Shown in pieces: positions 1 through 64,000 of a stretch of 64,000 nt of DNA. Source of the DNA: Tribonema minus. Taxonomy: Eukaryota > Sar > Xanthophyceae > Tribonematales > Tribonemataceae. The notes under the pieces are model-generated. The model made no database searches and was not told where the DNA came from. It saw only the letters and a list, made by a program, of their open reading frames with translations. The stretch's first letter is position 1. Each line of letters opens with the position of its first letter. A program made the position numbers and the translations under genes. The stretch is from contig JAFCMP010000029.1 in assembly GCA_017506865.1 (NCBI GenBank), positions 372,001-436,000 of the forward strand, in the 5' to 3' direction.

Positions 1-191
1 CAACTGAACTTCACAGTTGAAGTTCTGGAGGTGCCCGCAGCGCACACCAGAGATGCCTACTGCATGCCGCTCGAAGCGTCATGCTGTGGGAAACAACAAC
101 TCGGCGCAGTGTGCTGTAATGCGTATTAGGGTTGGAAGTAGGGTTAGGATTAGCATTTTAGGGCTAGGGTTATCTGAGCAGCAGCGCTCAC
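1..191. other. Intron of the G-alpha gene, running off the left edge
   Basis: The intron begins on the minus strand at the GTGAGC donor next to position 191 and continues off the window. It holds degenerate TTAGGG-type repeats at about 125-172. No further G-alpha exon is visible here, so the switch regions, the DxxGQ motif and the NKxD motif must lie to the left of the window. Confidence 0.6.
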
Positions 192-3100
192 CTCATTGAA
201 GTAGTACGCCGCAGCGTCGAGCAGCCAGTACAGGTCCCGCTTCTCGTAGCACGCCTTTACGCCGCCGTCGTTCCACAGCGCCGTGATGTCGTCGGCGACG
301 TCCTGCACGCAAGCGCAACAGGTGACGCACATGCGTGAACTTCAATTTGATGCTATTGCAGGGCGAGTGCGACTTCAAAGTTGCGCGTCAGCTTGTAAGA
401 TGATGCACTGACATTGACGACAAACAGCGCGGTGATGTAGCGACATCAGGTGACGCATTCGGTGATCTTCAAGTTGATGCTGGTAAGACTTCAACTTGTG
501 TGTGAGCTTTTGAGAAGGTTGAAGTAATATGCCGACGTTGACACATAGAACGGTGATGTTGTCGGCGATGTCCTGCGCGCCAGCGCACCACGGAGACGCA
601 TTTATGCAAACTTCAAGTTGAAGCTAGAAAGACTTCAACTTGCGTGTGGGAACTTGCGGTGATGAACCGAGACAACTAATTATGTGTGCGTAAACTTCAA
701 GTTGCCATGAATGTTTGATATTGTCGGCAGCGTCCTGCACGCAAGCACGACCAGGTGATAATTTGCTTGAACTTCATGTTGATGCTGTGGTGCGAGTAAG
801 ACTTCCAAGTTGCGCGTGACCCTCAAAGATAGTGTGCCGACATAGACACAAGGATTGAGCAAACGCGTTGAACCCGCTTCAGTTCATGGTCTCGTGCCCC
901 CCCCCCCCCCAATCCCTGCCGCAATGACACAGGAAAGGCAAGCAGGGAGTGCTGTCACCTTTGTTGAAGCGAAGTCACATCACTGCGACAAAGAGCAACT
1001 GACTGCCCGAGTCAACAGCACAAATAAGGCTCCCTGATTGCGGTACAGAAGCAACTCAACAGCCCCCCTTACCCCCCCCCTCACCCCCAACCCGCCCCAG
1101 CCCCCCACGATGATAGGTAGCGACAAAAGTTGAACAGGGTCGGGTGAGCTGGGGGGGATGCTCACCTTTGTCAATGCGGAGTCCTCCGAAAGGCCGATGA
1201 TCCGTGTGCGCGCCGCAGCTTTGGCCTCATCCTCCAGTGGGATGCCATATACCTTCATGGCCTGTGAGTGGCGCCACGTGTTCAGGAAGACAGAAGCCAC
1301 ATAATTGTGTCAGAAAAGCTTACGCACTCAAGCAAGATTGTATCACACGTGCAGGTACCACACGTTCAAGGACAGCTGCGGCGGAGGTAATAGTAGTCGA
1401 AGAGTCGTTGAGCAGTGAGTGCTGCTGAGCGCTGCTTTGAATGCATCAGCTCGTGGCCTGTCCTTGTCGCTGAACGTTGTTTTGGACGCATCAGCTCGTG
1501 GCCTGTGATTGTCTGGTGGCAAAAGGCCAGTAATTGCGGCCACACAGTGTTGATAATTGAAGGTCAATTGTAGTTGAGTACACAAGTTGTTGTATGCGTA
1601 CATGCCTGCACGCTAGTGTCAGCGCAGTGCACAAGTGCAAAAGTGATGGCCGCAGGTCACTCGCAGCAGCAGAACCATGCTGTGTGCGACAAGAGAGAAC
1701 TGCAACTTCAAGTATGACGTTAGGTTGTATGGCGATCCAATTGTTTAGAAAACAACTCGATCATGCCATTTGCTTTCTGTACAATTGCTCTTGACTGTTG
1801 CCCACCACTGTTTGCTACCCCATTTGTCCCTGCCCAGCAACGCCACTTTTTGAAAAGTACTTCTGAAGTAGATACTTGTCAATCTTATTCACCCAAAACT
1901 TCACATTCTATACCTCAAATACCCGTGACCAATGTGTCTCTCGACAGGTGTCGCATCAAAACGCCAGTGCATGGTATGTATTGACTCGCATGCCTATACA
2001 TACCCAATGTTACGATGGGCATACCATCACACCCACCCTGCCCCCACATCACCAGGAGGCTCTTCCACCAAGGCCTGCCCACTTTACTTTCCGCGATTAC
2101 AAAACGCACAAAGGGTGCACGCGTCCGATTAACACTGCCGTCATGCACCATGCACGCGTGGCATTAGGGTAGTTCTGTCTTCATGACAGGCGCCACGTGT
2201 ACATAGGTGTGCCAACCAGTGTCTCCAGTTCGCTACACATGATACTGCCACCCAGGCCGTAGAGCATGATATGGGTCATGGTATGTGCCATGCGAGACGT
2301 ACAAGACAGCTTCAAACATAGTTAAAAGTCTCTATTATTGAAGTACGCGACATGGTGCACTTTTGTGCTTCCATGTACATTGAATCTGAGCACTGTCATC
2401 ACTGTCCACTGCAGAGGCACTTGAAATGCCCACTAAAACCATTTATTTTTGTGGCTGCGCTCACTAGAGACATTGCCTGCGTGCTCTCTCTGTGGCATCC
2501 CTCGGTGCTTTAATTGCCCGCCTAATCAACGTCATGAAGTACGGTGGTCGTTAACTTCAAGTTGCAGCAGCGCTCACCTGCAGAACCGCCTGCATGCTCT
2601 CTACAGCATTCATATCTGCTGTGCAATTTTTTTTTTTCACCTTACCACCTCGTCGCGATCCTGAAAGTGGAACTGTTGCAGCGCTCACCTACAGCAGCGC
2701 CTGCATTCTCCTTTTGGCGTCCCAGCGTACAAGCTAAATCATGATCGTGAATTCAAATGCGAAATCTGCAAGAAATGTGAACTTGAAGTTGCGGCAACGC
2801 TCCCTGCAACACCGCCCGCATTCTGTTCATGACATCCCCGGTGTACATACAGATTGAATCATGATCGTGAATTCAATTGTGAAATCTGCAAAAACTGAGA
2901 ACTTGAAGTTCTGCATGCATTCTCCCCATGGCATCCCCTGTGTGCCACCTAAATCGTGACTGTGAATTTTGAACGTGAAATTCATCTGCGACGATTACGG
3001 CAGCGCTCACCTGCAGCACCGCCTGCATGCTCTCTATGGCGTTCCTCCGGATGGCCTCCACGCATTGCCGCACGTCCTGCGCCGACATGCGCCCCTTGTA

Positions 3101-4885
3101 TATCATTCGCACCTACGCCGCGCAATATAGCGACCACGAAAAGTCAGTGCAACAAGTCAGTTCAGTGCGCGGGTTGAACTTGCTGTGAACAAACACAAAA
3201 CCCGTGCACACGAGCTTGTGGAGCTTGTATATCATACGCACCTGACACCGCCCGGCGAGGCGCAACAGAAAACAACAACAGAGCGACCGCAATAAGTCAG
3301 TTCAGTGCGCGGATGGGACTTGGTGGGAATGAGCACAGAAACTGCGCGGATGGGCTTGTGGACATTGCATATCATACGTAGCTGCGCCGTTCAACGAGGC
3401 GCAGGCGGTGAGTCCATGTACGGATGGCGGTTGGTGTTCATCACTAGTACAGTGGTGTTCATTGCAAGTACAGTAAGCAATTTGCATAGGAGTACAACGT
3501 TTGACCGCACCGGTGCTTGGCTACGATCATCGCAAACGGAAGGTGACATGAAAGCTTTTCGTATTGCTCTTTTACAATCATACTAGCACAAATATTCGAT
3601 AGACTTACTTAATTCAAGTTTTATTCGTGAAGTCAGTGCTCCACAAGTGTTTCTGCGCAACAAAGGGGCGATGTGCTTGCATTGCCGCGCGCACTGCACT
3701 GCGAACGCACACCTAGATGTTGCGCTCTGGAATAGGCAGAGCTGCCCGTATACTTGCAGGCGATAAATTTGAGGTACGCGTCGCTGATGTTTTCAGCTTC
3801 GCAGGCGGAGGACGAGCCTCAGAAGTCTACGAGGCGGGGGTAAGTTCTCAAAATATGAGCAACTAGCGCAGCGGTGCGATTACCTAGTACCCCACACGCT
3901 CGCAGTCTTTCTTGAAGCAATCACTGAGAGAGGCGACGGACAGAAAAACGAGGAGGACTACCGGACTGCTTTGGAGGAGAAACACGCGATAATTCATAGA
4001 GTCAAAGAGGAAATGCCATCCATGAACACGTCGAGCGTGCGCTCCTTGACCGAGTAGTGCTACACCTAAACTGAAAAAGCACACGGTATTTTCTCAGGGC
4101 GTACTTAGAATTATTGCCATTTAATCCCCCCGGAATGGAATCTGGCCACGTGAACACTGCCGCAGTCTGCTTAAGCAAAGTACTGGCAGCGAAACCGTGC
4201 TTTCAGCGTGGTGCGAGATGCTGCAGTGATGTCGCTGCTGACATATGGTCGAAGACCAATGCCGCACTGCACGGACTTCGCCACTGAAGCTAATGAAAGC
4301 ACATGACACAGCGGAATTCCTCCACACTGAGGTCAGCTTGCTGTGCTTTGCCGGGGTGCAGTCGCCGCAGCTGTTCTATCTTGTCGTGAGATAGGCGCGT
4401 GACGGAGAAGCTCGAGGGCAGATAACGACCGCCTAACTACACGACCCACGGCCGCCGTTGATACAAAATGAGCCGATGTTATATCAGCAAGTGAAGCGCA
4501 GCACCTGCGCCTCATCACGCACGGCGCCACAGGGAAACATAGCCTTTGTTTATCATGGTGGAGTTGATGTTTACCTGCTTGAGAACAGTTGATTTGCCGC
4601 TCTCTCCCGCCCCCAGTAGCAGAATCTTGATATTCTGCAGCTGCTGCTCATCTGAGACAAGCGAGCGCCAGGCAGTGCGACTGCATCAGGCGTTGCTGAG
4701 GACCGTGTTAAGCCGAGGTTTTAAACGCATGCAGGCGCCAGCGAGGGTGGCACACAATCGTCGCACAGTTGGGTAAGGCAGGAGCGCATGAGCGTGCTCA
4801 TTTTCCACCCCTGCCACACGTCAATTGACCGCCATGCTTCAAGCTGGGGCTACGTCGCACCTGACGAGGACATGCACAGCCCCAT
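192..4885 (-). CDS. Heterotrimeric G-protein alpha subunit, 5' part of gene (partial)
   Basis: This is the GTP-binding alpha subunit of a heterotrimeric G protein, which relays receptor signals at the plasma membrane. Exons, minus strand 5' to 3': 4885-4861, 4651-4575, 3112-3011, 1261-1166, 302-192. All phases close (1, 0, 0, 0, 0), giving the first 137 residues. Exon 1 is a 25-nt microexon reading MGLCMSSS, with Gly2 and Ser6 fitting the N-myristoylation rule and Cys4 a likely palmitoylation site. Its ATG has A at -3 and G at +4. The P-loop GAGESGKST lies at residues 22-30. It is followed by KQVRMIY and the helical-domain segment LWNDGGVKACYEKR...AAYYFNE, which aligns well with animal and plant G-alpha. 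Length and spacing match the family except for a short N-terminus (about 14 residues shorter before the P-loop than G-alpha-i). The catalytic Arg/Gln and NKxD motifs are off the window. Introns carry many copies of the exon edges (see repeats). Family assignment is very secure. Exon 1 is an inference from phase and motif. Confidence 0.9.
405..765 (-). repeat. Three degenerate copies of the G-alpha exon 5 acceptor edge
   Basis: The segment over the acceptor and first codons of the exon at 302 (cgtgatgtcgtcggcgacgt on the plus strand) recurs at about 425-455, 548-600 and 715-765. Each copy is followed by a similar ctt-caa/ttgatgctg spacer. On the minus strand each copy offers a CAG followed by a GACATCGCC-like start. 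Spacing is about 125-165 bp. Confidence 0.7.
2450..3395 (-). repeat. Copies of both edges of G-alpha exon 3
   Basis: The donor edge of the exon at 3112-3011 (plus strand cagcgctcacctgcagcacc followed by gcctgcatgctctct) recurs at about 2455, 2567, 2688, 2797 and 2905, a ladder of roughly 100-120 bp. The acceptor edge (plus strand cttgtatatcat followed by acgcacc) recurs on the other side at about 3223-3245 and 3365-3388. The copies decay with distance, and several keep the GTGAGC donor. Confidence 0.75.
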
Positions 4886-6965
4886 GGTTCGCCGCTCGCT
4901 CCTGACAACACCCCGAGCTCTCTCCGCCCCCGTGTGCCTGCCTTCCGCTCCTGCCCGCCTGGTACGCTCTCCTCAGCTGCTTCTTGAGCTCTCCTCCAGG
5001 TGCAGGCGGCTCGAGGTGGGGCGTAGGGCGCGCCTTGTGGCCTACGCTGCAGAAAGAGAAAAAAAAAAAAAAAAGCCCCCGAAGTGTTTTATACGGGGGC
5101 ACGAAAATTGCCCAGTTACTTTTTTAACCCATTTTATCGGACACGCGCTCGCTCTCGCTCTCAGCCCGCCGCACGGTCTGCCGCTGCCCGCCGCTGGTGC
5201 ACAGTAGGTGCTGCTGCAACAGCGGATCTGGCGCACCTGCTCCGGTGGTCGTCCGCGCCCCATCATTTTTCGAGGTGGAACAGGCTCCTGTGGAGGTAGC
5301 TGAAGGCGCGCTTGCAAGGCCAGTTGGCGCACTGGACCCGTGTCCCTGATGGCGAAGCCTACAGAGCCCGACACTGGTGAAAATCCCACAGCACGTAAGG
5401 CACGCCCTGGGAAGCGGCCGCGCCCACCATGGGGCTGTTGCAAGCCGCACAACTACTGTATATCAGCAGCAGCGGCAGGAAGTGGCCGTTTTGTACTGTC
5501 TGACTGTACACATTGTGCTTGCAGCATTGTCCGCGAGCAGGACCTCGCGCAGGCAAGCCGCTTCTCCCTTGAGCCTACTGGTTTTGCTGCCAGACTGTTG
5601 CTCGCTTTGGACCGTCAAAATTATGCAGGCAGCCCATCTACTGTTTTTGATCCATCTGGACGTGGCTGACCTGCTGCTGCTACATCAGAGGAGAGCACGC
5701 TGCGGGATACGACACCAGACTTCTTTCTATAGTGAAAAAGTCTGCCGTACGTCGAAGTGCCTTGGACCTACAGAAGGCGGATGATTGGATCACATGTTGT
5801 CCTTGTAGGCGTCATTTACGCAAACAGCCCCTTGCACGACATGCAAAATGGGTCGCGTCATCAAAGCTGTGAACGTTCGTTACGCGCTTGGTCATCGCGA
5901 GGGCCGCCCATCGCTAGCGCCTGCCGGTTAGCACATGTCATATATGTCATCACCCGCTGCTCGTTGTGGCCGAGCTCTGACCCCTGTCGTGCGCGGTTAC
6001 GCCTGCTGCATGCCTGCGGTGCTGGCGCTGCGGCACCGCTGACCCGCCCGCCGGGGGTCTGTCGCTGTCGCCTGCGACTGGTGACAAGCCTGTCATGTTG
6101 CAATCACCTTCAGCGCGTTGCATGCGCAGAGCCACGATCGCGTGATCTGTGGCGGGCACCGTCGCTCTTGCGCTGTTGCTGCGGCCAGTCTTTGGTGCTG
6201 TTGGTAATGCATTGGCCCCAGCGCCTACGCTCGGCCCTGGTCGATGGCAAAACGCCTGTCGTCAACCGAAGTAGTGGTGGCTGCTTCTTCTCTCAACTAC
6301 TACAACACAAACACCCCGCGAGAGGCCGGCTGCCTCTCTGCTTGGCGCGTTAACGGAGCCGTATTGCTTGTGGAGCACCTACCAGTGCAATGTCGCAACT
6401 GCTGGGACACCAGCTGCGCCACAGAGTCTACACTCAAGTAGCATTGCGGACCACCTTCTGCCCACTTGAAAAAATTGTAACTAGAGTATTTGACAAGATC
6501 ATAATCATACACATGACATCATCATGACAGATAAACTGCATGAGCCCTGCACCAGGTGACACCACAACACAGTCGTCACATTCATTGCAGTTGGCATGAC
6601 AGACTCTGTACACTGCGGCCGCATGCGGCTACAGAAGAGACTCTGGAACATGTTTCCTCTGCCATCAACTGAGTAGGAGGGGGCCCAATAGCCAGCATGT
6701 GCAACGCTGTATTCATCAAGTTGAGTGGTGCACAAATGGTTTGACCAAGGGGGGGTCTAGGCCCCTTGGACGCAGTCCCAACTAATTTCGAAGCCGGCTC
6801 GCGCCCCCCCCCTTCAGCTCGCCGAGGAGGGGCACACACACCATGCTGCGCACCTGCAATTGGTGCAGAGGCTGACGGGCTCATTCATCGATTCTCAACA
6901 AGCGCCTACACGCCAGCAAGCTGCTGCAGCCAAGAGACAGCAGCAACTTAACATTGAAGCTAGCG
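4886..6965. promoter_or_regulatory. Divergent intergenic region between G-alpha and the RS-protein gene
   Basis: These 2.1 kb lie between two divergent start codons, so they should hold both promoters and 5' UTRs. The sequence is GC-rich in patches (5400-5460, 6000-6230) and has an A-run at 5059-5073. I see no clear TATA box, RNA gene or credible coding exon. Open frames here, such as 5757-6353 (+), lack recognisable domains and are mirrored by equally long frames on the other strand. An untranslated first exon for either gene is possible. Confidence 0.4.
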
Positions 6966-7928
6966 ATGTTCACAGAAGCTGAAATTGCGGCTGCTGCCTT
7001 CAGAAGAAACATCAGGAATGCGGAGAGGCTGCAAGCAAGGGGTGGCGTTAGAAGTGCGTCTCTGCCATCGGACACCCGCAAGCGCAAACGCTCTTCCAGC
7101 AGGAGCAGCAGGAGCAGGTACGATACGATTCTGCACTTCAACTATGTATGGCGTGCTAGTACTCGTGCCTTCGTGATCTGTTTGCAGTGGCCAACAGCTG
7201 CAGGTGCGGCTCATGAGACCGCCTAGTTCGACATAGCAGACCGGCTCATTAGGGATACTTGCCATAGTAGGTCATACACGGGGAATCTTCAGGTACAAGT
7301 ACTTCACAGTACTCCCACAGGGCTTGCTATATGGTCATGCAATGAGTTTGGGTGCGCAGCTATCGAATCTCATGATGGTAGAATCACACGCCCACTGCAG
7401 GCTGCTCAGGTATTGGTCAGAGAAAAAAAACTTATTCTTCAAGTTGAGGTTGCTGAACAGATTGTCTCGCTGTTCTCTACAGCGATTGTCTCGCTGTTCT
7501 CTCTTGGTGGCTGTTTTCTCTTGCTGGAGTGCCCACCGCAAGCATTGCGCGTTTCTTGCCACACGCAAAAGGGATACTCTGGCATGTCTCGCTGAAGTAG
7601 TGGGCATGAAATGGAGGCACCAAGCGTACCACATGACAGGGGCGTGTACTTGTACCCATTCACAACAGCACGCCAGAGAGCGTGCCACGCAGGGCCTGTA
7701 CAACAGTCACCAGCACCGCACTTCCCTGCCATATGGATGCATCACGAGCGCTTTTTTGGCCCTATTCTAAGATAATCATACATACCCTTCACCGTAAAAA
7801 CATGCATGCCGCCACGACGCCACAGGAGCCCCGCCTCCAGGGTACTAGCACGGCGGCGAGAGCGGCGTTCAAAGGGGAGGGGGAGCAGGGACAGGCGGCG
7901 GCACGGCCACGGCCACGGCGGCGGTGGC

Positions 7929-7959
<31 letters not shown>

Positions 7960-10900
7960 CTGCGCGGGCAGCGGGCGGCGCGGGCGATGATGGCGGCACA
8001 AAGCGCGGACGGACTCGCAGTCACAGGTGCGCTGAGTGCGCCATTACTAAAACCTAGTATGCGTGCAGCGCCAAGCTTGATGAAATGTAGGGTTGTTGCT
8101 TGAGCGCTGAGGGATGGCTGCAAGGCGGCGGCAGCGGCGGCGGCGGCGGCGGCGGGGGCGACTGCGCTTCCTGCCGCCCTGCCGCCGCCGCCGCCGCGCA
8201 CTGCTTCGCCAGGCAGATTTTAGTCACAACGCGCCTGAGCTGCACGTGTGTGGCACGACCGAGCGGGCTCCTGCGACAGCACTGTGTGGTATGGCGGCGG
8301 TGGTTCTGTGGCGTTTGACAGCGGCGATGGTGGCAGCACTAATACGGCGGAGGGGGGGCGCGCGACAGGGGCAGGTGCGCTGGCGCTGCGGCGACAGCGG
8401 AAGCGGAAGCGAGCCGCCACCGGCGACTGTGCTGCGCTTGAGGCAATCGTGTATTGAGACGGCTGACGCTGTTGTCGGCTGTACCCGGTCACGGTTGATA
8501 TTCGGCTCGGTTGCATCGATCGCTTGGAACTGATCGTATTTTAATGGATTATAGACGATCGGTCCCAACAAGTTGCCCTGATCATAATATCCCTGGCGTC
8601 CGCGTCTGGAGGCGGGCGCGTGATTGCGAATCGCGCGTGCAGCACGCGTGCGCGCTTGTGGTTGTCGCGATGTGCCGTCGCTCGCCCCGTGGCGCGGAGT
8701 GCACGCGGGCCTTACACCACCAGTCCGCATGAACTAGTGACGAGGCCAGCTGTGATACTTGCAGCTCTGCTGTGGTATGGAGGCCCGTCCTGCACCTCAA
8801 GCAGCAGCGGCGCAGATAACACACACTTCTGGAAGGGGAGACCGTGCGGGGCAGCCCCGGTCCGCACAGCTGTCCCGCAGCAGCACTCGTCGACTCCACT
8901 TCCTTGCAACCGCTGAGAAACCTCAAGTTCAGGCAGCAGCACACTGGTAGCAGTGCAGGTGCGGCCGAGGGCGCACGTGCAGCGGCAGCCTGGCTGCAGC
9001 CGCACGCGGTCCTCTCGCTCCTCTCGTGTACCCATCCCAAAGTGCCGCCTGAGCATCGCTCCTTGTGTGAAACTGTCACACGACCGCCGCTGCGACTGCA
9101 GCTGGAGCAGCGCGACCAGCAGAGGCAGCAGCACGCAGCAGCAGGAGCACCGACACCAGCGGCAATCTCTTCAGTTATCCGATCCGGTACACTTCGAAAC
9201 ATGCAGTTTTAGCAAGGTACCTCATGCGTGTCACCGGCGTGTGTCTCAGGCTGCAGATACAGCAGCGCTCAGCGCTTCACCGACGACTTCAGCCGTCGGC
9301 AACAGCCATACTCAGGCTCTCAAAGTGACGAAAACAGCAGGGTGACTAGCACAACACCTGCGGCCATCTGATCAGAATCGCAGCATCGCTCAGCCACTCC
9401 GACATGCCATCTGAGCCTCTTGCTTTCCCCACATGCAAAACTGTCGCGGCACGCTCTTTGCGGCTGCAGCTGGAGCAGCGCGACCAGCAGAGGCAGCAGC
9501 GCGCGCAGCAGCAGGAGCGCTGACACCAGCGGCGGCGGGTTAGGGTTAGGGTTAGGGTTATCTCATGCGTGTCACCGGCGTGTGTCTCATGCAAAACTGT
9601 CGCGTCTTCGCGGCTGCAGCTGGAGCAGCACGACCAGCAGAGGCAGCAGCGCGCGCAGCAGCAGGAGCACTGACACCAGCGTCGGCGGCGGCGCGCGCTC
9701 GGGCCGGCGGCGGCGGCAGCAGCGGCGGTCCCCGAGCAGATCGCACAGCAGCAGTCGGGGGGGGGGGCGCGCCAGCCGGCGCAGCTGGCGGCCACGAAGG
9801 TAACATTTACCCAAACCCTAAGCTTGCATGCGGTTGTTGCTGTGTTTCTGTGTGTTGTGGCATTTCAAAGCGATGCGCATGCTCTGCCTGGCGGAGCCGT
9901 CTGCGGTATCGCCGAGCTTCAGGTCTTTGATGGCAGCACGCACTTTCTGCGGCGAACGTAACCATGGTCGTTTCCAGATGCAAGGCGGGGGCGCGCCAGC
10001 CGGCGGCGCTGGCGGCCACGAAGGTAACCCTAACCCTAACCCTAAGCGCGCATGGGGGTGTCACTGCCTTGGTGTTGTGGCACTGGAGGAGTGCGGCGCG
10101 CACGCTTGAGTTAGGGTTAGGGTTAGCGCGTGGGGTTGCCACTGCCTTGGTGTTGTGGCACTGGAGGAGTGCGGCGCGCACACTTGAGTTAGGGTTAGGG
10201 TTAGCGCGTGGGGTTGCCACTGCCTTGGTGTTGTGGCACTGAAGGAGTGCGGCGCGCATGCTTAGGGTTAGGGTTAGGGTTAGGGTTAGGTTGACGGAGC
10301 CGTTTGCGGTACCACTGACCTTAAGGTCTTCCATGGAAAGCCACTCTGTTTGCAGCAAACGTAGATCTTCGTTTCCGTGTACGTGGGGAGGGGGCGCGCC
10401 AGCCGGCGGAGCTGGCGGCCACGAAGGTGAGCGTGCATGGGGTTGCTTCTGTCTTCTGTTGTGTTGTGGCATTGGAGAACAGCGGCGCGCACGCTTTGTG
10501 TGGCGGAGGGCTTCGGCGCATGATTTTAAAGTTATGGACAGTGTAACCCTAGCCCTAACCCCAACCCTGCGCTTAAAAGGTCTCCACTGGAAAGACACAC
10601 TGTCTGCGGCGAACATAGACCATGCTCAATTGCGAGGTGCACGACAACTGTGCATGCCGACAGTGGTGATATTTGTGCGTGCCCTGCAGCTGCGGCACAG
10701 CTCTGGGGTCGACGCGCTGCTGTTTGCAGCAGCGAATGTCGAGCACCACGCATGCTGATGTCATGCTCTCATTGACAAACAGCAACAGCCTTGTTGCCTT
10801 GCCAGCAACTCTTTGGCTTCAGTTATGGTCACAACGGTGCGACTTGTGTTTATTACAAGTGAAGTCCACCATTATTCAATGATACATACTTACCCATGTC

Positions 10901-13900
10901 GCGCTGCGCCCCATGCTGTGCGCTGCTGCAGCCGGTCGGCGGGGCACGACAGGGGAAAGACGCGGCATCGGTCGAGGCACGGCAGCGGCACCAACGGCAG
11001 CACGCATCAGGGGGTGAAGGTACGTGTGGGGTATGGTTGGCAGGCATGATACATACCTACCTGCATACATCATTGCTCAGCGCTCCAGGAGGGTAAAGGC
11101 GGAGGCGTCACAGCGGCATGGCGCGGGGGGTATAGCCTAGCCCTAACCTAGCCCTGCTCCTAACGCTAAGGTCAAGGCTTCGGGTCGCGACGTCTGACGA
11201 GGTCAGGGTTAGGGTTAGGGTTAGGGTTAGGGTTAACCCTAAGTTTGCAGCCACCTTGAGGATCGCAGCACGTGCGCGTGCATGCGCGTGTCACCGAAAC
11301 GTCAGACGGGGAACGGGCATTGCACTTTTCGCGAAGAGTCTGGGAGAGGCAGCAGCATGTGCATCACTCCCTGCCTGGCGCCGGCCGCCAAGGCTAGGCG
11401 CACCTCTGCAAGCCGATCACGGCCCTGCAGTGCTGCTGCCTCTTGAGCAGAAGCCTTCATGAGTCAATGTGACACATGAGAGGGCGCATGCCTTGGCATG
11501 CCTGTTGTTCAGAGTGCATGTACCTGACACCCGACCTTCGCACAGGATTGTGCCGCCGAGGCACGTCGCTGCCCGTGGCGGCGGCAGAGGCGGCACGCAC
11601 ACGCAGCCGTGGGCATCCTGACGTGTGTGCACCGCGCAGCGATGGCTGTGTCAGCGTCTCTGCTTTGATAAAGCGACCCCTAGGTTGCAGAAGCTCTTCT
11701 TGTTGCACGACGGCAGGCGGTCCTTCAGCGGCCATTGCGTTCCCCTTAGGGTTAGGGTTAGCAATGGGGAATGGGTCAGGGTTAGGGTTAGGGTTAGGCA
11801 TCCGCAGCGCCCCCGCCCAGGCATGTTGCACACATACCGCTTCATCGCACCCTCGTCCCCTGTGACACGCGTCAACTCTCTCACTCCTCAACTCGTGAAC
11901 CGGGGCGACGCGGCCTGGGCCTGGTAATGAGGGTTAGGGTCAGGGTTAGGGTTAGACCAAACGGCGCGATGGCGCCCGTTGCGCAGCTCGTGGTGCACTC
12001 ACTGCGTTGATCTACTTAATTCAACTCTCCTTCTCTACAATTATTGCACTAGGGGCCGCAGCCTCGCCAGGCGCCCCAACGGCGCGCGCCTACGCAGCTC
12101 GCTGTGCGCACCTGTGTCCTCGCCATGTACTGCTTCTGGATGAACTTCAACTCTCTCTTTCTCATCTGTTGAACCAGGGTCGCGGTCTGGCCAAGTGGCG
12201 CGACGGCGCGCGGTCTCGCAGCTCGTCGCGCTCATGGGAGCGCCTAGATACACGCGGTGCCAGGTCAGCAGCGCTTTTGGATTCAGGATTAGGTTTAGGG
12301 TGGTGGTCAGGGTTAGGGCTAGGGTTAGGGCAGACGTAGAGACAGGTTAACACTAGGGTTGCAGCCCGTCGCGCTCGTGGGAGCGCTTAGATCCACATGG
12401 CGCCAGGTCAGTAGCGCCTTTCGGCGTAGGGCTAGGGTTGGGGGTTAGGGCTAGGCTTAGGGTTAAGGGGCAAGGTTAGGGTTGCAGCTCGTCGCCCTCG
12501 TGGCACCTAGACACGCACGGCGCCAGGTCAGCAGCACCTCTGGGTGTGACGCTGGGATTAGGGCACGGTGAGGGCCAGGTTTGGGGTTAGAACGGTTGGC
12601 ATTAGGGTTAGTTAATATTAGGTTAGGGTCACAGCTCATTGCGTCGCGCTCGTGGGAGCGCCTAGACACGCACGGCGCCAGGTCAGCAGCAGCGCTTTTG
12701 GGTTTAGGGCTAGGGTTAGGATTAGGGTCAGCGTTAGGGCTAAGGCAGGGCTAGGATTAGAATTAGGGTTAGGGTCAGGGTTGCAGCTCGTCGCGTTTGT
12801 CGGAATGCCTATACGCACGGTGCCAGGTCAGCAGCATTATGATGAGGGCGTGCCGCGCATATTGCGCAACCCAGTATATCTACAATCAGCCGTGTCGTGC
12901 CATCTGGCGTCGTCATGTGGAAGTGATCTTCACTGCACATTGGTGCACTTCGTCATGAGATGCGCGTAGATTCTGGCAGCAATCTTGATCATCATCATCC
13001 ATCTGGGCTGTCTCACGCCCCAACGAAGATGAATAGAGAAGTACCATACTGGCACGCACCATCCTCGAGCCCTCAGAGCACATGCGCTGCAGTGCGCTTG
13101 CCTTAGGGTCAGGGTTAGGTTAGCCTCACCCGTTAGAGTTAGGGTACTGCGCATCTCATGGCGTCCGCACGCGTTTTAGTACCCTGACCAGAAACGGCGT
13201 GTTGCTCCGCAGCTCGCTGCTCCAGGGCCGCCAGGCGTTGCGCGCCGTGTTGCTGGGGTGGCATCTCCTTGCTTTCCATGCCAGCCTACCAGCTAGCACT
13301 CTGCTGCAGCTGTGTGCGTATGTAGTCCTGCTGGTATGCGCCAAGCAAGGAGTGTTGCGCATGCTGCTGCTTCTCCCAGACTCTTCGCAAAAGCTTCACA
13401 CTCTGTAAGGCATGTTCCGCTTTTCCTTTGCCTGCTGCAGCACCCAACGCCATTGTGCTCGAGCCCTCAGAGTACGTGGTGCGCTTGCCTTACTTAGGGC
13501 TAGCCTTACCCTAGAAAGGGTTACGTTTAGGGTTAGTAGGGTACAATGCATCTCATGTCCTCCGCGCTGTTCAGTATCCTGACACCTCTCCATTACTGAC
13601 AATCGCGCGTTGCTCTTTGTTGTGCCTGCCGCAGCGCTCAGCGCAGGCGCAGCAGCAGCAGCAGTCATGGTTAGGGTTAGTCTAACCCTAGCTGCAGGGT
13701 TAGGGTTGGGGTACTGTGCATACTGAGTTATCCACGCGCTTTTCAGTGTCCTGGCACCATCCCTGCAGCTGATACCGCGCGTGTGTGGCGCCTTTTTCTT
13801 TTGCCTGCCGCAGCGCTCAACGCCGGCGCAGCAGCAGCAGCAGCGCGACGCGGCGACGAAGAAAAAGCCTCAGCCGCAGCAGGAGTCGAGACCGGGCGCC

Positions 13901-16097
13901 ATCACGTTCACCAGGTAACCGTGAGAGTCAGGTCGCTCTAGAGTGCCGTCAGGGTCACCAACCCAACCCTAACCCTAACCCTACTGCTACCAATCCAGTG
14001 CTGTCAGGCACACCGGGGCAAGGCAGCCCTGTGCTGGCCACATCACACATGGCGTTACACAACAGCGGTCGCAACAAAGAACTGGGATTAGGGTTAGAGT
14101 TTTGAAAGTGCGCCTCGCATGCGCGCTGCGGTGATCGTCATCGCCGCACAAGTACCTGCGGCGGGGGCAGGGGGACAAGTCGCGCGGCGATTCGGCGGTG
14201 AGAAGCGAGCGGCCGTAAGACCATCTCACGCCTGCAGATCTGTTGTGTCATATCGACGACGGCGTTCTGCAAATCATGGAAGCGCGCCTGGGCGAGTCAC
14301 TTGTGATTGCCGCTTGCCGTGGGCCCCTGCGTGACCGCCGGATGTTCCTGTTATCGCAGGGACGCTCGTGTATGCTCTAACGGGCTTTACGAATTATGAC
14401 CTCCAGGCATCCCTGTCATTGCAGGGATGCTGACATGCGCTTGAAAGGACTTTGCGCAGCAGTTGTGAACACGCTTGCTGATTTTCGATCTCAACGAGCC
14501 GCGGCTATGCACGCGACCCGAACTCAACTACGCCGAGTGCCAAGAGCTGACGTGTGTGCACCAATTGGTGCCCCGTTTGCCTTCTATCGTGCGCTCTTCC
14601 GCTGCAGACAGCGATGGCAGCAGCAGCAGGGGGCGTAGCGCGTCGCCCGCCGCCAAGCAGTGGGGCCACGATTTGTTCAGCTCTGAGCCCACAGGACAGA
14701 GCCCACCAAGGTGAGACCTGCACTTAGAAAAGGTTCGTAAGCACGCTTGCTCTGCTAGGAGTGTGCACATCTGCATACACTTCTCAAACATTGCTCGCTA
14801 GGACCTGACATGGAGGGGCAGGGGCACTGTTTCCCCCGTCTTCTTATTCGTCCCCGGGGGCGCATCCCAACAAGCTCTGGGTCAGGGGTTGGCAAGCGCC
14901 CTTCTTCGGTTAATCATCGTCTCCAGGTACACATCACCTCTGCACTCAGAGGTCTGACGATCAACAGCTGGCGCTGCTTTATTTTCCCACTTAACAATGC
15001 TCGTCGATACTCGATGCAAATGCGTGGGCATCGCCCGAGCCCTCGTGGCACAGCAGAGCGGGCGGCGTCTACCTGCCGGCCGTGCAAAAGTGGCGCTCCT
15101 TAGGGGTAGGGCTAGGATTTGAATTAGGGCCAGAGTTCAGCTCACCCTGGATTCTTTGCTGCTCAGGTTTATGGCATGCATGGCTGCTCACAACCGTGCA
15201 GTTCATTCATCGATCGTCGCCCGCAACCCAATGTGCAGGCGGCGCGATCCTCCTTCGTTTAGTCAGCGTTTCCAGGTGCACATCACCTTGGCACTCAGAG
15301 GCTCGACGATTGACAGCTGGCACAGCTTCATTTTCACTCAACAACGCTTGTCAATATTCGCTGCAATGCGCAGGCGGCGCGATCCTACGTAGGCACCGCC
15401 CGAGCCCTCCCGGCACAGCAGGGCGGGGGCGGTGTCTACCTGCCGGCTGTTCAAGAGTGACGCTCCTTAGGGCTAGCATTTGAAATATCAGGGTTGAGCT
15501 AACCCTAAATTCTTCGCTGCTCAGGTTTATGACATGCACCGCTGCTCACAACCGCGCAGCTCATTCATCGATCGTCGCCCGCAAACCAATGTGCAGGCAG
15601 CGCGATCCTACATGGGCACCGCCCGAGCCCTCGTGGCACAGCAGGGCGGGCGGCGTCTATCTGCCGGCCGTTCGCAAGTGACGCCCCGAGGCACGCGCCG
15701 CCGCAACGCTCAACATTCAAGCGCCCCGTTTTCCGCAGCCGACTCGGCACATAGACGGCAAAGGCTGATGCGGCGGCGGCGCGGTAGCATGCGCGCTGCG
15801 GCGTCGCGTATGTGCAATATGCGCACGATGGCGCGAGCACAGCGGGCGGTGTTTACCTGCCGGCGGTTCGAAAGTGACGCCCCAAGGCAAGCGCCTTGCC
15901 GCAGCGCTCCACATGCGTGCCCTGTTCTTGTGGGCAGCGCGCCGCCGCGGCAGACTCGACCACGCAGACGACGAAGGTTGCGTAGCGGTGGCGCGCGGCA
16001 GCACGCGCGCTGCGGCGTCACGCGAGAGCGGCATGCGCACGATGGTGCGCGTGCTGTGAGTGAGCGCGCGGGAGACCTGCTGCGACACGCACTGTAA
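6966..16097 (+). CDS. RS-domain (SR-like) protein, probable splicing factor
   Basis: This is probably a nuclear Arg/Ser-rich protein acting in pre-mRNA splicing. Proposed exons: 6966-7117, 9620-9799, 10932-11019, 12178-12263, 13814-13914, 14153-14197 (or 14171-14197), 14608-14710, 15905-16097. Every junction closes in phase (2, 2, 0, 2, 1, 1, 2), giving about 315 aa. Exon 1 starts MFTEAEIAAAAFRRNIRNAE and ends in KRKRSSSRSSRS. Exon 2 contains RRSPSRSHSSSRGGGR. Exon 5 is a classic RS block (RRRSSSSSATRRRRKSLSRS, then RSRDRAPSRSP). Exon 7 has SSSRGRSASP followed by KQWGHDLF. I see no RRM, so it resembles an SR-related protein rather than a canonical SR protein. The RS frame of the (AGC)n tracts is chosen because it stays open and in phase; the Gln-rich frame of exon 2 has a TGA. 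Exon 8 and the stop are the weakest part: it is Arg-rich, with several partial copies upstream. The introns are packed with TTAGGG blocks and exon-edge copies. Confidence 0.7.
7905..8195. repeat. GGC/GCC trinucleotide-rich tracts in RS-gene intron 1
   Basis: Two clusters of (GGC)n/(GCC)n, at about 7912-7975 and 8125-8195, are separated by ordinary sequence. They open long Gly, Arg, Ala or Pro frames on both strands (for example on the minus strand at 7869-8201), which are artefacts of the repeat. No conserved motif is seen. Confidence 0.7.
9085..9540 (+). repeat. Two upstream copies of RS-gene exon 2
   Basis: The first 70 nt of exon 2 (from 9620: ctggagcagc.cgaccagcag and onward, through aggcagcagc...gacaccagcg) is present nearly unchanged at about 9100-9165 and 9470-9532, each with a preceding ctgcag acceptor. 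The second copy is followed directly by four TTAGGG units at 9538-9560. These copies could serve as alternative exon 2 acceptors. Confidence 0.8.
9980..10510 (+). repeat. Copies of the exon 2 donor with a ~78-bp tandem array carrying telomeric motifs
   Basis: The exon 2 end (ggcgcgccagccggcg followed by ctggcggccacgaag|GT) recurs at 9987-10025 and 10392-10428 with the donor intact. Between them lie three tandem units of about 78 bp (about 10048-10260) built of a gttgcca/ctgcc/ttggtgttgtggcactgg core, a gtgcggcgcgca tail and two to three TTAGGG copies each. A longer TTAGGG block follows at 10262-10290. Related sequence at 9830-9895 and 10435-10505 flanks the array. Confidence 0.8.
11204..11242. 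repeat. Interstitial telomeric array with head-to-head junction
   Basis: About five TTAGGG units run directly into CCCTAA, creating the palindrome TTAGGGTTAACCCTAA at about 11227-11242. It sits in intron 3 of the RS-protein gene. Confidence 0.8.
11740..12175 (+). repeat. TTAGGG blocks and acceptor-side copies of RS-gene exon 4
   Basis: TTAGGG blocks lie at 11747-11762, 11778-11797 and 11930-11955. Partial copies of the exon 4 acceptor region (ctc-aactc-gtgaacc-ggggcgacgcgg at about 11885; aaacggcgcgatggcg at about 11960; ccaacggcgcgcgcc followed by tacgcagctcg at about 12075) precede the real exon at 12178. Confidence 0.6.
12270..12840 (+). repeat. Four donor-side copies of RS-gene exon 4 with degenerate telomeric spacers
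   Basis: The exon 4 end (cagctcgtcgcgctc followed by gggagcgcctagatacacgcgg and tgccag|GTCAGC) recurs at about 12360-12412, 12483-12532, 12638-12690 and 12783-12830. All keep CCAG|GTCAGYAGC. Degenerate TTAGGG arrays fill the gaps, so the unit is roughly 120-160 bp of exon copy plus telomeric spacer. Confidence 0.8.
13425..13700 (+). repeat. Copies of the RS-gene exon 5 acceptor edge
   Basis: The exon 5 entry (ttttgcctgccgcagcgctc, then aacgccggcgcagcagcagc) recurs at about 13422-13450 and 13618-13660. The second copy runs straight into TTAGGG and an inverted CCCTA block at 13666-13695. Confidence 0.7.
14840..15900 (+). repeat. Repeated ~390-bp units before the last RS-gene exon
   Basis: A compound unit (tcgtctccaggt-cacatcacctc, a gcactcagaggtc/ctcgacgat core, caccgcccgagccctcgtgg and cacagcagggcgggcgg) occurs at about 14880-15105 and 15245-15480, with partial copies at 15605-15690 and 15830-15890. 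The unit carries parts of the presumptive final exon edge (ggcaagcgcc-ttgccgcag). This multiplicity is why the last exon is uncertain. Confidence 0.65.
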
Positions 16098-17372
16098 TGC
16101 GGCGCGTCTCAGTGTGCTGTTGAGCGATGGGCACGCGTGCGGCGCGGCGATGCGGTCACGACGCACCTAAGGCGCAGGCAGCACGCGGCGCGCAGCGCGC
16201 TTGAGCCTCGCCGCTGCACGAGCGCTGAGCGCTGCTACCTGTGCGTCCGCATGCGCGTGTGCACGTGCGCGCGCAGCAGAGGCGATGCCGCTGTTTGCGC
16301 CTTTCTCCACGCAGAGAAGCCAGCCGCGACTGTGCCGCGCACGTCAATAGAGTACACGAGTGCCGTCAAGTTGCGGCTTCTGTTGTCTGAAATGCTGTCG
16401 TCAAGTTGTGGCTTCTGTTGTCCTCAGTGTGAAGCAGAGTTCATGTGTGCCCTTGGACGCACCCTCTGCCTGCTGCGCATGTTCTTGCTTCAGAGATGTG
16501 TTGTAGGCGTCCTGGGTTGGTTGCCACTACGACAAGCACTCTTCAACTGCTTGAGGGGACACTCAGGCACAGGTGCGCAAATCGTTGTGAGTGATATTTG
16601 CAGGAAAACACACGCTTGCTCGTCAGTATGCCTTCCCTGTGTGTTGGCTCAATCCAAGGGAAGTCAGCGTAATGGGCTGGGGAGGGGGTCTGAGAAGCGA
16701 GAATAGTGTCCTTCTTAGTTTCGAGCCCCGCCCCCTCGCATGGCAGTGTGGCACAAAATCGGTGTGGCGAGAGGTTCCAGACCTCATTTGGTGTAGGAGA
16801 GCGGCTGTCCGGCTTGGACCGACATGGCTTCCAGATGGGAGGGGGATGAGTCCTTGAGGTTCGGGTAGAGTGAGGGTCAGAATTAGGATTGAGTTTAGGG
16901 TTAGGGTTGGCACTCACAGGGCGTGTGGTGCCCGGCCAGCTGTTTGTTTCAACTGCCATGTTGTCAACGTCAGAAACACATCTGAGGGCAGTACGATCCC
17001 AAATGTGACACAGTTGCCAACACAAGTGTGTGTGTGTCGCGGTACCTGTGTGATGATGCAACGCATAGCGGCACCTGCGCGGCAGTGATGCGCTTTACGG
17101 TACCGGCAGCAGATGTTGCTTGAAGGTGCTCATATCAGTTGCGTTGACAACACGCTAGCCACACAGCTGCAGCCAACGAGTGTGGGTCATATATTCGCAC
17201 CTGTGCATGAGGGTTTGAGGCCCCTGGGTGTCCGGTGTCAACGAAACGGAAAAGTGCAACTTGAACTAAGAAAAATGCAATGCAGTTTGAGTTTCTAGCC
17301 GCGCGTTCGGTTGTTCAGAGAAGTGAGTGCGAGTGCTGCACTCAGCTAGGCTAACGAAAATGAGTCGCTGCC
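16098..17372. other. Intergenic, RS-protein gene to kelch gene
   Basis: About 1.3 kb between two plus-strand genes. The first 150 bp resemble more copies of the last RS-gene exon region (gcgcaggcagcacgcggcgc at 16171). A weak telomeric block sits at 16870-16910. The kelch 5' UTR and promoter should lie in the right half. Nothing coding is recognised; the open frame at 16137-16706 has no family features. Confidence 0.5.
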
Positions 17373-20300
17373 ATGGCTGTTGGCAGCAATGACAGCACGA
17401 TGCTTCAACGGAGCAGAAAGTGGCTGATGCTTCGGCGATCTGAGCCGCAGTTGGTGCTACGGACGCTGCCACTGCTGCTACTGCTGCAGCAGCTGCCTAC
17501 GTCGGTCGTTGCCAGCAACTGGGCTCAGATATCGGGCACCAGAGTGCAGAACTATGCCGTCCCATACGAGGAAGGGGCCTCCAAGCCCCTCTTCTCCGCA
17601 CGCGAGGGCCTGGCTACAGCCACCTACGAAGAACTGCCTCCGGCCGGATCCAATCTAGTGGACTTCAACGGCAAGTTCTACGTGCTGGGCGGCGACGACT
17701 ACGACCTGGGGCTCAGCGCGGGACTCAAGGGACGCAAGGGCACCTACAAGAACGATGTCTGGTTCACCTATGGAGCGGCGTGGGAGGTCCCGGCCGTGGG
17801 TTCGCGCCCCGTGCCACACAGCCTGACCAATTGGACGCTGGTGAACGAGGGAAGGGTGCCGCCCGCGGGGGTCACGTACGAGACGTGGATCTCCTGCCAG
17901 CCGGTGATCGCTAAGACGCTGCCCCCCAGCGCGTGCCTGAACGTCACCGCCGCGCCCGCCAAGTACGTCGGCAGCAACATGTGGTCGCCGCGCCGCGGCC
18001 ACCAGGTGAGCGGGGGGGCGTTATCGCAGCAGTTGAGCACTGCTGTGCTGGGTCATAGCATGCATGCATGGGCTAACTTCAGCAGATTTGATCATGAAAA
18101 CAGAAAGGCAGGCCACGAAGCATGCATGCATGGGGTGACTTCAGCAGATTTGATACGCGAAAAAGGCAGGCGAGCAGACCACGGTCCAGATCCTGCTGTG
18201 AGGTCCGCTGCAATCAGAGGGGTTCTTCTTCAACAACTGCTTGCAATACATTCGCAGTGCATGCAGGCGCAGCTGCATAGACGGGGGGGTACACGTGCAG
18301 AAATGCTCTGCTGGTGCAGCAGGCCATGTCGTGCGCGCAAGTGCCCTCGACGCACCGCGCACTCTGCAACGATGATGCTCATCACGCAAGTCTTACATTA
18401 CAAGCTCAGGCACCTACTTGTTACATACAACAACAAACCACGCATATACTGTCCAGAAACATGGTTTAAAACAGGCTGATGGCAAAATCGCACGCATCAA
18501 AAGACGGCCCCACGCCTAGCCCCAATCCTAACCCTCACCACCGCCGCCGCCGCCGCGTCAAGTACTACAAATAAAAAAGGGCTGTCGAACGAAGTTGCAC
18601 GCCACACGAGACGGTTCCGCCCCTAGCCCTAACCCTAACTCTAACCCTAACCCTAACCCCCCTCCGCATCCGCAGGTTGTCATCATGGGCAAGGACATGT
18701 ACGTGCTCGGCGGGCGCGCGCGCGCGCTAGAGGACCTGTCGCGCGACGCCACCGTCGGCGGCGTCGCAGGGCAGCGCGTCGCGCCGGACCCCTTTGAGAC
18801 GTCGTGGCGCGAGGTGTCGCGCCCGATGAACGACGTCTGGGTGAGCCACAACTTCGGCGTGTCGTGGGCGCTCGTGACGCGCGGGTGCCGCGCGCCGCAG
18901 GAGGAGCTGGTGCTCGCAGGCGGCACGGCAGGTGCGTAGAGGGTGGGGTTGGAGTTCTTTGGTAGGGCTTGAAGTTATTTGGTAGGGCGTGTCGTGGGCG
19001 CTGGTGACGCGCGGGTGCCGCGCGCCGCAGGAGGAGCTAGTGCTCGCAGGCGGCACGGCAGGTGGGTGGCTAGGGTTAGGGCTTGGGAGGGTTTGAGGAT
19101 GAAGTTGGTGACGTGCGGCTGTTAGGGTTCAAAACTCGTGACGCGCGGCTGCCGCGCCCGCCGCAGGAGGAGCTGGTGCTCGCGGGCGGCACGGCAGGTG
19201 CGTAGAGGGGGGGGGTTGGAGTTCTTTGGTAGGGCTTGATGTTGAAGCTCATGAGCGCGGCTGGTGCTGGCGGGGGGCATAGCAGGTGCGTAGAGGGGAG
19301 GGGTTGAAGTTCTAGGGGTAGGGCTTGGTGAGGTTTGAAGTTGAAGTTGGCAGCGCACGGCTGCTTGGATCTGAAGCTCGTGACGCGCGGCTGCCGCGTG
19401 CCGCAGGAGGAGCTGGTGCTGGCGGACGGCACGACAGGCGGGTGAGGGGGGCAACAATGAAGTAGATTGTGATTTGAAGTTGGTGACGCGCTACGGCGCG
19501 ATGGGCAGCTTGCGCTGAAATCAGAACTTTACATAGCGTTGGCGTTGCGAGGCACAAGGCATGCACTGCAGGAGCTGGCCCCTGCGAGTGGCGCGGCTGG
19601 TGGGATGGCAGGGGCGGATTTGAAGCTGGCAAGTAGTGCTTGAAGTTGGCATCGCTCAGCCAGAGGCGTGAGTGCAGGAGCAGCTGGCGCTGGCGTGCTG
19701 CGAGCAGCGTTGTGCTGGTGCTCAGGAGGCAGCGGCGGTATGGCAGGTGTGCCCTGCGGGTCAGAGTCAGCTGCAACGCTGCCATAGCTCCTCGCGATTG
19801 CGCGCGTGGCTCGCACACATGCAGCGTCGGCGGCGGTCACCGGCAGCAGAGCGAGTGGTGCGCATCGCACGCTGCTTGCTATGAATGGGATTGGGGTCAG
19901 GTCAGCAGGGCCGTGCGGCGGCCAGCAAAGCGTCACATTTGACGACGAGCACTTGCGTTTACGATAATTTTCAAAGGGAGTACCGGTGTGTTGCCACCTG
20001 AATGCGGCTCATATCATGTGCGCCATTGGCGCCACCACACTTGGTCTGATTCGACTCGTGTTGATTTGCTTCGGTCAAGTCCTGCGCCTGACGCTGCATG
20101 CATTGGCATCTTGCACAGGTGCAGCGCGAAGACACGCCGGCATCATTGTGCGACTCAAGACTCAAACTCTCGACTCATCTCGACTCAACTTGAGCTGACT
20201 CGACCCTGACCCCGTATTGCACGCTCTACGACTGCATCCGTAAAACAGGTGCCATGGGGACACACGGCACCGCCGACGAGGCATGCACGAGGGACTCCGG

Positions 20301-23300
20301 CCTGACTCATCTTGACTCGACGTGAGTGTTCTTGACCCTGACTCGACTTGAGTTTACTCGACCCTGACTCCGCATGCGACTGCATTTGTAAAACAGGTGC
20401 CGCGGGGAGACACGGCGCCGCCGACGAGGCATGCACAAAGGACTCTGACTCGGACCTTGACTCTTGACTCAACTTGACTCGACTTGAGTTTTTACTCAAC
20501 CCTGACTCCGCGCGCGACTGCATCCGTAAACAGGTGCCGCGGGGAGACACGGTACCGCTGACGAGACCTGCACGAAGGACTCCGACTGCTACGGCGCAGC
20601 TGAGTGCAAGAGCCTCGGCGGCAACGCCGTCAAGACCTGCGTGTGCAAAATGTGGCAGGTAAGGTGACCCACGCTTAGCGTTAGGGTTAGGTTTAGGGCT
20701 AGGGTTTGGGTTAGGGTTGGGTTCAGAACTATGCAAGCTCGCGTATTGTTGCTTGGCGGGCAGAGTGAATTGCAAAACTGTGGAGGGTAACAATGAGGGC
20801 GAGGTATGGGGTCAGGGGCAGGGTCAGGGTTTGGAACGGTTCCGGCCCGGGCTCGCATGCTGCACGGGGAAGCCAGGGTCAACTTCGCATACATTTTTCA
20901 TCGTGGACTGTGACCTGTGCGCTTGCTGTGCAGGCGCACGAGGGGCACGAGGCCTTTGTCTACGCTGACAGGCTGTGAGTCTGGTACCATGTACTTGGGG
21001 TACACTGAATTATAAGCTGAACTCTTAATAAAGAATCGTGACCTCTGCGCTTGCTGTGCAGGCGCACGAGGGGCACGAGGCATTTGCTTACGCTGACAGG
21101 CTGTGAGCGTTATACCATGTAACTGTCAGCTGTGGATTCTTGATCGTAAACTGTGAACTCTGCGCACGCTGCGCAGGCATGTGAGGGGCACAAGGCCTTC
21201 ACGTACGCCGACAGGCTGTGAGGTGTTAATACTGTGTCACTGTACTGTTCACCATTAATTCTTCATTGTGAATTGTGGATTGTGAACTATATGCACGCTG
21301 CGCAGGCACGCGCAGGGCACAAGGTCTTTGCTCGAGCTGACAGGCTGTTAGCGTTGTGCCATGTACACTGAACTGTAAACTGTGAATTTCTCATTGCGAA
21401 CTGTGAAATGCGAACTCTGCGCACGCTGCGCCAGGCGCGCGAGGGGCACAAGGCGTTCACGTACGCCAACAGGCTGTGGGTCGTGGGCGGTATCGCGAGC
21501 GCGCACGTGAGCGTGTGCAGCGCGACCGGCTGCGGCGACTCCGACTCCGACTCGCACCGGCGCTACATGAACGACGTCTGGTCCAGCGCGGAGGGCGCAA
21601 AGTGAGTCACCCGCTGCGCAGTTGTAGATGAACTTGAAGTAGAAGTATTTAGAATACGAGCTCAGTCAAGACGCAAAAGGAAGAGCAGGCAATCACCTTT
21701 GAGGAAGTCATTGTCTTGTAATGCCATGACGCTGTAGGAAGCGCTTCGCTTGGAGTACTTACAAGCTCACTCAGGATGACGTGTAACAAACAGGTGATCG
21801 CGCACGTGAGCGTGTGCGGCGCGACCGGCTGCAGCGACTCAGACTCTGACGCCACAGCTGTGCACGAGCTAATAGCGCAGATCCACCCTCTCATCCATGC
21901 AGCACGACTGGCAGATCCAAGTCAGAGCAAGTGCCTTTGCAGATCGCACAAGCAAGTACACTTGTGTGCCTAAAGCGGCCCGTCGCCATTGGCTGTGAGT
22001 GCCTCACCGTGCGCGACACCACGTAAACACTGAGCATTGCTGCCGCCGCTGCCGCCGCGCCGCTCCGCGCCGCCGCAGCTGGGTCGCGCACACGCGCGCC
22101 GCGCCGTGGCCGCCGCGCGGCTACCACGGCCTCTTCCTCCACGACACCGCCCTCTACATCCTCGGCGGCATCACCAGCGCCGCCGCCGCCGCCGCCGCCG
22201 CCGCTGCCGCCACTGCTGCCGCCACCGCCGCCTCTGCCGATTCCGCCGCCGCCGCCGCCGGCGATGCGGGCTACCTCAACGACGTCTGGACAACCACGCT
22301 GAGCGACGGCGGCGCGCACGACGCCGCCGCCGCTGCAACGTGGACGCGCCTGAGCGCTGCCGCGGCGTGGGGCGCGCGCGGCGGGCACGCCGTCGTCCTC
22401 GAGCCGGCGTCCGCGTACAACGCGTTCGCGCCGCGCGCGGCAGTGCTCGGCGGGCACGACGCGCGCGGCGCGCGCGGCGACGCGTGGAGCTGGGGCCTCG
22501 GCGCCGCCGAGCCGTGGGTGCGGGACTACTCCGTGGAAGCGCCGTTCCGCACGGCGGTGGGGAACTCGAGCGGCTACGTGTTCGGGACGGCGGCGGCGGC
22601 GCCGCCGCCGAGCTACTACGTGAGCGCGGCGTCGCCGCTGGCGGCGCTCGTGCGCACGGCGGTGCCGGTGTCGGCGCCGGCGACGAACGCGAGCGTGCCG
22701 GTGGCGCGGGCGCCGTATGCCGACAATGCGACGATGGCGCAGCTCGCGGAGAACGGCCTGTACACGGTCGCGGACCTCGCGGCCGCGGACAAGTACACGG
22801 TGCTGCGGCTGCGCGGGTTCGACGTGCCGCAGGCGAGTATGTAGGGGGGCATGGCATTAAAATTAACCCTAACCCTGACGTCAAACCCTAACCCTAGCGC
22901 CGGGCTGTTCTAGGGGTCACCTGTGGCCAGCGTGACTGCGCTGCGCGCGCGCGCCATTTGCCAGTGAGCACCATCGCAGCATGTTGCGGTGGCGACTGAA
23001 CTTGCACCCTAGTTATAATCAGAGACTGATGAGCGCTGGAACTGCATCGGGGATCAAGGATCCGACAGTCGTCAGCGGCACAGCCGGCGTTGTGGTGCTA
23101 AATTTTTGCAACTCGTGGCATCAAGGACGTTGTTGGGGGCGCAGAGGTTGCAGCAGGGGTTAGGGCTAGGGCTAAGGTCAAAGTTAGGGATGTAGCACGT
23201 ATTTTCATCCACACGAGCTGCGAGAGAGGCCCGCTGGTTGGGGGCCACCATGTTCCAGACCTACCAGGAATGTGCCTCAGCAATGGCCGTGTTGTTCGCG

Positions 23301-26300
23301 CGTGGTCAGGTGCAGCCGTACAGGCACGGTGCAGTCAAACTGAAACTGCACACACAGCAGCATTGTTGTGCATGTATGCATGATACCATAATACCAACCC
23401 TGACCATTCAACCCTGCTTCGGGAGCCTCCGCCCCGGCCCTGCCCTCAGGTCCTTGGGCCAGTTGCCACCATAGTAAGGCTAGGGTTAGGGTCAGGGTCA
23501 GGGTTAGGGTTGGGGTTAGGCGCTGGATCAGAGCTGGTCTTGTTTGAAATCACTGTTTCAGTTTAACATCATCTGTGACCTGCTCCCTTACATCGCAGCA
23601 TGCGCACGCGGCAACGCTCCTTGCTCCTGTGCAGACTTGGAGTGGTACTCGTACTCGTGCATTATCATTATTAGTGTATTAAAATGCATGTTCCGCTGCG
23701 CCACAGGTTCCACTGAGCCAGCGCTGCACATCCAACATTGGCGGCCTGCATGCCCGGCACGCATCGCATGCGTCCAACAAAACACCATTCTCTACGCCGC
23801 TGGTGCGTCAGTGTTTCTGCTAACCCTACCCCTAACCTCAAATTTCAGCTGCCTGACGACGTATCACGCATGACCTGCCGCATGCCGGCGCAGGTTCCCC
23901 TGAGCCAGCGCTACACGTTCTCCAACATGTGCGACTTGCGCGCGCTCGCCATGGCGCTGGTGGCTCACCCTAACCCTAACCCTAACCCTAACCCTAGCCC
24001 TAAACCGACCTGCGGCCCTGTACCGCATCGCAAGCAACTGCTGAAACGTTGCCAATCATTGGCTCAACAGGCATGCAATTTCTCGCAATGCATGTTATCT
24101 GCTGATGCCGCGCACACAGGTCGCGCTGAGCCAGCGCAACGCGTTCTCCAACATCTTAGGGTTAGGGTTAGGGGTTAGGGTTCCTAACCCTGACCCTAAG
24201 ACCTGCGCGCGCTCCATCGCATCGCAATCATCTGTCGTACTCGTTGTACTCGCCATAGCACTCTCGACGACTGACGGCAATGCGCGTGCGCCATTCTTAC
24301 ACAGCCGCCGTGCCACGCCACATGCGCAGGTCCCGCTGAGCCAGCGCTACACATTCTCCAACATCTGCGACCTGCGCGCTCTCGCCGTGGCGCTGGTGGC
24401 CAAGTGCGCGCTCGACCCCAGCGTCGAGACATATGTGGGCGAGGACGGGGATCCCTCGGAGGTCGTGCCGGTCGTCGGCGGCGCCGCCGCCGCGCAGCCG
24501 CGCCCTGCGGAGTGGTACCAGCAGGTATGTAGGCTTCTGTCAAAGCCTACTTGTGAACTGTTGTACCCGCCGGCGGAGGCACTCTTGCTGCCGCGTCGCA
24601 CGTGGCGGACAGTAGGTATCTGTTGAAGCATATCTCTATTTGTGCATACATTCCGCTGCCGGCGCCGTAGCTGCCCTTGCGGCGCGAACCTGGCAATGCA
24701 CACTATTTATGACAGCGAATGTGTGGAAGCAGAAGCGCGGCACCATCACCACGGGGCAGCAGCGCTCTCCACGTTGAGCATTACCGCTCACGCCGGGCGC
24801 AATGCGGGCCGAGCCCAGACATGACTGCGCGCGCATGAGTCCACCACCGTGTCATTGGAGCATTGCTCTGATCTTTTGAACTGAAGCGTTGTCCCCAATT
24901 GGACCCTACCCCTTACCCCAACCCTGATCCTAACCCCCACCCTGATCCCCCCCCCCCCCCCCCCCATCTCCGTCCGACTGCTGGTGCTGAGGATCCGGGC
25001 CGCAAACCCTGCAATAAACGTTAAACCCCATCCCTGTCTGTGCCCCTGGAGAGCTGCCTGTTGCGACCGTGTGGGTGCAAACCCTACTTCTAACCCTAAT
25101 ACTAAGCCTCTCTGCACTGTGGCCTCAGAACGCCGCCATCGCCAACGGCGGCGCGGCGGCGGTGGCTGCCGTCGAGGTCACTGCCGCGGAAATTTCCGCG
25201 GCGATTGAGGCGTGGGACGGCTGCTCGCGCATCGCCGGCGTCACGCAGCCGAACGTGCCGGGTCTCGGCAAAGTGTCTCAGGTGACGGAAGCCGCTTTCA
25301 TGTACACTTGTTGAAGTACCTCACCTGACTCATCTGACCCCAATCAACCAACATGCAGACAAGAATGATCAGTTCTCGCTATGGCACAGGAAGTCCACAT
25401 GTCTTGTTGGCAAAAAAAAAATCACCTGTAATGACTAGTCGATTGGTCAAGTAGCATCGCCGGCGTTGCGCAGCCAAACGTGCCGGGTCTCGGCAAAGTC
25501 TCTCAGGTGATGAAAGCCCGCTTCCAAGTACCTTCATCTACCTTGCCTGATTTCAATGAACACATAGAGTAGGGAGTGAATAGTGATCGCTACGGGCGCG
25601 GAGAAGCCCAGATGATCGCATACAATAATTGCCGGTCAATGCGCATCGGCAAAGTGTCTCAGGTGACAGCACCTTGCTCTCACGTCCTTACCGTACCTTG
25701 CCCGATTTCAATGAACACATCGAGTGAGGAATGAATCATAGCCCTCATCAACGGCGCGGGAGGCCCACATGTCTTGTTGGAAAATGGCCACATGTAATGA
25801 TTAGTCTGCTGGTCAATATAGCATCGCCGGCGTCATACAGCCGAAGGTGCCGGGTCTTGGAAAAAGTCTCTCAGGTGATGGCCACCCGCTGATGAGTACC
25901 TGCGGGTGCGGAGAAGCCCAGGGGATCAGTATGAATGCTAATCAATTGTGGCATTGTCAGTGTCACGCAGCAGAGCGTGCCGGTTGTCGGCAAAGCAAAA
26001 AGTGTCCTCAGGTGATCGCAGCTCGCTTTTAAGAACCTCACCTCACCCTACCTGACGCTGATGAAACTTAATTCAAAATTTTAGTACGTGTTGCTGCAGG
26101 GCGTGCATAGTCTCAAATTAATTTGATAGCCGAGTCATGGTATCAAATTGCTATACTATCAATAAACTTCTACTTGCGCCACTCCTGAGTCAGCTGCCGC
26201 TGATGAGCGCAGCAAAAACTGCATAGTCTTTGAGTGTGTAAACACATACTTCTATGCTCTTTACGGCGCAGGTCGAGAGCCTACACGACCAGTGGCGTGA

Positions 26301-29300
26301 GCTGCAGGAGCTCACGTGCCAGGCCCTTTGATATAGATCTCATAGTATCAAGATGCCCTGATGTATGTAGTCTGCATGAGATGTGCTGACGCATTCAAAG
26401 TACGACGAGTTCAGTATGATATTAAAATATTGAACTTTTGAATAAATTTGGAACGATCACTTCCAGCAAGTACATGCTCCCTGAGTGCCAGTACCATTTC
26501 TCTGGCGCAGGTGGAGAGCATACGCGACCTACAGGACCTCACGTGCCAGGCCCTTTACTATATCTCAAAACATCACAATGCCCTGATGTACGTAGTCTAC
26601 TTGTGATGTGCCCAAACATTCAACAAATGCACTTGCGAGTGAACAATTCCTGGAGCAATCGCATGTATCCAGTACAATATCTCTCGAGTGCGAACACACA
26701 ATTTCTCTGGCGCAGGTGGAGAGCATACGGCGGCGCGCACGCACGATACATTCAAATAACCGTAGATTTACGTTGATAAAAATTGGCAACATTACATTTA
26801 GCAGGTACAATGCTCCCTGAGTGATTTTTTTTTCACTCCTTTGTCGCAGGTGGAGAGCATCCGCGACCCGTGGCGTGAGCTGCAGGAGCTCACGTGCCAG
26901 GCGCACCCGGCGGCGCGCACGCACTTCGGCGCCGCCTTCTTCAAGCAGACGCTCGTCGTGGTCGGCGGCCGCGGCGCCGGCGCCGATACGCTGTACAACG
27001 ACGCGTGGATTCGCGACGACCGCATGCCTACGGCGTTCATACAGAAGGCGCCAGCGGTGAGTGCCTCAGTGATGACAGTAGACGGCACTTGCGGTTTGTG
27101 TGCGTCGCAGCGCCGTTGACCATATGGTGCCAGGATTTGATATGACTGCATGCCGACGGCGTTCGTACAGAAGGCGCCCGCGGCGAGCCGAGCGTGCTAC
27201 GCAAGCAATGGTTGGTTGAAGTTGAAAGGTGTGTGTGTGTGTGCTGAGCGCCATTGACTACATGGCGCCTGGATTCTCGACGATCGCATGCCGGCGGCTG
27301 GCGCCTTACCGAAAGCGCCCGCAGTAATTTGAGCGCTGCGCAAGCGGGGGTGGGTTGAAGTTGAAGTGTGTGTGGCCAGAGAGCATGTGCGACCGTGCTG
27401 ATCGGCGTCAACTGCACGGGTCGCCTGAGTCCGCAAGGGAGGCGGCGCTCCTACAGCGTGCACAGTCGTACTAACCCTAACCCTAACCCTAACCCTAACT
27501 CTAACCCTAACCCTAACCCTAACCCTAAGTGAGTTCAGGGCGAGCTGCAAGCTGCGGCTGCAGCGCAGCCCCCGGAACTCTGCGCAGCAGCGCGCGCATG
27601 TGAGAGGATCAATCACTCCCGCGGCACGTTGCCGCAGTGCGCTGGCAGCTCATGCTGGCGCTTTCGCAGAGTACGCTGCTGTTCATGCGTGTCACTGCAC
27701 TGCGCGCTCCGCTGCTCAATCGTGAAGGTATCAGTGACGCCTCGCCTCTGCATGTTCCATGCGGCGCGTGTTTACCCGCTCTCCCACACATGAGAGGCGG
27801 CAGTGCATCAACGGCGCGTCAACTCACAGCTTCAAGCATGCGCACGCTCTTACTCTTCTCCTGCCGCTTCATTTTCTACGCTGAGCGTATCTACATGCTC
27901 TCCCGAGCATCAGAGGCGGCAGTGCACCATGACCTCAACACACAACGTCAAGCATGCACACGCACGTTTTGTTGCCATCCGTGCGCGCGCAGTCGAGCAC
28001 GCCGGGGAGCCGCTTTGACTTCACGTGCGACGAGGCTGTGTGCACGTACGAGGTGCGCCTGTACGACGCGCAGGAGTGGACGGAGGTGAGCCTAGCCCTT
28101 ACGCTAACCGTAACCCTAAGCTTAACCCTATGACATGACTTGGAGGAGGTGAGCCTAGCCCTAACCCCAGCCTAACCCTACGCCTAACCCTATGAGATGA
28201 CTTGGTGCAGCTTGGGGCCCATGACCGAATCTGAGGAAGGTGATGGGGCCGTGTGCACGTACGAGGTGCGCCTGTACGACGCGCAGGAGTGGACGGAGGT
28301 GAGCCTAGCCCTAACACTAACCGTAATCCCTAACCCTAATCCTAACCCTGAGACGTGTGCACGTACGAGGTGCGCCTGTACGACGTGCAGGAGTGAATGG
28401 AGGTGAGCCTAACCCTAACGCTAACCGTAACCCTAAGCTTAACCCTACGACATGACTTGGAGGAGGTGAGCCCAGCCCTGACCCTGACCGTAACCCTCAG
28501 GCTAACCCTAGGAGCTGACTTGTGCAGCTTGGGGCCCATGACCGAATCTGAGGAAGGTGATGGGGCCGTGTGCGCGTATAGGAGGTGTGCCTGTACGACG
28601 CGCAGGAGTGGACGGAGGTGAGCCTAGCCCTAGCCCTAGTTACCCTTACTCTAACCCTCTACCTTTACCCTCAACCTGACCGTAATGTTAATCCTCATCC
28701 CAGGCCTAATCCCATGAGATCACTTGACGCAGCATGCCGCAGCATGACCTAATTCGGGGAAGGTCTGTACACTATTTGGTGCTGCGGATTGTAGTACGAT
28801 GCGCAGGCAGACCCAGACCAGCCCATAATACTGCTGCTGAGTGCGTGGCCGCGCCCCTTGAAGTTCGCCCTGGTCTCCACGGCCTGAGCGTTGCTGCTCC
28901 GACCCTCGCCTCCACCCCCAATCCTTTACCTGACCCAAACACTCATACTTCTAGATCAAGGTTGGCCATGGTGCGACGACAAAGAAGTGTTGAAACAATG
29001 TCACGAATCTGTGTACGTGCGCTGACGCTGCCGCCGCCGCCGCAGGTGCTGGCCTGGACGCCCATGCCCGATGTATGCTGTGACGTTTCACTCATGACTT
29101 TCAATGATTTGCATAACAATTCCAGACAGCACTTTGAGGTATCATCTCATAAGACTTCAGATGCCTTCCAAGCCTAATGCCCCCCGTAACCCAAACTCTA
29201 ACCCTTCCCTGCTCTTGAGCAGCGATCGCTTCAGGCGTATCGCAATGAACTTACTTGTAACGTGTCCTAAATCTGCGCACGCACGCCGCAGGTCCTGCCC

Positions 29301-31388
29301 TGGACGCCCGTCCCCGACTCCTACGACGTTGGCTGGCTCTCGCGCTGGGAGGGGGGCCCGGGGACGGGCATGTACATACTGTATGTACGCGCGGTAGACC
29401 CCGCCGGCAACACCGACTTTTCCTATCGCGAGGGCCTGAACATGCACACGTGGCAGTACATCAGCCCGCTGCCGTGGGGCATGATACTGGGCGTGGGATT
29501 CGCGGCGCTCGTGCTGCTGGCGCTGCTGTACGTGGAGTACCGGCGGCGCCGCAAGCGCAGCGCGATGCGCCGCTACGCGATGAAGCGCATGCGGCGCAAG
29601 TTCAAGCAGCAGCAGCGCGTCAAGGCCAAGGTGAGCGCCGCTGATGCTGCCGCTGTTGAAGTTGATGCTGCTGTTGAAGTCGTATAGAATGGGGATGCGC
29701 ATGTGCGTCAAGTTCTAGCAGCAGCCGCACGTCAAGGCCAAGGTGAGCGCCGCCGCCGCTGCTGTTGAAGTTGCTGCTGCCGTTGAAGTCGTGTAGCGCA
29801 TGTGCCGCAAGTTCAAGCAGCAGCAGCGAGTCAAGGCCAAGGTGAGCGGCGCCGCCGCTGCTGTTGAAGTCATTCAGCTCAAGGATGCGCATGTGCCGTA
29901 AGAAGCAGCAGCAGCAGTGCGTCTAGGCCAAGGTGAGCGCTGCTGCTGCATTGAAGCTGCGTATAATCCAGGCGCCGCAAGTTAAAACAGCAGCAGCGCG
30001 TCAAGGCCAAGGTGAGCGCCGCCGCCGCTGCTAAAGCTGTACGGTACAAGAGTGCGCAACTTTTCAAGCAGCAGCACTTGAGCGCTGCTGCTGTTCAAGT
30101 TGTGTTGCCCAAGACAAGCGCATGCGCCGCAAGTTCTAAGAGCAGCAGCGCGTCAAGGCCAAGGTGAGTGCCGCCACCACTGCTGATGCTGCTGTTGACG
30201 TCGTATACTACCAAGACTGCGCATGCGGCGCAACCGTGAGCAGCAGTGGCAGCCAAGGGGAGCACAGTGCCGTCTCAAGCGGCCGTGTTCAGGCCAAGCT
30301 GAATCTGTCGCGGCTTTGAACAACGGTTCTGCGCATCATGTGTGCAGACAGAAAGACGCGCCACCGTCGGCGTACCTCCGCCCTGAAAGCCAACGAGCGC
30401 TGCTGTCGCTGCTGCCAACCGCTGCGCAAGATCTGGACTGGCGCGAGCTGTAGGAGGACGACGATAGCTGCTGCCTCCGCCTGGGCGCTTTTATGCTGAG
30501 CTTCAATTGAGCACTGCTGACAATTTTGCCTTCAATTAAGCGCCCCTGCTGCCTTCAACTGAGCGCTGCTGCCAACCGCTGCGCAGGACCTGGACTGGCG
30601 CGAGCTGTACGAGGACGACGGCCAGGGCGGCAAGGGCAAGTTGAAGAAGAAGAAAAAGTCGAAGAAGGACGACAAGGACAAGAAGAAGCATGTGAGGGAC
30701 TGGCTAATCCGCAAAGAAATTCATTGGTATATTTTTTGAATTTGTTGAAATGTTTTTATCCCACAACTTTTAACAGCAAGAAGCATGTGAGGAACGGGAT
30801 GTGGTACAGAGAACGTGCTACATGTTTTTGCAGTACACGTGCAATGCGAGACGAGTGTGTATCTTCGCGCCCCAAGCGAAAGTAATGAAGAGTACAGTAT
30901 GGTCAAGGACTTGAACACATTAAAACATTTTGAATTGTACACCTACTGTACTCACCTCAGCGCACAAGATGAGTCATACTGCAAGTCGTTGGCGCACAGC
31001 CAGATCCCACGCACACAGGCAACCAAGAACAGAACTGCAACGGCAGGCAGCATCCACACATTGCAAAACTTCCCATGTATACCTTGTTAGAGTAACACGT
31101 TCAGCACTTGCCCTTTTCGTAAAATTCCATGCAATCACACATGCTTCACACCCACGCGAGGCCTGCAGCAGCGCTCATCCGCACTCCGACTCCGACTCGC
31201 AGGGCAAGTCGCGCTCCAAGTCGCCCGCGCGCGGCGCCACCAAGTCGCCCGCGCGCGACAAGAAGCGGGACAAACGCGATGGCGGCGGCGGCGAGAGCGA
31301 CGCCGGCGACGGCAAACGCCACCACCGCCACCACCGCCACCGCAGCGACAAGGAGCGCGCGGGCAAGTCCAAGACGAAGCAGCCGTGA
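17373..31388 (+). CDS. Kelch-repeat type I membrane protein, 12 exons
   Basis: This is likely a cell-surface or endomembrane protein with a lumenal kelch propeller, one membrane span and a basic cytoplasmic tail. Exons: 17373-18005, 18676-18931, 20534-20658, 21435-21601, 22079-22832, 24330-24524, 25129-25281, 26850-27056, 27993-28085, 29292-29630, 30587-30691, 31203-31388. All phases close, giving 1070 aa. A signal peptide is seen at residues about 20-47 (TLPLLLLLQQLP then TSVVA). Kelch blades with the hydrophobic-GG...NDVW pattern are in exon 1 (FYVLGGDD, NDVWFT), exon 2 (MYVLGGRA, MNDVWVS), exon 4 (RLWVVGG, MNDVWSS), exon 5 (ALYILGG, LNDVWTT, plus a weaker blade) and exon 8 (LVVVGGRG, YNDAW). 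Exon 3 has a five-Cys EGF-like module (ETCTKDSDC...CVCK). Exons 9-10 hold a juxtamembrane domain (FDFTCDE...VRAVDPAGNTD). The single TM segment is at residues about 924-943. The tail is Lys-, His- and RS-rich. Intron 5 appears to use a GC donor (CAG|GCGAGT). The start could also be Met10. Ligand and role are unknown. Confidence 0.88.
18040..18165 (+). repeat. Direct repeat in kelch intron 1
   Basis: A roughly 60-bp sequence (agcatgcatgcatgggctaa, then cttcagcagatttgat-c and aaaaggcaggc) occurs twice, at about 18056-18112 and 18120-18170. It does not match the exon and is a plain tandem duplication inside the intron. Confidence 0.7.
18526..18662. repeat. Telomeric-type CCCTAA repeats before kelch exon 2
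   Basis: CCCTAA-type units lie at 18520-18537 and 18622-18659, within a duplicated context (cgcacgcatcaaaagacggc and cgccacacgagacggttccg). The second block abuts the acceptor of exon 2 and probably forms its pyrimidine-rich tract. Confidence 0.75.
18985..19450 (+). repeat. Donor-edge copies of kelch exon 2
   Basis: The last ~75 nt of exon 2 (gtgacgcgcgggtgccgcgc, then gccgcaggaggagctggtgc and cggcacggcaggtg) recurs at about 18987-19062, 19137-19202 and 19378-19442, with a partial copy at 19255-19292. Each full copy contains an internal gccgcag acceptor-like site and a final GGCAG|GTG donor, so each is a potential in-line mini-exon. Spacing is about 110-240 bp. Confidence 0.85.
20225..20450 (+). 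repeat. Acceptor-edge copies of kelch exon 3
   Basis: The exon 3 start (aaacaggtgccgcggggaga, then cacggtaccgctgacgag) is copied at about 20245-20297 and 20392-20447 with the CAG acceptor kept. The intervening sequence is itself a repeat of ctcgactcaacttgag/gaccctgactcc units. Confidence 0.8.
20928..21352 (+). repeat. Four acceptor-edge copies of kelch exon 4
   Basis: Units of about 115-130 bp carry tgcgcacgctgcgcag, then gcgcgcgaggggcacaaggc and tacgccgacaggctg. Copies lie at about 20931-20978, 21058-21106, 21173-21221 and 21301-21350; the real exon starts at 21435. In every copy the codon that is TGG (Trp) in the real exon reads TGA or TTA. The first three copies end in CT|GTGAG, so they look like 41-nt mini-exons with both splice sites. 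Confidence 0.85.
23700..24205 (+). repeat. Three acceptor-edge copies of kelch exon 6 plus telomeric blocks
   Basis: The exon 6 entry (gcgcaggtcccgctgagcca, then gcgctacacattctccaaca) is copied at about 23703-23740, 23888-23965 and 24114-24154, all with the acceptor intact. The second copy runs 75 nt into the exon and then breaks off into about six CCCTAA units (23968-24003). The third breaks off after 35 nt into TTAGGG followed by inverted CCCTAA (24155-24203). Confidence 0.85.
25440..26020 (+). repeat. Four donor-edge copies of kelch exon 7
   Basis: The last ~55 nt of exon 7 (catcgccggcgtcacgcagc, then cgaacgtgccgggtctcggc and aaagtgtctcag|GTGA) recurs at about 25455-25510, 25643-25665 (short), 25822-25878 and 25955-26015. 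All retain TCAG|GTGA. Spacer sequence is also shared (cctcacctgactc / cacatgtcttgttgg). Confidence 0.85.
26268..26745 (+). repeat. Three acceptor-edge copies of kelch exon 8
   Basis: The exon 8 entry (gcgcaggtggagagcatccg, then cgacccgtggcgtgagctgc) recurs at about 26268-26327, 26505-26556 and 26711-26745 before the real exon at 26850. The third copy jumps directly from gagcatacg to ggcggcgcgcacgcacg, a sequence found 47 nt further into the real exon. Confidence 0.8.
27471..27531. repeat. Longest interstitial telomeric array (CCCTAA)
   Basis: About nine CCCTAA units, with one CTCTAA variant, lie in kelch intron 8. This is the longest uninterrupted telomere-type tract in the window. Confidence 0.9.
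28095..28700 (+). repeat. Donor-edge copies of kelch exon 9 with CCCTAA spacers
   Basis: The exon 9 end (gtgtgcacgtacgaggtgcg, then cctgtacgacgcgcaggagt and ggacggag|GTGAGC) recurs at about 28251-28300, 28353-28408 and 28568-28622, all with the donor. Degenerate CCCTAA arrays follow each donor. A secondary repeat (cttggggcccatgaccgaat) occurs at 28210 and 28530. Confidence 0.85.
29690..30175 (+). repeat. Five to six donor-edge copies of kelch exon 10
   Basis: The exon 10 end (cgcatgcggcgcaagttcaa, then gcagcagcagcgcgtcaagg and ccaag|GTGAGC) recurs at about 29697-29744, 29797-29841, 29886-29936, 29970-30015 and 30119-30166, with a shorter one at 30055-30082. Spacing is about 75-150 bp. The copies are followed by a gccgccgctgctgttgaagt spacer. 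Five keep AAG|GTGAG. Confidence 0.88.
29797..29841 (+). other. Possible in-frame 45-nt cassette exon from an exon 10 copy
   Basis: This exon 10 copy is preceded by a possible acceptor (gtgtag) and ends in AAG|GTGAGC. It is open and a multiple of three, encoding RMCRKFKQQQRVKAK. Inclusion between exons 10 and 11 would keep the kelch protein in frame and lengthen the basic tail. The sibling copies at about 29700 and 29886 contain stops. There is no transcript evidence. Confidence 0.35.
30405..30465 (+). repeat. Acceptor-edge copy of kelch exon 11
   Basis: The exon 11 start (gccaaccgctgcgcaggacc, then tggactggcgcgagctgtac) is copied at about 30414-30462 (as gcgcaagatctggactggcg, then cgagctgtaggaggacgacg). 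The copy has lost the CAG acceptor (CAAG) and gained a TAG. A donor-edge copy (caagaagcatgtgagg) is at 30776-30791. Confidence 0.8.
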
Positions 31389-33273
31389 TCGCTGACGCGC
31401 AGTGCTGGCGGGGCGAGAGCAGCGGTGGCGGTGGGGGCTGCGGCGCCAGCAGAAAGCCTTGAAATTGCGTTGTGTCCGCCGTCTGGCCAAGCGGCAGCTG
31501 CATCAGTGGCGGCGGCGGCAGCCGTGCGGCCAACGCGTTGCAGCTCCCGAGTGCTCACGCAGTCGGGCCCGCTGCGTGCATGCGCACAGTTGCCGCCGTG
31601 GTGCATGCAGACGCCGCACGTTGGAGCCGCATGCGCCTCGGGTGCAGGCAGCGGCAACTTGGCAGTCGCGTCTTTGCTCTGCACACGCGCGCTGCCAATG
31701 ATGCAACTCTGACCCGGTGCCAGAGAGGGTGCCAATGGCATGGGCAGAAAAGAATATGCCAGTGGCATCTGTGGCTGCGGTGCAGTAGCGGCAGCAGCGC
31801 GGGCCGCACCGGCGCCAGCGCAGACTGCCGCTGCTGCTGTGGGATGTGGCAGCGGCTCTGGCAGCAGCGGCACAGGGCCGCTCACTTGCAACAAGAGCTT
31901 GCACATGCACAGCGCGCGACCTGGCACGCCCGACGACCGCGCTGCTGCGGATGCGTCGCTTGATGGTGCAGCTGGCGCATGGTGTGCTGCCAAGCTGCAC
32001 CTGAGGGGTGTTGGCTGGGGTGTGGTGTGTCTGCGAGGTGTTTCCTATGGTTGCACAACGCCTGTAGCACTTCAACGAGAGGATAGTCGTGAGCATGCAG
32101 TCGCATTCCCTTCAGCTTGGGACGTGCCGCAGAGCACGATCTGCTGTAGACAGAAGCGCTGCGCTGTGCTGCGCCGCCAGATCTTCACTCAGTGCTGAAC
32201 TCGTTCAGTTGGAACCTGACATGCTGTATCGCTGGATGTCACCATTTCAACAATCAAGCCATCGCACTTGATCAGAAATATTTAGCCTCCACGCCACTGG
32301 AATCCTCTCTTTGCTCGTCAGGGTTGTCACCGTAGTCATGTCTTGATTGAAAGGCATTCGCGAGATGCAGCATCTGATCAAGAAAACGTGCTTGTAATGC
32401 CTTTAAGTCTACTGTAGTCAAAATTTTCAATGCCTTGTTGATGCAGTGCCATTAAGAGGCGTTCATAAGAGGTACGGCACCTGAACTAGAGTAATTGCAC
32501 ATACAATTCCCTGCAGACCAAGACCTTGATGGTGTGAGATCAGCATCTAGCACCGGTTCAGTTCAAGCGCACCATGCACAACTGAGCATTTCCAAGGCAT
32601 GAGCGACAGAATGCATGCGGCTATATGTGTGCATGCTCTTTCTTGCCCACCTGCGGATGCAAGCGCATGAGTAACAATCCCCGAATGCACGCATCGATCA
32701 AAACAGCATGCGGTGCCAAAAAAACGGAACTGAGGTTGAACTTGAAGTCATTGCAACTTGAAGTCATTGTACAATTACATACCATGTCAAGCGTCCAGCG
32801 TCCGTGACCACATGTACGGCTCACCTGTACAGAAGGCCGGCCAGCGCGCATTGTTCAAACAAGCACCTCTGTGGTTACAAAAGTACACGCAGAAAGCAGC
32901 ACCATCGCGAGCAATGCGTTGTACAAGGGCACCCAGACACACATGGTGTAAGAGGGGTTGCAAGTGAACCGGATACCCAACCAACAGCACAGCATGGCAC
33001 AAAGACCACCGGGCTTCACCTGGCAATATTCACATCATCACTGTATTACTCAACGCTGGACACATCCAAACTGGCTATAGCACAAGTTCCGGAGCCTCAT
33101 ACTTCTGCAGGGAGTACTTGCTTTCAGCTTTCCAGCATACAGCTGTGCTGTGAGCAACCGCTTTTGAGTGATTGCACAAGCGAAAAAACTGCACATTGTG
33201 CATATATCACAGGGTCTCCGCCTTTCTGGCGGAGGTGAGTAATGTACATCGTGCTCAAAACTCTACAGTGTGC
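31389..33273. other. Intergenic between convergent genes
   Basis: The 3' flanks of the kelch gene (+) and gene A (-) meet here. The left 700 bp is GC-rich and opens long frames on both strands (31472-31963 plus, 31175-31993 minus) without recognisable domains; the minus frame overlaps the kelch stop. The right part is AT-richer, with no coding signal or obvious RNA gene. Confidence 0.5.
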
Positions 33274-36200
33274 TCATGCACCCAGCAGCAGCTCGAGATC
33301 GGGACTCAGATCGGGACTCCCCTCCAAGATCAGGAGCTCGGCGAACACAGCCATGACATCTTGCAGACAGGAATGAGGGTTAGAGTTAGGTCACAGCAGT
33401 GTTGCATGGTAGCTGCCGCAAAGTGACAATCATGCAGCCTAAGACTGCAATTCAAAACAGCAAGTGGCTGAGAGTGGTTGGCTGCCCACTGTTGACGGTG
33501 CGGTGCTGGCGACCACACTCTGCACCCCTGCGTGTATCGTGTGAGCTCACGTTACCTGCGAAGTTTACAGGTACACTTTGAAGTACGTGCATGAATGTTT
33601 ACATGCGCGCGGGAAAGCTTGCGCATCTCTGCTGTTGGTTTCTGCATGATCGCACGACGCATTCTGCAGACGACGCACTCTGCTTTTCACGTCGCACTGT
33701 ATGAGGAATCGTACAAACCTGTGCCATGTGCTTACTCCGCATACATAGCAATGTTCTCACAATCTAAGTACGAAAACTGTTGCAGCAGCGCGCAGGAGGC
33801 CAACACACCACGGGACGGTCATGTCGTGATACTTAAAAAAGAAGCATAGTACCTTGAACTATCCTTATGACTTGCCTGCATGGAGGGTGCCACAGGCTTG
33901 AAGGATGTCCTGGCTGCGGCAAGTACCATACCGTTGTCGAACTGGACGTTCAACCAGCCACCGTAAGCGCGTAGGAATGTGCCCGCCCGGTCCTTGAGTG
34001 TGTGCACGACCTGTTTTTGGAAAGCCAAGTTCAAGAGCCGTAAGTTGGTGTCTTCTATGAGGTGGCGCTGCAAGCCAGGAACTCTTTCTGCATTTATTGT
34101 TGCACTAGCCTGTTGACTAAAAGTGACAGTTCGTGCAGCTGATTGTACTGTAGAATGTATACTTCAAGCAGCACTTAAGTTTTGATTTTTTTTCCAAAAC
34201 GAATATGTGCGGTAGAAATGAGGCACGATAACTTCAAATCTTCATGCAAGATCCAGTTGCAGACTGATTTGAAAATTCTCAACAGTAGTCACTCACGCGT
34301 GCGCCCTTGTAAACCAGCCATGGCATGGCTTCCACAGAGGTGTTTACGACGTCAAGTCCAGAGTCGCCATCGCTTGAAGTTTCAGCATACAGTTGCGCAG
34401 GAGGCAGGCCCAACAGGTCTGAGAGGTAGGGGGAAGAGCAGAGGACAAGTCAGCATACAGCTTCGTACAGGCCTCACCAGAGCTTGATGATTGAAGATGC
34501 GAAAGCTAGTCTAGGCTCAACAAAGTTTACACGCAATGCCTGAGCACAGTGGTGACAGCAATCTCAGTGGCCCCTGCAGCTGTTTAATGACAGTGATGCC
34601 CGATATAATCTCCAAGTGCCGCGCAGCGTGAGCTGTACATGGCGCTCTATGCGGCGCCACGCACTGCGAAGCATTTCTGCATACTTCAAGTGCCGATCGA
34701 AGTACAGCAGGTTACACATGAACAAAGTAATGTTCCACACACTGACTGCTTTCTGCGTGCGTTTACTGTCGAAAGCATCATCTGCGATGCACCATCGCCA
34801 GACTTCTGTTACGCTGCCGCTTTGCGCGATGCTTCAGAATTCACTTCGACCTGGACGCTGTTTCCTAGCCTAAGGGTAGGCCTTAGTTTTCAGTCAGATG
34901 CCCATGCAGGTCGAACTTGCATGCATTGCATGCATGCTGCTAGTAGCGGTACATGCGGCAAGGACACTGTTTGCGTGGCCATCATGCATCATTGCAAATA
35001 CCTGCAGGGATGATGTCGAGCTTCAAGGTGCGCAGTGCTGCGCTGGTCGCTGCCACCGCGTCAACGGTAGCCTCGCAGCCGATGCCACTGTCAGGCACGT
35101 CCGTGATGTCCACTGCGAGTTGAACTTTAGCAATGCCGATGGCAGGCGCAGGCTCCATCTTTGACGTCAACGCCTGGCACACCAGGCAATGCAAGTTGAA
35201 GAAGTCGTTATGGCAGTATGACAGAGCGAATTGAATACTTCTATGTGATAGTGTACGCAAGTGGCTCTGCAGCGCCAGTGGACTTTGATTGCCGAGGGTG
35301 ACCATACACTTGCACATCGACGCCAAGACACTAACATGCTGCTACGCGTGTGCTATTTCGTCGTGTTCCAGATGGCCGCTGAATGTACACGCCTCCAAAC
35401 TGTTTGTGGCTTGCTCGTAGCATACGCTCAGGCTGCTCTGTTGGAGCATGACACACGGACAAGATCACACCAGTCACGCACCTGAACAGAAACATCGCGG
35501 TCCGCAGAAAGACGAGGCCGAACAGAGCGCAGATGGTGACGGTGAGGGCCGTGAGAGGGGCAGTGCCCAGGACGGCGATGCTTAGGTCGATGAGTTGGAC
35601 TTCCTTTGATGCCTGGAAGAAGTCCTGAAGATAGGGGGGGGGGGGGGGGGGGGGGTGTTGCTGATGGGATGAAGAGCAAGCTCGGCCATCGAGAAGCTTG
35701 AGACAAACGCGTTTGAACAGAAACACCACGGCATGCCATTGGCTGACAGCACATGAGGCGCTTTGAACAAGTCGATGCACGATGTATGCAAACAGCATAG
35801 GCATGCTTTCACTTAGTCTTGTTGCATGATGTGCCAAATTTACAGAACCGAGCAGTTGTCAACGCAGCATTCATGTAGCGATGCATATGGTGATGCAGTC
35901 CACTAGCTGAACACATCGAAGCTCAGTCACTGTACTGGCAGCTGTGCTCACCTCGAGGCTCGTTCTCTTTGTTGCAGCCATCGGCAAGCTGATCATCTGC
36001 AAAAAAAATTCGATCAGAAAGAAATACATCGGACCAGAGCGACGAAATGAGGGGAGCGCAGGATTGCAGCACGGTGCTCCGCTCACGATACTTTGTGGCG
36101 ACAGGCATGAACATGCAAGACGATGATGATCATGGATACAGACAATTCAATTCCTTGGTAATTAGGCAACGGTCACATTGTTGGCCCCCCGAGCTCGGCT

Positions 36201-36469
36201 CGAAGGAGGACACACCCTGGACGTCTTCCGTGCAGCTTTGCAGCGCCGCCACGCCTGCTGCGGTCGTGGGCGCCAGCGCGATCCGCCTGGCTGCAGGAGT
36301 GACGTTCATTGCGCCTGGACGTGCTGCTGCAGAGGGGGCGCGACGAAAGCGGGCATGCTTGTTTGAGGATGCTCAGGCTGTACATCAAGCTGTACAGCGG
36401 CATGTTGAACCAGAGCACGGGGCAGGCCTTACCTGTGTCGCGCACGTCGATGAACCAAAGCGAAGAAGC
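33274..36469 (-). CDS. Gene A: membrane protein of unknown function, paralogue of gene B (partial model)
   Basis: I do not recognise the family. Exons supported by splice signals and by similarity to gene B: 36469-36433, 36314-36216, 35996-35952, 35624-35482, 35173-35002, 34418-34297, 34010-33876, and a terminal 33360-33274. Seen segments: ASSLWFIDVRDTG, MNVTPAARRIALAPT, DDQLADGCNKENEPR, a hydrophobic stretch GTAPLTALTVTICALFGLVF (one TM segment), then LTSKMEPAPAIGIAKVQLAV, LLGLPPAQLYAETSS and a compact GTFLRAYGGWLNVQFDNGMV module. Phases close within 36469-35952 and within 35173-33876. Junctions into 35624, into 35173 and into 33360 do not close, so exons are missing or mis-set. The donor at 33875 is GC (CAG|GCAAGT). 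The acceptor at 35625 has a 22-base C-run. The 5' end was not found. Conservation of exon phases with gene B argues for a real gene. Confidence 0.55.
35634..35655. repeat. 22-base G homopolymer (C on the coding strand) before a gene A acceptor
   Basis: On the minus strand this is a C-run ending 4-5 nt before the CTTCAG acceptor of the exon at 35624. It probably acts as the polypyrimidine tract. Similar runs lie at 42343-42365 (gene B), 46239-46254 and 46669-46688 (NicO gene), 60356-60373 and 61739-61761 (J-domain gene introns, G on the coding strand). Confidence 0.85.
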
Positions 36470-39064
36470 CTGGTGGGCTTGATAGAAGAGAGTGAGCAGG
36501 AGCAGTGATACACATCGTGGTGGCGAAATCCCTCAGATGTAAGTCAGCTCAGACGTCAGTCAGCGCTCCAGTCTCTGGTCCCAAGGAGTATCTTGTCGGC
36601 TGTGATCAGCTCAAGGGATAAGTATAAAAAAGCGGACCTTTCGCCACTCCCGCTCATGTAAAAGTTTTTTTTTACAAAGTAGGCAAATACCCTTTCTCTG
36701 CCTGCCGCGGAATGCAGACGTACCGCTGTTGGCAACGCGTCTTACAGCACAAAGCCTGCCTCGCACGCCTACAATCGAAGGCGAAGGCCGGGCTGTGTCA
36801 CCAACATCTGAAGTTGAAGTTGTGTTTTTGTTGCCGCGAGGTACAGCGTGAACTCGAGTTCGAAGCAGAAGCAGCCTCAAATACGCCCAGCTCAAACACA
36901 GGCAACTGTCTGACGTTGCCTTCTCTTGGCTACACGCAGTTGCTGCGAAGCCCTGTTAGATGACGAACAGCGGCTTAAGGATGTTCAAGGCCCGCATGTG
37001 TGAGCCTCGCTTCTCGCAGCAGCCCTCAAGGCGCAACTTCATTTGTGAAGCAGGGGGTTATGACCCTTCCGAAAATTCTTGCAAAGGTCGTGCTGGCATG
37101 GGGCGGCGTTCGACAGCTTCTGCAGTGGCCGTGCACGCCACGACTGGCACGGCGCTAGCAGGCTGCTGCGTAACGCTCCGTTGTGCTGCTGCGCCATGCG
37201 CGGCGCTGCTGCAACAGCAGCGCGCGCTGCGACGGGCGTGGAGCGCAATACCCATAGGCGCCGCTGCCGTCGCAACACTCCGTCGCGCAACTGAGGCATG
37301 CGAGACGCGCGCCGGCGCCGCCACACCTGCAGCACGCGCGCGTGTCAAACGGTGCCGCTGCCACCGCAGCGCTTTGTCGCGCGGCAGCTGCCGCCTGTGC
37401 GACGTCACGTCCTCATGCGCTGCTGCTGAGGCAGCTTGGGCCGCGGCGCGCATGGCGGCAGCAGCCATTGATGCACTCGGCGATGCCGCATGCGTGTGCG
37501 CCACTGAGACCTGTGTGGGGTAGTACTACCCTGCGCACCTCCATACTGGGCTGCACCTAGGGTAAACTTTCAACAATATGTGCAGCTGCGAATAGTCGGT
37601 GCCGGGCCGTCCATCAAACGCACCTGTTTGGCTTTGGTGCTGCGGCCAATTGCCGCAAAGAAGTTCTGCCGCTGGCTGTGGGAGTCCAGCGCGTCGCAGG
37701 CAACGCTGCGCACAGCCTGTCGTACTCAACGCGCTGCTTCAAATGCACAAGTCACTGAGGCACCAAATGCACTGCCTAGTGCATGGGCGCCTGCATGAGC
37801 GCCTGTGCCAGCCTGAGGCGGCTTAGAAGCCAAGATGCACGCGTGCGCGCCCGAGCGATGCTGGGCCGGTGGCTCGTATGATTTCAACATATCGCAAGAT
37901 TCGGTGCTGGGCGAGTGGCTCGTATGATTCAACACATTGCAAGAGCCAGGCAGCGATGACATGCGCCAACGGTTCATATGATGGGGACAGCTGCTTGAAA
38001 TTACTGAACTCGCCCATATCGATCCTCAGCGACAGGCAGAAGCGGTGGGACTGCACAAGAGGAGAACGGCAGCATGTGCTGGATACAGCCGCGGCAGAAG
38101 TTCACGTAGAAGGCTCTTAAAACATGGCTGTGTCAACCTTAAATTACATCATGATGGTGCCTTGGTGGGCGGACAAGAGGAGAGAGGCAGCACGCGCGGC
38201 GCAGCTGCAACCAAGCAAGGCTTCAGTACCTTTTGTGATGCATGCCTTTGCGGGCAAAAAAAAAAAAATGGACCATGTGCTGCAAATCATCAACATGGCA
38301 CGCAGACACCGGTGGCAATGGGCCAACAGAAGACGATCGCCTCAACACAGTCACCGTGTTTTGTGACCTAGGTGGTGTTACTGGCAGCTCACACAACGTG
38401 CGGTACTCCTGGCAGAGAGCAAAAAGCATAGCGCGTATTGTGCCCAACATGCGCCATGGCAAACTTGAAGTCCAACAGCACCGGGGCTCCGGGCGCTGAG
38501 CCGTTGATGTGCTTGGCAGGAATGGATTACTTCAAAGCAGTACAATATTCCAAAATGAAAATCCAACCAATGAAAACCCAACCATGACTTGAAGTTTTGA
38601 AATTTGTTCCGCACATGCAAATTGGTGCCAGGAATGGCATGATTTGGACATGGCGTGGCTTGAACCAAAGCGCCATACAGCGTCTTGCTGGCTGCCACTG
38701 GCTGTTGCCTTTATCAAACCGCTATCATGCTGCGCTTTCGACGTAGAGGGTGCTGCAGCAATCTCACATATGCTGCTATTGCCACCATGCTCGCAGACAA
38801 TAACAGCACAGCAGAACACAAATACCACCGCGCTTGATGACACTCACATCACCACTTTGTTACTCCATGCTCTGGACTTGAAGCTGCAACATTTTCCCCG
38901 TCCTGAGCCTGGAACTCGTACCTTGAATTATATAGGCTGTACACTCACGTTGCACATCAAATTCAAATCCCAGCAACACACGTGATACCCTGCCGCCCTT
39001 GGGGCTTTCATAATACAAATGCATGAGTACACTCGTGCAGCAACAGCAGCTCCACATCCAGACA
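36470..39064. other. Between genes A and B, including the unresolved 5' part of gene A
   Basis: This stretch should hold the start of gene A and the 3' flank of gene B. A GC-rich block at 37080-37530 has long frames on both strands (36960-37523 plus, 37058-37504 minus), typical of composition rather than coding. On the minus strand a CTGCCAAG acceptor-like site at about 38512 opens a short frame (GSAPGAPVLLDFKFAMAHVG) that might be an upstream gene A exon. Nothing is certain. Confidence 0.4.
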
Positions 39065-42000
39065 TCAGGGCTCAGTAACCCCAACCCTAACCCTGAGCAG
39101 CTTGGCGCACACAGCCATCGCGTCCTGCAGACAGGAGCAACATTTACAGCGCTGTCGCATGTTAGCTGCCACGCGGTGTCAGTTGTACAGCTATGGACCA
39201 GATTCACAACAGCTCTCAGCTAACGTAAGGGTACGTTTGCTCACTGTCACGGTGTGATGCTGGCGACCACAACCTGCACTTGTGCATGTAGTGTGTGCTC
39301 CGTACATGCACGTGTTAGAGCATGTGCACTTCGAAGTATTTATTTTCACTGTTTCCGCATTATCATCTAGGGTTGTGTTCAACGCCAAGGCAGGTGCGCA
39401 TTGAACGCGCAAAAGCCGTTCCGATGAGCCTCTGAGTGTGTCAGCGTTCATAGGATGCCACAAATCCAGTGCAGCTATCTAACACATAAATTGATCTAGT
39501 CACTTATCCTCCTATATAACACCTGCACACTGCTAAACACGACATGTACTTCTCATCTGTGACTGTGCGCTGGCTTGGCAGTGATCAGCCCACAATGGAC
39601 TGCTGCCTGCATCGTCGCCTGACTAACTCAACGCAACAGAACGACATGCACCAGGGTGCTAGTAAATGCGACTGATAGAGGCAATACATACACATAAAAC
39701 TGCACAACACGCAGAGGTGTGCGGGGACCGTCAAGTATGTGCGTACCTCAAGTGCTTGATTTCTGTCAACAAGCCAAATAGAGCGTACATACTGCAGCAA
39801 AGCCACTTCATGAGATGCCTGCTATCCTGAGTTTCAAGTCCTCAGCTTCAAACTGCAAGTTCAAAGCTTCGATCTGTAACCGCGCTTACCTCACATCCTC
39901 CAAATAGCCAAAATGCTTGCAACTGCGGCAGCGTCGACGTACTCATTGGCCAGGCTGTCACAGAGCAGCACAAGCAGAGAGACATAGATACAATGTAAGG
40001 GAACAAGTATTAGTATCCCCAGCACACACGCTGAAGTAGCACCTGGTGAATTGAAGCGACATTCACTTGCACGATGAGAAATGAGTTGTCAGCGTGCTGA
40101 CAACCTGCTGTCACGGGTTGAAACAACGCTGTCCATTGTCGCAAAGTAGCTGAAGCGTGCAAGACTGTTTTGCACGTACAGTAGCAGAAGAGACCGGGAC
40201 TAATGCCGCCATCACCATTGCCAGATCTTTGAACGTACTGGCCCTGACCTGCATGGTGAATATACCTCGACGTTGACCCCAGCCGTCAGGCTAGGGTTGA
40301 GTTCAACGCCAAGGCAAATGCGCTTTAAATACTCGAAGCCCATTCCGGAGAGTTCTGGAGAGCGTATCACCACTTGTCAGTTGCCACCAACCAGTGCCGC
40401 TTCCTAGTACACACTAGATCATAGTTGAAACTGTCACTGACGCTCCCATGGTCATCATTACACACAGCGCAGCACAACAAGCGCACCTGTCCAGCAGCCA
40501 CTCCGCGATTTCATCATTCATCAGCCCCTCATCCACCTGTAGCAATAGAAGGACATGCATGCATGGCGCCCATGTGGACACTCAAAAAGCAGGATGCACG
40601 TGATCTGCATGATGTCAAGAGGCTCCGGTTGATAATGAGTTTTCAGAACGAACACGTGATAGACTCACACCCTGACATATGTTGTACGCAGAGTCTTTGA
40701 CAGTCCCCAGAGAAGGGCCAACACAGCCCAACATTTGGTTGTCGGTTTTCTGGATGATTGTACGACGCAATCTGCACATGTCGTACCAATGAAACATTCA
40801 CATTGGCTGTACGAGCATCGCGCAAAGCCGGTCCATGAATTGACTCCATGTGGCACTGTTCCTACATACATTGTTGCTACAACGACGCTGTTGCAGCAGC
40901 ACAAGCGAGGTCAGCACAGCATGGGAATGTACTGACTCCATGCAGCACTGTTCTACATCGTGAGCAAAGCTGTTGCAGCAGCGCAAGCGACGCCAGCACG
41001 CCACGGGCATGTCGTGTCAACAACACATCGATATCACTTGCCTGCATGGCGATTATTGCAGGCTCAAATGAGGTCCAGGCTGCAGCGAGGACCATGCCGC
41101 TGTCGAACTTGACTTCCACCCAGTCATTGTAGACGCGCAGCACTGTGCCCGTGCGGTGCGTGCGCGTGTGCGTGACCTGATGTGCGACCAAGAAAAGAGG
41201 CACTGTTAGAGCCGCAAATTGGTGTCTGCTTTGACTCGTGGTCGCAAGCCAGAAACTCTATCCGTGGTCGTTGGTGCACTAGCCTGTCGACAGCAGCAGA
41301 GGCCTGAGCATGCAGTCAAGTGCAACCTGAAGTTTAGAGGAGTAAGCTGAAGTGACAGCAGGAGCAGCTGGTACGCGTGCGCAATGGAACCGGCGCATGT
41401 CAACTTCAACTTTTCATGCAGTCACCAGTTGCAGACTGGTTTAATTTTCTCAAAAGTAGTCACTCACGCGTGTGCCAATGAAGTCCAGCAGCGGCACAGG
41501 TCTCACAGCAACGTCCATCAGCAGCTGTGACCAGTCGAGGCTGTAGTCGTCATAGCTTGACGCTGATGTCTCAGCCAACTGCGGCGCGGGAGTGGGAATT
41601 ACCAGGTCTGAGAGGTAGAACGAAGCGCAGAGGACAAGTCAGCATACAGCTTGAAGCTCGTACATTTCTCAACAGAGCGTGATGAGCAGTGATGTGATTG
41701 ACAGCCGGTTGATGCACAAAGCCTGAGCACAGTGATGACCGCGGCACTCGTCTGCCGCAGAATTTTAATGACGGTGAGGACTGATTTGGGCTGTCAATGT
41801 GTGGCGTGCAAATTGAGGTGTGTGCCGTGCAAATTGAGGTGCACCACGCGCTGCGAGACATTTCTGCATACTTCAAGTGTTGATTGGGGTACTTCAAGCA
41901 GGCACCGTCAGAACAAGCAGCATCTTCACAAAACGGCTAATTCCCAAACGATTTCAGGATCTAAATGAAGAAGCTTTAAATAACAAAACTGCGAAATACT

Positions 42001-44539
42001 GCATGTATGTAGTACTATCACCAGAGCTTCTATACTGCTGATGCCATGTGCGGTGGCTTCAGCCTCAATCATTATGCTGAATCATATTCAGATCAGATCC
42101 AGCACAAATATTCATGCATGCCCGATGTGAATTACTTGCAAACTTCGAAATTATGTCTGCACCGAAAAGATTGTTGCCGTTGCCATGCATTATTGCAACT
42201 TCAAGTTCACCTGCAGGGGCTGGATGCCCCAGGGCAAGACGCCGTCGAACTTCACACACTTTCTCTCCATCGGGGCGGTGCCCATGCTCGGGAGCGTCAC
42301 GCTTAGCTTTCTTCGCGCCTCGAAAAAGTCCTGGACATAGAAAATTGGGGGAGTGGGGGGGGGGCAGAGGGGGATGAAAGTGTCACGGACCATTCAAGTG
42401 CATGGCCTCTCAAATACGCTGAAGCCTCGTCTTCAAGACGCACAATATGGTCGTAACATGCAAGGAGACCTATGGCATTTGTTGTCCATTTACTGTGACA
42501 GTTGAGTGCCCAGAAAGAGCCACCAAACATGTATAGCGCACATGACATCTCGCCAATAGGGGCTAAGGCGCATGATTACTTTGACCTTGCTCTCTGCCTA
42601 CTAGTGGCTGGCGCATCCTTGTAGGAGCCGATTTAGTATCTGGGCATGCCTCAATTCACAAACTTCAAGGAGAGGGTAGCTCGGAGAGCACACGGAGGGC
42701 TTTGAACGAGTGCAAGGCGCATGATTTTGGAAAGACTATTATAATAGTCTACGCAAACAAGCATGCTCTTGCTAACGTGATTGAGCATCCACAATGCATG
42801 GGATGTATGGCAACAGAGCATCGGCTATGCTCAATACGACTCTTAAAAAAAAAAAATGTATGATAATCTGAAGCACTCATCATTTGAGCTCAAAACAACA
42901 CATTCGAGGCAGTGCAGCATCGTCGATTTGATTCACAGTAGCTGGCATGAAGCAATGCACTCACCCTCGTTCTCCTTGTTGGAGCAATCGGCTAGCTGCT
43001 CATCTGCACAGAATTTGGGACAGGAAGTTCAACGGCGACAATAATTGAGGGGGATCAGCGAATTCCAAACTGCATGCACTTTGCACGTGGAAGCTGCTGC
43101 AGCCATTGCCACTGGTAGGAATGCGCAACGCAACGCACCTGGCCGTCCACGCAATGCTTTGTGAGTGGGCAAGTGCAGCAGTGCATTGCTTACAGTGGAC
43201 AGGCAGCGACAAACGAGCACGACAAGCAATGCAAGACTATCATCCTCGGCTGGCTTGCTGTCGCGTGACTGCCTTGCAAGCATACCACACAGAACATGAG
43301 GTACCGCCAGGCTATTTGCGTCGAAGTGACTGATGAAGATATTCATGCAATGAATGAGGACTTACCATGGTGCGCGCTTGCGCATGGCGGTGACATGGCA
43401 TGGCCTAGCCCATGCCTAGTGCGGTCAGTGGCCGCCAGTGCGATGCGCCTGGCTTTCGGCGTGAAGTACATCCTGCTGGTGAGTCCTTGCTGCAGGTTGA
43501 AGAGAGCAACAAAATACTTGGTCAGGGAGGGCGAAAGCCAAGCTGTCCTGCAAAAACTGGATTGATCAAGAGGTGTGCAAGCAGGGGCCAGGCGTGGGGC
43601 TTACCTAAGCTGCTTGGGTCTATCAGCAATGCGCCAGGTTGACGTAACGCGTGGTGTGCGACTGAAGGCCCATCATGATCAACCCAACTGCAGAGCTGCT
43701 AACTACGCTAAGCTGCAAGCATCACAGCATTTGACACTGCTCGCAACTGGATGCATTCATCCAAGGATGGGACACGCTCGTGCAAGCATGCTGTCCTGCA
43801 GCAACTGAATCAACAGCTTCTATGTACATGTTTGTAGCAGGGGGCCGAGCGCTTACCTAAGTCGCGCGAGTCGATCAGGAGTGCGCCAAGTGAGCTTTAT
43901 GCGTGGAGTGCGAGAGTGAAGGCGCATCGTCGATGACCTGCCAAAACCACTAAGGGAACGTTCGGAGCTGCGTAGAGCTGTTTTGGAGACTAAAGCCTTG
44001 AAATTTTGCCAAGTGGAGATGAAGTTTTGGGGGGTTGAGAAGTGCAACGGTTGTTTGTCGTGGTGGCCTACGCAAAGGCAGCCTTGACATGCTCTATTAC
44101 TGTAGTGCCAGGACGCTAGGGCAGCGGCAAACAATCTTCCGGTCTCTCATGACGAGCAGCGGCTGTGTGAGGCGACAGGGGGCATACAGGTGCCGTATCT
44201 GCAATCAGAGAGCATAGAAGCGCATGCGCTGCACTTGCGTGAGCCTCATGACTGGGCTGCGCAGTCAACTCTGCCACTCGTTGTTGTTCATGTACATATG
44301 TATGCTCCCAGCGATCAGAGTGAAGGCGTACACCAGATGCAATAACCTCTCCTGGAATGCTCAGGATGACTGAAACGTGTGACAGGCTGCACGCTCGGTA
44401 CACCGGCCGGAAACGCAGCAGTGCTCGAAGTCGGCGCCGGTTCTTGGTGGCACGTCAATGGTGACATGTGATGCAAACCGCTGTGCAGCACTCAGATTCA
44501 AGTTGTACCAAACTACCATGCACAGATGCCAGTACATCA
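39065..44539 (-). CDS. Gene B: paralogue of gene A, unknown function, possibly decaying
   Basis: Candidate exons: 44539-44404 (MYWHLCMVVWYNLNLS then AAQRFASHVTIDVPP), 43894-43857 (SLGALLIDSRDLG), about 43471-43366 (MYFTPKARRIALAAT), 43003-42965 (EQLADCSNKENE), 42330-42211 (DFFEARRKLSVTLPSMGTAP), 41607-41468 (LVIPTPAPQLAETSASS), 41176-41042 (GTVLRVYNDWVEVKFDSGMV) and 39124-39065. Each apart from the first has a counterpart in gene A about 6.7-7.5 kb to the left, with the same order. The two 135-nt exons (41176 and 34010) have identical length and phase, and both end at CAG|GCAAGT. The exon at 43471 does not join its upstream neighbour in frame, so B may be a pseudogene or use other sites. The last exon reads through AGGGTTAGGGTTGGGGTTA as codons (RVRVGV) before a TGA. 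A further copy of the 43857 exon edge lies at 43594-43632. Confidence 0.5.
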
Positions 44540-45260
44540 CTGCAGCCATTGGCAGATTCTACTTGGAAGAAGTAAGCACTATCACCGTCAGGGCATGTCT
44601 AGATATTATGCAGCAGACATTTTCCAAGTAATACTATACACACTGCAGGCCAAGCAGCAGGCACACACAAACGCAATACCTGGAGCAGTCGCAGTCACAG
44701 GTCTTTTCTATATAATTGTGAAATGTGTGCAACTGTCATAAATGGCAATCCCGGGCCGCCGTCTGTATCCACTAGCCTGTTCTCTCGTCATCGCGCGCAT
44801 CACGCGTGCACACGGGCGCCGCCGGGCGCCTTTGTCTCCGAAGGGGCTTTGGGCTGAAGCTTGAAGCTGCAGCGCACGGTGCCACTCAGTCAGAGCACAG
44901 CTGAAGTACTCAGCAGCCAACCACGCATGTGAAACCCTACATGATCGTCCGTCAGTGCCCCTGTGAGTGGGGCCGGCTCACTGTTTCAGACGCACTGGCT
45001 CACAGGCGGTGCCCCCTCCACTCCCCCTGTGCGCCAGTAGCTACTTCAAAGTATGCGATTTCAATTCAATTTTGCTCTGGTAAAGTAAGACTCCGCTACG
45101 TGCGGTGGTGGCCCTCCGGCATCTAGCGTGCGACGGGATATGTAGGGCCCAAGCCGCTCCCATCGTAAAAGAAACGTGCGAGGGCGTCAGCGGCGCACTG
45201 AGCACGGAAGCGCTGACGACGACGTATGCGCAAGTGCGTGTGCGTGCGCGCGGCGCCGCG
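44540..45260. other. Intergenic, NicO-like gene 3' end to gene B 5' region
   Basis: About 720 bp on the minus-strand path from the NicO-like stop at 45261 to gene B. It should contain the gene B promoter and first exon. No convincing start codon or exon is identified. Confidence 0.4.
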
Positions 45261-48200
45261 CTAACCGAATATGTCTAGGTGGCCCGTCAAACCGAGCGCG
45301 AGCCACACGACGCCGACGCACATGCTGAGCACTGAGCTGGCCACGTTGAGCCAGTACCTGCGAGGAGAAATGGGGGGGGGGAGAGCGAGGATTGGGTGTG
45401 AGAGCACTGTACTCCAGACTGCAGACGGCTGATGATGGCACGTCGCTCTTGAGGTGCATGAAGTGCGGCACTGTGAACGGTGACGCACCAACGCCAGGGC
45501 TGATACGCTTTTGAGACCTGCGGACCAGATTGAAACCCACAGCAAACCAGTCAAATTGAATTGAATGCGCAGTGCGTGAGGCTGCTGCATCTGGCTGCTC
45601 GCTGTGCATGCCGTCGCTGGAGGCGTCGATGCAACGGGTGCGGCACGAGGGCGGTAGGGCAGTCTCCAAGCTGTTGAGCGCAGCGCAGGTTTTTCATGCG
45701 AGTCTTAACCCCAATTTCAGATCCTAACCCTGAGCTATTTGAGCTGTGTGCCTCACTTGGGCCGCTGTGACACGCAAATTGGCTAAGCACTGCAATGGGC
45801 TCTTAACGTCAGTGGGCCTGCCATTGGGATGCCGTGACGCATGCAATCATGCGGCCATACATGCATACTGCGCAGGCTACAAAGAGCGTCTCTTCGATCG
45901 CTGAACCGCAGCGGTCACAGGGGGGGGGGGCAGATAGCTGGCCCTTGTGGGGGTTGCTTCGCATTTTCAAACTCAAGTACCGGGAGCGTTCAAGCCGTAC
46001 GAAACGCTTTTTGGCTTGCCTGCATGTGATTGCCACAGCGCCTTGTTGCGGTCTGCAGAGGCCAGATGTCAAAGATCAAACCCAACATAAACAGTGCAAG
46101 CACAACCCTCTGTGGCAGCCCTGGAGCTTGACTTTAAGTGTGCAACAGCGAATCTCACTTCTTTATTGGCGTGGGCGTCGCTCTGCCGCTGATCTCCCCG
46201 TACACCGCAGCAAAGACGCCTGCGCGAGCCACGCACATGGGGGGGGGGGGGGGGACAGCATTCATGAGACATGGGTAGGTATGTAGGTGAGGTGCCATAT
46301 TCGTACGTGAGATAACGAGGCCGTCGCCATGCAGCGCGGCACAACGTTGTGTGTGGTAAATTGTCAATGGGTAGGTATGCTGCACATAGTCTGCAAAGTC
46401 GTCAACGGAAGCCATTGGAATGCCCAGACGTGTCTCCAAGCCAGTAAGGCACGGCTTGCCGTGCTGCACTTGGGTGAGCGACATTACATTTCACCATTTC
46501 GCGCGCGCTGGCGGGCAAGGCTGCGCAGCGCTCTGCCAACCCAACCGCCTACGCGCCAACGCAGCGCCCGCAAGCACTTGCGCGTTGTTACGCCGCAGGC
46601 GGCGGCGCCCCAATGCATACCCATGTACCCCCCATCATACGCATTGGTTTGGCAGTGGAAGACGCTGAGGGGGGGGGGGGGGGGGGGGACGTTGCGCGTG
46701 CACGCTCCTCAGAGATCCTCAACGCGATGTTCGCGCACGGGCAGGTGACCTCGGCGCGCAACTGACCCATAGTGGCAGTGCTCGGCGCACTGTTTATTTT
46801 CTTTCCGTGCCGCCTCAACGCTCAGCTCGCCCATCACAGCAGCGCTCGCCAGCTCGTCCGCCGCGGCGCTGCGCGGCGCACGCTTCCGCACAGCTGACAT
46901 CAACGCTCAGCCCGCACCCATCGCGGCAGGGCACAGCGCGCGCAGCGCGGCCTCGCTGCGAATCAGCTCAATCCCCCCCCCCGCCCCGCCCCCCCCCCCC
47001 CCCCAGCGTGCGGCGGCCAGCGCGCGGCGTGGCTTTCTTAGTTGTGAGTATTTGTGGTCTGACAATTCCCACCACAGTACCGGCTACAGCCGACTTTACT
47101 ACGACCACGGCTCCCACCACAGGACCGGCAACGCCCGGCTATTACTACATGATATTTGACAGTTGTGCGTGCACCCTGCCTCAGCGCTCGGCGCTCTCAC
47201 CCATCGTGGCCGTGCTCGCCGCGCAGAAGCACGCCAGGTACGCCACGCTCTGCCCCGTGCTGTCCAGCGAGTGCGCGGTGCTGACACTGCGGCAGTGCTC
47301 TCCAGCAAGACCGCAGTGCTGACACTGCGGCAAAAGCGCGCCACGCATGCATCGCGGCGCAGCGCTCAGCTCTCTCACCCATCGTGGCCGTGCTCGCCGC
47401 GCAGAAGCACGCCAGGTACGCCACGCTCTGCCCCGTGCTGTCCAGCGAGACCGCCGGCAGAACCCCCAGCACCCCCCCCGGTCCCGCCGCCCCGTGCACG
47501 ACCCCCACGCCGAACGCCAGCAGCCGCTGCGCAGTGGCGCCCTCCAGCGTCAGGGCGGCGCAGGCGCGCTGCCGCCGCTTGCGAGGGGGCGCGTTCGCCG
47601 CGGCGCCGCCGCTGCCTCGGTCGTCGTCGTCGCTGACGGCGGCAGCGGCGGTGAGAGGCGCGTCCAAGCCAGGCAGCACGCTGCGCGGGGCGCAAGGGGG
47701 GCAGTGAGCGGAAGCATGAAGCGGAGCCGTGGCGGCAGTGCAGCGACGCGGAGCGGTGTGCGTGTGTAGCGGGTTCCGGCGGTGTCCAGACGCAGGCCGG
47801 GCGCGGCACTGCGCCGGTGAATGGCAAACATCATGATAGAATCACTACGCACAAGCCTCAAGCAGCCTACCCCAAACATCCAGGGGAGCACCACGCGCTC
47901 CCTCGTGACTGCGCGCACATTGCAGTGTGCTTTCCGCACCCGCACGTGCATCATCTGAGCACTGCTGCGATGCGCCTCGAATTTCCCTACCTGCATACCC
48001 TGTCCAACCGGATCTACCCTACCCTCGCTGCCGCATCAGCCGCCGCATCAGGTGGTGCAGCAATGTTCTCATGGGGTGCTGCGAAGCGGACGCGCGCTGC
48101 TAAAATTCAACTTGAAAGTTTCACGCGCACTCAGGGGGGGGCACCTCTTCCCTTTGCAGGGTGCTACCGTGCTCATGGGAATGCGGTATGGGACTCACCT

Positions 48201-50667
48201 GCCGTGCACCGCTGCCATGATTGCGGAGTGCGATGTGATCTGCACCTCGGGGTCATCGGCAACATCTGCGGGAGAGCGGACGAGAACGACAAAAAAGTCA
48301 GCACCTCGCCTTCTCTCTGGCAACTGCAAGGGAGGGACAGCGTGCCTTCGTAAACACTGCGATGGTCGGAGAGTGCCGGTGACTTGCAATGGGTGCGCGC
48401 ATGCTTGACCTACAGTGTACTACATACAGTTACAACAGTTACGCTGCGCTTCTTTTCAGGCAACGCCCATGTTTGTGCCAAACTGAGATACGCTCACGAC
48501 TTCAATGGCAGTGTGATGCACAGTCTACAACAGTCAGATATGAGGCCCCGACCAAATATCTCAAGATGCCGCAAGCATCTCTTTCCTCAGGCAGTACTCG
48601 TACTTGTGCCCAAGGAAATGTGCGTGATGCTTCAATTGCAGGGTACTAGAGGTACAACTCTTAGACGTGCTGCCACGACCACGTTTGATGTCAGACAATT
48701 CTTATAGGTTGTGCTGCTGTTAGGGCGCACGCATGCTTCATTTGCAGAGCACTTGAAGTACATCAGATTTTCAAAATAGCACGCATGTGCAGTGTACTTG
48801 AGCACTACAGTTACAACAGTCACAACGGTTACGTTGTGGCGTCACCTTTCTTCTCGGGTGCGGGAGACAGCCCCGCCTCCGCCTCCGCCTGTCGCGCACA
48901 TGCATGGCCAAGAATCAGCGGTGTCAGACCAGGCATCAACAAAGAAAGCTTCCCCCCCGCGGTCTAGTCATCAACCCCCCATACCAAGACGAGACCAGTC
49001 AAGCTGGCTCCCCCTCCCTCCCCCCCCTATCTAGGCATGACCCCCCCCCCCCGAAGAAATCAAGCAAAGGAAGTGAACGCAAGCAGCAGCCAGTGGCAGG
49101 GCCACGACCAGTGTTGCCACAAAGTGAATGGCAGCAGTGAAAACCCTTTTCCCCCCAAGAAATTGGCATAAGTGACACCTGGTCATCATATTGACCAGAG
49201 GGCTTCTGCCAGTTGGCGCCCGAAACTTGCACAGGAACGTTCTGAAGTGTAGGGGTTCCAAGGGGCGCGCCACTGTATCAGAAGTTGGGTGTAGGGTAAC
49301 TTCAACATCACCCAGCGAATGTAACAGCAAATGTGACAGTCCATGCCTTTGCAGCACCCGCAAGAGCACAAGCCTCCCGCTGTTGCACACTGCAAGCATG
49401 GAGCGCCACCTGACCTCCATGAATGAGAGCGCCAGCGAGTGAAGCCGCAACGGTGAATCGCGTCGGTGATGCACCCCTCGTCGTCAGCACCAGCACGCAG
49501 ATGGAAGGCAGCACGACTTCGAGCTATCACTCAAGATGCCACGGCGGAGGCTGCCCTGTTCACTTCTCAGCACAAAGTGGCTGAAATGGAGCGTAGCATG
49601 AGTCCGTACTGTGACATCGCAGCGACTGAAACCGCAATGACAGCGGTGCAATTGTTTTTCATTGGCATACATACCTCCGCTGCCGCGCGTTGCCGCCGCA
49701 GCACCACGCCCGCGCGCCGCAGCCCCCACAGCCCCAGCAGTATCAGCACGACGCCGACAATCAAGTCTCCGTATCTGCAATCAGCAGGGGGACAGGAGGG
49801 GGTGTCACAGCGGCACAGCAGCGCTCAATGCACGCGGCCCTTTTACGCGGCAAAAGCATCAGCACACGCGTTCGTGCAACAGCAGTGGTGAGGTTGGACG
49901 GGCCAGGGCTGCAGTACGCTCGCCGGCCGGCATCATACGACTGCCCGCTCCTTGTGCGCCTCGACCTCTTTTTGAACTCGAGGTGTGCAGCAACGCACTC
50001 AATGGATTGGGCCAGCAGTGCTTCAATGGGAGGAGTAGAGGATGCCACCTGCTGCATCAATGTGGCGACTGCAACAAATCAGAGATCAACAGGTATGTCG
50101 TTCAGGTATGTCGTTTGTCGCACGTTGTGTGAGTCAATGGGAGGGTAGTGGGCGGGCGCGTGTGCATGTTTCACGGCAGCGTGCTGCTGCCTGCTGGTAG
50201 CACCTGAACGAGCCTGCCGATCGGCAATATTGGCGTTGTAACCTCCTGCAGCGGCAGACCAGATGCGCATGCATCTTTCTTTCATCTCCATCATGTGACA
50301 ATGCGCAAGCGCACAGGTTGCACAAGCGAGCTTGCATGCACTCGGCTGATGAGATGTCATGTTTCACAGCACACGCTGCTGCTGAGCTGCTACCAGCATG
50401 CGAGCAGAAGCACGATTAGCACAGCACTCACTTTCCGATCTGGTCCAGGTCGATCTTGTTCTTCAGCGACAGGAAGAGCGCAGCGACGAAGAGGAGACCG
50501 GAGGCGTGTCCCAGGCCCCAGCGAACGCCTAGGCCGAAAGCTTTCCACCCCCCTCCCGCAGCTAGAGTGGCGAGCACGCTCATGTGGTCAGGCCCTGTGA
50601 CCACGTGCAGAAGCCCGAACAGAAGGCCCGTGCCACACAGCCATCCCCAGCTCGGACCGTCCGCCAT
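45261..50667 (-). CDS. NicO/UreH-like transition-metal permease family membrane protein
   Basis: This is a polytopic membrane protein of the NicO/UreH type; plants have similar proteins annotated as high-affinity nickel-transport family. Substrate is not proven. Exons, 5' to 3': 50667-50432, 49774-49675, about 47568-47379, 46219-46159, 45357-45261. Phases close (2, 0, 1, 2), giving 227 aa. The N-terminal span has the family His-x5-Asp-His signature (HVVTGPDH, residues 21-28) and a second GLGHASG motif. Exon 2 gives [19 protein letters not shown]. Exon 3 carries the internal repeat [19 protein letters not shown]. Exon 4 reads [12 protein letters not shown]. Exon 5 is the last span ([17 protein letters not shown]), ending in TAG. 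The start is the first ATG in frame. The exon 3 acceptor could be 9 nt further upstream (47577) without changing the frame. There is no clear transit peptide. The gene is divergent from the PPR gene, 411 bp away. Confidence 0.82.
46720..47275 (-). repeat. Donor-edge copies of the NicO-like exon 3
   Basis: The exon 3 end (minus strand: ctcgctggacagcacggggc, then agagcgtggcgtacctggcg and gccacgatg|GGTGAGAG) is copied at about 47275-47192 with about 85 nt almost identical and the donor intact. A decayed fragment (gagcactgccactatgggtc) lies at about 46783-46764. A long C/G tract at 46975-47004 and telomere-free GC-rich DNA fill the rest of the intron. Confidence 0.85.
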
Positions 50668-51078
50668 GCTGCGGGCGCCGCGCAAAGCGCCGCAGCGGCG
50701 CACAGCCTGATGTGTCAGCAAGGTCAGAAAATATTCCCTGCCGAAAGCAGTTGCGCAAATTTCCCGCACAAGGCAAAACCGTTGTCTAGAGCAGCAGCAA
50801 GGCTTGCTCAGAGATCTGCTGTTGGTTGGATCTGATCTGGTACACACAAGCGCCAAGACACGTGAGACGGCGCAGCCAGAACGGCGCAGGTCAGTGCTCA
50901 GCTATAGACGACTGCTATTTGTCTGCAATGCTTTGCGTCTTCTCTCCTGCTTACGTTAAACCGCAGGAGATGGATTTGGTTTTGGTGGGATCTCTCACGC
51001 TGAAGTGCAAGTTCTTGCAGTTGAGTCCTTGAAGTGCCGGTTGTGAAGTTTGCGCAGAAGCCTTAAGGCAAAGCCGCC
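50668..51078. promoter_or_regulatory. Bidirectional promoter region, NicO-like (-) / PPR (+)
   Basis: Only 411 bp separate the two start codons, so both promoters and 5' UTRs must fit here. It is less GC-rich than the exons. No TATA-like element is obvious. The PPR start is ccgccATGAAG. Confidence 0.55.
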
Positions 51079-54000
51079 ATGAAGCTGCCAGCAGCAGCCC
51101 GAGCTGCTGCCTCTAGGTGGTGTCACGTGCGCGTTAGGTGCAGCGCTCGTAACAGCACCTCCACCAGCGGTGCACAGCTGTGCAGGCACCTGGGTTCACG
51201 TTCAGCGTTAAATCTTGGTGGATTCTCGACAGGACTCTGGCACGGCCGTCGAGCGTGTGGATGCCACTTCGATGGCGGAAGGCGGTCATGGTCCACCTCG
51301 CTCTCGTCAGCAGCCCCACAGACGGTCGACGGCGGCCTGCACGAGGGATCGCCAGCTGACCCTGCAGCAGAAGCGGTGCCTGCAGACAGCAGCTTCGCGG
51401 ACGTGATGCCCCTGGAACACAAGGATGTCGTGCGCCTCATGAGAGTGGAGGGGCGGAAGGGCAACTGGAAGTCCGTGCTGAACCTGCTCGATGAGGCGGA
51501 GGCGGGCAGAACGCCTGTGTCCCTGGGCCTGTACAACGCCGCCATCGCGGCGGTGGGCTCCACGGGGCGCTGGCAGGAGTCGCTCAAGGTGCTGTCGTCG
51601 ATGCGGTCCGAGGGCCCCGTGCCGGACTCCATCAGCTACGACAACGCCATCGGCGCGTGCACGCGCGCGGGCATGTGGGAGAGGTCCATCGAGCTCCTCC
51701 TCGAGATGCAGGACAGGGGGCTGCGCCCCACCTACTTCAGCTTCAACTCGGCGATGCACGCGTGCGGCAAGGCCGGCAACTGGGAGCTCACGCTGCACCT
51801 GCTGGAGCGCATGGGCGACTTCGGCGTCGCGCCCACGGCGATCAGCTTCAACACGGCGATGAGCGCGTGCGCGCGCGCCGGCGAGTGGCGCCGCGCCGAG
51901 GCACTGCTGAGTCAGATGCGCGCCGCCGGCCTGCGCCCCGACACGGTCACGTACAACGCGCTCATCAGCGCGTACGCGCGCGACGGCGACGTCGCGCGCG
52001 CGCGCGCCGCGCTCGCCGCCATGTCCGAACTTCAACTCCAGCCGGACGTGCTCAGCTACAACGCGGCGCTGCACGCGTGCGCCGTGCGCGGCGACGCGGT
52101 CGCGGCGATGGAGCTCTTCGACGCGCTGCGCGCCGCCGCGCCGCGCGGCGTCGCGCCGACGGAGTCGACGTTCGACGTCCTCGTGCGCGCGTGCGCGCGC
52201 GCGCGCGCGACAACGCCCGCACCCTCGCCGCCCTCGAGGCGATGCGCGCCGCGGGACCGCACGCGGCGCGCCCGGACACGTACGCCGCCGCCATCTCGGC
52301 GCTCGCGCGCGGCGGCGCGTGGCGCGAGGCGCTCGACGCCTTCGACGAGCTGCGCGTCCACCCCGGCGCGGCGCCGCAGCTCGCCGCGTTCCTCGCGGCG
52401 GTGACGGCGTGCGGGCGCGCGCGGCGCTGGCCGGAGGTGGTGCGCCTGCTGCGCGAGATGCGCGCGCGGAAGCTGCGGCTGGGGGTCCACGTCATGAATA
52501 CGGCGGCGGCGGCGGGGTGAGCCCCCTCACCTTCACCCTGACCCTGGTCCTAACCCCAGGACTGGTATGTGCATGTGGCCTCCGTTTCATTTTATACTAT
52601 TCCATAGGTGGTGTGCCTGCTGGGCAAGATGTGCGCGCGCGGGCTGCGGCTGGGGTCGATGCCATGAACACGGCGGCAGCGGCGGGGTGAGCTGATAACG
52701 AGTGCCTTGGGTGTAGATGCAGTATCTTGCTGTCGGGTGAGCTGATAACGACTGCCTTGAGTCTAGGTGCAGTATCTTGTTAGGGGGCTGCGGCTGGGCG
52801 CCGACGCCATGAACACGGCGGCGGCGGCGGGGTGAGCTGGCGGGTCGTGACTTCTGCCTTGAGTGTGGAAGTGGTGACGTTTGCTGTTGCTTCTCCTGAG
52901 AAGCCTGTGCCTCTATGGCGATGATTGCTTTGGCATACGAGTCAGCACGATCGCGTGGGTCAGTGACCTCATTGCGAGCACGCAGACATGCTTCAAAAGC
53001 CTTGTGCGTCGACGTGCGGCCCTTACCCTCTCTGTCAAACCTCAGCCTGCTCGGCGGGCGAGCTATCAACGCTGCACACGGCCTGGCATATCTATACTTC
53101 ACTGTATCAATGACCACGTGGCGGGTGTGCGTACCCACAGGCGCCAACCTTACTGCAATGCGCCGTGGTACACACTGGCTTCACTGTGTCAGCAACCCCC
53201 ACGTGGCTGCTACGAGCTCCCAACTTCACTACCACGTGCTGTGCGCCGCCGCAATGCACAGCTGCACATCACTGCATCGCTGACCACGTGGCTGGTGTGT
53301 GCGCCCCAGAGGCTCCCGACCTCACTGCGGCGCGCTGTGTGCCACCTAACCCTAACCCTAACCCTAAGCCCTAACCCGCAATGCGAAGCTGCGTGGCAGG
53401 GCTCCTGACCCCACTGCGGAGCTTTGTGTGCCGCCTAACCCTAACCCTCACCTTAACTCCAAACCCTAACCTTAAACCCTAATTTGCAATGCGCAGCTGC
53501 GTTGCGGGCGAGCGGGCGGCGGCGGAGGCGCTCGTGCGCGAGATGACGGCGGGGGAGGGGGAGTGGGGGGAGGCGATCAAGGCGGACACGGACACGTACA
53601 ACACGCTCATGGCCGCGTGCGCAAAGGTGGGTCTGGCCTAACCCTTATCTTAGGGCGCGGGCAGTGGCGGCTGCGATGCGCGGCGTGTGGAGCGTTGCTA
53701 CACTCATGGCCGCGTGCGCAAAGGTGGGGGTCGGACCCAACCCTAGCCCTAGGGTGTGGGCAGTTGCGGTTGCACTGTGCGGCATGAGGAGCGCCGCACG
53801 CCCGCTTGCTGCGGTGTGTCGTGCTGCAGTGAATGCTGGGTGTATGAGAGTGAAACCGAAAGGGGCAGAGAGAATGTCATCGCGGCTGATGAAGTGCCGA
53901 CACAAGGAGTGGTGCATCACGCGCTTGCGCTGCGCAATGTTTTCCGGCGCAGCCGCTGCAGCGCCGTGCGCGCTACGGCGGATGCAGACGTGAGGGCTGC

Positions 54001-55112
54001 GGCTGTTGCAGTGTCCAGTGAGTGGAGTGCCACGCGCTTGAAGTCTGCAGCTGCTCAAATGCAGATTTGTGGAGGTAGCCACGAGGAACCCCACGTTGCC
54101 GCGGAATCGCACTTGAAGTACAGCTGAACTGTGATCGCTGCCTCAACAAAACGGAAGTCAGTGCACCCTTCCTTTGGCTTGCGGCTAGCACCGTGTATGC
54201 GTGCACCCCTTGATGGACTTTCTTGCCGAACCGCATCCGCTTACAATCCACTAGAACCATGTGGACCACATTATCATTAAGCCGTGTGCTTTTCATTAGC
54301 AGAATGTCAACTGACGGGGGGCGCTGCGCGCGTTTGCGGACCTCAGTGCCATGGCCTGGCGTACCGACGCCGTATCCTACACCAGAACGCGTTGCGCGTA
54401 TCACAGATCCTAGTTTCGAATGCACGATAATCATGCCCCAACGTCCGCACGCGCCTCATCTGATTCTGCTGCTGGACGCCAACTGGCAGGACCTCTGCGC
54501 CTGTTTTGCAGAACTGCGCACCAGCGGCCTGCGCACCGACGCCGTGTTCTATCCACGCCAGAACGGGTTGCGCGCATCACATCGCTCTAAGTGATACACC
54601 ATCCCAATACTCCAACTTCCAAACGCACCTCATCTGACTCTGATGTAGGACGCCGATTGGCCGGGCGCACGGCACCCAGTTTTTGTTGGTGCTTACCATG
54701 CTGCCAGCCGTCAGCCTGCGCACCGATGCGCCATCTTACGTTATTCCACAACAAAACAGGTCGCGCTTGATCTCAACACCCAGCGTCCGATCTGCCTCTG
54801 ATGCAGGACGCCGACTGGCAGGGCGCGCTGCGCCTCTTTGCGGAGCTGCGCACCAGCGGCCTGCGCACAGACGCAGTGTCCTACAGCTCTGTGTTGTCCG
54901 CATTGGAGCGCGGACGCGCGCCCGCGGAGGCCGCGCAGCGCGTCATGCACGATCTGGAGCGCCACGGGCAGCACGCGACGGGCGTCACGGGTGAGCGCTG
55001 CTGCAGCTGCCGCCGCCGCCGAGCGCTAGCCACACTATTATAATCTGTAGTATATAAGCCCCCTCTTGTGAAAGACCCCCCCATCAGGCACACGACGGGC
55101 TTCACGGGTGAG

Positions 55113-55158
<46 letters not shown>

Positions 55159-57191
55159 GCCGCCGCCGCCGCCGCTGCGCGCTAGCCGCACTACAGTACC
55201 GTATGTCAGGTGTGTTCGCCGCTGGCGCCACTCGCGGCGTTGATCAGCGCGCCCGCGCCGTCAGCACGCAATGCGCTTCGCGGGTGAGCGCTGCTGCTGC
55301 TGCTGCTGCGTCCGTCGTCGCGCGCCAGCCGCACTACCATAGATCGCGGGGGAATGAAATCCCCCTCTCGCATAAGACCCCCTTATCGGGCAGCACGTGA
55401 CGCGCTTCACGGGTGAGCGCTGCTGCTGCCGCCGCCGCCGTCGTGCACTAGGCACACCACAGAACCGTGTGTCAGGTGACCCGGCCGCTGGCGACTCGTG
55501 GTGTCGGTCAGCGGGTCTGCGTGCGTCCACGCGCCCTGACTGTCGCACAACCGTGTTCAGGTGGACATGTGCAGCATGAGACGCTGCGCGACGCCGTGCT
55601 GCCTGCGAGGCACTGGCCACACACAGCGTTTCGCGTCCCACGTCTCCACAGCCGGACGGGTGAAGCTGCTCTGCGGGTGCGCGCCGCCGCGCTGCGCGGT
55701 AATGACGTCCGCCTTCTGCTGTCGCAGCAGCCCTGAAGCGCTTTTGCTTACGCTCAATGCCGAGCGCGCGTCGTGCGCGACCTGGAGCGTCGCGCGGGCA
55801 AAAGCGCTGCCACTGCTGCTGATGACGTACGCAGTGTGGGTATGCATGTATGTAGTGGCGCTCGCCAGTCGAAGTCGACTGAGTGCTGCCGCTGCGCACC
55901 CGAGCGCTGTGCCACGGCGCACCCCTGGAACAAACTAGAGATCGCGGGGGGACCAGAAGCAATGCACGCATTTGCGCCCAGGACCCGAAGGCGAAGCTCC
56001 AGAGCAAATTAACAAAAATTCCTGAGCGCTGCCGCTGCTGCGCGCCGGCCGCACCCCCTCCCCCCCTTGCACTCGCGCTGACGACGCTGCGTTGTCAACG
56101 TGTGTCGTGGCTTGGCCCCATCGTCACTGACGACCTTGTCACAATGCCTTTCTGGACCGTACGACGTATACTTGCGTCTACATTCTGCCCTATCCCTGCT
56201 TAGCACTGCTACTCAACGTCGCCCCGCACGCGCAATACCCCCTGCTGTTCTGCTGGCAGATGCGGAGCTGTCGAAGCTCAAGCCTGTGGTGCGCGCCGCC
56301 GTGCACGCGCTGCGGCGGCAGGTGCAGCGGCACAGGGAGACGGTGAGTGGCTCATTTGTCGTGTACCCCCATGTTCAACTCCGCACATTTTGCCAAGTAG
56401 GTGCTCACTTTGCCAAGTGGGTTCTGAAGTACATCCGTCACGGAAGTACATGTCTCAGAGTGTATAGCGGTGGGTATATATACTCAGATCGTGTTGACAT
56501 GCGCGCCGCCGTGCACGCACTGCAGCAGCAGGTGCAGCGGCACAGGGAGACGGCGAGTGGCGCATTTGTCATGTGTTGTGAAGAATCATTCCGTATACGC
56601 TGCCAGGTAGGTGCTGAAGCGCATCCTTCACTGAAGTTCATGCCTCAGAGTGTATAGTGGTCGGTATATATACTTGGATCGTGTTGACGTGCGCGCCGCC
56701 GTGCACGCGCTGCGGCAGCAGGTGCACCCGCACAGCAGGGGGCTGAGTAGGGCGTGTCCATCATGCACGGCTGAATGAGACACTGCACTGCGGCGGCGGC
56801 GGCCCCCTCGGGCCGTCTACCGCCGCGACTGCGTACCAGCTCGCACGGGCTGCCTCGCCAGCAGCGCATCAGCGTGCGCTGACACCTTACCAGCATGCTA
56901 AGCATGCTGCTGCTCAACTGCCTGCCTGCCGCTCCCGCGATCGACGCTGCGCCGCAGGCGGGCCAGGCTACCTACGTGCGCGTGCGCGACCCGCAGGACG
57001 AGAACCGCCCCAGCCGCGCGCGCCACGCCGCCGGCAGCGGCGGCGGCAGCGGCGTTGCCCGCGGCGCGCGGCGCGCCGACAGGAGCGGCAGCCTCGGCAT
57101 CCCGAGCGGCGAGCGCGCGAACGCCCCCAGGGGGCAGCCGCGGGTGCCGCCCGGTCTGCGCAAGGACGGCGGCGACGGCAGCGCGCCGTAG
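51079..57191 (+). CDS. Pentatricopeptide repeat (PPR) protein, probably organellar
   Basis: This is an RNA-binding PPR protein; the family acts in organelle RNA processing and translation. Exons: 51079-52516, 53497-53626, 54807-54990, 56260-56342, 56958-57191. Junction phases close (2, 0, 1, 0). The N-terminus is Arg/Ala/Ser-rich with few acids (residues 1-60), like a plastid or mitochondrial transit peptide. About a dozen 35-residue P-type repeats run from residue about 115 into exon 3, e.g. LYNAAIAAVGSTGRWQESLK, SYDNAIGACTRAGMWERSIE, SFNTAMSACARAGEWRRAEA, TYNALISAYARDGDVARARA. Repeats continue across introns 1 and 2 (TYNTLMAACAK joined to DADWQGALRLFAELRTSGLR). Exon 4 is a basic helix. Exon 5 is a Gly/Arg-rich tail. 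One oddity: the frame shifts inside the (GC)n run at about 52182-52209, where two surplus bases separate two intact PPR halves. Removing that discrepancy gives about 688 aa and makes exon 1 end in the right phase. This is either an assembly error or a real disruption. Confidence 0.85.
52600..52840 (+). repeat. Two donor-edge copies of PPR exon 1
   Basis: The exon 1 end (gcgcgcggaagctgcggctg, then ggg-tc-acg-catgaatacg and gcggcggcgg|GGTGAGC) recurs at about 52605-52690 and 52782-52838 with the donor context kept. In both copies tccacgtcatgaatacg has become gatgccatgaacacg/gacgccatgaacacg. The second copy is truncated at its 5' side. Confidence 0.85.
53345..53482. repeat. CCCTAA telomeric-type blocks in PPR intron 1
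   Basis: Four CCCTAA units lie at 53346-53377 and degenerate units at 53438-53482, directly before the exon 2 acceptor at 53497. The intervening sequence (gcaatgcgaagctgcgtggc) is a copy of the exon 2 acceptor edge (gcaatgcgcagctgcgttgc). Confidence 0.8.
54440..54740 (+). repeat. Acceptor-edge copies of PPR exon 3
   Basis: The exon 3 start (gatgcaggacgccgactggc, then agggcgcgctgcgcctcttt) is copied at about 54470-54550 (about 75 nt, still reading ELRTSGLRTDAV) and at about 54645-54730. A fainter copy is at 54310-54375. Flanking intron sequence (cacgccagaacgggttgcgc, then gcatcac) is repeated with them, giving a unit of about 165-170 bp. Confidence 0.85.
55075..55445 (+). repeat. Donor-edge copies of PPR exon 3 with CTG tracts
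   Basis: The exon 3 end and intron start (acgggcgtcacgggtgagcg, then ctgctgc) is copied at about 55090, 55270 and 55400. Each copy carries a CTG/CCG tract of different length just inside the intron and a shared ctagccgcac tail. At 55115-55156 the tract is 14 uninterrupted CTG units. Confidence 0.9.
56490..56750 (+). repeat. Two donor-edge copies of PPR exon 4
   Basis: The exon 4 end (cgcgccgccgtgcacgcgct, then gcggcggcaggtgcagcggc and acagggagacg|GTGAGT) recurs at about 56502-56556 (donor changed to GCGAGT) and 56691-56745 (donor lost). The following intron sequence, including agtgtatagcggtgggtata, is also duplicated. Unit length is about 190 bp. Confidence 0.85.
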
Positions 57192-58789
57192 CTTTCGCGC
57201 CGTGTCGTGAGTGCGCCGGCAGCTGCGGCGACAGCGGCGGCGGCGGCGGTGGTGGCGGCGGCGGCGGTGGCAGCGGCGGCAACAGCGGCGGCGCCGGCGC
57301 TGGCGCCGCTGCGGAATTGATGTTGTAAGGGCTATGATAGCAAAGCGCGATGATGTATGTGCCCGTGCACGGGCGCGCTACCGGCATCAGCAACAGCCGC
57401 AGCAGCGTTTCAACCACGACAGGCAACATGTGCGCCAGAGACGCCAGATTTGGCACATCTTTGAGTGCAGCATGGCGGCAGTGGCAGCGGCAGTGGTGGT
57501 GGCGGCAGCAGCGGCAGCGGCAGCGGCGACTGTGTGGCACAGGCTTCAGAGGCGTCAGATGTGTCAGAGAGTCTAAAGGTACGGCAGCGGTGCCAGGTCT
57601 TTAGCACATGAGATCAAGCTCGCAACAGCACTGGCCTATCCAACTGTTGCTGCCAGATGCCAGTCCACAAGAGCTCAGTAACCTACCGTGTGGCCTCCAA
57701 TGCGCGGTGGCGGTTTCTTTTCTTGCTTTTTCCTCAAACAACCGCCGCAGCGATGCCAGCGCCGTTGCGGCAGCGCATGAAGTAGTTGTAGTGTCGGGCC
57801 TAGTAGGCAGCAGCTGCGGCTGAGCGTTGTGGCAAAGCACGGACGCGGCGCCTTTATTTCCGTGATGCTGAAGTGCCTGTGTTGCCACGCGCCTGGCAGC
57901 GCGACTGCAGCGGGGGGGGGGGGGTGACGCACCGCTGCAGCGACATAAAGGAATCATGTCAATATGGCACCTGGGCATTGCGGTGCAACGGTGTCACGGA
58001 AAGTGCAGTATGCATGCGGCACCGAGCGCTGCACTCTCGCGTTTTACTTAATTTCAGCTGTGCGCAGCCAGCGCAGGTTGTATGCGGTAACAAGTAATAC
58101 ACATAGATAAAGCTTTGTGATGACGCAGGAAGCAATGCATTTGGCCCCACAGGTCTCTTGATGATTGCCTTTATATGGGTCTTTTGGGCTCGCGTTGTGT
58201 TCCACTCAACTCATCGACTGCTCCGTCAGGCGCAGAATGGTGGGCTGTCATTTTGTTCCCTCACTTGCATGTCTAGGCTTGCATTGGCGCTACCCGCCTG
58301 TTGCAAGATGTCTCCTGCTTGTGAAATGGCAGTCAGCGATCCTGCAATGAGAAACAGCGCGCACATCCTTCGATGACCATCGTGGGAATATGAATGATTC
58401 ATCAACATGTACCCCACAACTACAGTATGAAGTTGAGCGCATTGACCCTTTCTGCTTGGATAGCTTGAAACGGACGCCAGATGCGGCTCCCTGATTGCGT
58501 TCTCGCTTGATGCTTTGTCTACGACAGGCGCGTTGATGGTGTTGACTGCCTCTCGTTTTGGAGTGTGGGCTGGCTGACGTCAGCGCCCTTTGGTCATGTT
58601 TGCAGGTAGTCATTTCGTTGGCTGCTGCTTGCAAGGTGGTCCTGTTGTAGCAGTCGTGTATTTCAACGCCATTGGCCATTTGTGCACACACGCACTTATT
58701 AGTCTACTTCTTGCCAGAACGGTCCAGGAACCTCCCCTAAGTTGAAGTTCTGTTCTTGAAGTTTCGTTCCGTTGTGTAAAGTTTCTGCC
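57192..58789. other. Intergenic, PPR gene to J-domain gene
   Basis: It begins with a (GGC)n-rich block at 57225-57305 and another at 57475-57530, probably in the PPR 3' flank. The right half is ordinary, AT-richer sequence and should contain the J-domain gene promoter. No coding region or RNA gene is recognised. Confidence 0.5.
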
Positions 58790-61700
58790 ATGCTGGCTGT
58801 GCGGAGACTGGCGTCCCGGGCAGCAGCGCCTGCTGCTGTTGGATGCCGCATCTGCAGCCGGCATCGCCGCTTGCAACAACACTGGCCACCATATGCCCAA
58901 TTCAGTCGACCTGTCGGCGCCTGTCTCGCTCGGCACCTGGCCTCCAGCAGAGGAAAGCCGCCGCCTCCACCACCCTTGGAAGGCCTTCCGTTTGACATTG
59001 ACTCCAAGGAAGCTGAAGAGAGGTTTCGAAGGTTCTGCAAGTCGAAGGGCATATCCCCGGGGCTTGCCATCAACAATTTCTTCAAGGGCAAGGCTGCAGC
59101 GGGCTATGACAAAGTCACAGCAGCCTTCGTCCCCTTCTGGGCCTTCGACTGCAACGTCAGGACGTCGGCGGGGAGGACGGTGCTGCGCGAGACCCGCACG
59201 GGCTTCTCCGAGGCCAGCATGGTCTACGGGGGCTACAGCTACCACCGCTACCTGCTGCACGCCCTGCCCTCCACGCTGCTGGGCGCGGCGCCCTTCGACG
59301 CCAAGTGGCTCAGCCCGCCGCGGCCCGTTGGCCTGCCGATAGAGGTGGACGCGTGGGGCGTGTACCAGGGGACCGCGTGGGCGGTCGCGCGCGCGGCGGT
59401 GGCGGAGCAGGAGCAGAAGCACGCTAAGGAGGCGTACGGGACGTCGCTGCCTAAGGGCGAGGAGCTGCGCTGCGAGTTTGCGCTGCACGCCGTGCGGCGC
59501 GTGCTGCTGCCCGTATACGCCTTCGAGTACTCGTTCTTCGGGCAGGTGTTCCACGTGTTTGTGAGCGGGCGGCGCGCGGGACCGGAGGCCTCGGGGATTG
59601 ACCATGGGAACCTGGTGGCGTCGCTGGGGGAGGGGGCCAAGTCCATCGGAGGGCAGGTATGCTTGTTTTCTGATGATACCTACTGCTGTTGTGACAGGAT
59701 GAGTCATTCGTCGTTTCAGTTGTGCGCCTGTGCGCATCTATCCGTAGTCTGCAAAGGTTGATATGGTATAGCTCCCTGTTGATACCCGCTGCTGGTGCGA
59801 CAGGAGGAGACATTGGTCGCTTCAGTTGCGCGCCTGTGCGCACCTATCCGTAGTCTACAAGGTCGGCTGGGGAGGGCGCGAAGTCCATCGGATGGCAGGT
59901 ATGCTTGCTCGCTGTTGATAGTCACAAACCACTTTAGAAGTTGAAGTTGAAGTTTGTAGGGGGGTCTGGCGCCGCAGTGATGCAGCTGTCGCCGAGTCCA
60001 GTTGCTGTTACGACAGGATGGGTCATTCGTCGCCTCAGTTGTGCGCATGTGCGCATCTTTCGGCAGTGTGCAAGGTTGGTGTGCTTGCTCCCTGTTTAAG
60101 ACCCACTGCTGCTGCGACAGCTGAGTCTTTCGTCGCTTTGGTTGTGCGCATGTGCGCATTTTTTTGCAGTTTGCTAGGTCGGCTGGGGAGAGTGCGAAGT
60201 CCACCGGCGGGCAGGTGTGCTTGCTCCGTTCTGAGGATAGCTTCTGTTACGATAGGGGGAGCCATGCGTCGGGGCACGCGCCAGGCTTACGCTTGTATTA
60301 GCTTGTAGCTTGTACCACGAAGACATTGCCACTGATGGTCTCAGCAAGACTTGCAGGGGGGGGGGGGGGGGGGTCAGGTATGCTTGCTTTTGTATTGATG
60401 ATACGTGCTGCCATCACGGCAGGAGGAGTTGGCTCACCAGTGGTGTGGTGCGTCACCACCCTGCGCGGCACGCAACCGCTTGATGTGTAATGCGTCACCG
60501 CTTGATGTGTGGTGCGTCACCACCCTGCGCGGCACGTAATTGCTGTATGTGTGGTGCGTCACCGCCGTGCGCGGTGCGTCACCGCCGTGCGCGGTGCGTC
60601 ACCGCTTGATGTGTGAGCGTCACCATCATGTGTGGTGCGTCACACCCTGTGCGGTGCGTCACCGTTGTGCTCAGCGCGTCACCGCCACGCCAGGCACACG
60701 GCCGCTTCCGGGAGGCGATGCGGGCTCGCACGCCGCTGGGGCGCAAGACGAGCGTTTCAAGTACTTGGTTGGTGCTGATGTTGATCTGCAACCTCGCTGC
60801 TGGCACGTGAGCGCTGTGAGACTGAGATGGCACCGCCGCCGCCGCGCTGCCAGGTGGACGGCTACTTTCGCGAAGCGATGCGAGTGCTGGCGGGCTCGGG
60901 CATCGCGGGGACGCCGCTGGGGCGTATGACCGAGTGTTGAAGTTACTTGTTGAAGTACTTTCAAATTACTTGTTTTCGACCTGCGAGGGACCGAACACAC
61001 CACAATCCTTCTGTCAAATCACGCGCGTGCTGCACTGCGCCGTCGCCGCCGCCGCACTGCCAGGTGGATGGCTACTTTCGCGAAGCGATGCGAGTGCTGG
61101 CGGGTTCGGGCATCGCGGGGACGCCGCTCGGGCGCATGGCGAGCACGTTCGCGGGGCGCTTCGTGGTATTTGCGCTGGGGACGCTCCTCACGGCGTCGCG
61201 CTTCGTCGTCGTGCGCTTCCCGCTGTTCTGGCCGGCGGCGATCGGCGGCTTCATCCTGTTCCGCAAGGTGAGCGGCAAGCGAACGCTGATGCATTTGCAT
61301 GAGGAAATCGGCACTCGTGTGGAGGCAGCATTGGTGCTGTGTCCAGCTGTGCGTCTGAGCTAGGATTACGGTTATGGTCAGGGTTCGCCTTTCGTCGTCG
61401 TGCGCTTCCCGCTGTTCTGGCCTGCGGCGATCGGCGGCTTCATCCTGTTCCGCAAGGTGAGCGGCGAGCGCTGCTGCATGCGCTGAACGAGGGAGTTCGT
61501 CGGGTACTGACAGTGAGGCAGCCATTGATCTCGCCTTGCTATGAGTGCGTGTCTGGTCAAGGGTGAAGGGAAGGGCTACGGGAAGGAGCAGAGGTGCGTT
61601 TAGAGGGATTCTGTTCCGCAAGGTGAGTGGCGAGCGAGCGCCGGTGAATTTGCATCACTGCATGAATGATCGGTGGAGGCAGCACTACCCCTACCCCTAT

Positions 61701-63437
61701 TTGTGATGGTTAAGGCATGGGAGGCAAACTCGGCACGCGGGGGGGGGGGGGGGGGGGGGGGTAATGCGTATCACTGCCGGACGTGTGGAGGGCGCTGGTT
61801 GCATGGGGAATGCGGATGTGATTGACGCCATTCTGACGGCTTTGCGTCCGCATGGTGAGCACTGCTACATCACAGGTGATCCAGCCAGTATGTGCGTGCG
61901 CTATTCGAAGGCCGCATGGCTGGGTCCGCAGAAACGGCATCATGCTGCGCTGCTGCTATGTACGCGCGCCAGGTCTACACGCCGCTGCGCGTGCACCGCG
62001 AGTCGTGGGAGGCGTGGATTCGACCTCAATACCTGCTACAAGTGCTGCGTTACATACCAGCAACGGGGCGACTTGCCAGAAAACGCACACTTACCATCGC
62101 AACCCGCACTTGTTTGATCACCACCTGGGAACTTACTCTGATTGGCCAACTGAACTACCTTGGCGCGCCAGGTCTACACGCCGCTGCGTGCGCACCGCAA
62201 GTCGTGGGAGGCATGGACAGCGCGCGCGCATGAGGAGCTCAACGCGCAGGCCGCCGCGCGCGACGTGACAGAATAATGTACTTCTTCACTTTGAAACATC
62301 ACAATCTTGTTGGATCAACATCTGAGGGTTTTCATTCTCAACTGAACCACCTTGGCGTGTGCCAGGTCTACACGCCGTTGCGCGCGCACCGCGAGTCGTG
62401 GGAGGCGTGGATAGCGCGCGCACGCGAGGAGCTCAACGCGCAGGCCGCCGCCGGTGACGTTTGGACGTGGTCGGACGAGTACCGCGCCGCTGCCGCGCGG
62501 CAGCAGGCGCGCGGAAAGCAGCAGGCGGCGCGGAACCAGCGCGCGTCGCGCTCCAAGTACGTATTCTATGTACACATGTGTGCTTTGCAAGTAGCTGTGT
62601 ACTTTGCAAGTAGCAGTATATATGTGTGCGAGCACGCGTGTGCGGGTCGAGGTGCGCAGGCGCCAGCAGGCTGCGCGGAACCAGAGCGGACCGCGCTCCA
62701 AGTGTGCGGCGCACCCAGCGCGCGTCGCGGTTCAAGGCGCAAGGTGCGTACGTACATGCGTACGTGTGTACTGGGCGAGTATACATGCGTACGTGTGTAC
62801 TGCGCGAGTATGTGTGTGTGCATGCACGCGCGCCTCGACGCACTGCCGCCGCACGAGAGTTCCCAGTTGAATTCACGTTACTCTTCTAAAACTCCGTCCG
62901 CCATCGCTTCGCCGTCGCCGCAACTGTCTCAAACGCGTTAGGGAGGCGCGCGGCGCCGCGGCACGTGTGTCCGCGCGTCACGTGCCTCCGTGGCCATCAA
63001 ATTCACATCACTCCACTAACTACAACTCTGTCCGTACTCGCTTCACCGGCGTCGCAAATGTCTCGAAAGCGGCAGGGAGGCGCGCAACGCCGCGGCACAA
63101 GTGTGCGTCACGCAACTCCACTGTCATAAAATTCACATCACACTATTCAGACTCCGTTTAAGCGCGCCGCCATCGTTCATGCCGCTTCAAAACATCTCAA
63201 ACGCGGCGCGGCAGGGAGGCGCGCGACGCCGCGGCGCGCCTCGACGCGCTGCCGCCGCACGAGATCCTCGGCGTTGCCCCCGGCGCGAGCGGCGCCGAGC
63301 TCACGGCGGCGTTCCGGCGCGAGATGCTGCGCTGGCACCCCGACATGCAGGGCGGCAAGAGCGACGCTGAGCAGGCGTACGCGCTCGCGCGCGCGCAGGC
63401 GATCACGCAGGCGTACCGCGTCCTGCGCGCCAAGTAG
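58790..63437 (+). CDS. J-domain (DnaJ-like) protein, probably mitochondrial
   Basis: This is an Hsp70 co-chaperone-type protein with a C-terminal J domain. Exons: 58790-59656, 61064-61267, 62366-62556, 63215-63437. Phases close (0, 0, 2), giving 494 aa and ending in TAG. The N-terminus (MLAVRRLASRAAAPAAVGCR) is Arg/Ala-rich without acids for about 50 residues, like a mitochondrial presequence. Residues about 70-290 form a globular region I do not recognise (FWAFDCNVRTSAGRTVLRET; VYAFEYSFFGQVFHVFVSGR). Exon 2 contributes one or two hydrophobic segments (FVVFALGTLLTASRFVVV and FPLFWPAAIGGFILF). Exon 3 is charged and Gln/Arg-rich (EAWIAR...QQARGKQQAARNQ). Exon 4 is the J domain: PPHEILGVAPGASGAELTAA, then FRREMLRWHPDMQGGKSDAE, with the HPD triad at residues 462-464. 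The order is soluble domain, membrane hairpin, linker, J domain. This suggests an inner-membrane-anchored co-chaperone, but that is inference. The start is the first in-frame ATG. Confidence 0.87.
59680..60375 (+). repeat. Donor-edge copies and spacer repeats in J-gene intron 1
   Basis: The exon 1 end (gggggagggggccaagtcca, then tcggagggcag|GTATGC) recurs at about 59867-59904 and 60181-60218, with a remnant at 60374-60384. A second element (gacaggatgagtcattcgtc, then cgcttcagttgtgcgc and tgtgcgcatctatccg) recurs four times, at about 59693, 59801, 60014 and 60115. The two elements alternate, so one compound unit was duplicated repeatedly. Confidence 0.85.
60690..60940 (+). repeat. Acceptor-edge copies of J-gene exon 2
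   Basis: The exon 2 start (tgccaggtggatggctactt, then tcgcgaagcgatgcgagtgc) is present at about 60850-60930 with only a few changes over 80 nt (open reading VDGYFREAMRVLAGSGIAGT), and as a shorter, more diverged copy at about 60693-60747. The intact acceptor at 60851 could compete with the real one at 61064. The sequence before them (60430-60690) is a separate short tandem repeat of gtgcgtcaccgc units. Confidence 0.88.
61380..61640 (+). repeat. Donor-edge copies of J-gene exon 2
   Basis: The exon 2 end (cgcttcgtcgtcgtgcgctt, then cccgctgttctggccggcgg and ttccgcaag|GTGAGCGGC) is copied at about 61388-61466, nearly identical over 75 nt with the donor intact, and as a short copy at 61610-61632. 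TTAGGG is absent here; a degenerate gattacggttatggtcaggg precedes the copy. Confidence 0.88.
61960..62262 (+). repeat. Acceptor-edge copies of J-gene exon 3
   Basis: The exon 3 start (gccaggtctacacgccgctg, then cgcgcaccgcgagtcgtggg) recurs at about 61968-62020 and 62166-62265, before the real exon at 62366. The second copy runs about 95 nt into exon sequence (REELNAQAAA region) before breaking off at gacgtgacagaataatg. The flanking caacatctg/caactgaac-accttggcg is also shared. Period is about 200 bp. Confidence 0.88.
62660..63105 (+). repeat. Copies of J-gene exon 3 donor and exon 4 acceptor edges in intron 3
   Basis: The exon 3 end (ggcgcggaaccagcgcgcgt, then cgcgctccaag) recurs at about 62674-62702 and 62710-62735. 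The exon 4 start (cggcagggaggcgcgcgacg, then ccgcggc) recurs at about 62938-62962 and 63071-63094. A gtgtgcgagcacg/tgcgtacgtgtgtactg short tandem repeat lies at 62745-62820. Confidence 0.8.
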
Positions 63438-64000
63438 GCTCGATCCCTGCGCGCCTGCGTGCACATTGCCCGCTGCGGAGCCGTGCGGGGCTGGCGACGG
63501 GGCCTGCGTCACCGCCCCTAGCAGGGGGGTGTTGAGGGGGGGGCGGGGGGAAGGGCGGCGCTGCGGTCCAACTCCGGCGCGCAGAGCAGGGCATGGGCGT
63601 TTGCATATGCGAGCGTTATCAGCGCGTCAGGTCGGCAGCACCGGCGGCGAGTTGGGTTGCAGCAGCGCTCGGCAGGGACTGGGGGAAGGGGGCGCCTAGG
63701 CGCGCACAGTTGCGCAGGCTGGGGTGGAACGCGACGCCGCGCGCTCGTTGGTCGTTGAAGGACAGTGCTCGGCGTTGTGGAAAGCGCTTCACAGTTCTCA
63801 CAGTTCTGCCAGCATGCAACGCCGCCCAAGCCACCCCCCTGTGCGCTAAGCCCGCAGCCGCTGTGCCGCGCCCAGTCTCCCCATGCCTCTCCCACGTTAG
63901 CGTGGACCACGTGGCGCCACCTCAGGGCGTGAGCTTTGACTTGCGGCGCGTGCCGCAGCGCGCCTTCCCGCTGTGAAGCTGACACTTGGGCATCAACTGC
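63438..64000. other. 3' flank of the J-domain gene to the right edge
   Basis: GC-rich with a G-run at about 63535-63550. Overlapping open frames on both strands (63593-63976 plus, 63518-63985 minus) show no family motif. A real exon of a following gene cannot be excluded but is not supported. Confidence 0.4.

Follow-up and report, generated by a model that had tools for sequence, protein, structure and literature searches.

Genes in the window

The window, by which we mean the whole analysed stretch of 64,000 nucleotides of Tribonema minus DNA (assembly GCA_017506865.1, contig JAFCMP010000029.1, positions 372,001 to 436,000), holds three genes whose exons we curated. The gene finder written for this analysis over-predicts exons and fuses genes, and only exons curated from it, or family matches, were used; exons overlooked during curation would reduce the copy counts given below. 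Two exons of a G-alpha gene match the Pfam G-alpha family, each scored alone and below the whole-protein cut-off, and a third, with no Pfam match of its own, was assigned by continuity. The large unnamed gene K has 12 curated exons and is kelch-like by eye, with no Pfam match in the two exons tested. In the DnaJ-domain gene the last of four curated exons matches Pfam DnaJ (E 1.7e-10), and the first exon gave no DnaJ match. The introns of all three genes contain copies of the adjoining exon edges, as listed here; the copy coordinates in gene K intron 2 were converted from offsets to window positions by hand.

192..302, reverse strand: G-alpha exon (Pfam G-alpha E 1.4e-6)
553-600, 716-758, reverse strand: G-alpha intron 3, acceptor-side copies of exon 192..302
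2789-2824, 2678-2723, 2567-2611, reverse strand: G-alpha intron 2, donor-side copies of exon 3011..3112
3011..3112, reverse strand: G-alpha exon assigned by continuity
3224-3251, reverse strand: G-alpha intron 1 (after the P-loop exon), one weak acceptor-side copy of the next exon
4575..4643, reverse strand: G-alpha P-loop exon (Pfam G-alpha E 5.3e-7)
17373..31384, forward strand: gene K
18932..20533, forward strand: gene K intron 2, donor-side copies 18986-19086, 19135-19238, 19260-19327, 19376-19451; acceptor-side copies 20229-20299, 20356-20450
20659..21434, forward strand: gene K intron 3, acceptor-side copies 20903-20981, 21040-21105, 21146-21220, 21267-21324
21602..22078, forward strand: gene K intron 4, one donor-exon copy 21796-21850, ending short of GT
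22837..24329, forward strand: gene K intron 5, acceptor-side copies 23704-23749, 23888-23964, 24117-24156
25282..26849, forward strand: gene K intron 7, donor-side copies 25454-25531, 25646-25667, 25821-25881, 25951-26029; acceptor-side copies 26267-26324, 26474-26551
27057..27992, forward strand: gene K intron 8, donor-side copies 27133-27187, 27266-27298, GT lost or not reached
28086..29291, forward strand: gene K intron 9, donor-side copies 28247-28339, 28355-28442, 28564-28631 with CCCTAA-rich flanks; acceptor-side copy 29038-29071
29631..30586, forward strand: gene K intron 10, donor-side ladder 29694-29779, 29792-29870, 29884-29949, 29969-30031, 30116-30201; acceptor-side copy 30407-30463
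58790..63433, forward strand: DnaJ-domain gene, exons 58790-59656, 61064-61267, 62366-62556, 63215-63433
59657..61063, forward strand: DnaJ-gene intron 1, donor-side copies 59869-59920, 60185-60246; acceptor-side copy 60834-60928
61268..62365, forward strand: DnaJ-gene intron 2, donor-side copies 61385-61470, 61608-61655; acceptor-side copies 61968-62019, 62147-62266
62557..63214, forward strand: DnaJ-gene intron 3, donor-side copy 62664-62703; acceptor-side copies 62927-62965, 63039-63096

Exon-edge copies within and beyond the window

A preliminary description of this DNA had reported such copies in six genes. In the three curated here, copies of an adjoining exon edge are present in 14 of 17 introns (8/11 in gene K, 3/3 in the DnaJ-domain gene), and 21 of 34 edges, counted by hand, are represented. 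The copies also occur in four chaperonin genes outside the window (11/27 introns), bringing the totals to 84 copies in 25 of 44 introns of seven genes. A copied edge has 1-5 copies in the window; outside it the number reaches 8. An identical search of the reverse-complemented introns gave no match, nor did introns of other genes (10 sampled per intron); this second control, in which the same introns were reused, covered 753 kb, the real test 75.5 kb.

The same orientation bias was evident in comparisons made without reference to exons. With periods up to 15 bp and TTAGGG masked, comparison of the window with itself revealed 119 local direct repeats (less than 3 kb apart, at least 40 bits) against one local inverted and seven distant direct repeats. 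Fifteen sampled stretches yielded 135 local direct, two far direct and five inverted repeats, and none after shuffling. Repeats are thus almost exclusively direct in the window, in the sampled stretches and in the curated introns.

In the full set of ten chaperonin-family (PF00118) loci, local copies accompanied 24 of 52 exon matches (76 copies), and the reverse complement gave none; the anchors here were family-match intervals that may extend beyond the exon, so that a few matches are possibly intron-only, as one in locus L026 proved to be by hand. Comparison of these exons with other PF00118 loci (three sampled per exon) returned 13 matches, which we read as chaperonin paralogy. Among the ten loci, L030 and L031 contained no copies and L026 and L027 hardly any, and within the window the interval from 32 to 40 kb lacks local direct repeats scoring 42 bits or more. 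The earlier statement that nearly every gene shows the pattern was therefore too strong, while the genome-wide check that it proposed came out in favour of the pattern on the samples taken. Little of the patchiness of repeats is accounted for by G+C content (rho 0.34, p 0.050). Taken together, the pattern of exon-edge copies is real, reaches beyond the window and differs clearly from gene to gene.

Anatomy and decay of the copies

Each copy is a fragment of its exon, 15-115 nt long, with 18-76 nt of exon copied in the 5-95% range. Spacings are 73-343 nt (median 148 nt), except for one of 711 nt. Alignment continues across the splice junction in 79 of the 84 copies, five donor copies ending short of the splice dinucleotide. 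As the preliminary description had noted, the splice site is often preserved: the dinucleotide is retained in 74 of the 79 copies that reach it, comprising 39/43 donor and 35/36 acceptor copies. Upstream exons end with AG in 33 of 44 cases and downstream exons begin with GT in 19 of 44. At 14 of 23 multi-copy edges the copies have at least two exon-side end points, implying that events recurred or that copies were trimmed later. Breakpoint sequences of 15 repeat pairs, read by eye, followed no clear microhomology rule. Telomere-like hexamers are found at 1.95 per kb in introns with copies and 0.66 in the others, a difference that is not significant by intron (p 0.10).

Copies differ from their exon by a median of about 9%. 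The proposed decay with distance is visible as a weak trend (rho -0.23, p 0.037), but the nearest copy is the most similar at just 11 of 23 edges, where 8.7 would be expected. Changes private to copies are spread over codon positions as 61/53/71 (69 synonymous and 116 not, four of the latter being stops), and this distribution gave no indication that purifying selection maintains the copies as coding sequence. Changes private to exons fall as 4/0/11, with 12 synonymous and three not. Because the copies' changes are even over codon positions and the exons' own are mostly synonymous, the copies have the appearance of neutral relics. Close to the junction, differences amount to 0.17-0.19 on the intron side (+6 to +20 and -20 to -8) and 0.10 on the exon side, as expected if the exon alone is constrained; over whole alignments the divergences are 0.129 and 0.092, a ratio of only 1.4. 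In pooled mismatches, position 3 exceeds position 2 by a factor of 2.7, where by our own reckoning a constrained exon alone would give a factor of 2. The ratio of 1.4 and this factor both count against the growth account given below. Intron length rises with copy number as 607 nt plus 131 nt per copy (r 0.65, p 1.9e-6).

Probable intron growth by local duplication

Several observations favour growth by local duplication across exon boundaries: the copies are local, direct and junction-spanning, they decay neutrally, and introns with more copies are longer. Introns of this alga probably lengthen as segments of ~50-200 bp that straddle an exon-intron junction are duplicated locally, again and again, in direct orientation. 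Since such a unit brings its own splice site, the cell would be able to continue splicing the outermost pair, leaving the extra exon edge within the intron and the protein unchanged; we infer that the copies are spliced out of the message. The copy would then decay neutrally while selection maintains the real exon, so that an exon-copy pair would stay recognisable for longer than an intron-intron pair. As the molecular event we would suggest, as a best guess by analogy, that staggered breaks are filled in and their ends joined, a mode of repair that in mammalian cells gives rise to small tandem duplications (PMC8355091). CST-Pol alpha fill-in, with overhangs of ~40-50 bp, would be a plausible source, although it was shown at induced breaks in mammalian cells, and the algal spacings are mostly longer.

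The earlier proposal of tandem duplication holds for local, direct copies across the junction; for whole units repeated one behind the other it appears incomplete, judging from the alignments. The intron flank matches another copy or the real edge in 61 of 79 copies. Among the 22 copy-copy pairs whose exon parts differ by 8% or less, the flanks align in 9 and fail to align in 13, and in 14 of 35 acceptor copies the match ends 3-8 nt upstream of the exon, that is, starts only at about the splice site, with none ending at 9-16 nt. Plain head-to-tail duplication would therefore leave part of the pattern unexplained.

These observations also bear on gene conversion, in which the functional exon would repeatedly overwrite the exon part of old tandem copies while the intron spacers drift, a reading that we regard as possible but rather unlikely. 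It would account for the loss of homology at the splice site in those acceptor copies, for similar exon parts with no significant flank match (seen in intron 5 of gene K and, in CCT3, on the acceptor side of intron 4), and for exon parts that are closer than flanks between copies (0.113 against 0.162, p 0.002, in the 23 of 71 copy-copy pairs with well-aligned flanks). However, when copies are compared with the real edge, exon parts are not significantly closer than flanks (0.086 against 0.113, p 0.23, 16 pairs), and the roughly twofold excess of intron-side over exon-side divergence near the boundary is the ratio expected without conversion. The copy at 62172-62264 differs at two sites between two contigs, and contig C162 carries the exon's base at both; by hand, sites between and beside them are still unlike the exon in both contigs, and this interspersion argues against a single overwritten tract.

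We consider it unlikely that splice junctions are themselves preferred sites of local duplication, such that a process linked to splicing, transcription or exon chromatin would copy exon edges, often starting exactly at the splice site, and this copying rather than transposons would largely set intron length. Exon edges are nevertheless over-represented, which counts against the plain growth account: there are 77 edge pairs and 31 intron-only pairs, whereas ~417 of the latter are predicted for random 65-nt units. By our own arithmetic the prediction falls to ~90 if units are 148 nt long and the starting intron 607 nt.

The birth of introns when an AG|GT exon segment is duplicated in tandem (the Rogers model) had been offered alongside growth, and of the two only growth is supported. 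The introns do lie at AG|GT, and the model is established elsewhere (PMC4974935, PMC3443670), but within an intron the donor-side edge resembles the acceptor-side edge no more than it resembles edges from different genes (mean score 16.2 against 16.1). Old births could have decayed, yet birth is very unlikely for these introns and is unsupported by this test. Use of the copies as alternative or mutually exclusive exons in some transcripts, suggested by the retained AG or GT and the often intact frame, is still less probable, given that the copies are exon fragments, that their private changes are even over codon positions and largely nonsynonymous (116/185, including the stops), and that the net gap is not a multiple of three in 11 of 84.

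An introner or transposon family inserting introns with exon-like ends would explain features common to many introns, including the AG and GT at exon ends, and is hardly credible, as the copies are private to their own exon and were absent from the sampled introns of other genes. A genome search with 6.5 kb of gene K returned itself and matches to its two CCCTAA-rich stretches (best 40 of 51 candidates), and one with 2.1 kb returned simple-repeat matches and the real exon nearby (best 40 of 237). Within the scored candidates, searches with three window stretches found no dispersed element, so that for these stretches we reject this explanation; they also picked up two matches of 30-33 bp and, for the DnaJ region, redundant contigs. 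A donor locus was considered for a spacer that matched another contig, but that contig proved identical over 5.2 kb and thus gives no evidence for one. A phage search with a PPR stretch found nothing. Pieces of PsaA/PsaB, in 11 short matches, indicate a photosynthetic eukaryote.

Misassembled or uncollapsed tandem reads are an equally negligible explanation: repeats are difficult to assemble and the assembly contains redundant contigs, but the copies lie about 9% (median) from the exon with a biological codon-position pattern, and a second contig, C162, at 98% identity spans the DnaJ arrays, intron 3 of that gene included, differing by 23 substitutions and 2 gaps over 1.8 kb.

Relation to known duplications and significance

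Internal gene duplication was reportedly found to be ubiquitous by Gao and Lynch in 2009. Such duplications resemble ours in being frequent, small and inside genes; the accounts of that work cited in PMC4974935 and PMC3443670 do not mention partial exon edges forming ladders within introns. In the known tandem duplication across an intron-exon boundary, as far as excerpts describe it, the unit likewise crosses the boundary and carries a splice site, but a single event gave a new intron and added exon sequence, whereas in Tribonema minus many events lengthen existing introns, with no signature of birth. Tandem duplication of AGGT exon segments is described in excerpts for Rogers 1989, ATP2A1 and a multiplied 24-bp exon segment in fission yeasts (PMC4974935, PMC3443670). 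It is similarly local, direct, placed at AG|GT and tolerated by splicing, and in the fission yeasts several copies lie within one intron, as here; there, however, the unit is purely exonic and creates an intron, while here it spans an existing boundary in gene after gene. Introners, in the cited excerpts (PMC9860276), are also a genome-wide process shaping introns, but copy themselves into many genes, in contrast to copies private to each exon. Among the matches listed in our literature search, which covered few subscription papers and no bioRxiv preprints, no such ladders appeared in titles or the starts of abstracts.

To our knowledge, intron growth without transposons is poorly documented. 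Gene predictors may take the copies for exons, as the simple gene finder used here did. Each ladder sets neutral snapshots of an exon edge next to the constrained original and so forms a legible record of growth. The ladders of Tribonema minus are a natural test bed for mutation rates, for the tolerance of duplicate splice sites and for large-scale intron growth by duplication.

Exon-edge copies in curated introns

The window belongs to a 464-kb contig (G000:C29:372001-436000) in a 158-Mb, 554-contig assembly. We curated exons in G-alpha, a DnaJ-domain gene and the large unnamed gene K, all within the window, and in four chaperonin genes outside it (seven genes in total), and searched each intron against its own two exon edges, taking at most 120 nt of exon. 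The assignments of the DnaJ and chaperonin genes are backed by Pfam. For G-alpha, two exons taken singly match (E 1.4e-6 and 5.3e-7), though below the cut-off for the whole protein, and the third gave no Pfam match, nor did the two exons of gene K that were tested. Partial repeats of the neighbouring exon edge were present in 25 of 44 introns, on the donor side in 18 and on the acceptor side in 18, with 84 copies in total. By the identical search, no copies were found in the reverse-complemented introns, nor in the ten introns from other genes that were sampled for each intron (753 kb in total, one 37.7-kb intron set being reused).

Introns with exon-edge copies, by gene
Gene K (17373..31384, + strand, 12 curated exons): 8 of 11
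G-alpha (- strand): 3 of 3
DnaJ-domain gene (+ strand): 3 of 3
CCT8: 6 of 6
CCT3: 4 of 8
CCT7: 1 of 5, weak, boundary not reached
CCT1: 0 of 8

The copied exon part has a median length of 48 nt (18-76 nt, 5-95%) and a median identity of 0.906, and copies are spaced by a median of 148 nt (range 73-343, plus a single gap of 711). Consistent with the preliminary description, in which copies often keep the splice site, GT is kept in 39 of 43 boundary-reaching donor copies (five further donor copies end before the boundary) and AG in 35 of 36 boundary-reaching acceptor copies. The decay with distance also described there is only weak (rho -0.23, p 0.037), the nearest copy being the most similar at 11 of 23 edges against 8.7 expected. 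At 14 of the 23 multi-copy edges there are at least two differing exon-side end points, indicating repeated copying of the edge or later cutting of the copies. By the coding model used here, 35 of the 44 introns are in phase 0, a share above the usual level.

Self-comparison of the window, with short-period repeats and TTAGGG masked first, revealed 119 local direct repeats scoring 40 bits or more, compared with one local inverted and seven distant direct repeats. Further local direct repeats lie at 9221-16049, 47182-47449 and 53096-56735, outside the three curated window genes.

Probable intron growth by local duplication

Introns with copies are longer than those without (medians 1067 and 515 nt, p 7e-5), and length fits a base of 607 nt plus 131 nt for each copy (r 0.65, p 1.9e-6). 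The copies are local and directly oriented; of the 84, 79 cross the junction, a property required of a tandem duplication that spans it but not of random copying of neighbouring DNA. Taken together, these results support the earlier proposal that introns grow by local duplication across the exon boundary. Near the boundary, divergence is 0.17-0.19 on the intron side and 0.10 on the exon side, the ratio expected when copy and real intron both drift and the exon alone is held; this ratio shrinks when entire alignments are counted (intron side 0.129, exon side 0.092).

A plain head-to-tail unit should repeat the intron part as well as the exon part, and here misfits appear. With any other ladder copy or the real edge as partner, a significant flank match was obtained for 61 of 79 copies. 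Among copy-copy pairs with well-aligned flanks (23 of 71), divergence is 0.113 for the exon parts and 0.162 for the flanks (p 0.002); of 22 copy-copy pairs whose exon parts diverge by no more than 8%, just 9 have a flank that can be aligned. When copies are compared with the real edge, the difference (exon 0.086, flank 0.113) is not significant (p 0.23, 16 pairs), and 13 of 33 young pairs have an alignable flank. The match of acceptor copies to the real edge ends 3-8 nt upstream of the exon in 14 of 35, these 14 being no older than the others, and in none at 9-16 nt; that of donor copies ends within 0-7 nt in 13 of 48, without the clean gap seen in acceptor copies. The misfits, clearest in gene K intron 5 and CCT3 intron 4 on the acceptor side, could reflect spacers rearranged later, exon parts altered by gene conversion, or a copying process starting at the splice site.

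A dispersed element as the source in the gene K stretches is disfavoured by genome searches with 2.1 kb (40 of 237 candidates scored) and 6.5 kb (40 of 51) of this gene, in which the scored candidates gave only simple-repeat/CCCTAA matches elsewhere, besides, in the former, the real exon nearby. The DnaJ region (window 58700-63900) recurs on two other contigs, at C155:144719-149918 (~100% over 5.2 kb) and in part at C162:123401-125220 (98% over 1.8 kb), which are perhaps haplotypes. An assembly artefact is unlikely, as it would hardly produce the aligned yet diverged second version in C162, which extends across the DnaJ-gene intron 3 arrays and the nearer of the intron 2 acceptor copies and shows 23 substitutions and two short gaps.

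In 37.7 kb of intron we counted 77 edge pairs against 31 intron-only pairs, and 45 further pairs involve an echo copy; on simulated doubling of divergence, 68% were still detectable. Randomly placed 65-nt units predict ~417 intron-only pairs, and a 148-nt unit with a ~607-nt starting intron predicts ~90 (our own arithmetic). Because copies within a ladder are not independent and the exon-edge preference ranges between ~3-fold and 13-fold, this preference is suggestive only.

Intron birth by AG|GT duplication, also proposed initially, was unsupported: the two edges of one intron resemble each other no more than do edges taken from separate genes (mean scores 16.2 and 16.1), although the introns do lie at AG|GT sites, where AG ends 33 of 44 upstream exons and GT begins 19 of 44 downstream exons. 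Any ancient births may since have decayed past recognition.

Extent in the genome

Since some chaperonin stretches were first picked on a hint of copies, all ten PF00118 loci were taken. Exon anchors were 52 of the 56 family matches, the omitted four being themselves echo copies. Local copies occurred at 24 of 52 anchors (76 copies; anchors may extend beyond the exon, and a few matches are possibly intron-only), and none was found against the reverse complement. Thirteen anchor matches fell in other loci, which we read as chaperonin paralogy. Fifteen sampled stretches of 6-10 kb yielded 135 local direct, two far direct and five inverted repeats, with some in 12 of the 15, and their shuffled sequence yielded none. 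The pattern is thus not confined to the window. It was first reported for nearly every gene; it is indeed widespread within the sample, but patchy, with the PF00118 loci L030 and L031 lacking local copies. No local direct repeat scoring 42 bits or more occurs in window 32000-40000 or in L010, L013, L017, L030 or L031. G+C content accounts for little of the patchiness.

Some kinesin motor domains lie mostly in one open frame and others are split into many small exons (C116, C445 and other contigs); at two kinesin loci, C246:701357-701488 and C511:562024-562092, profile-level repeats adjoin an exon end.

Fate of the copies

Of 1309 sites per codon position, copies differ from the exon at 103 for position 1, 70 for position 2 and 189 for position 3, a pooled position-3/position-2 ratio of 2.7, slightly above the factor of 2 expected from a constrained exon alone. 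The direction of change was assigned in the 23 ladders that hold two or more copies, more complex site patterns being set aside. Changes private to one copy are spread evenly over the positions (61, 53 and 71; chi-square p ~0.27, our own arithmetic), with 69 synonymous and 116 nonsynonymous, including four stops, whereas exon-private changes (4, 0 and 11) are mainly synonymous (12, against 3 that are not). The copies therefore evolve in the manner of non-coding relics, and the outer exon in that of a functional exon. AG is retained at 71 of 72 bases, somewhat above the 0.90 of neighbouring exon bases, and copies may serve as decoy splice sites.

Other sequence features

Short TTAGGG/CCCTAA runs occur in 13 of 44 curated introns (33 sense CCCTAA, 27 sense TTAGGG) and are rare in exons, with a single one in 10.9 kb. 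Many contigs carry related stretches, and the runs might be break-repair scars. Example sites are:
window 27471-27528
window 28086-28660

The 8-mer TTGAAGTT is found 119 times against 13.1 expected (Markov-3, both strands; window plus L010-L024), a 9-fold excess; its density in introns is ~1.1 per kb whether or not copies are present. Eleven short PsaA/PsaB-related pieces, certain ones with stops, lie over ten contigs (C168, C490, C107, C423, C91, C85, C185, C163, C401 and C334). Two have PsaA chains of solved structures as best match, which makes a photosynthetic eukaryote the probable host, and the pieces resemble plastid DNA fragments within nuclear contigs.

Relation to known work

Tandem duplication is an established intron source (PMC3443670), a duplicated unit crossing the intron-exon boundary, as in the copies here, is an intron source in potato (PMC4974935), and fill-in at staggered breaks can yield small tandem duplications in mammalian cells (PMC8355091). 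For an intron-rich chlorarachniophyte, gains at AG|GN are discussed and introners argued against for the introns compared; unlike the genome here, exon-edge ladders are absent from the portion of that text examined (PMC12730881). By title or start of abstract, no genome with such ladders appeared among the matches listed, a set mostly without subscription papers and bioRxiv preprints.
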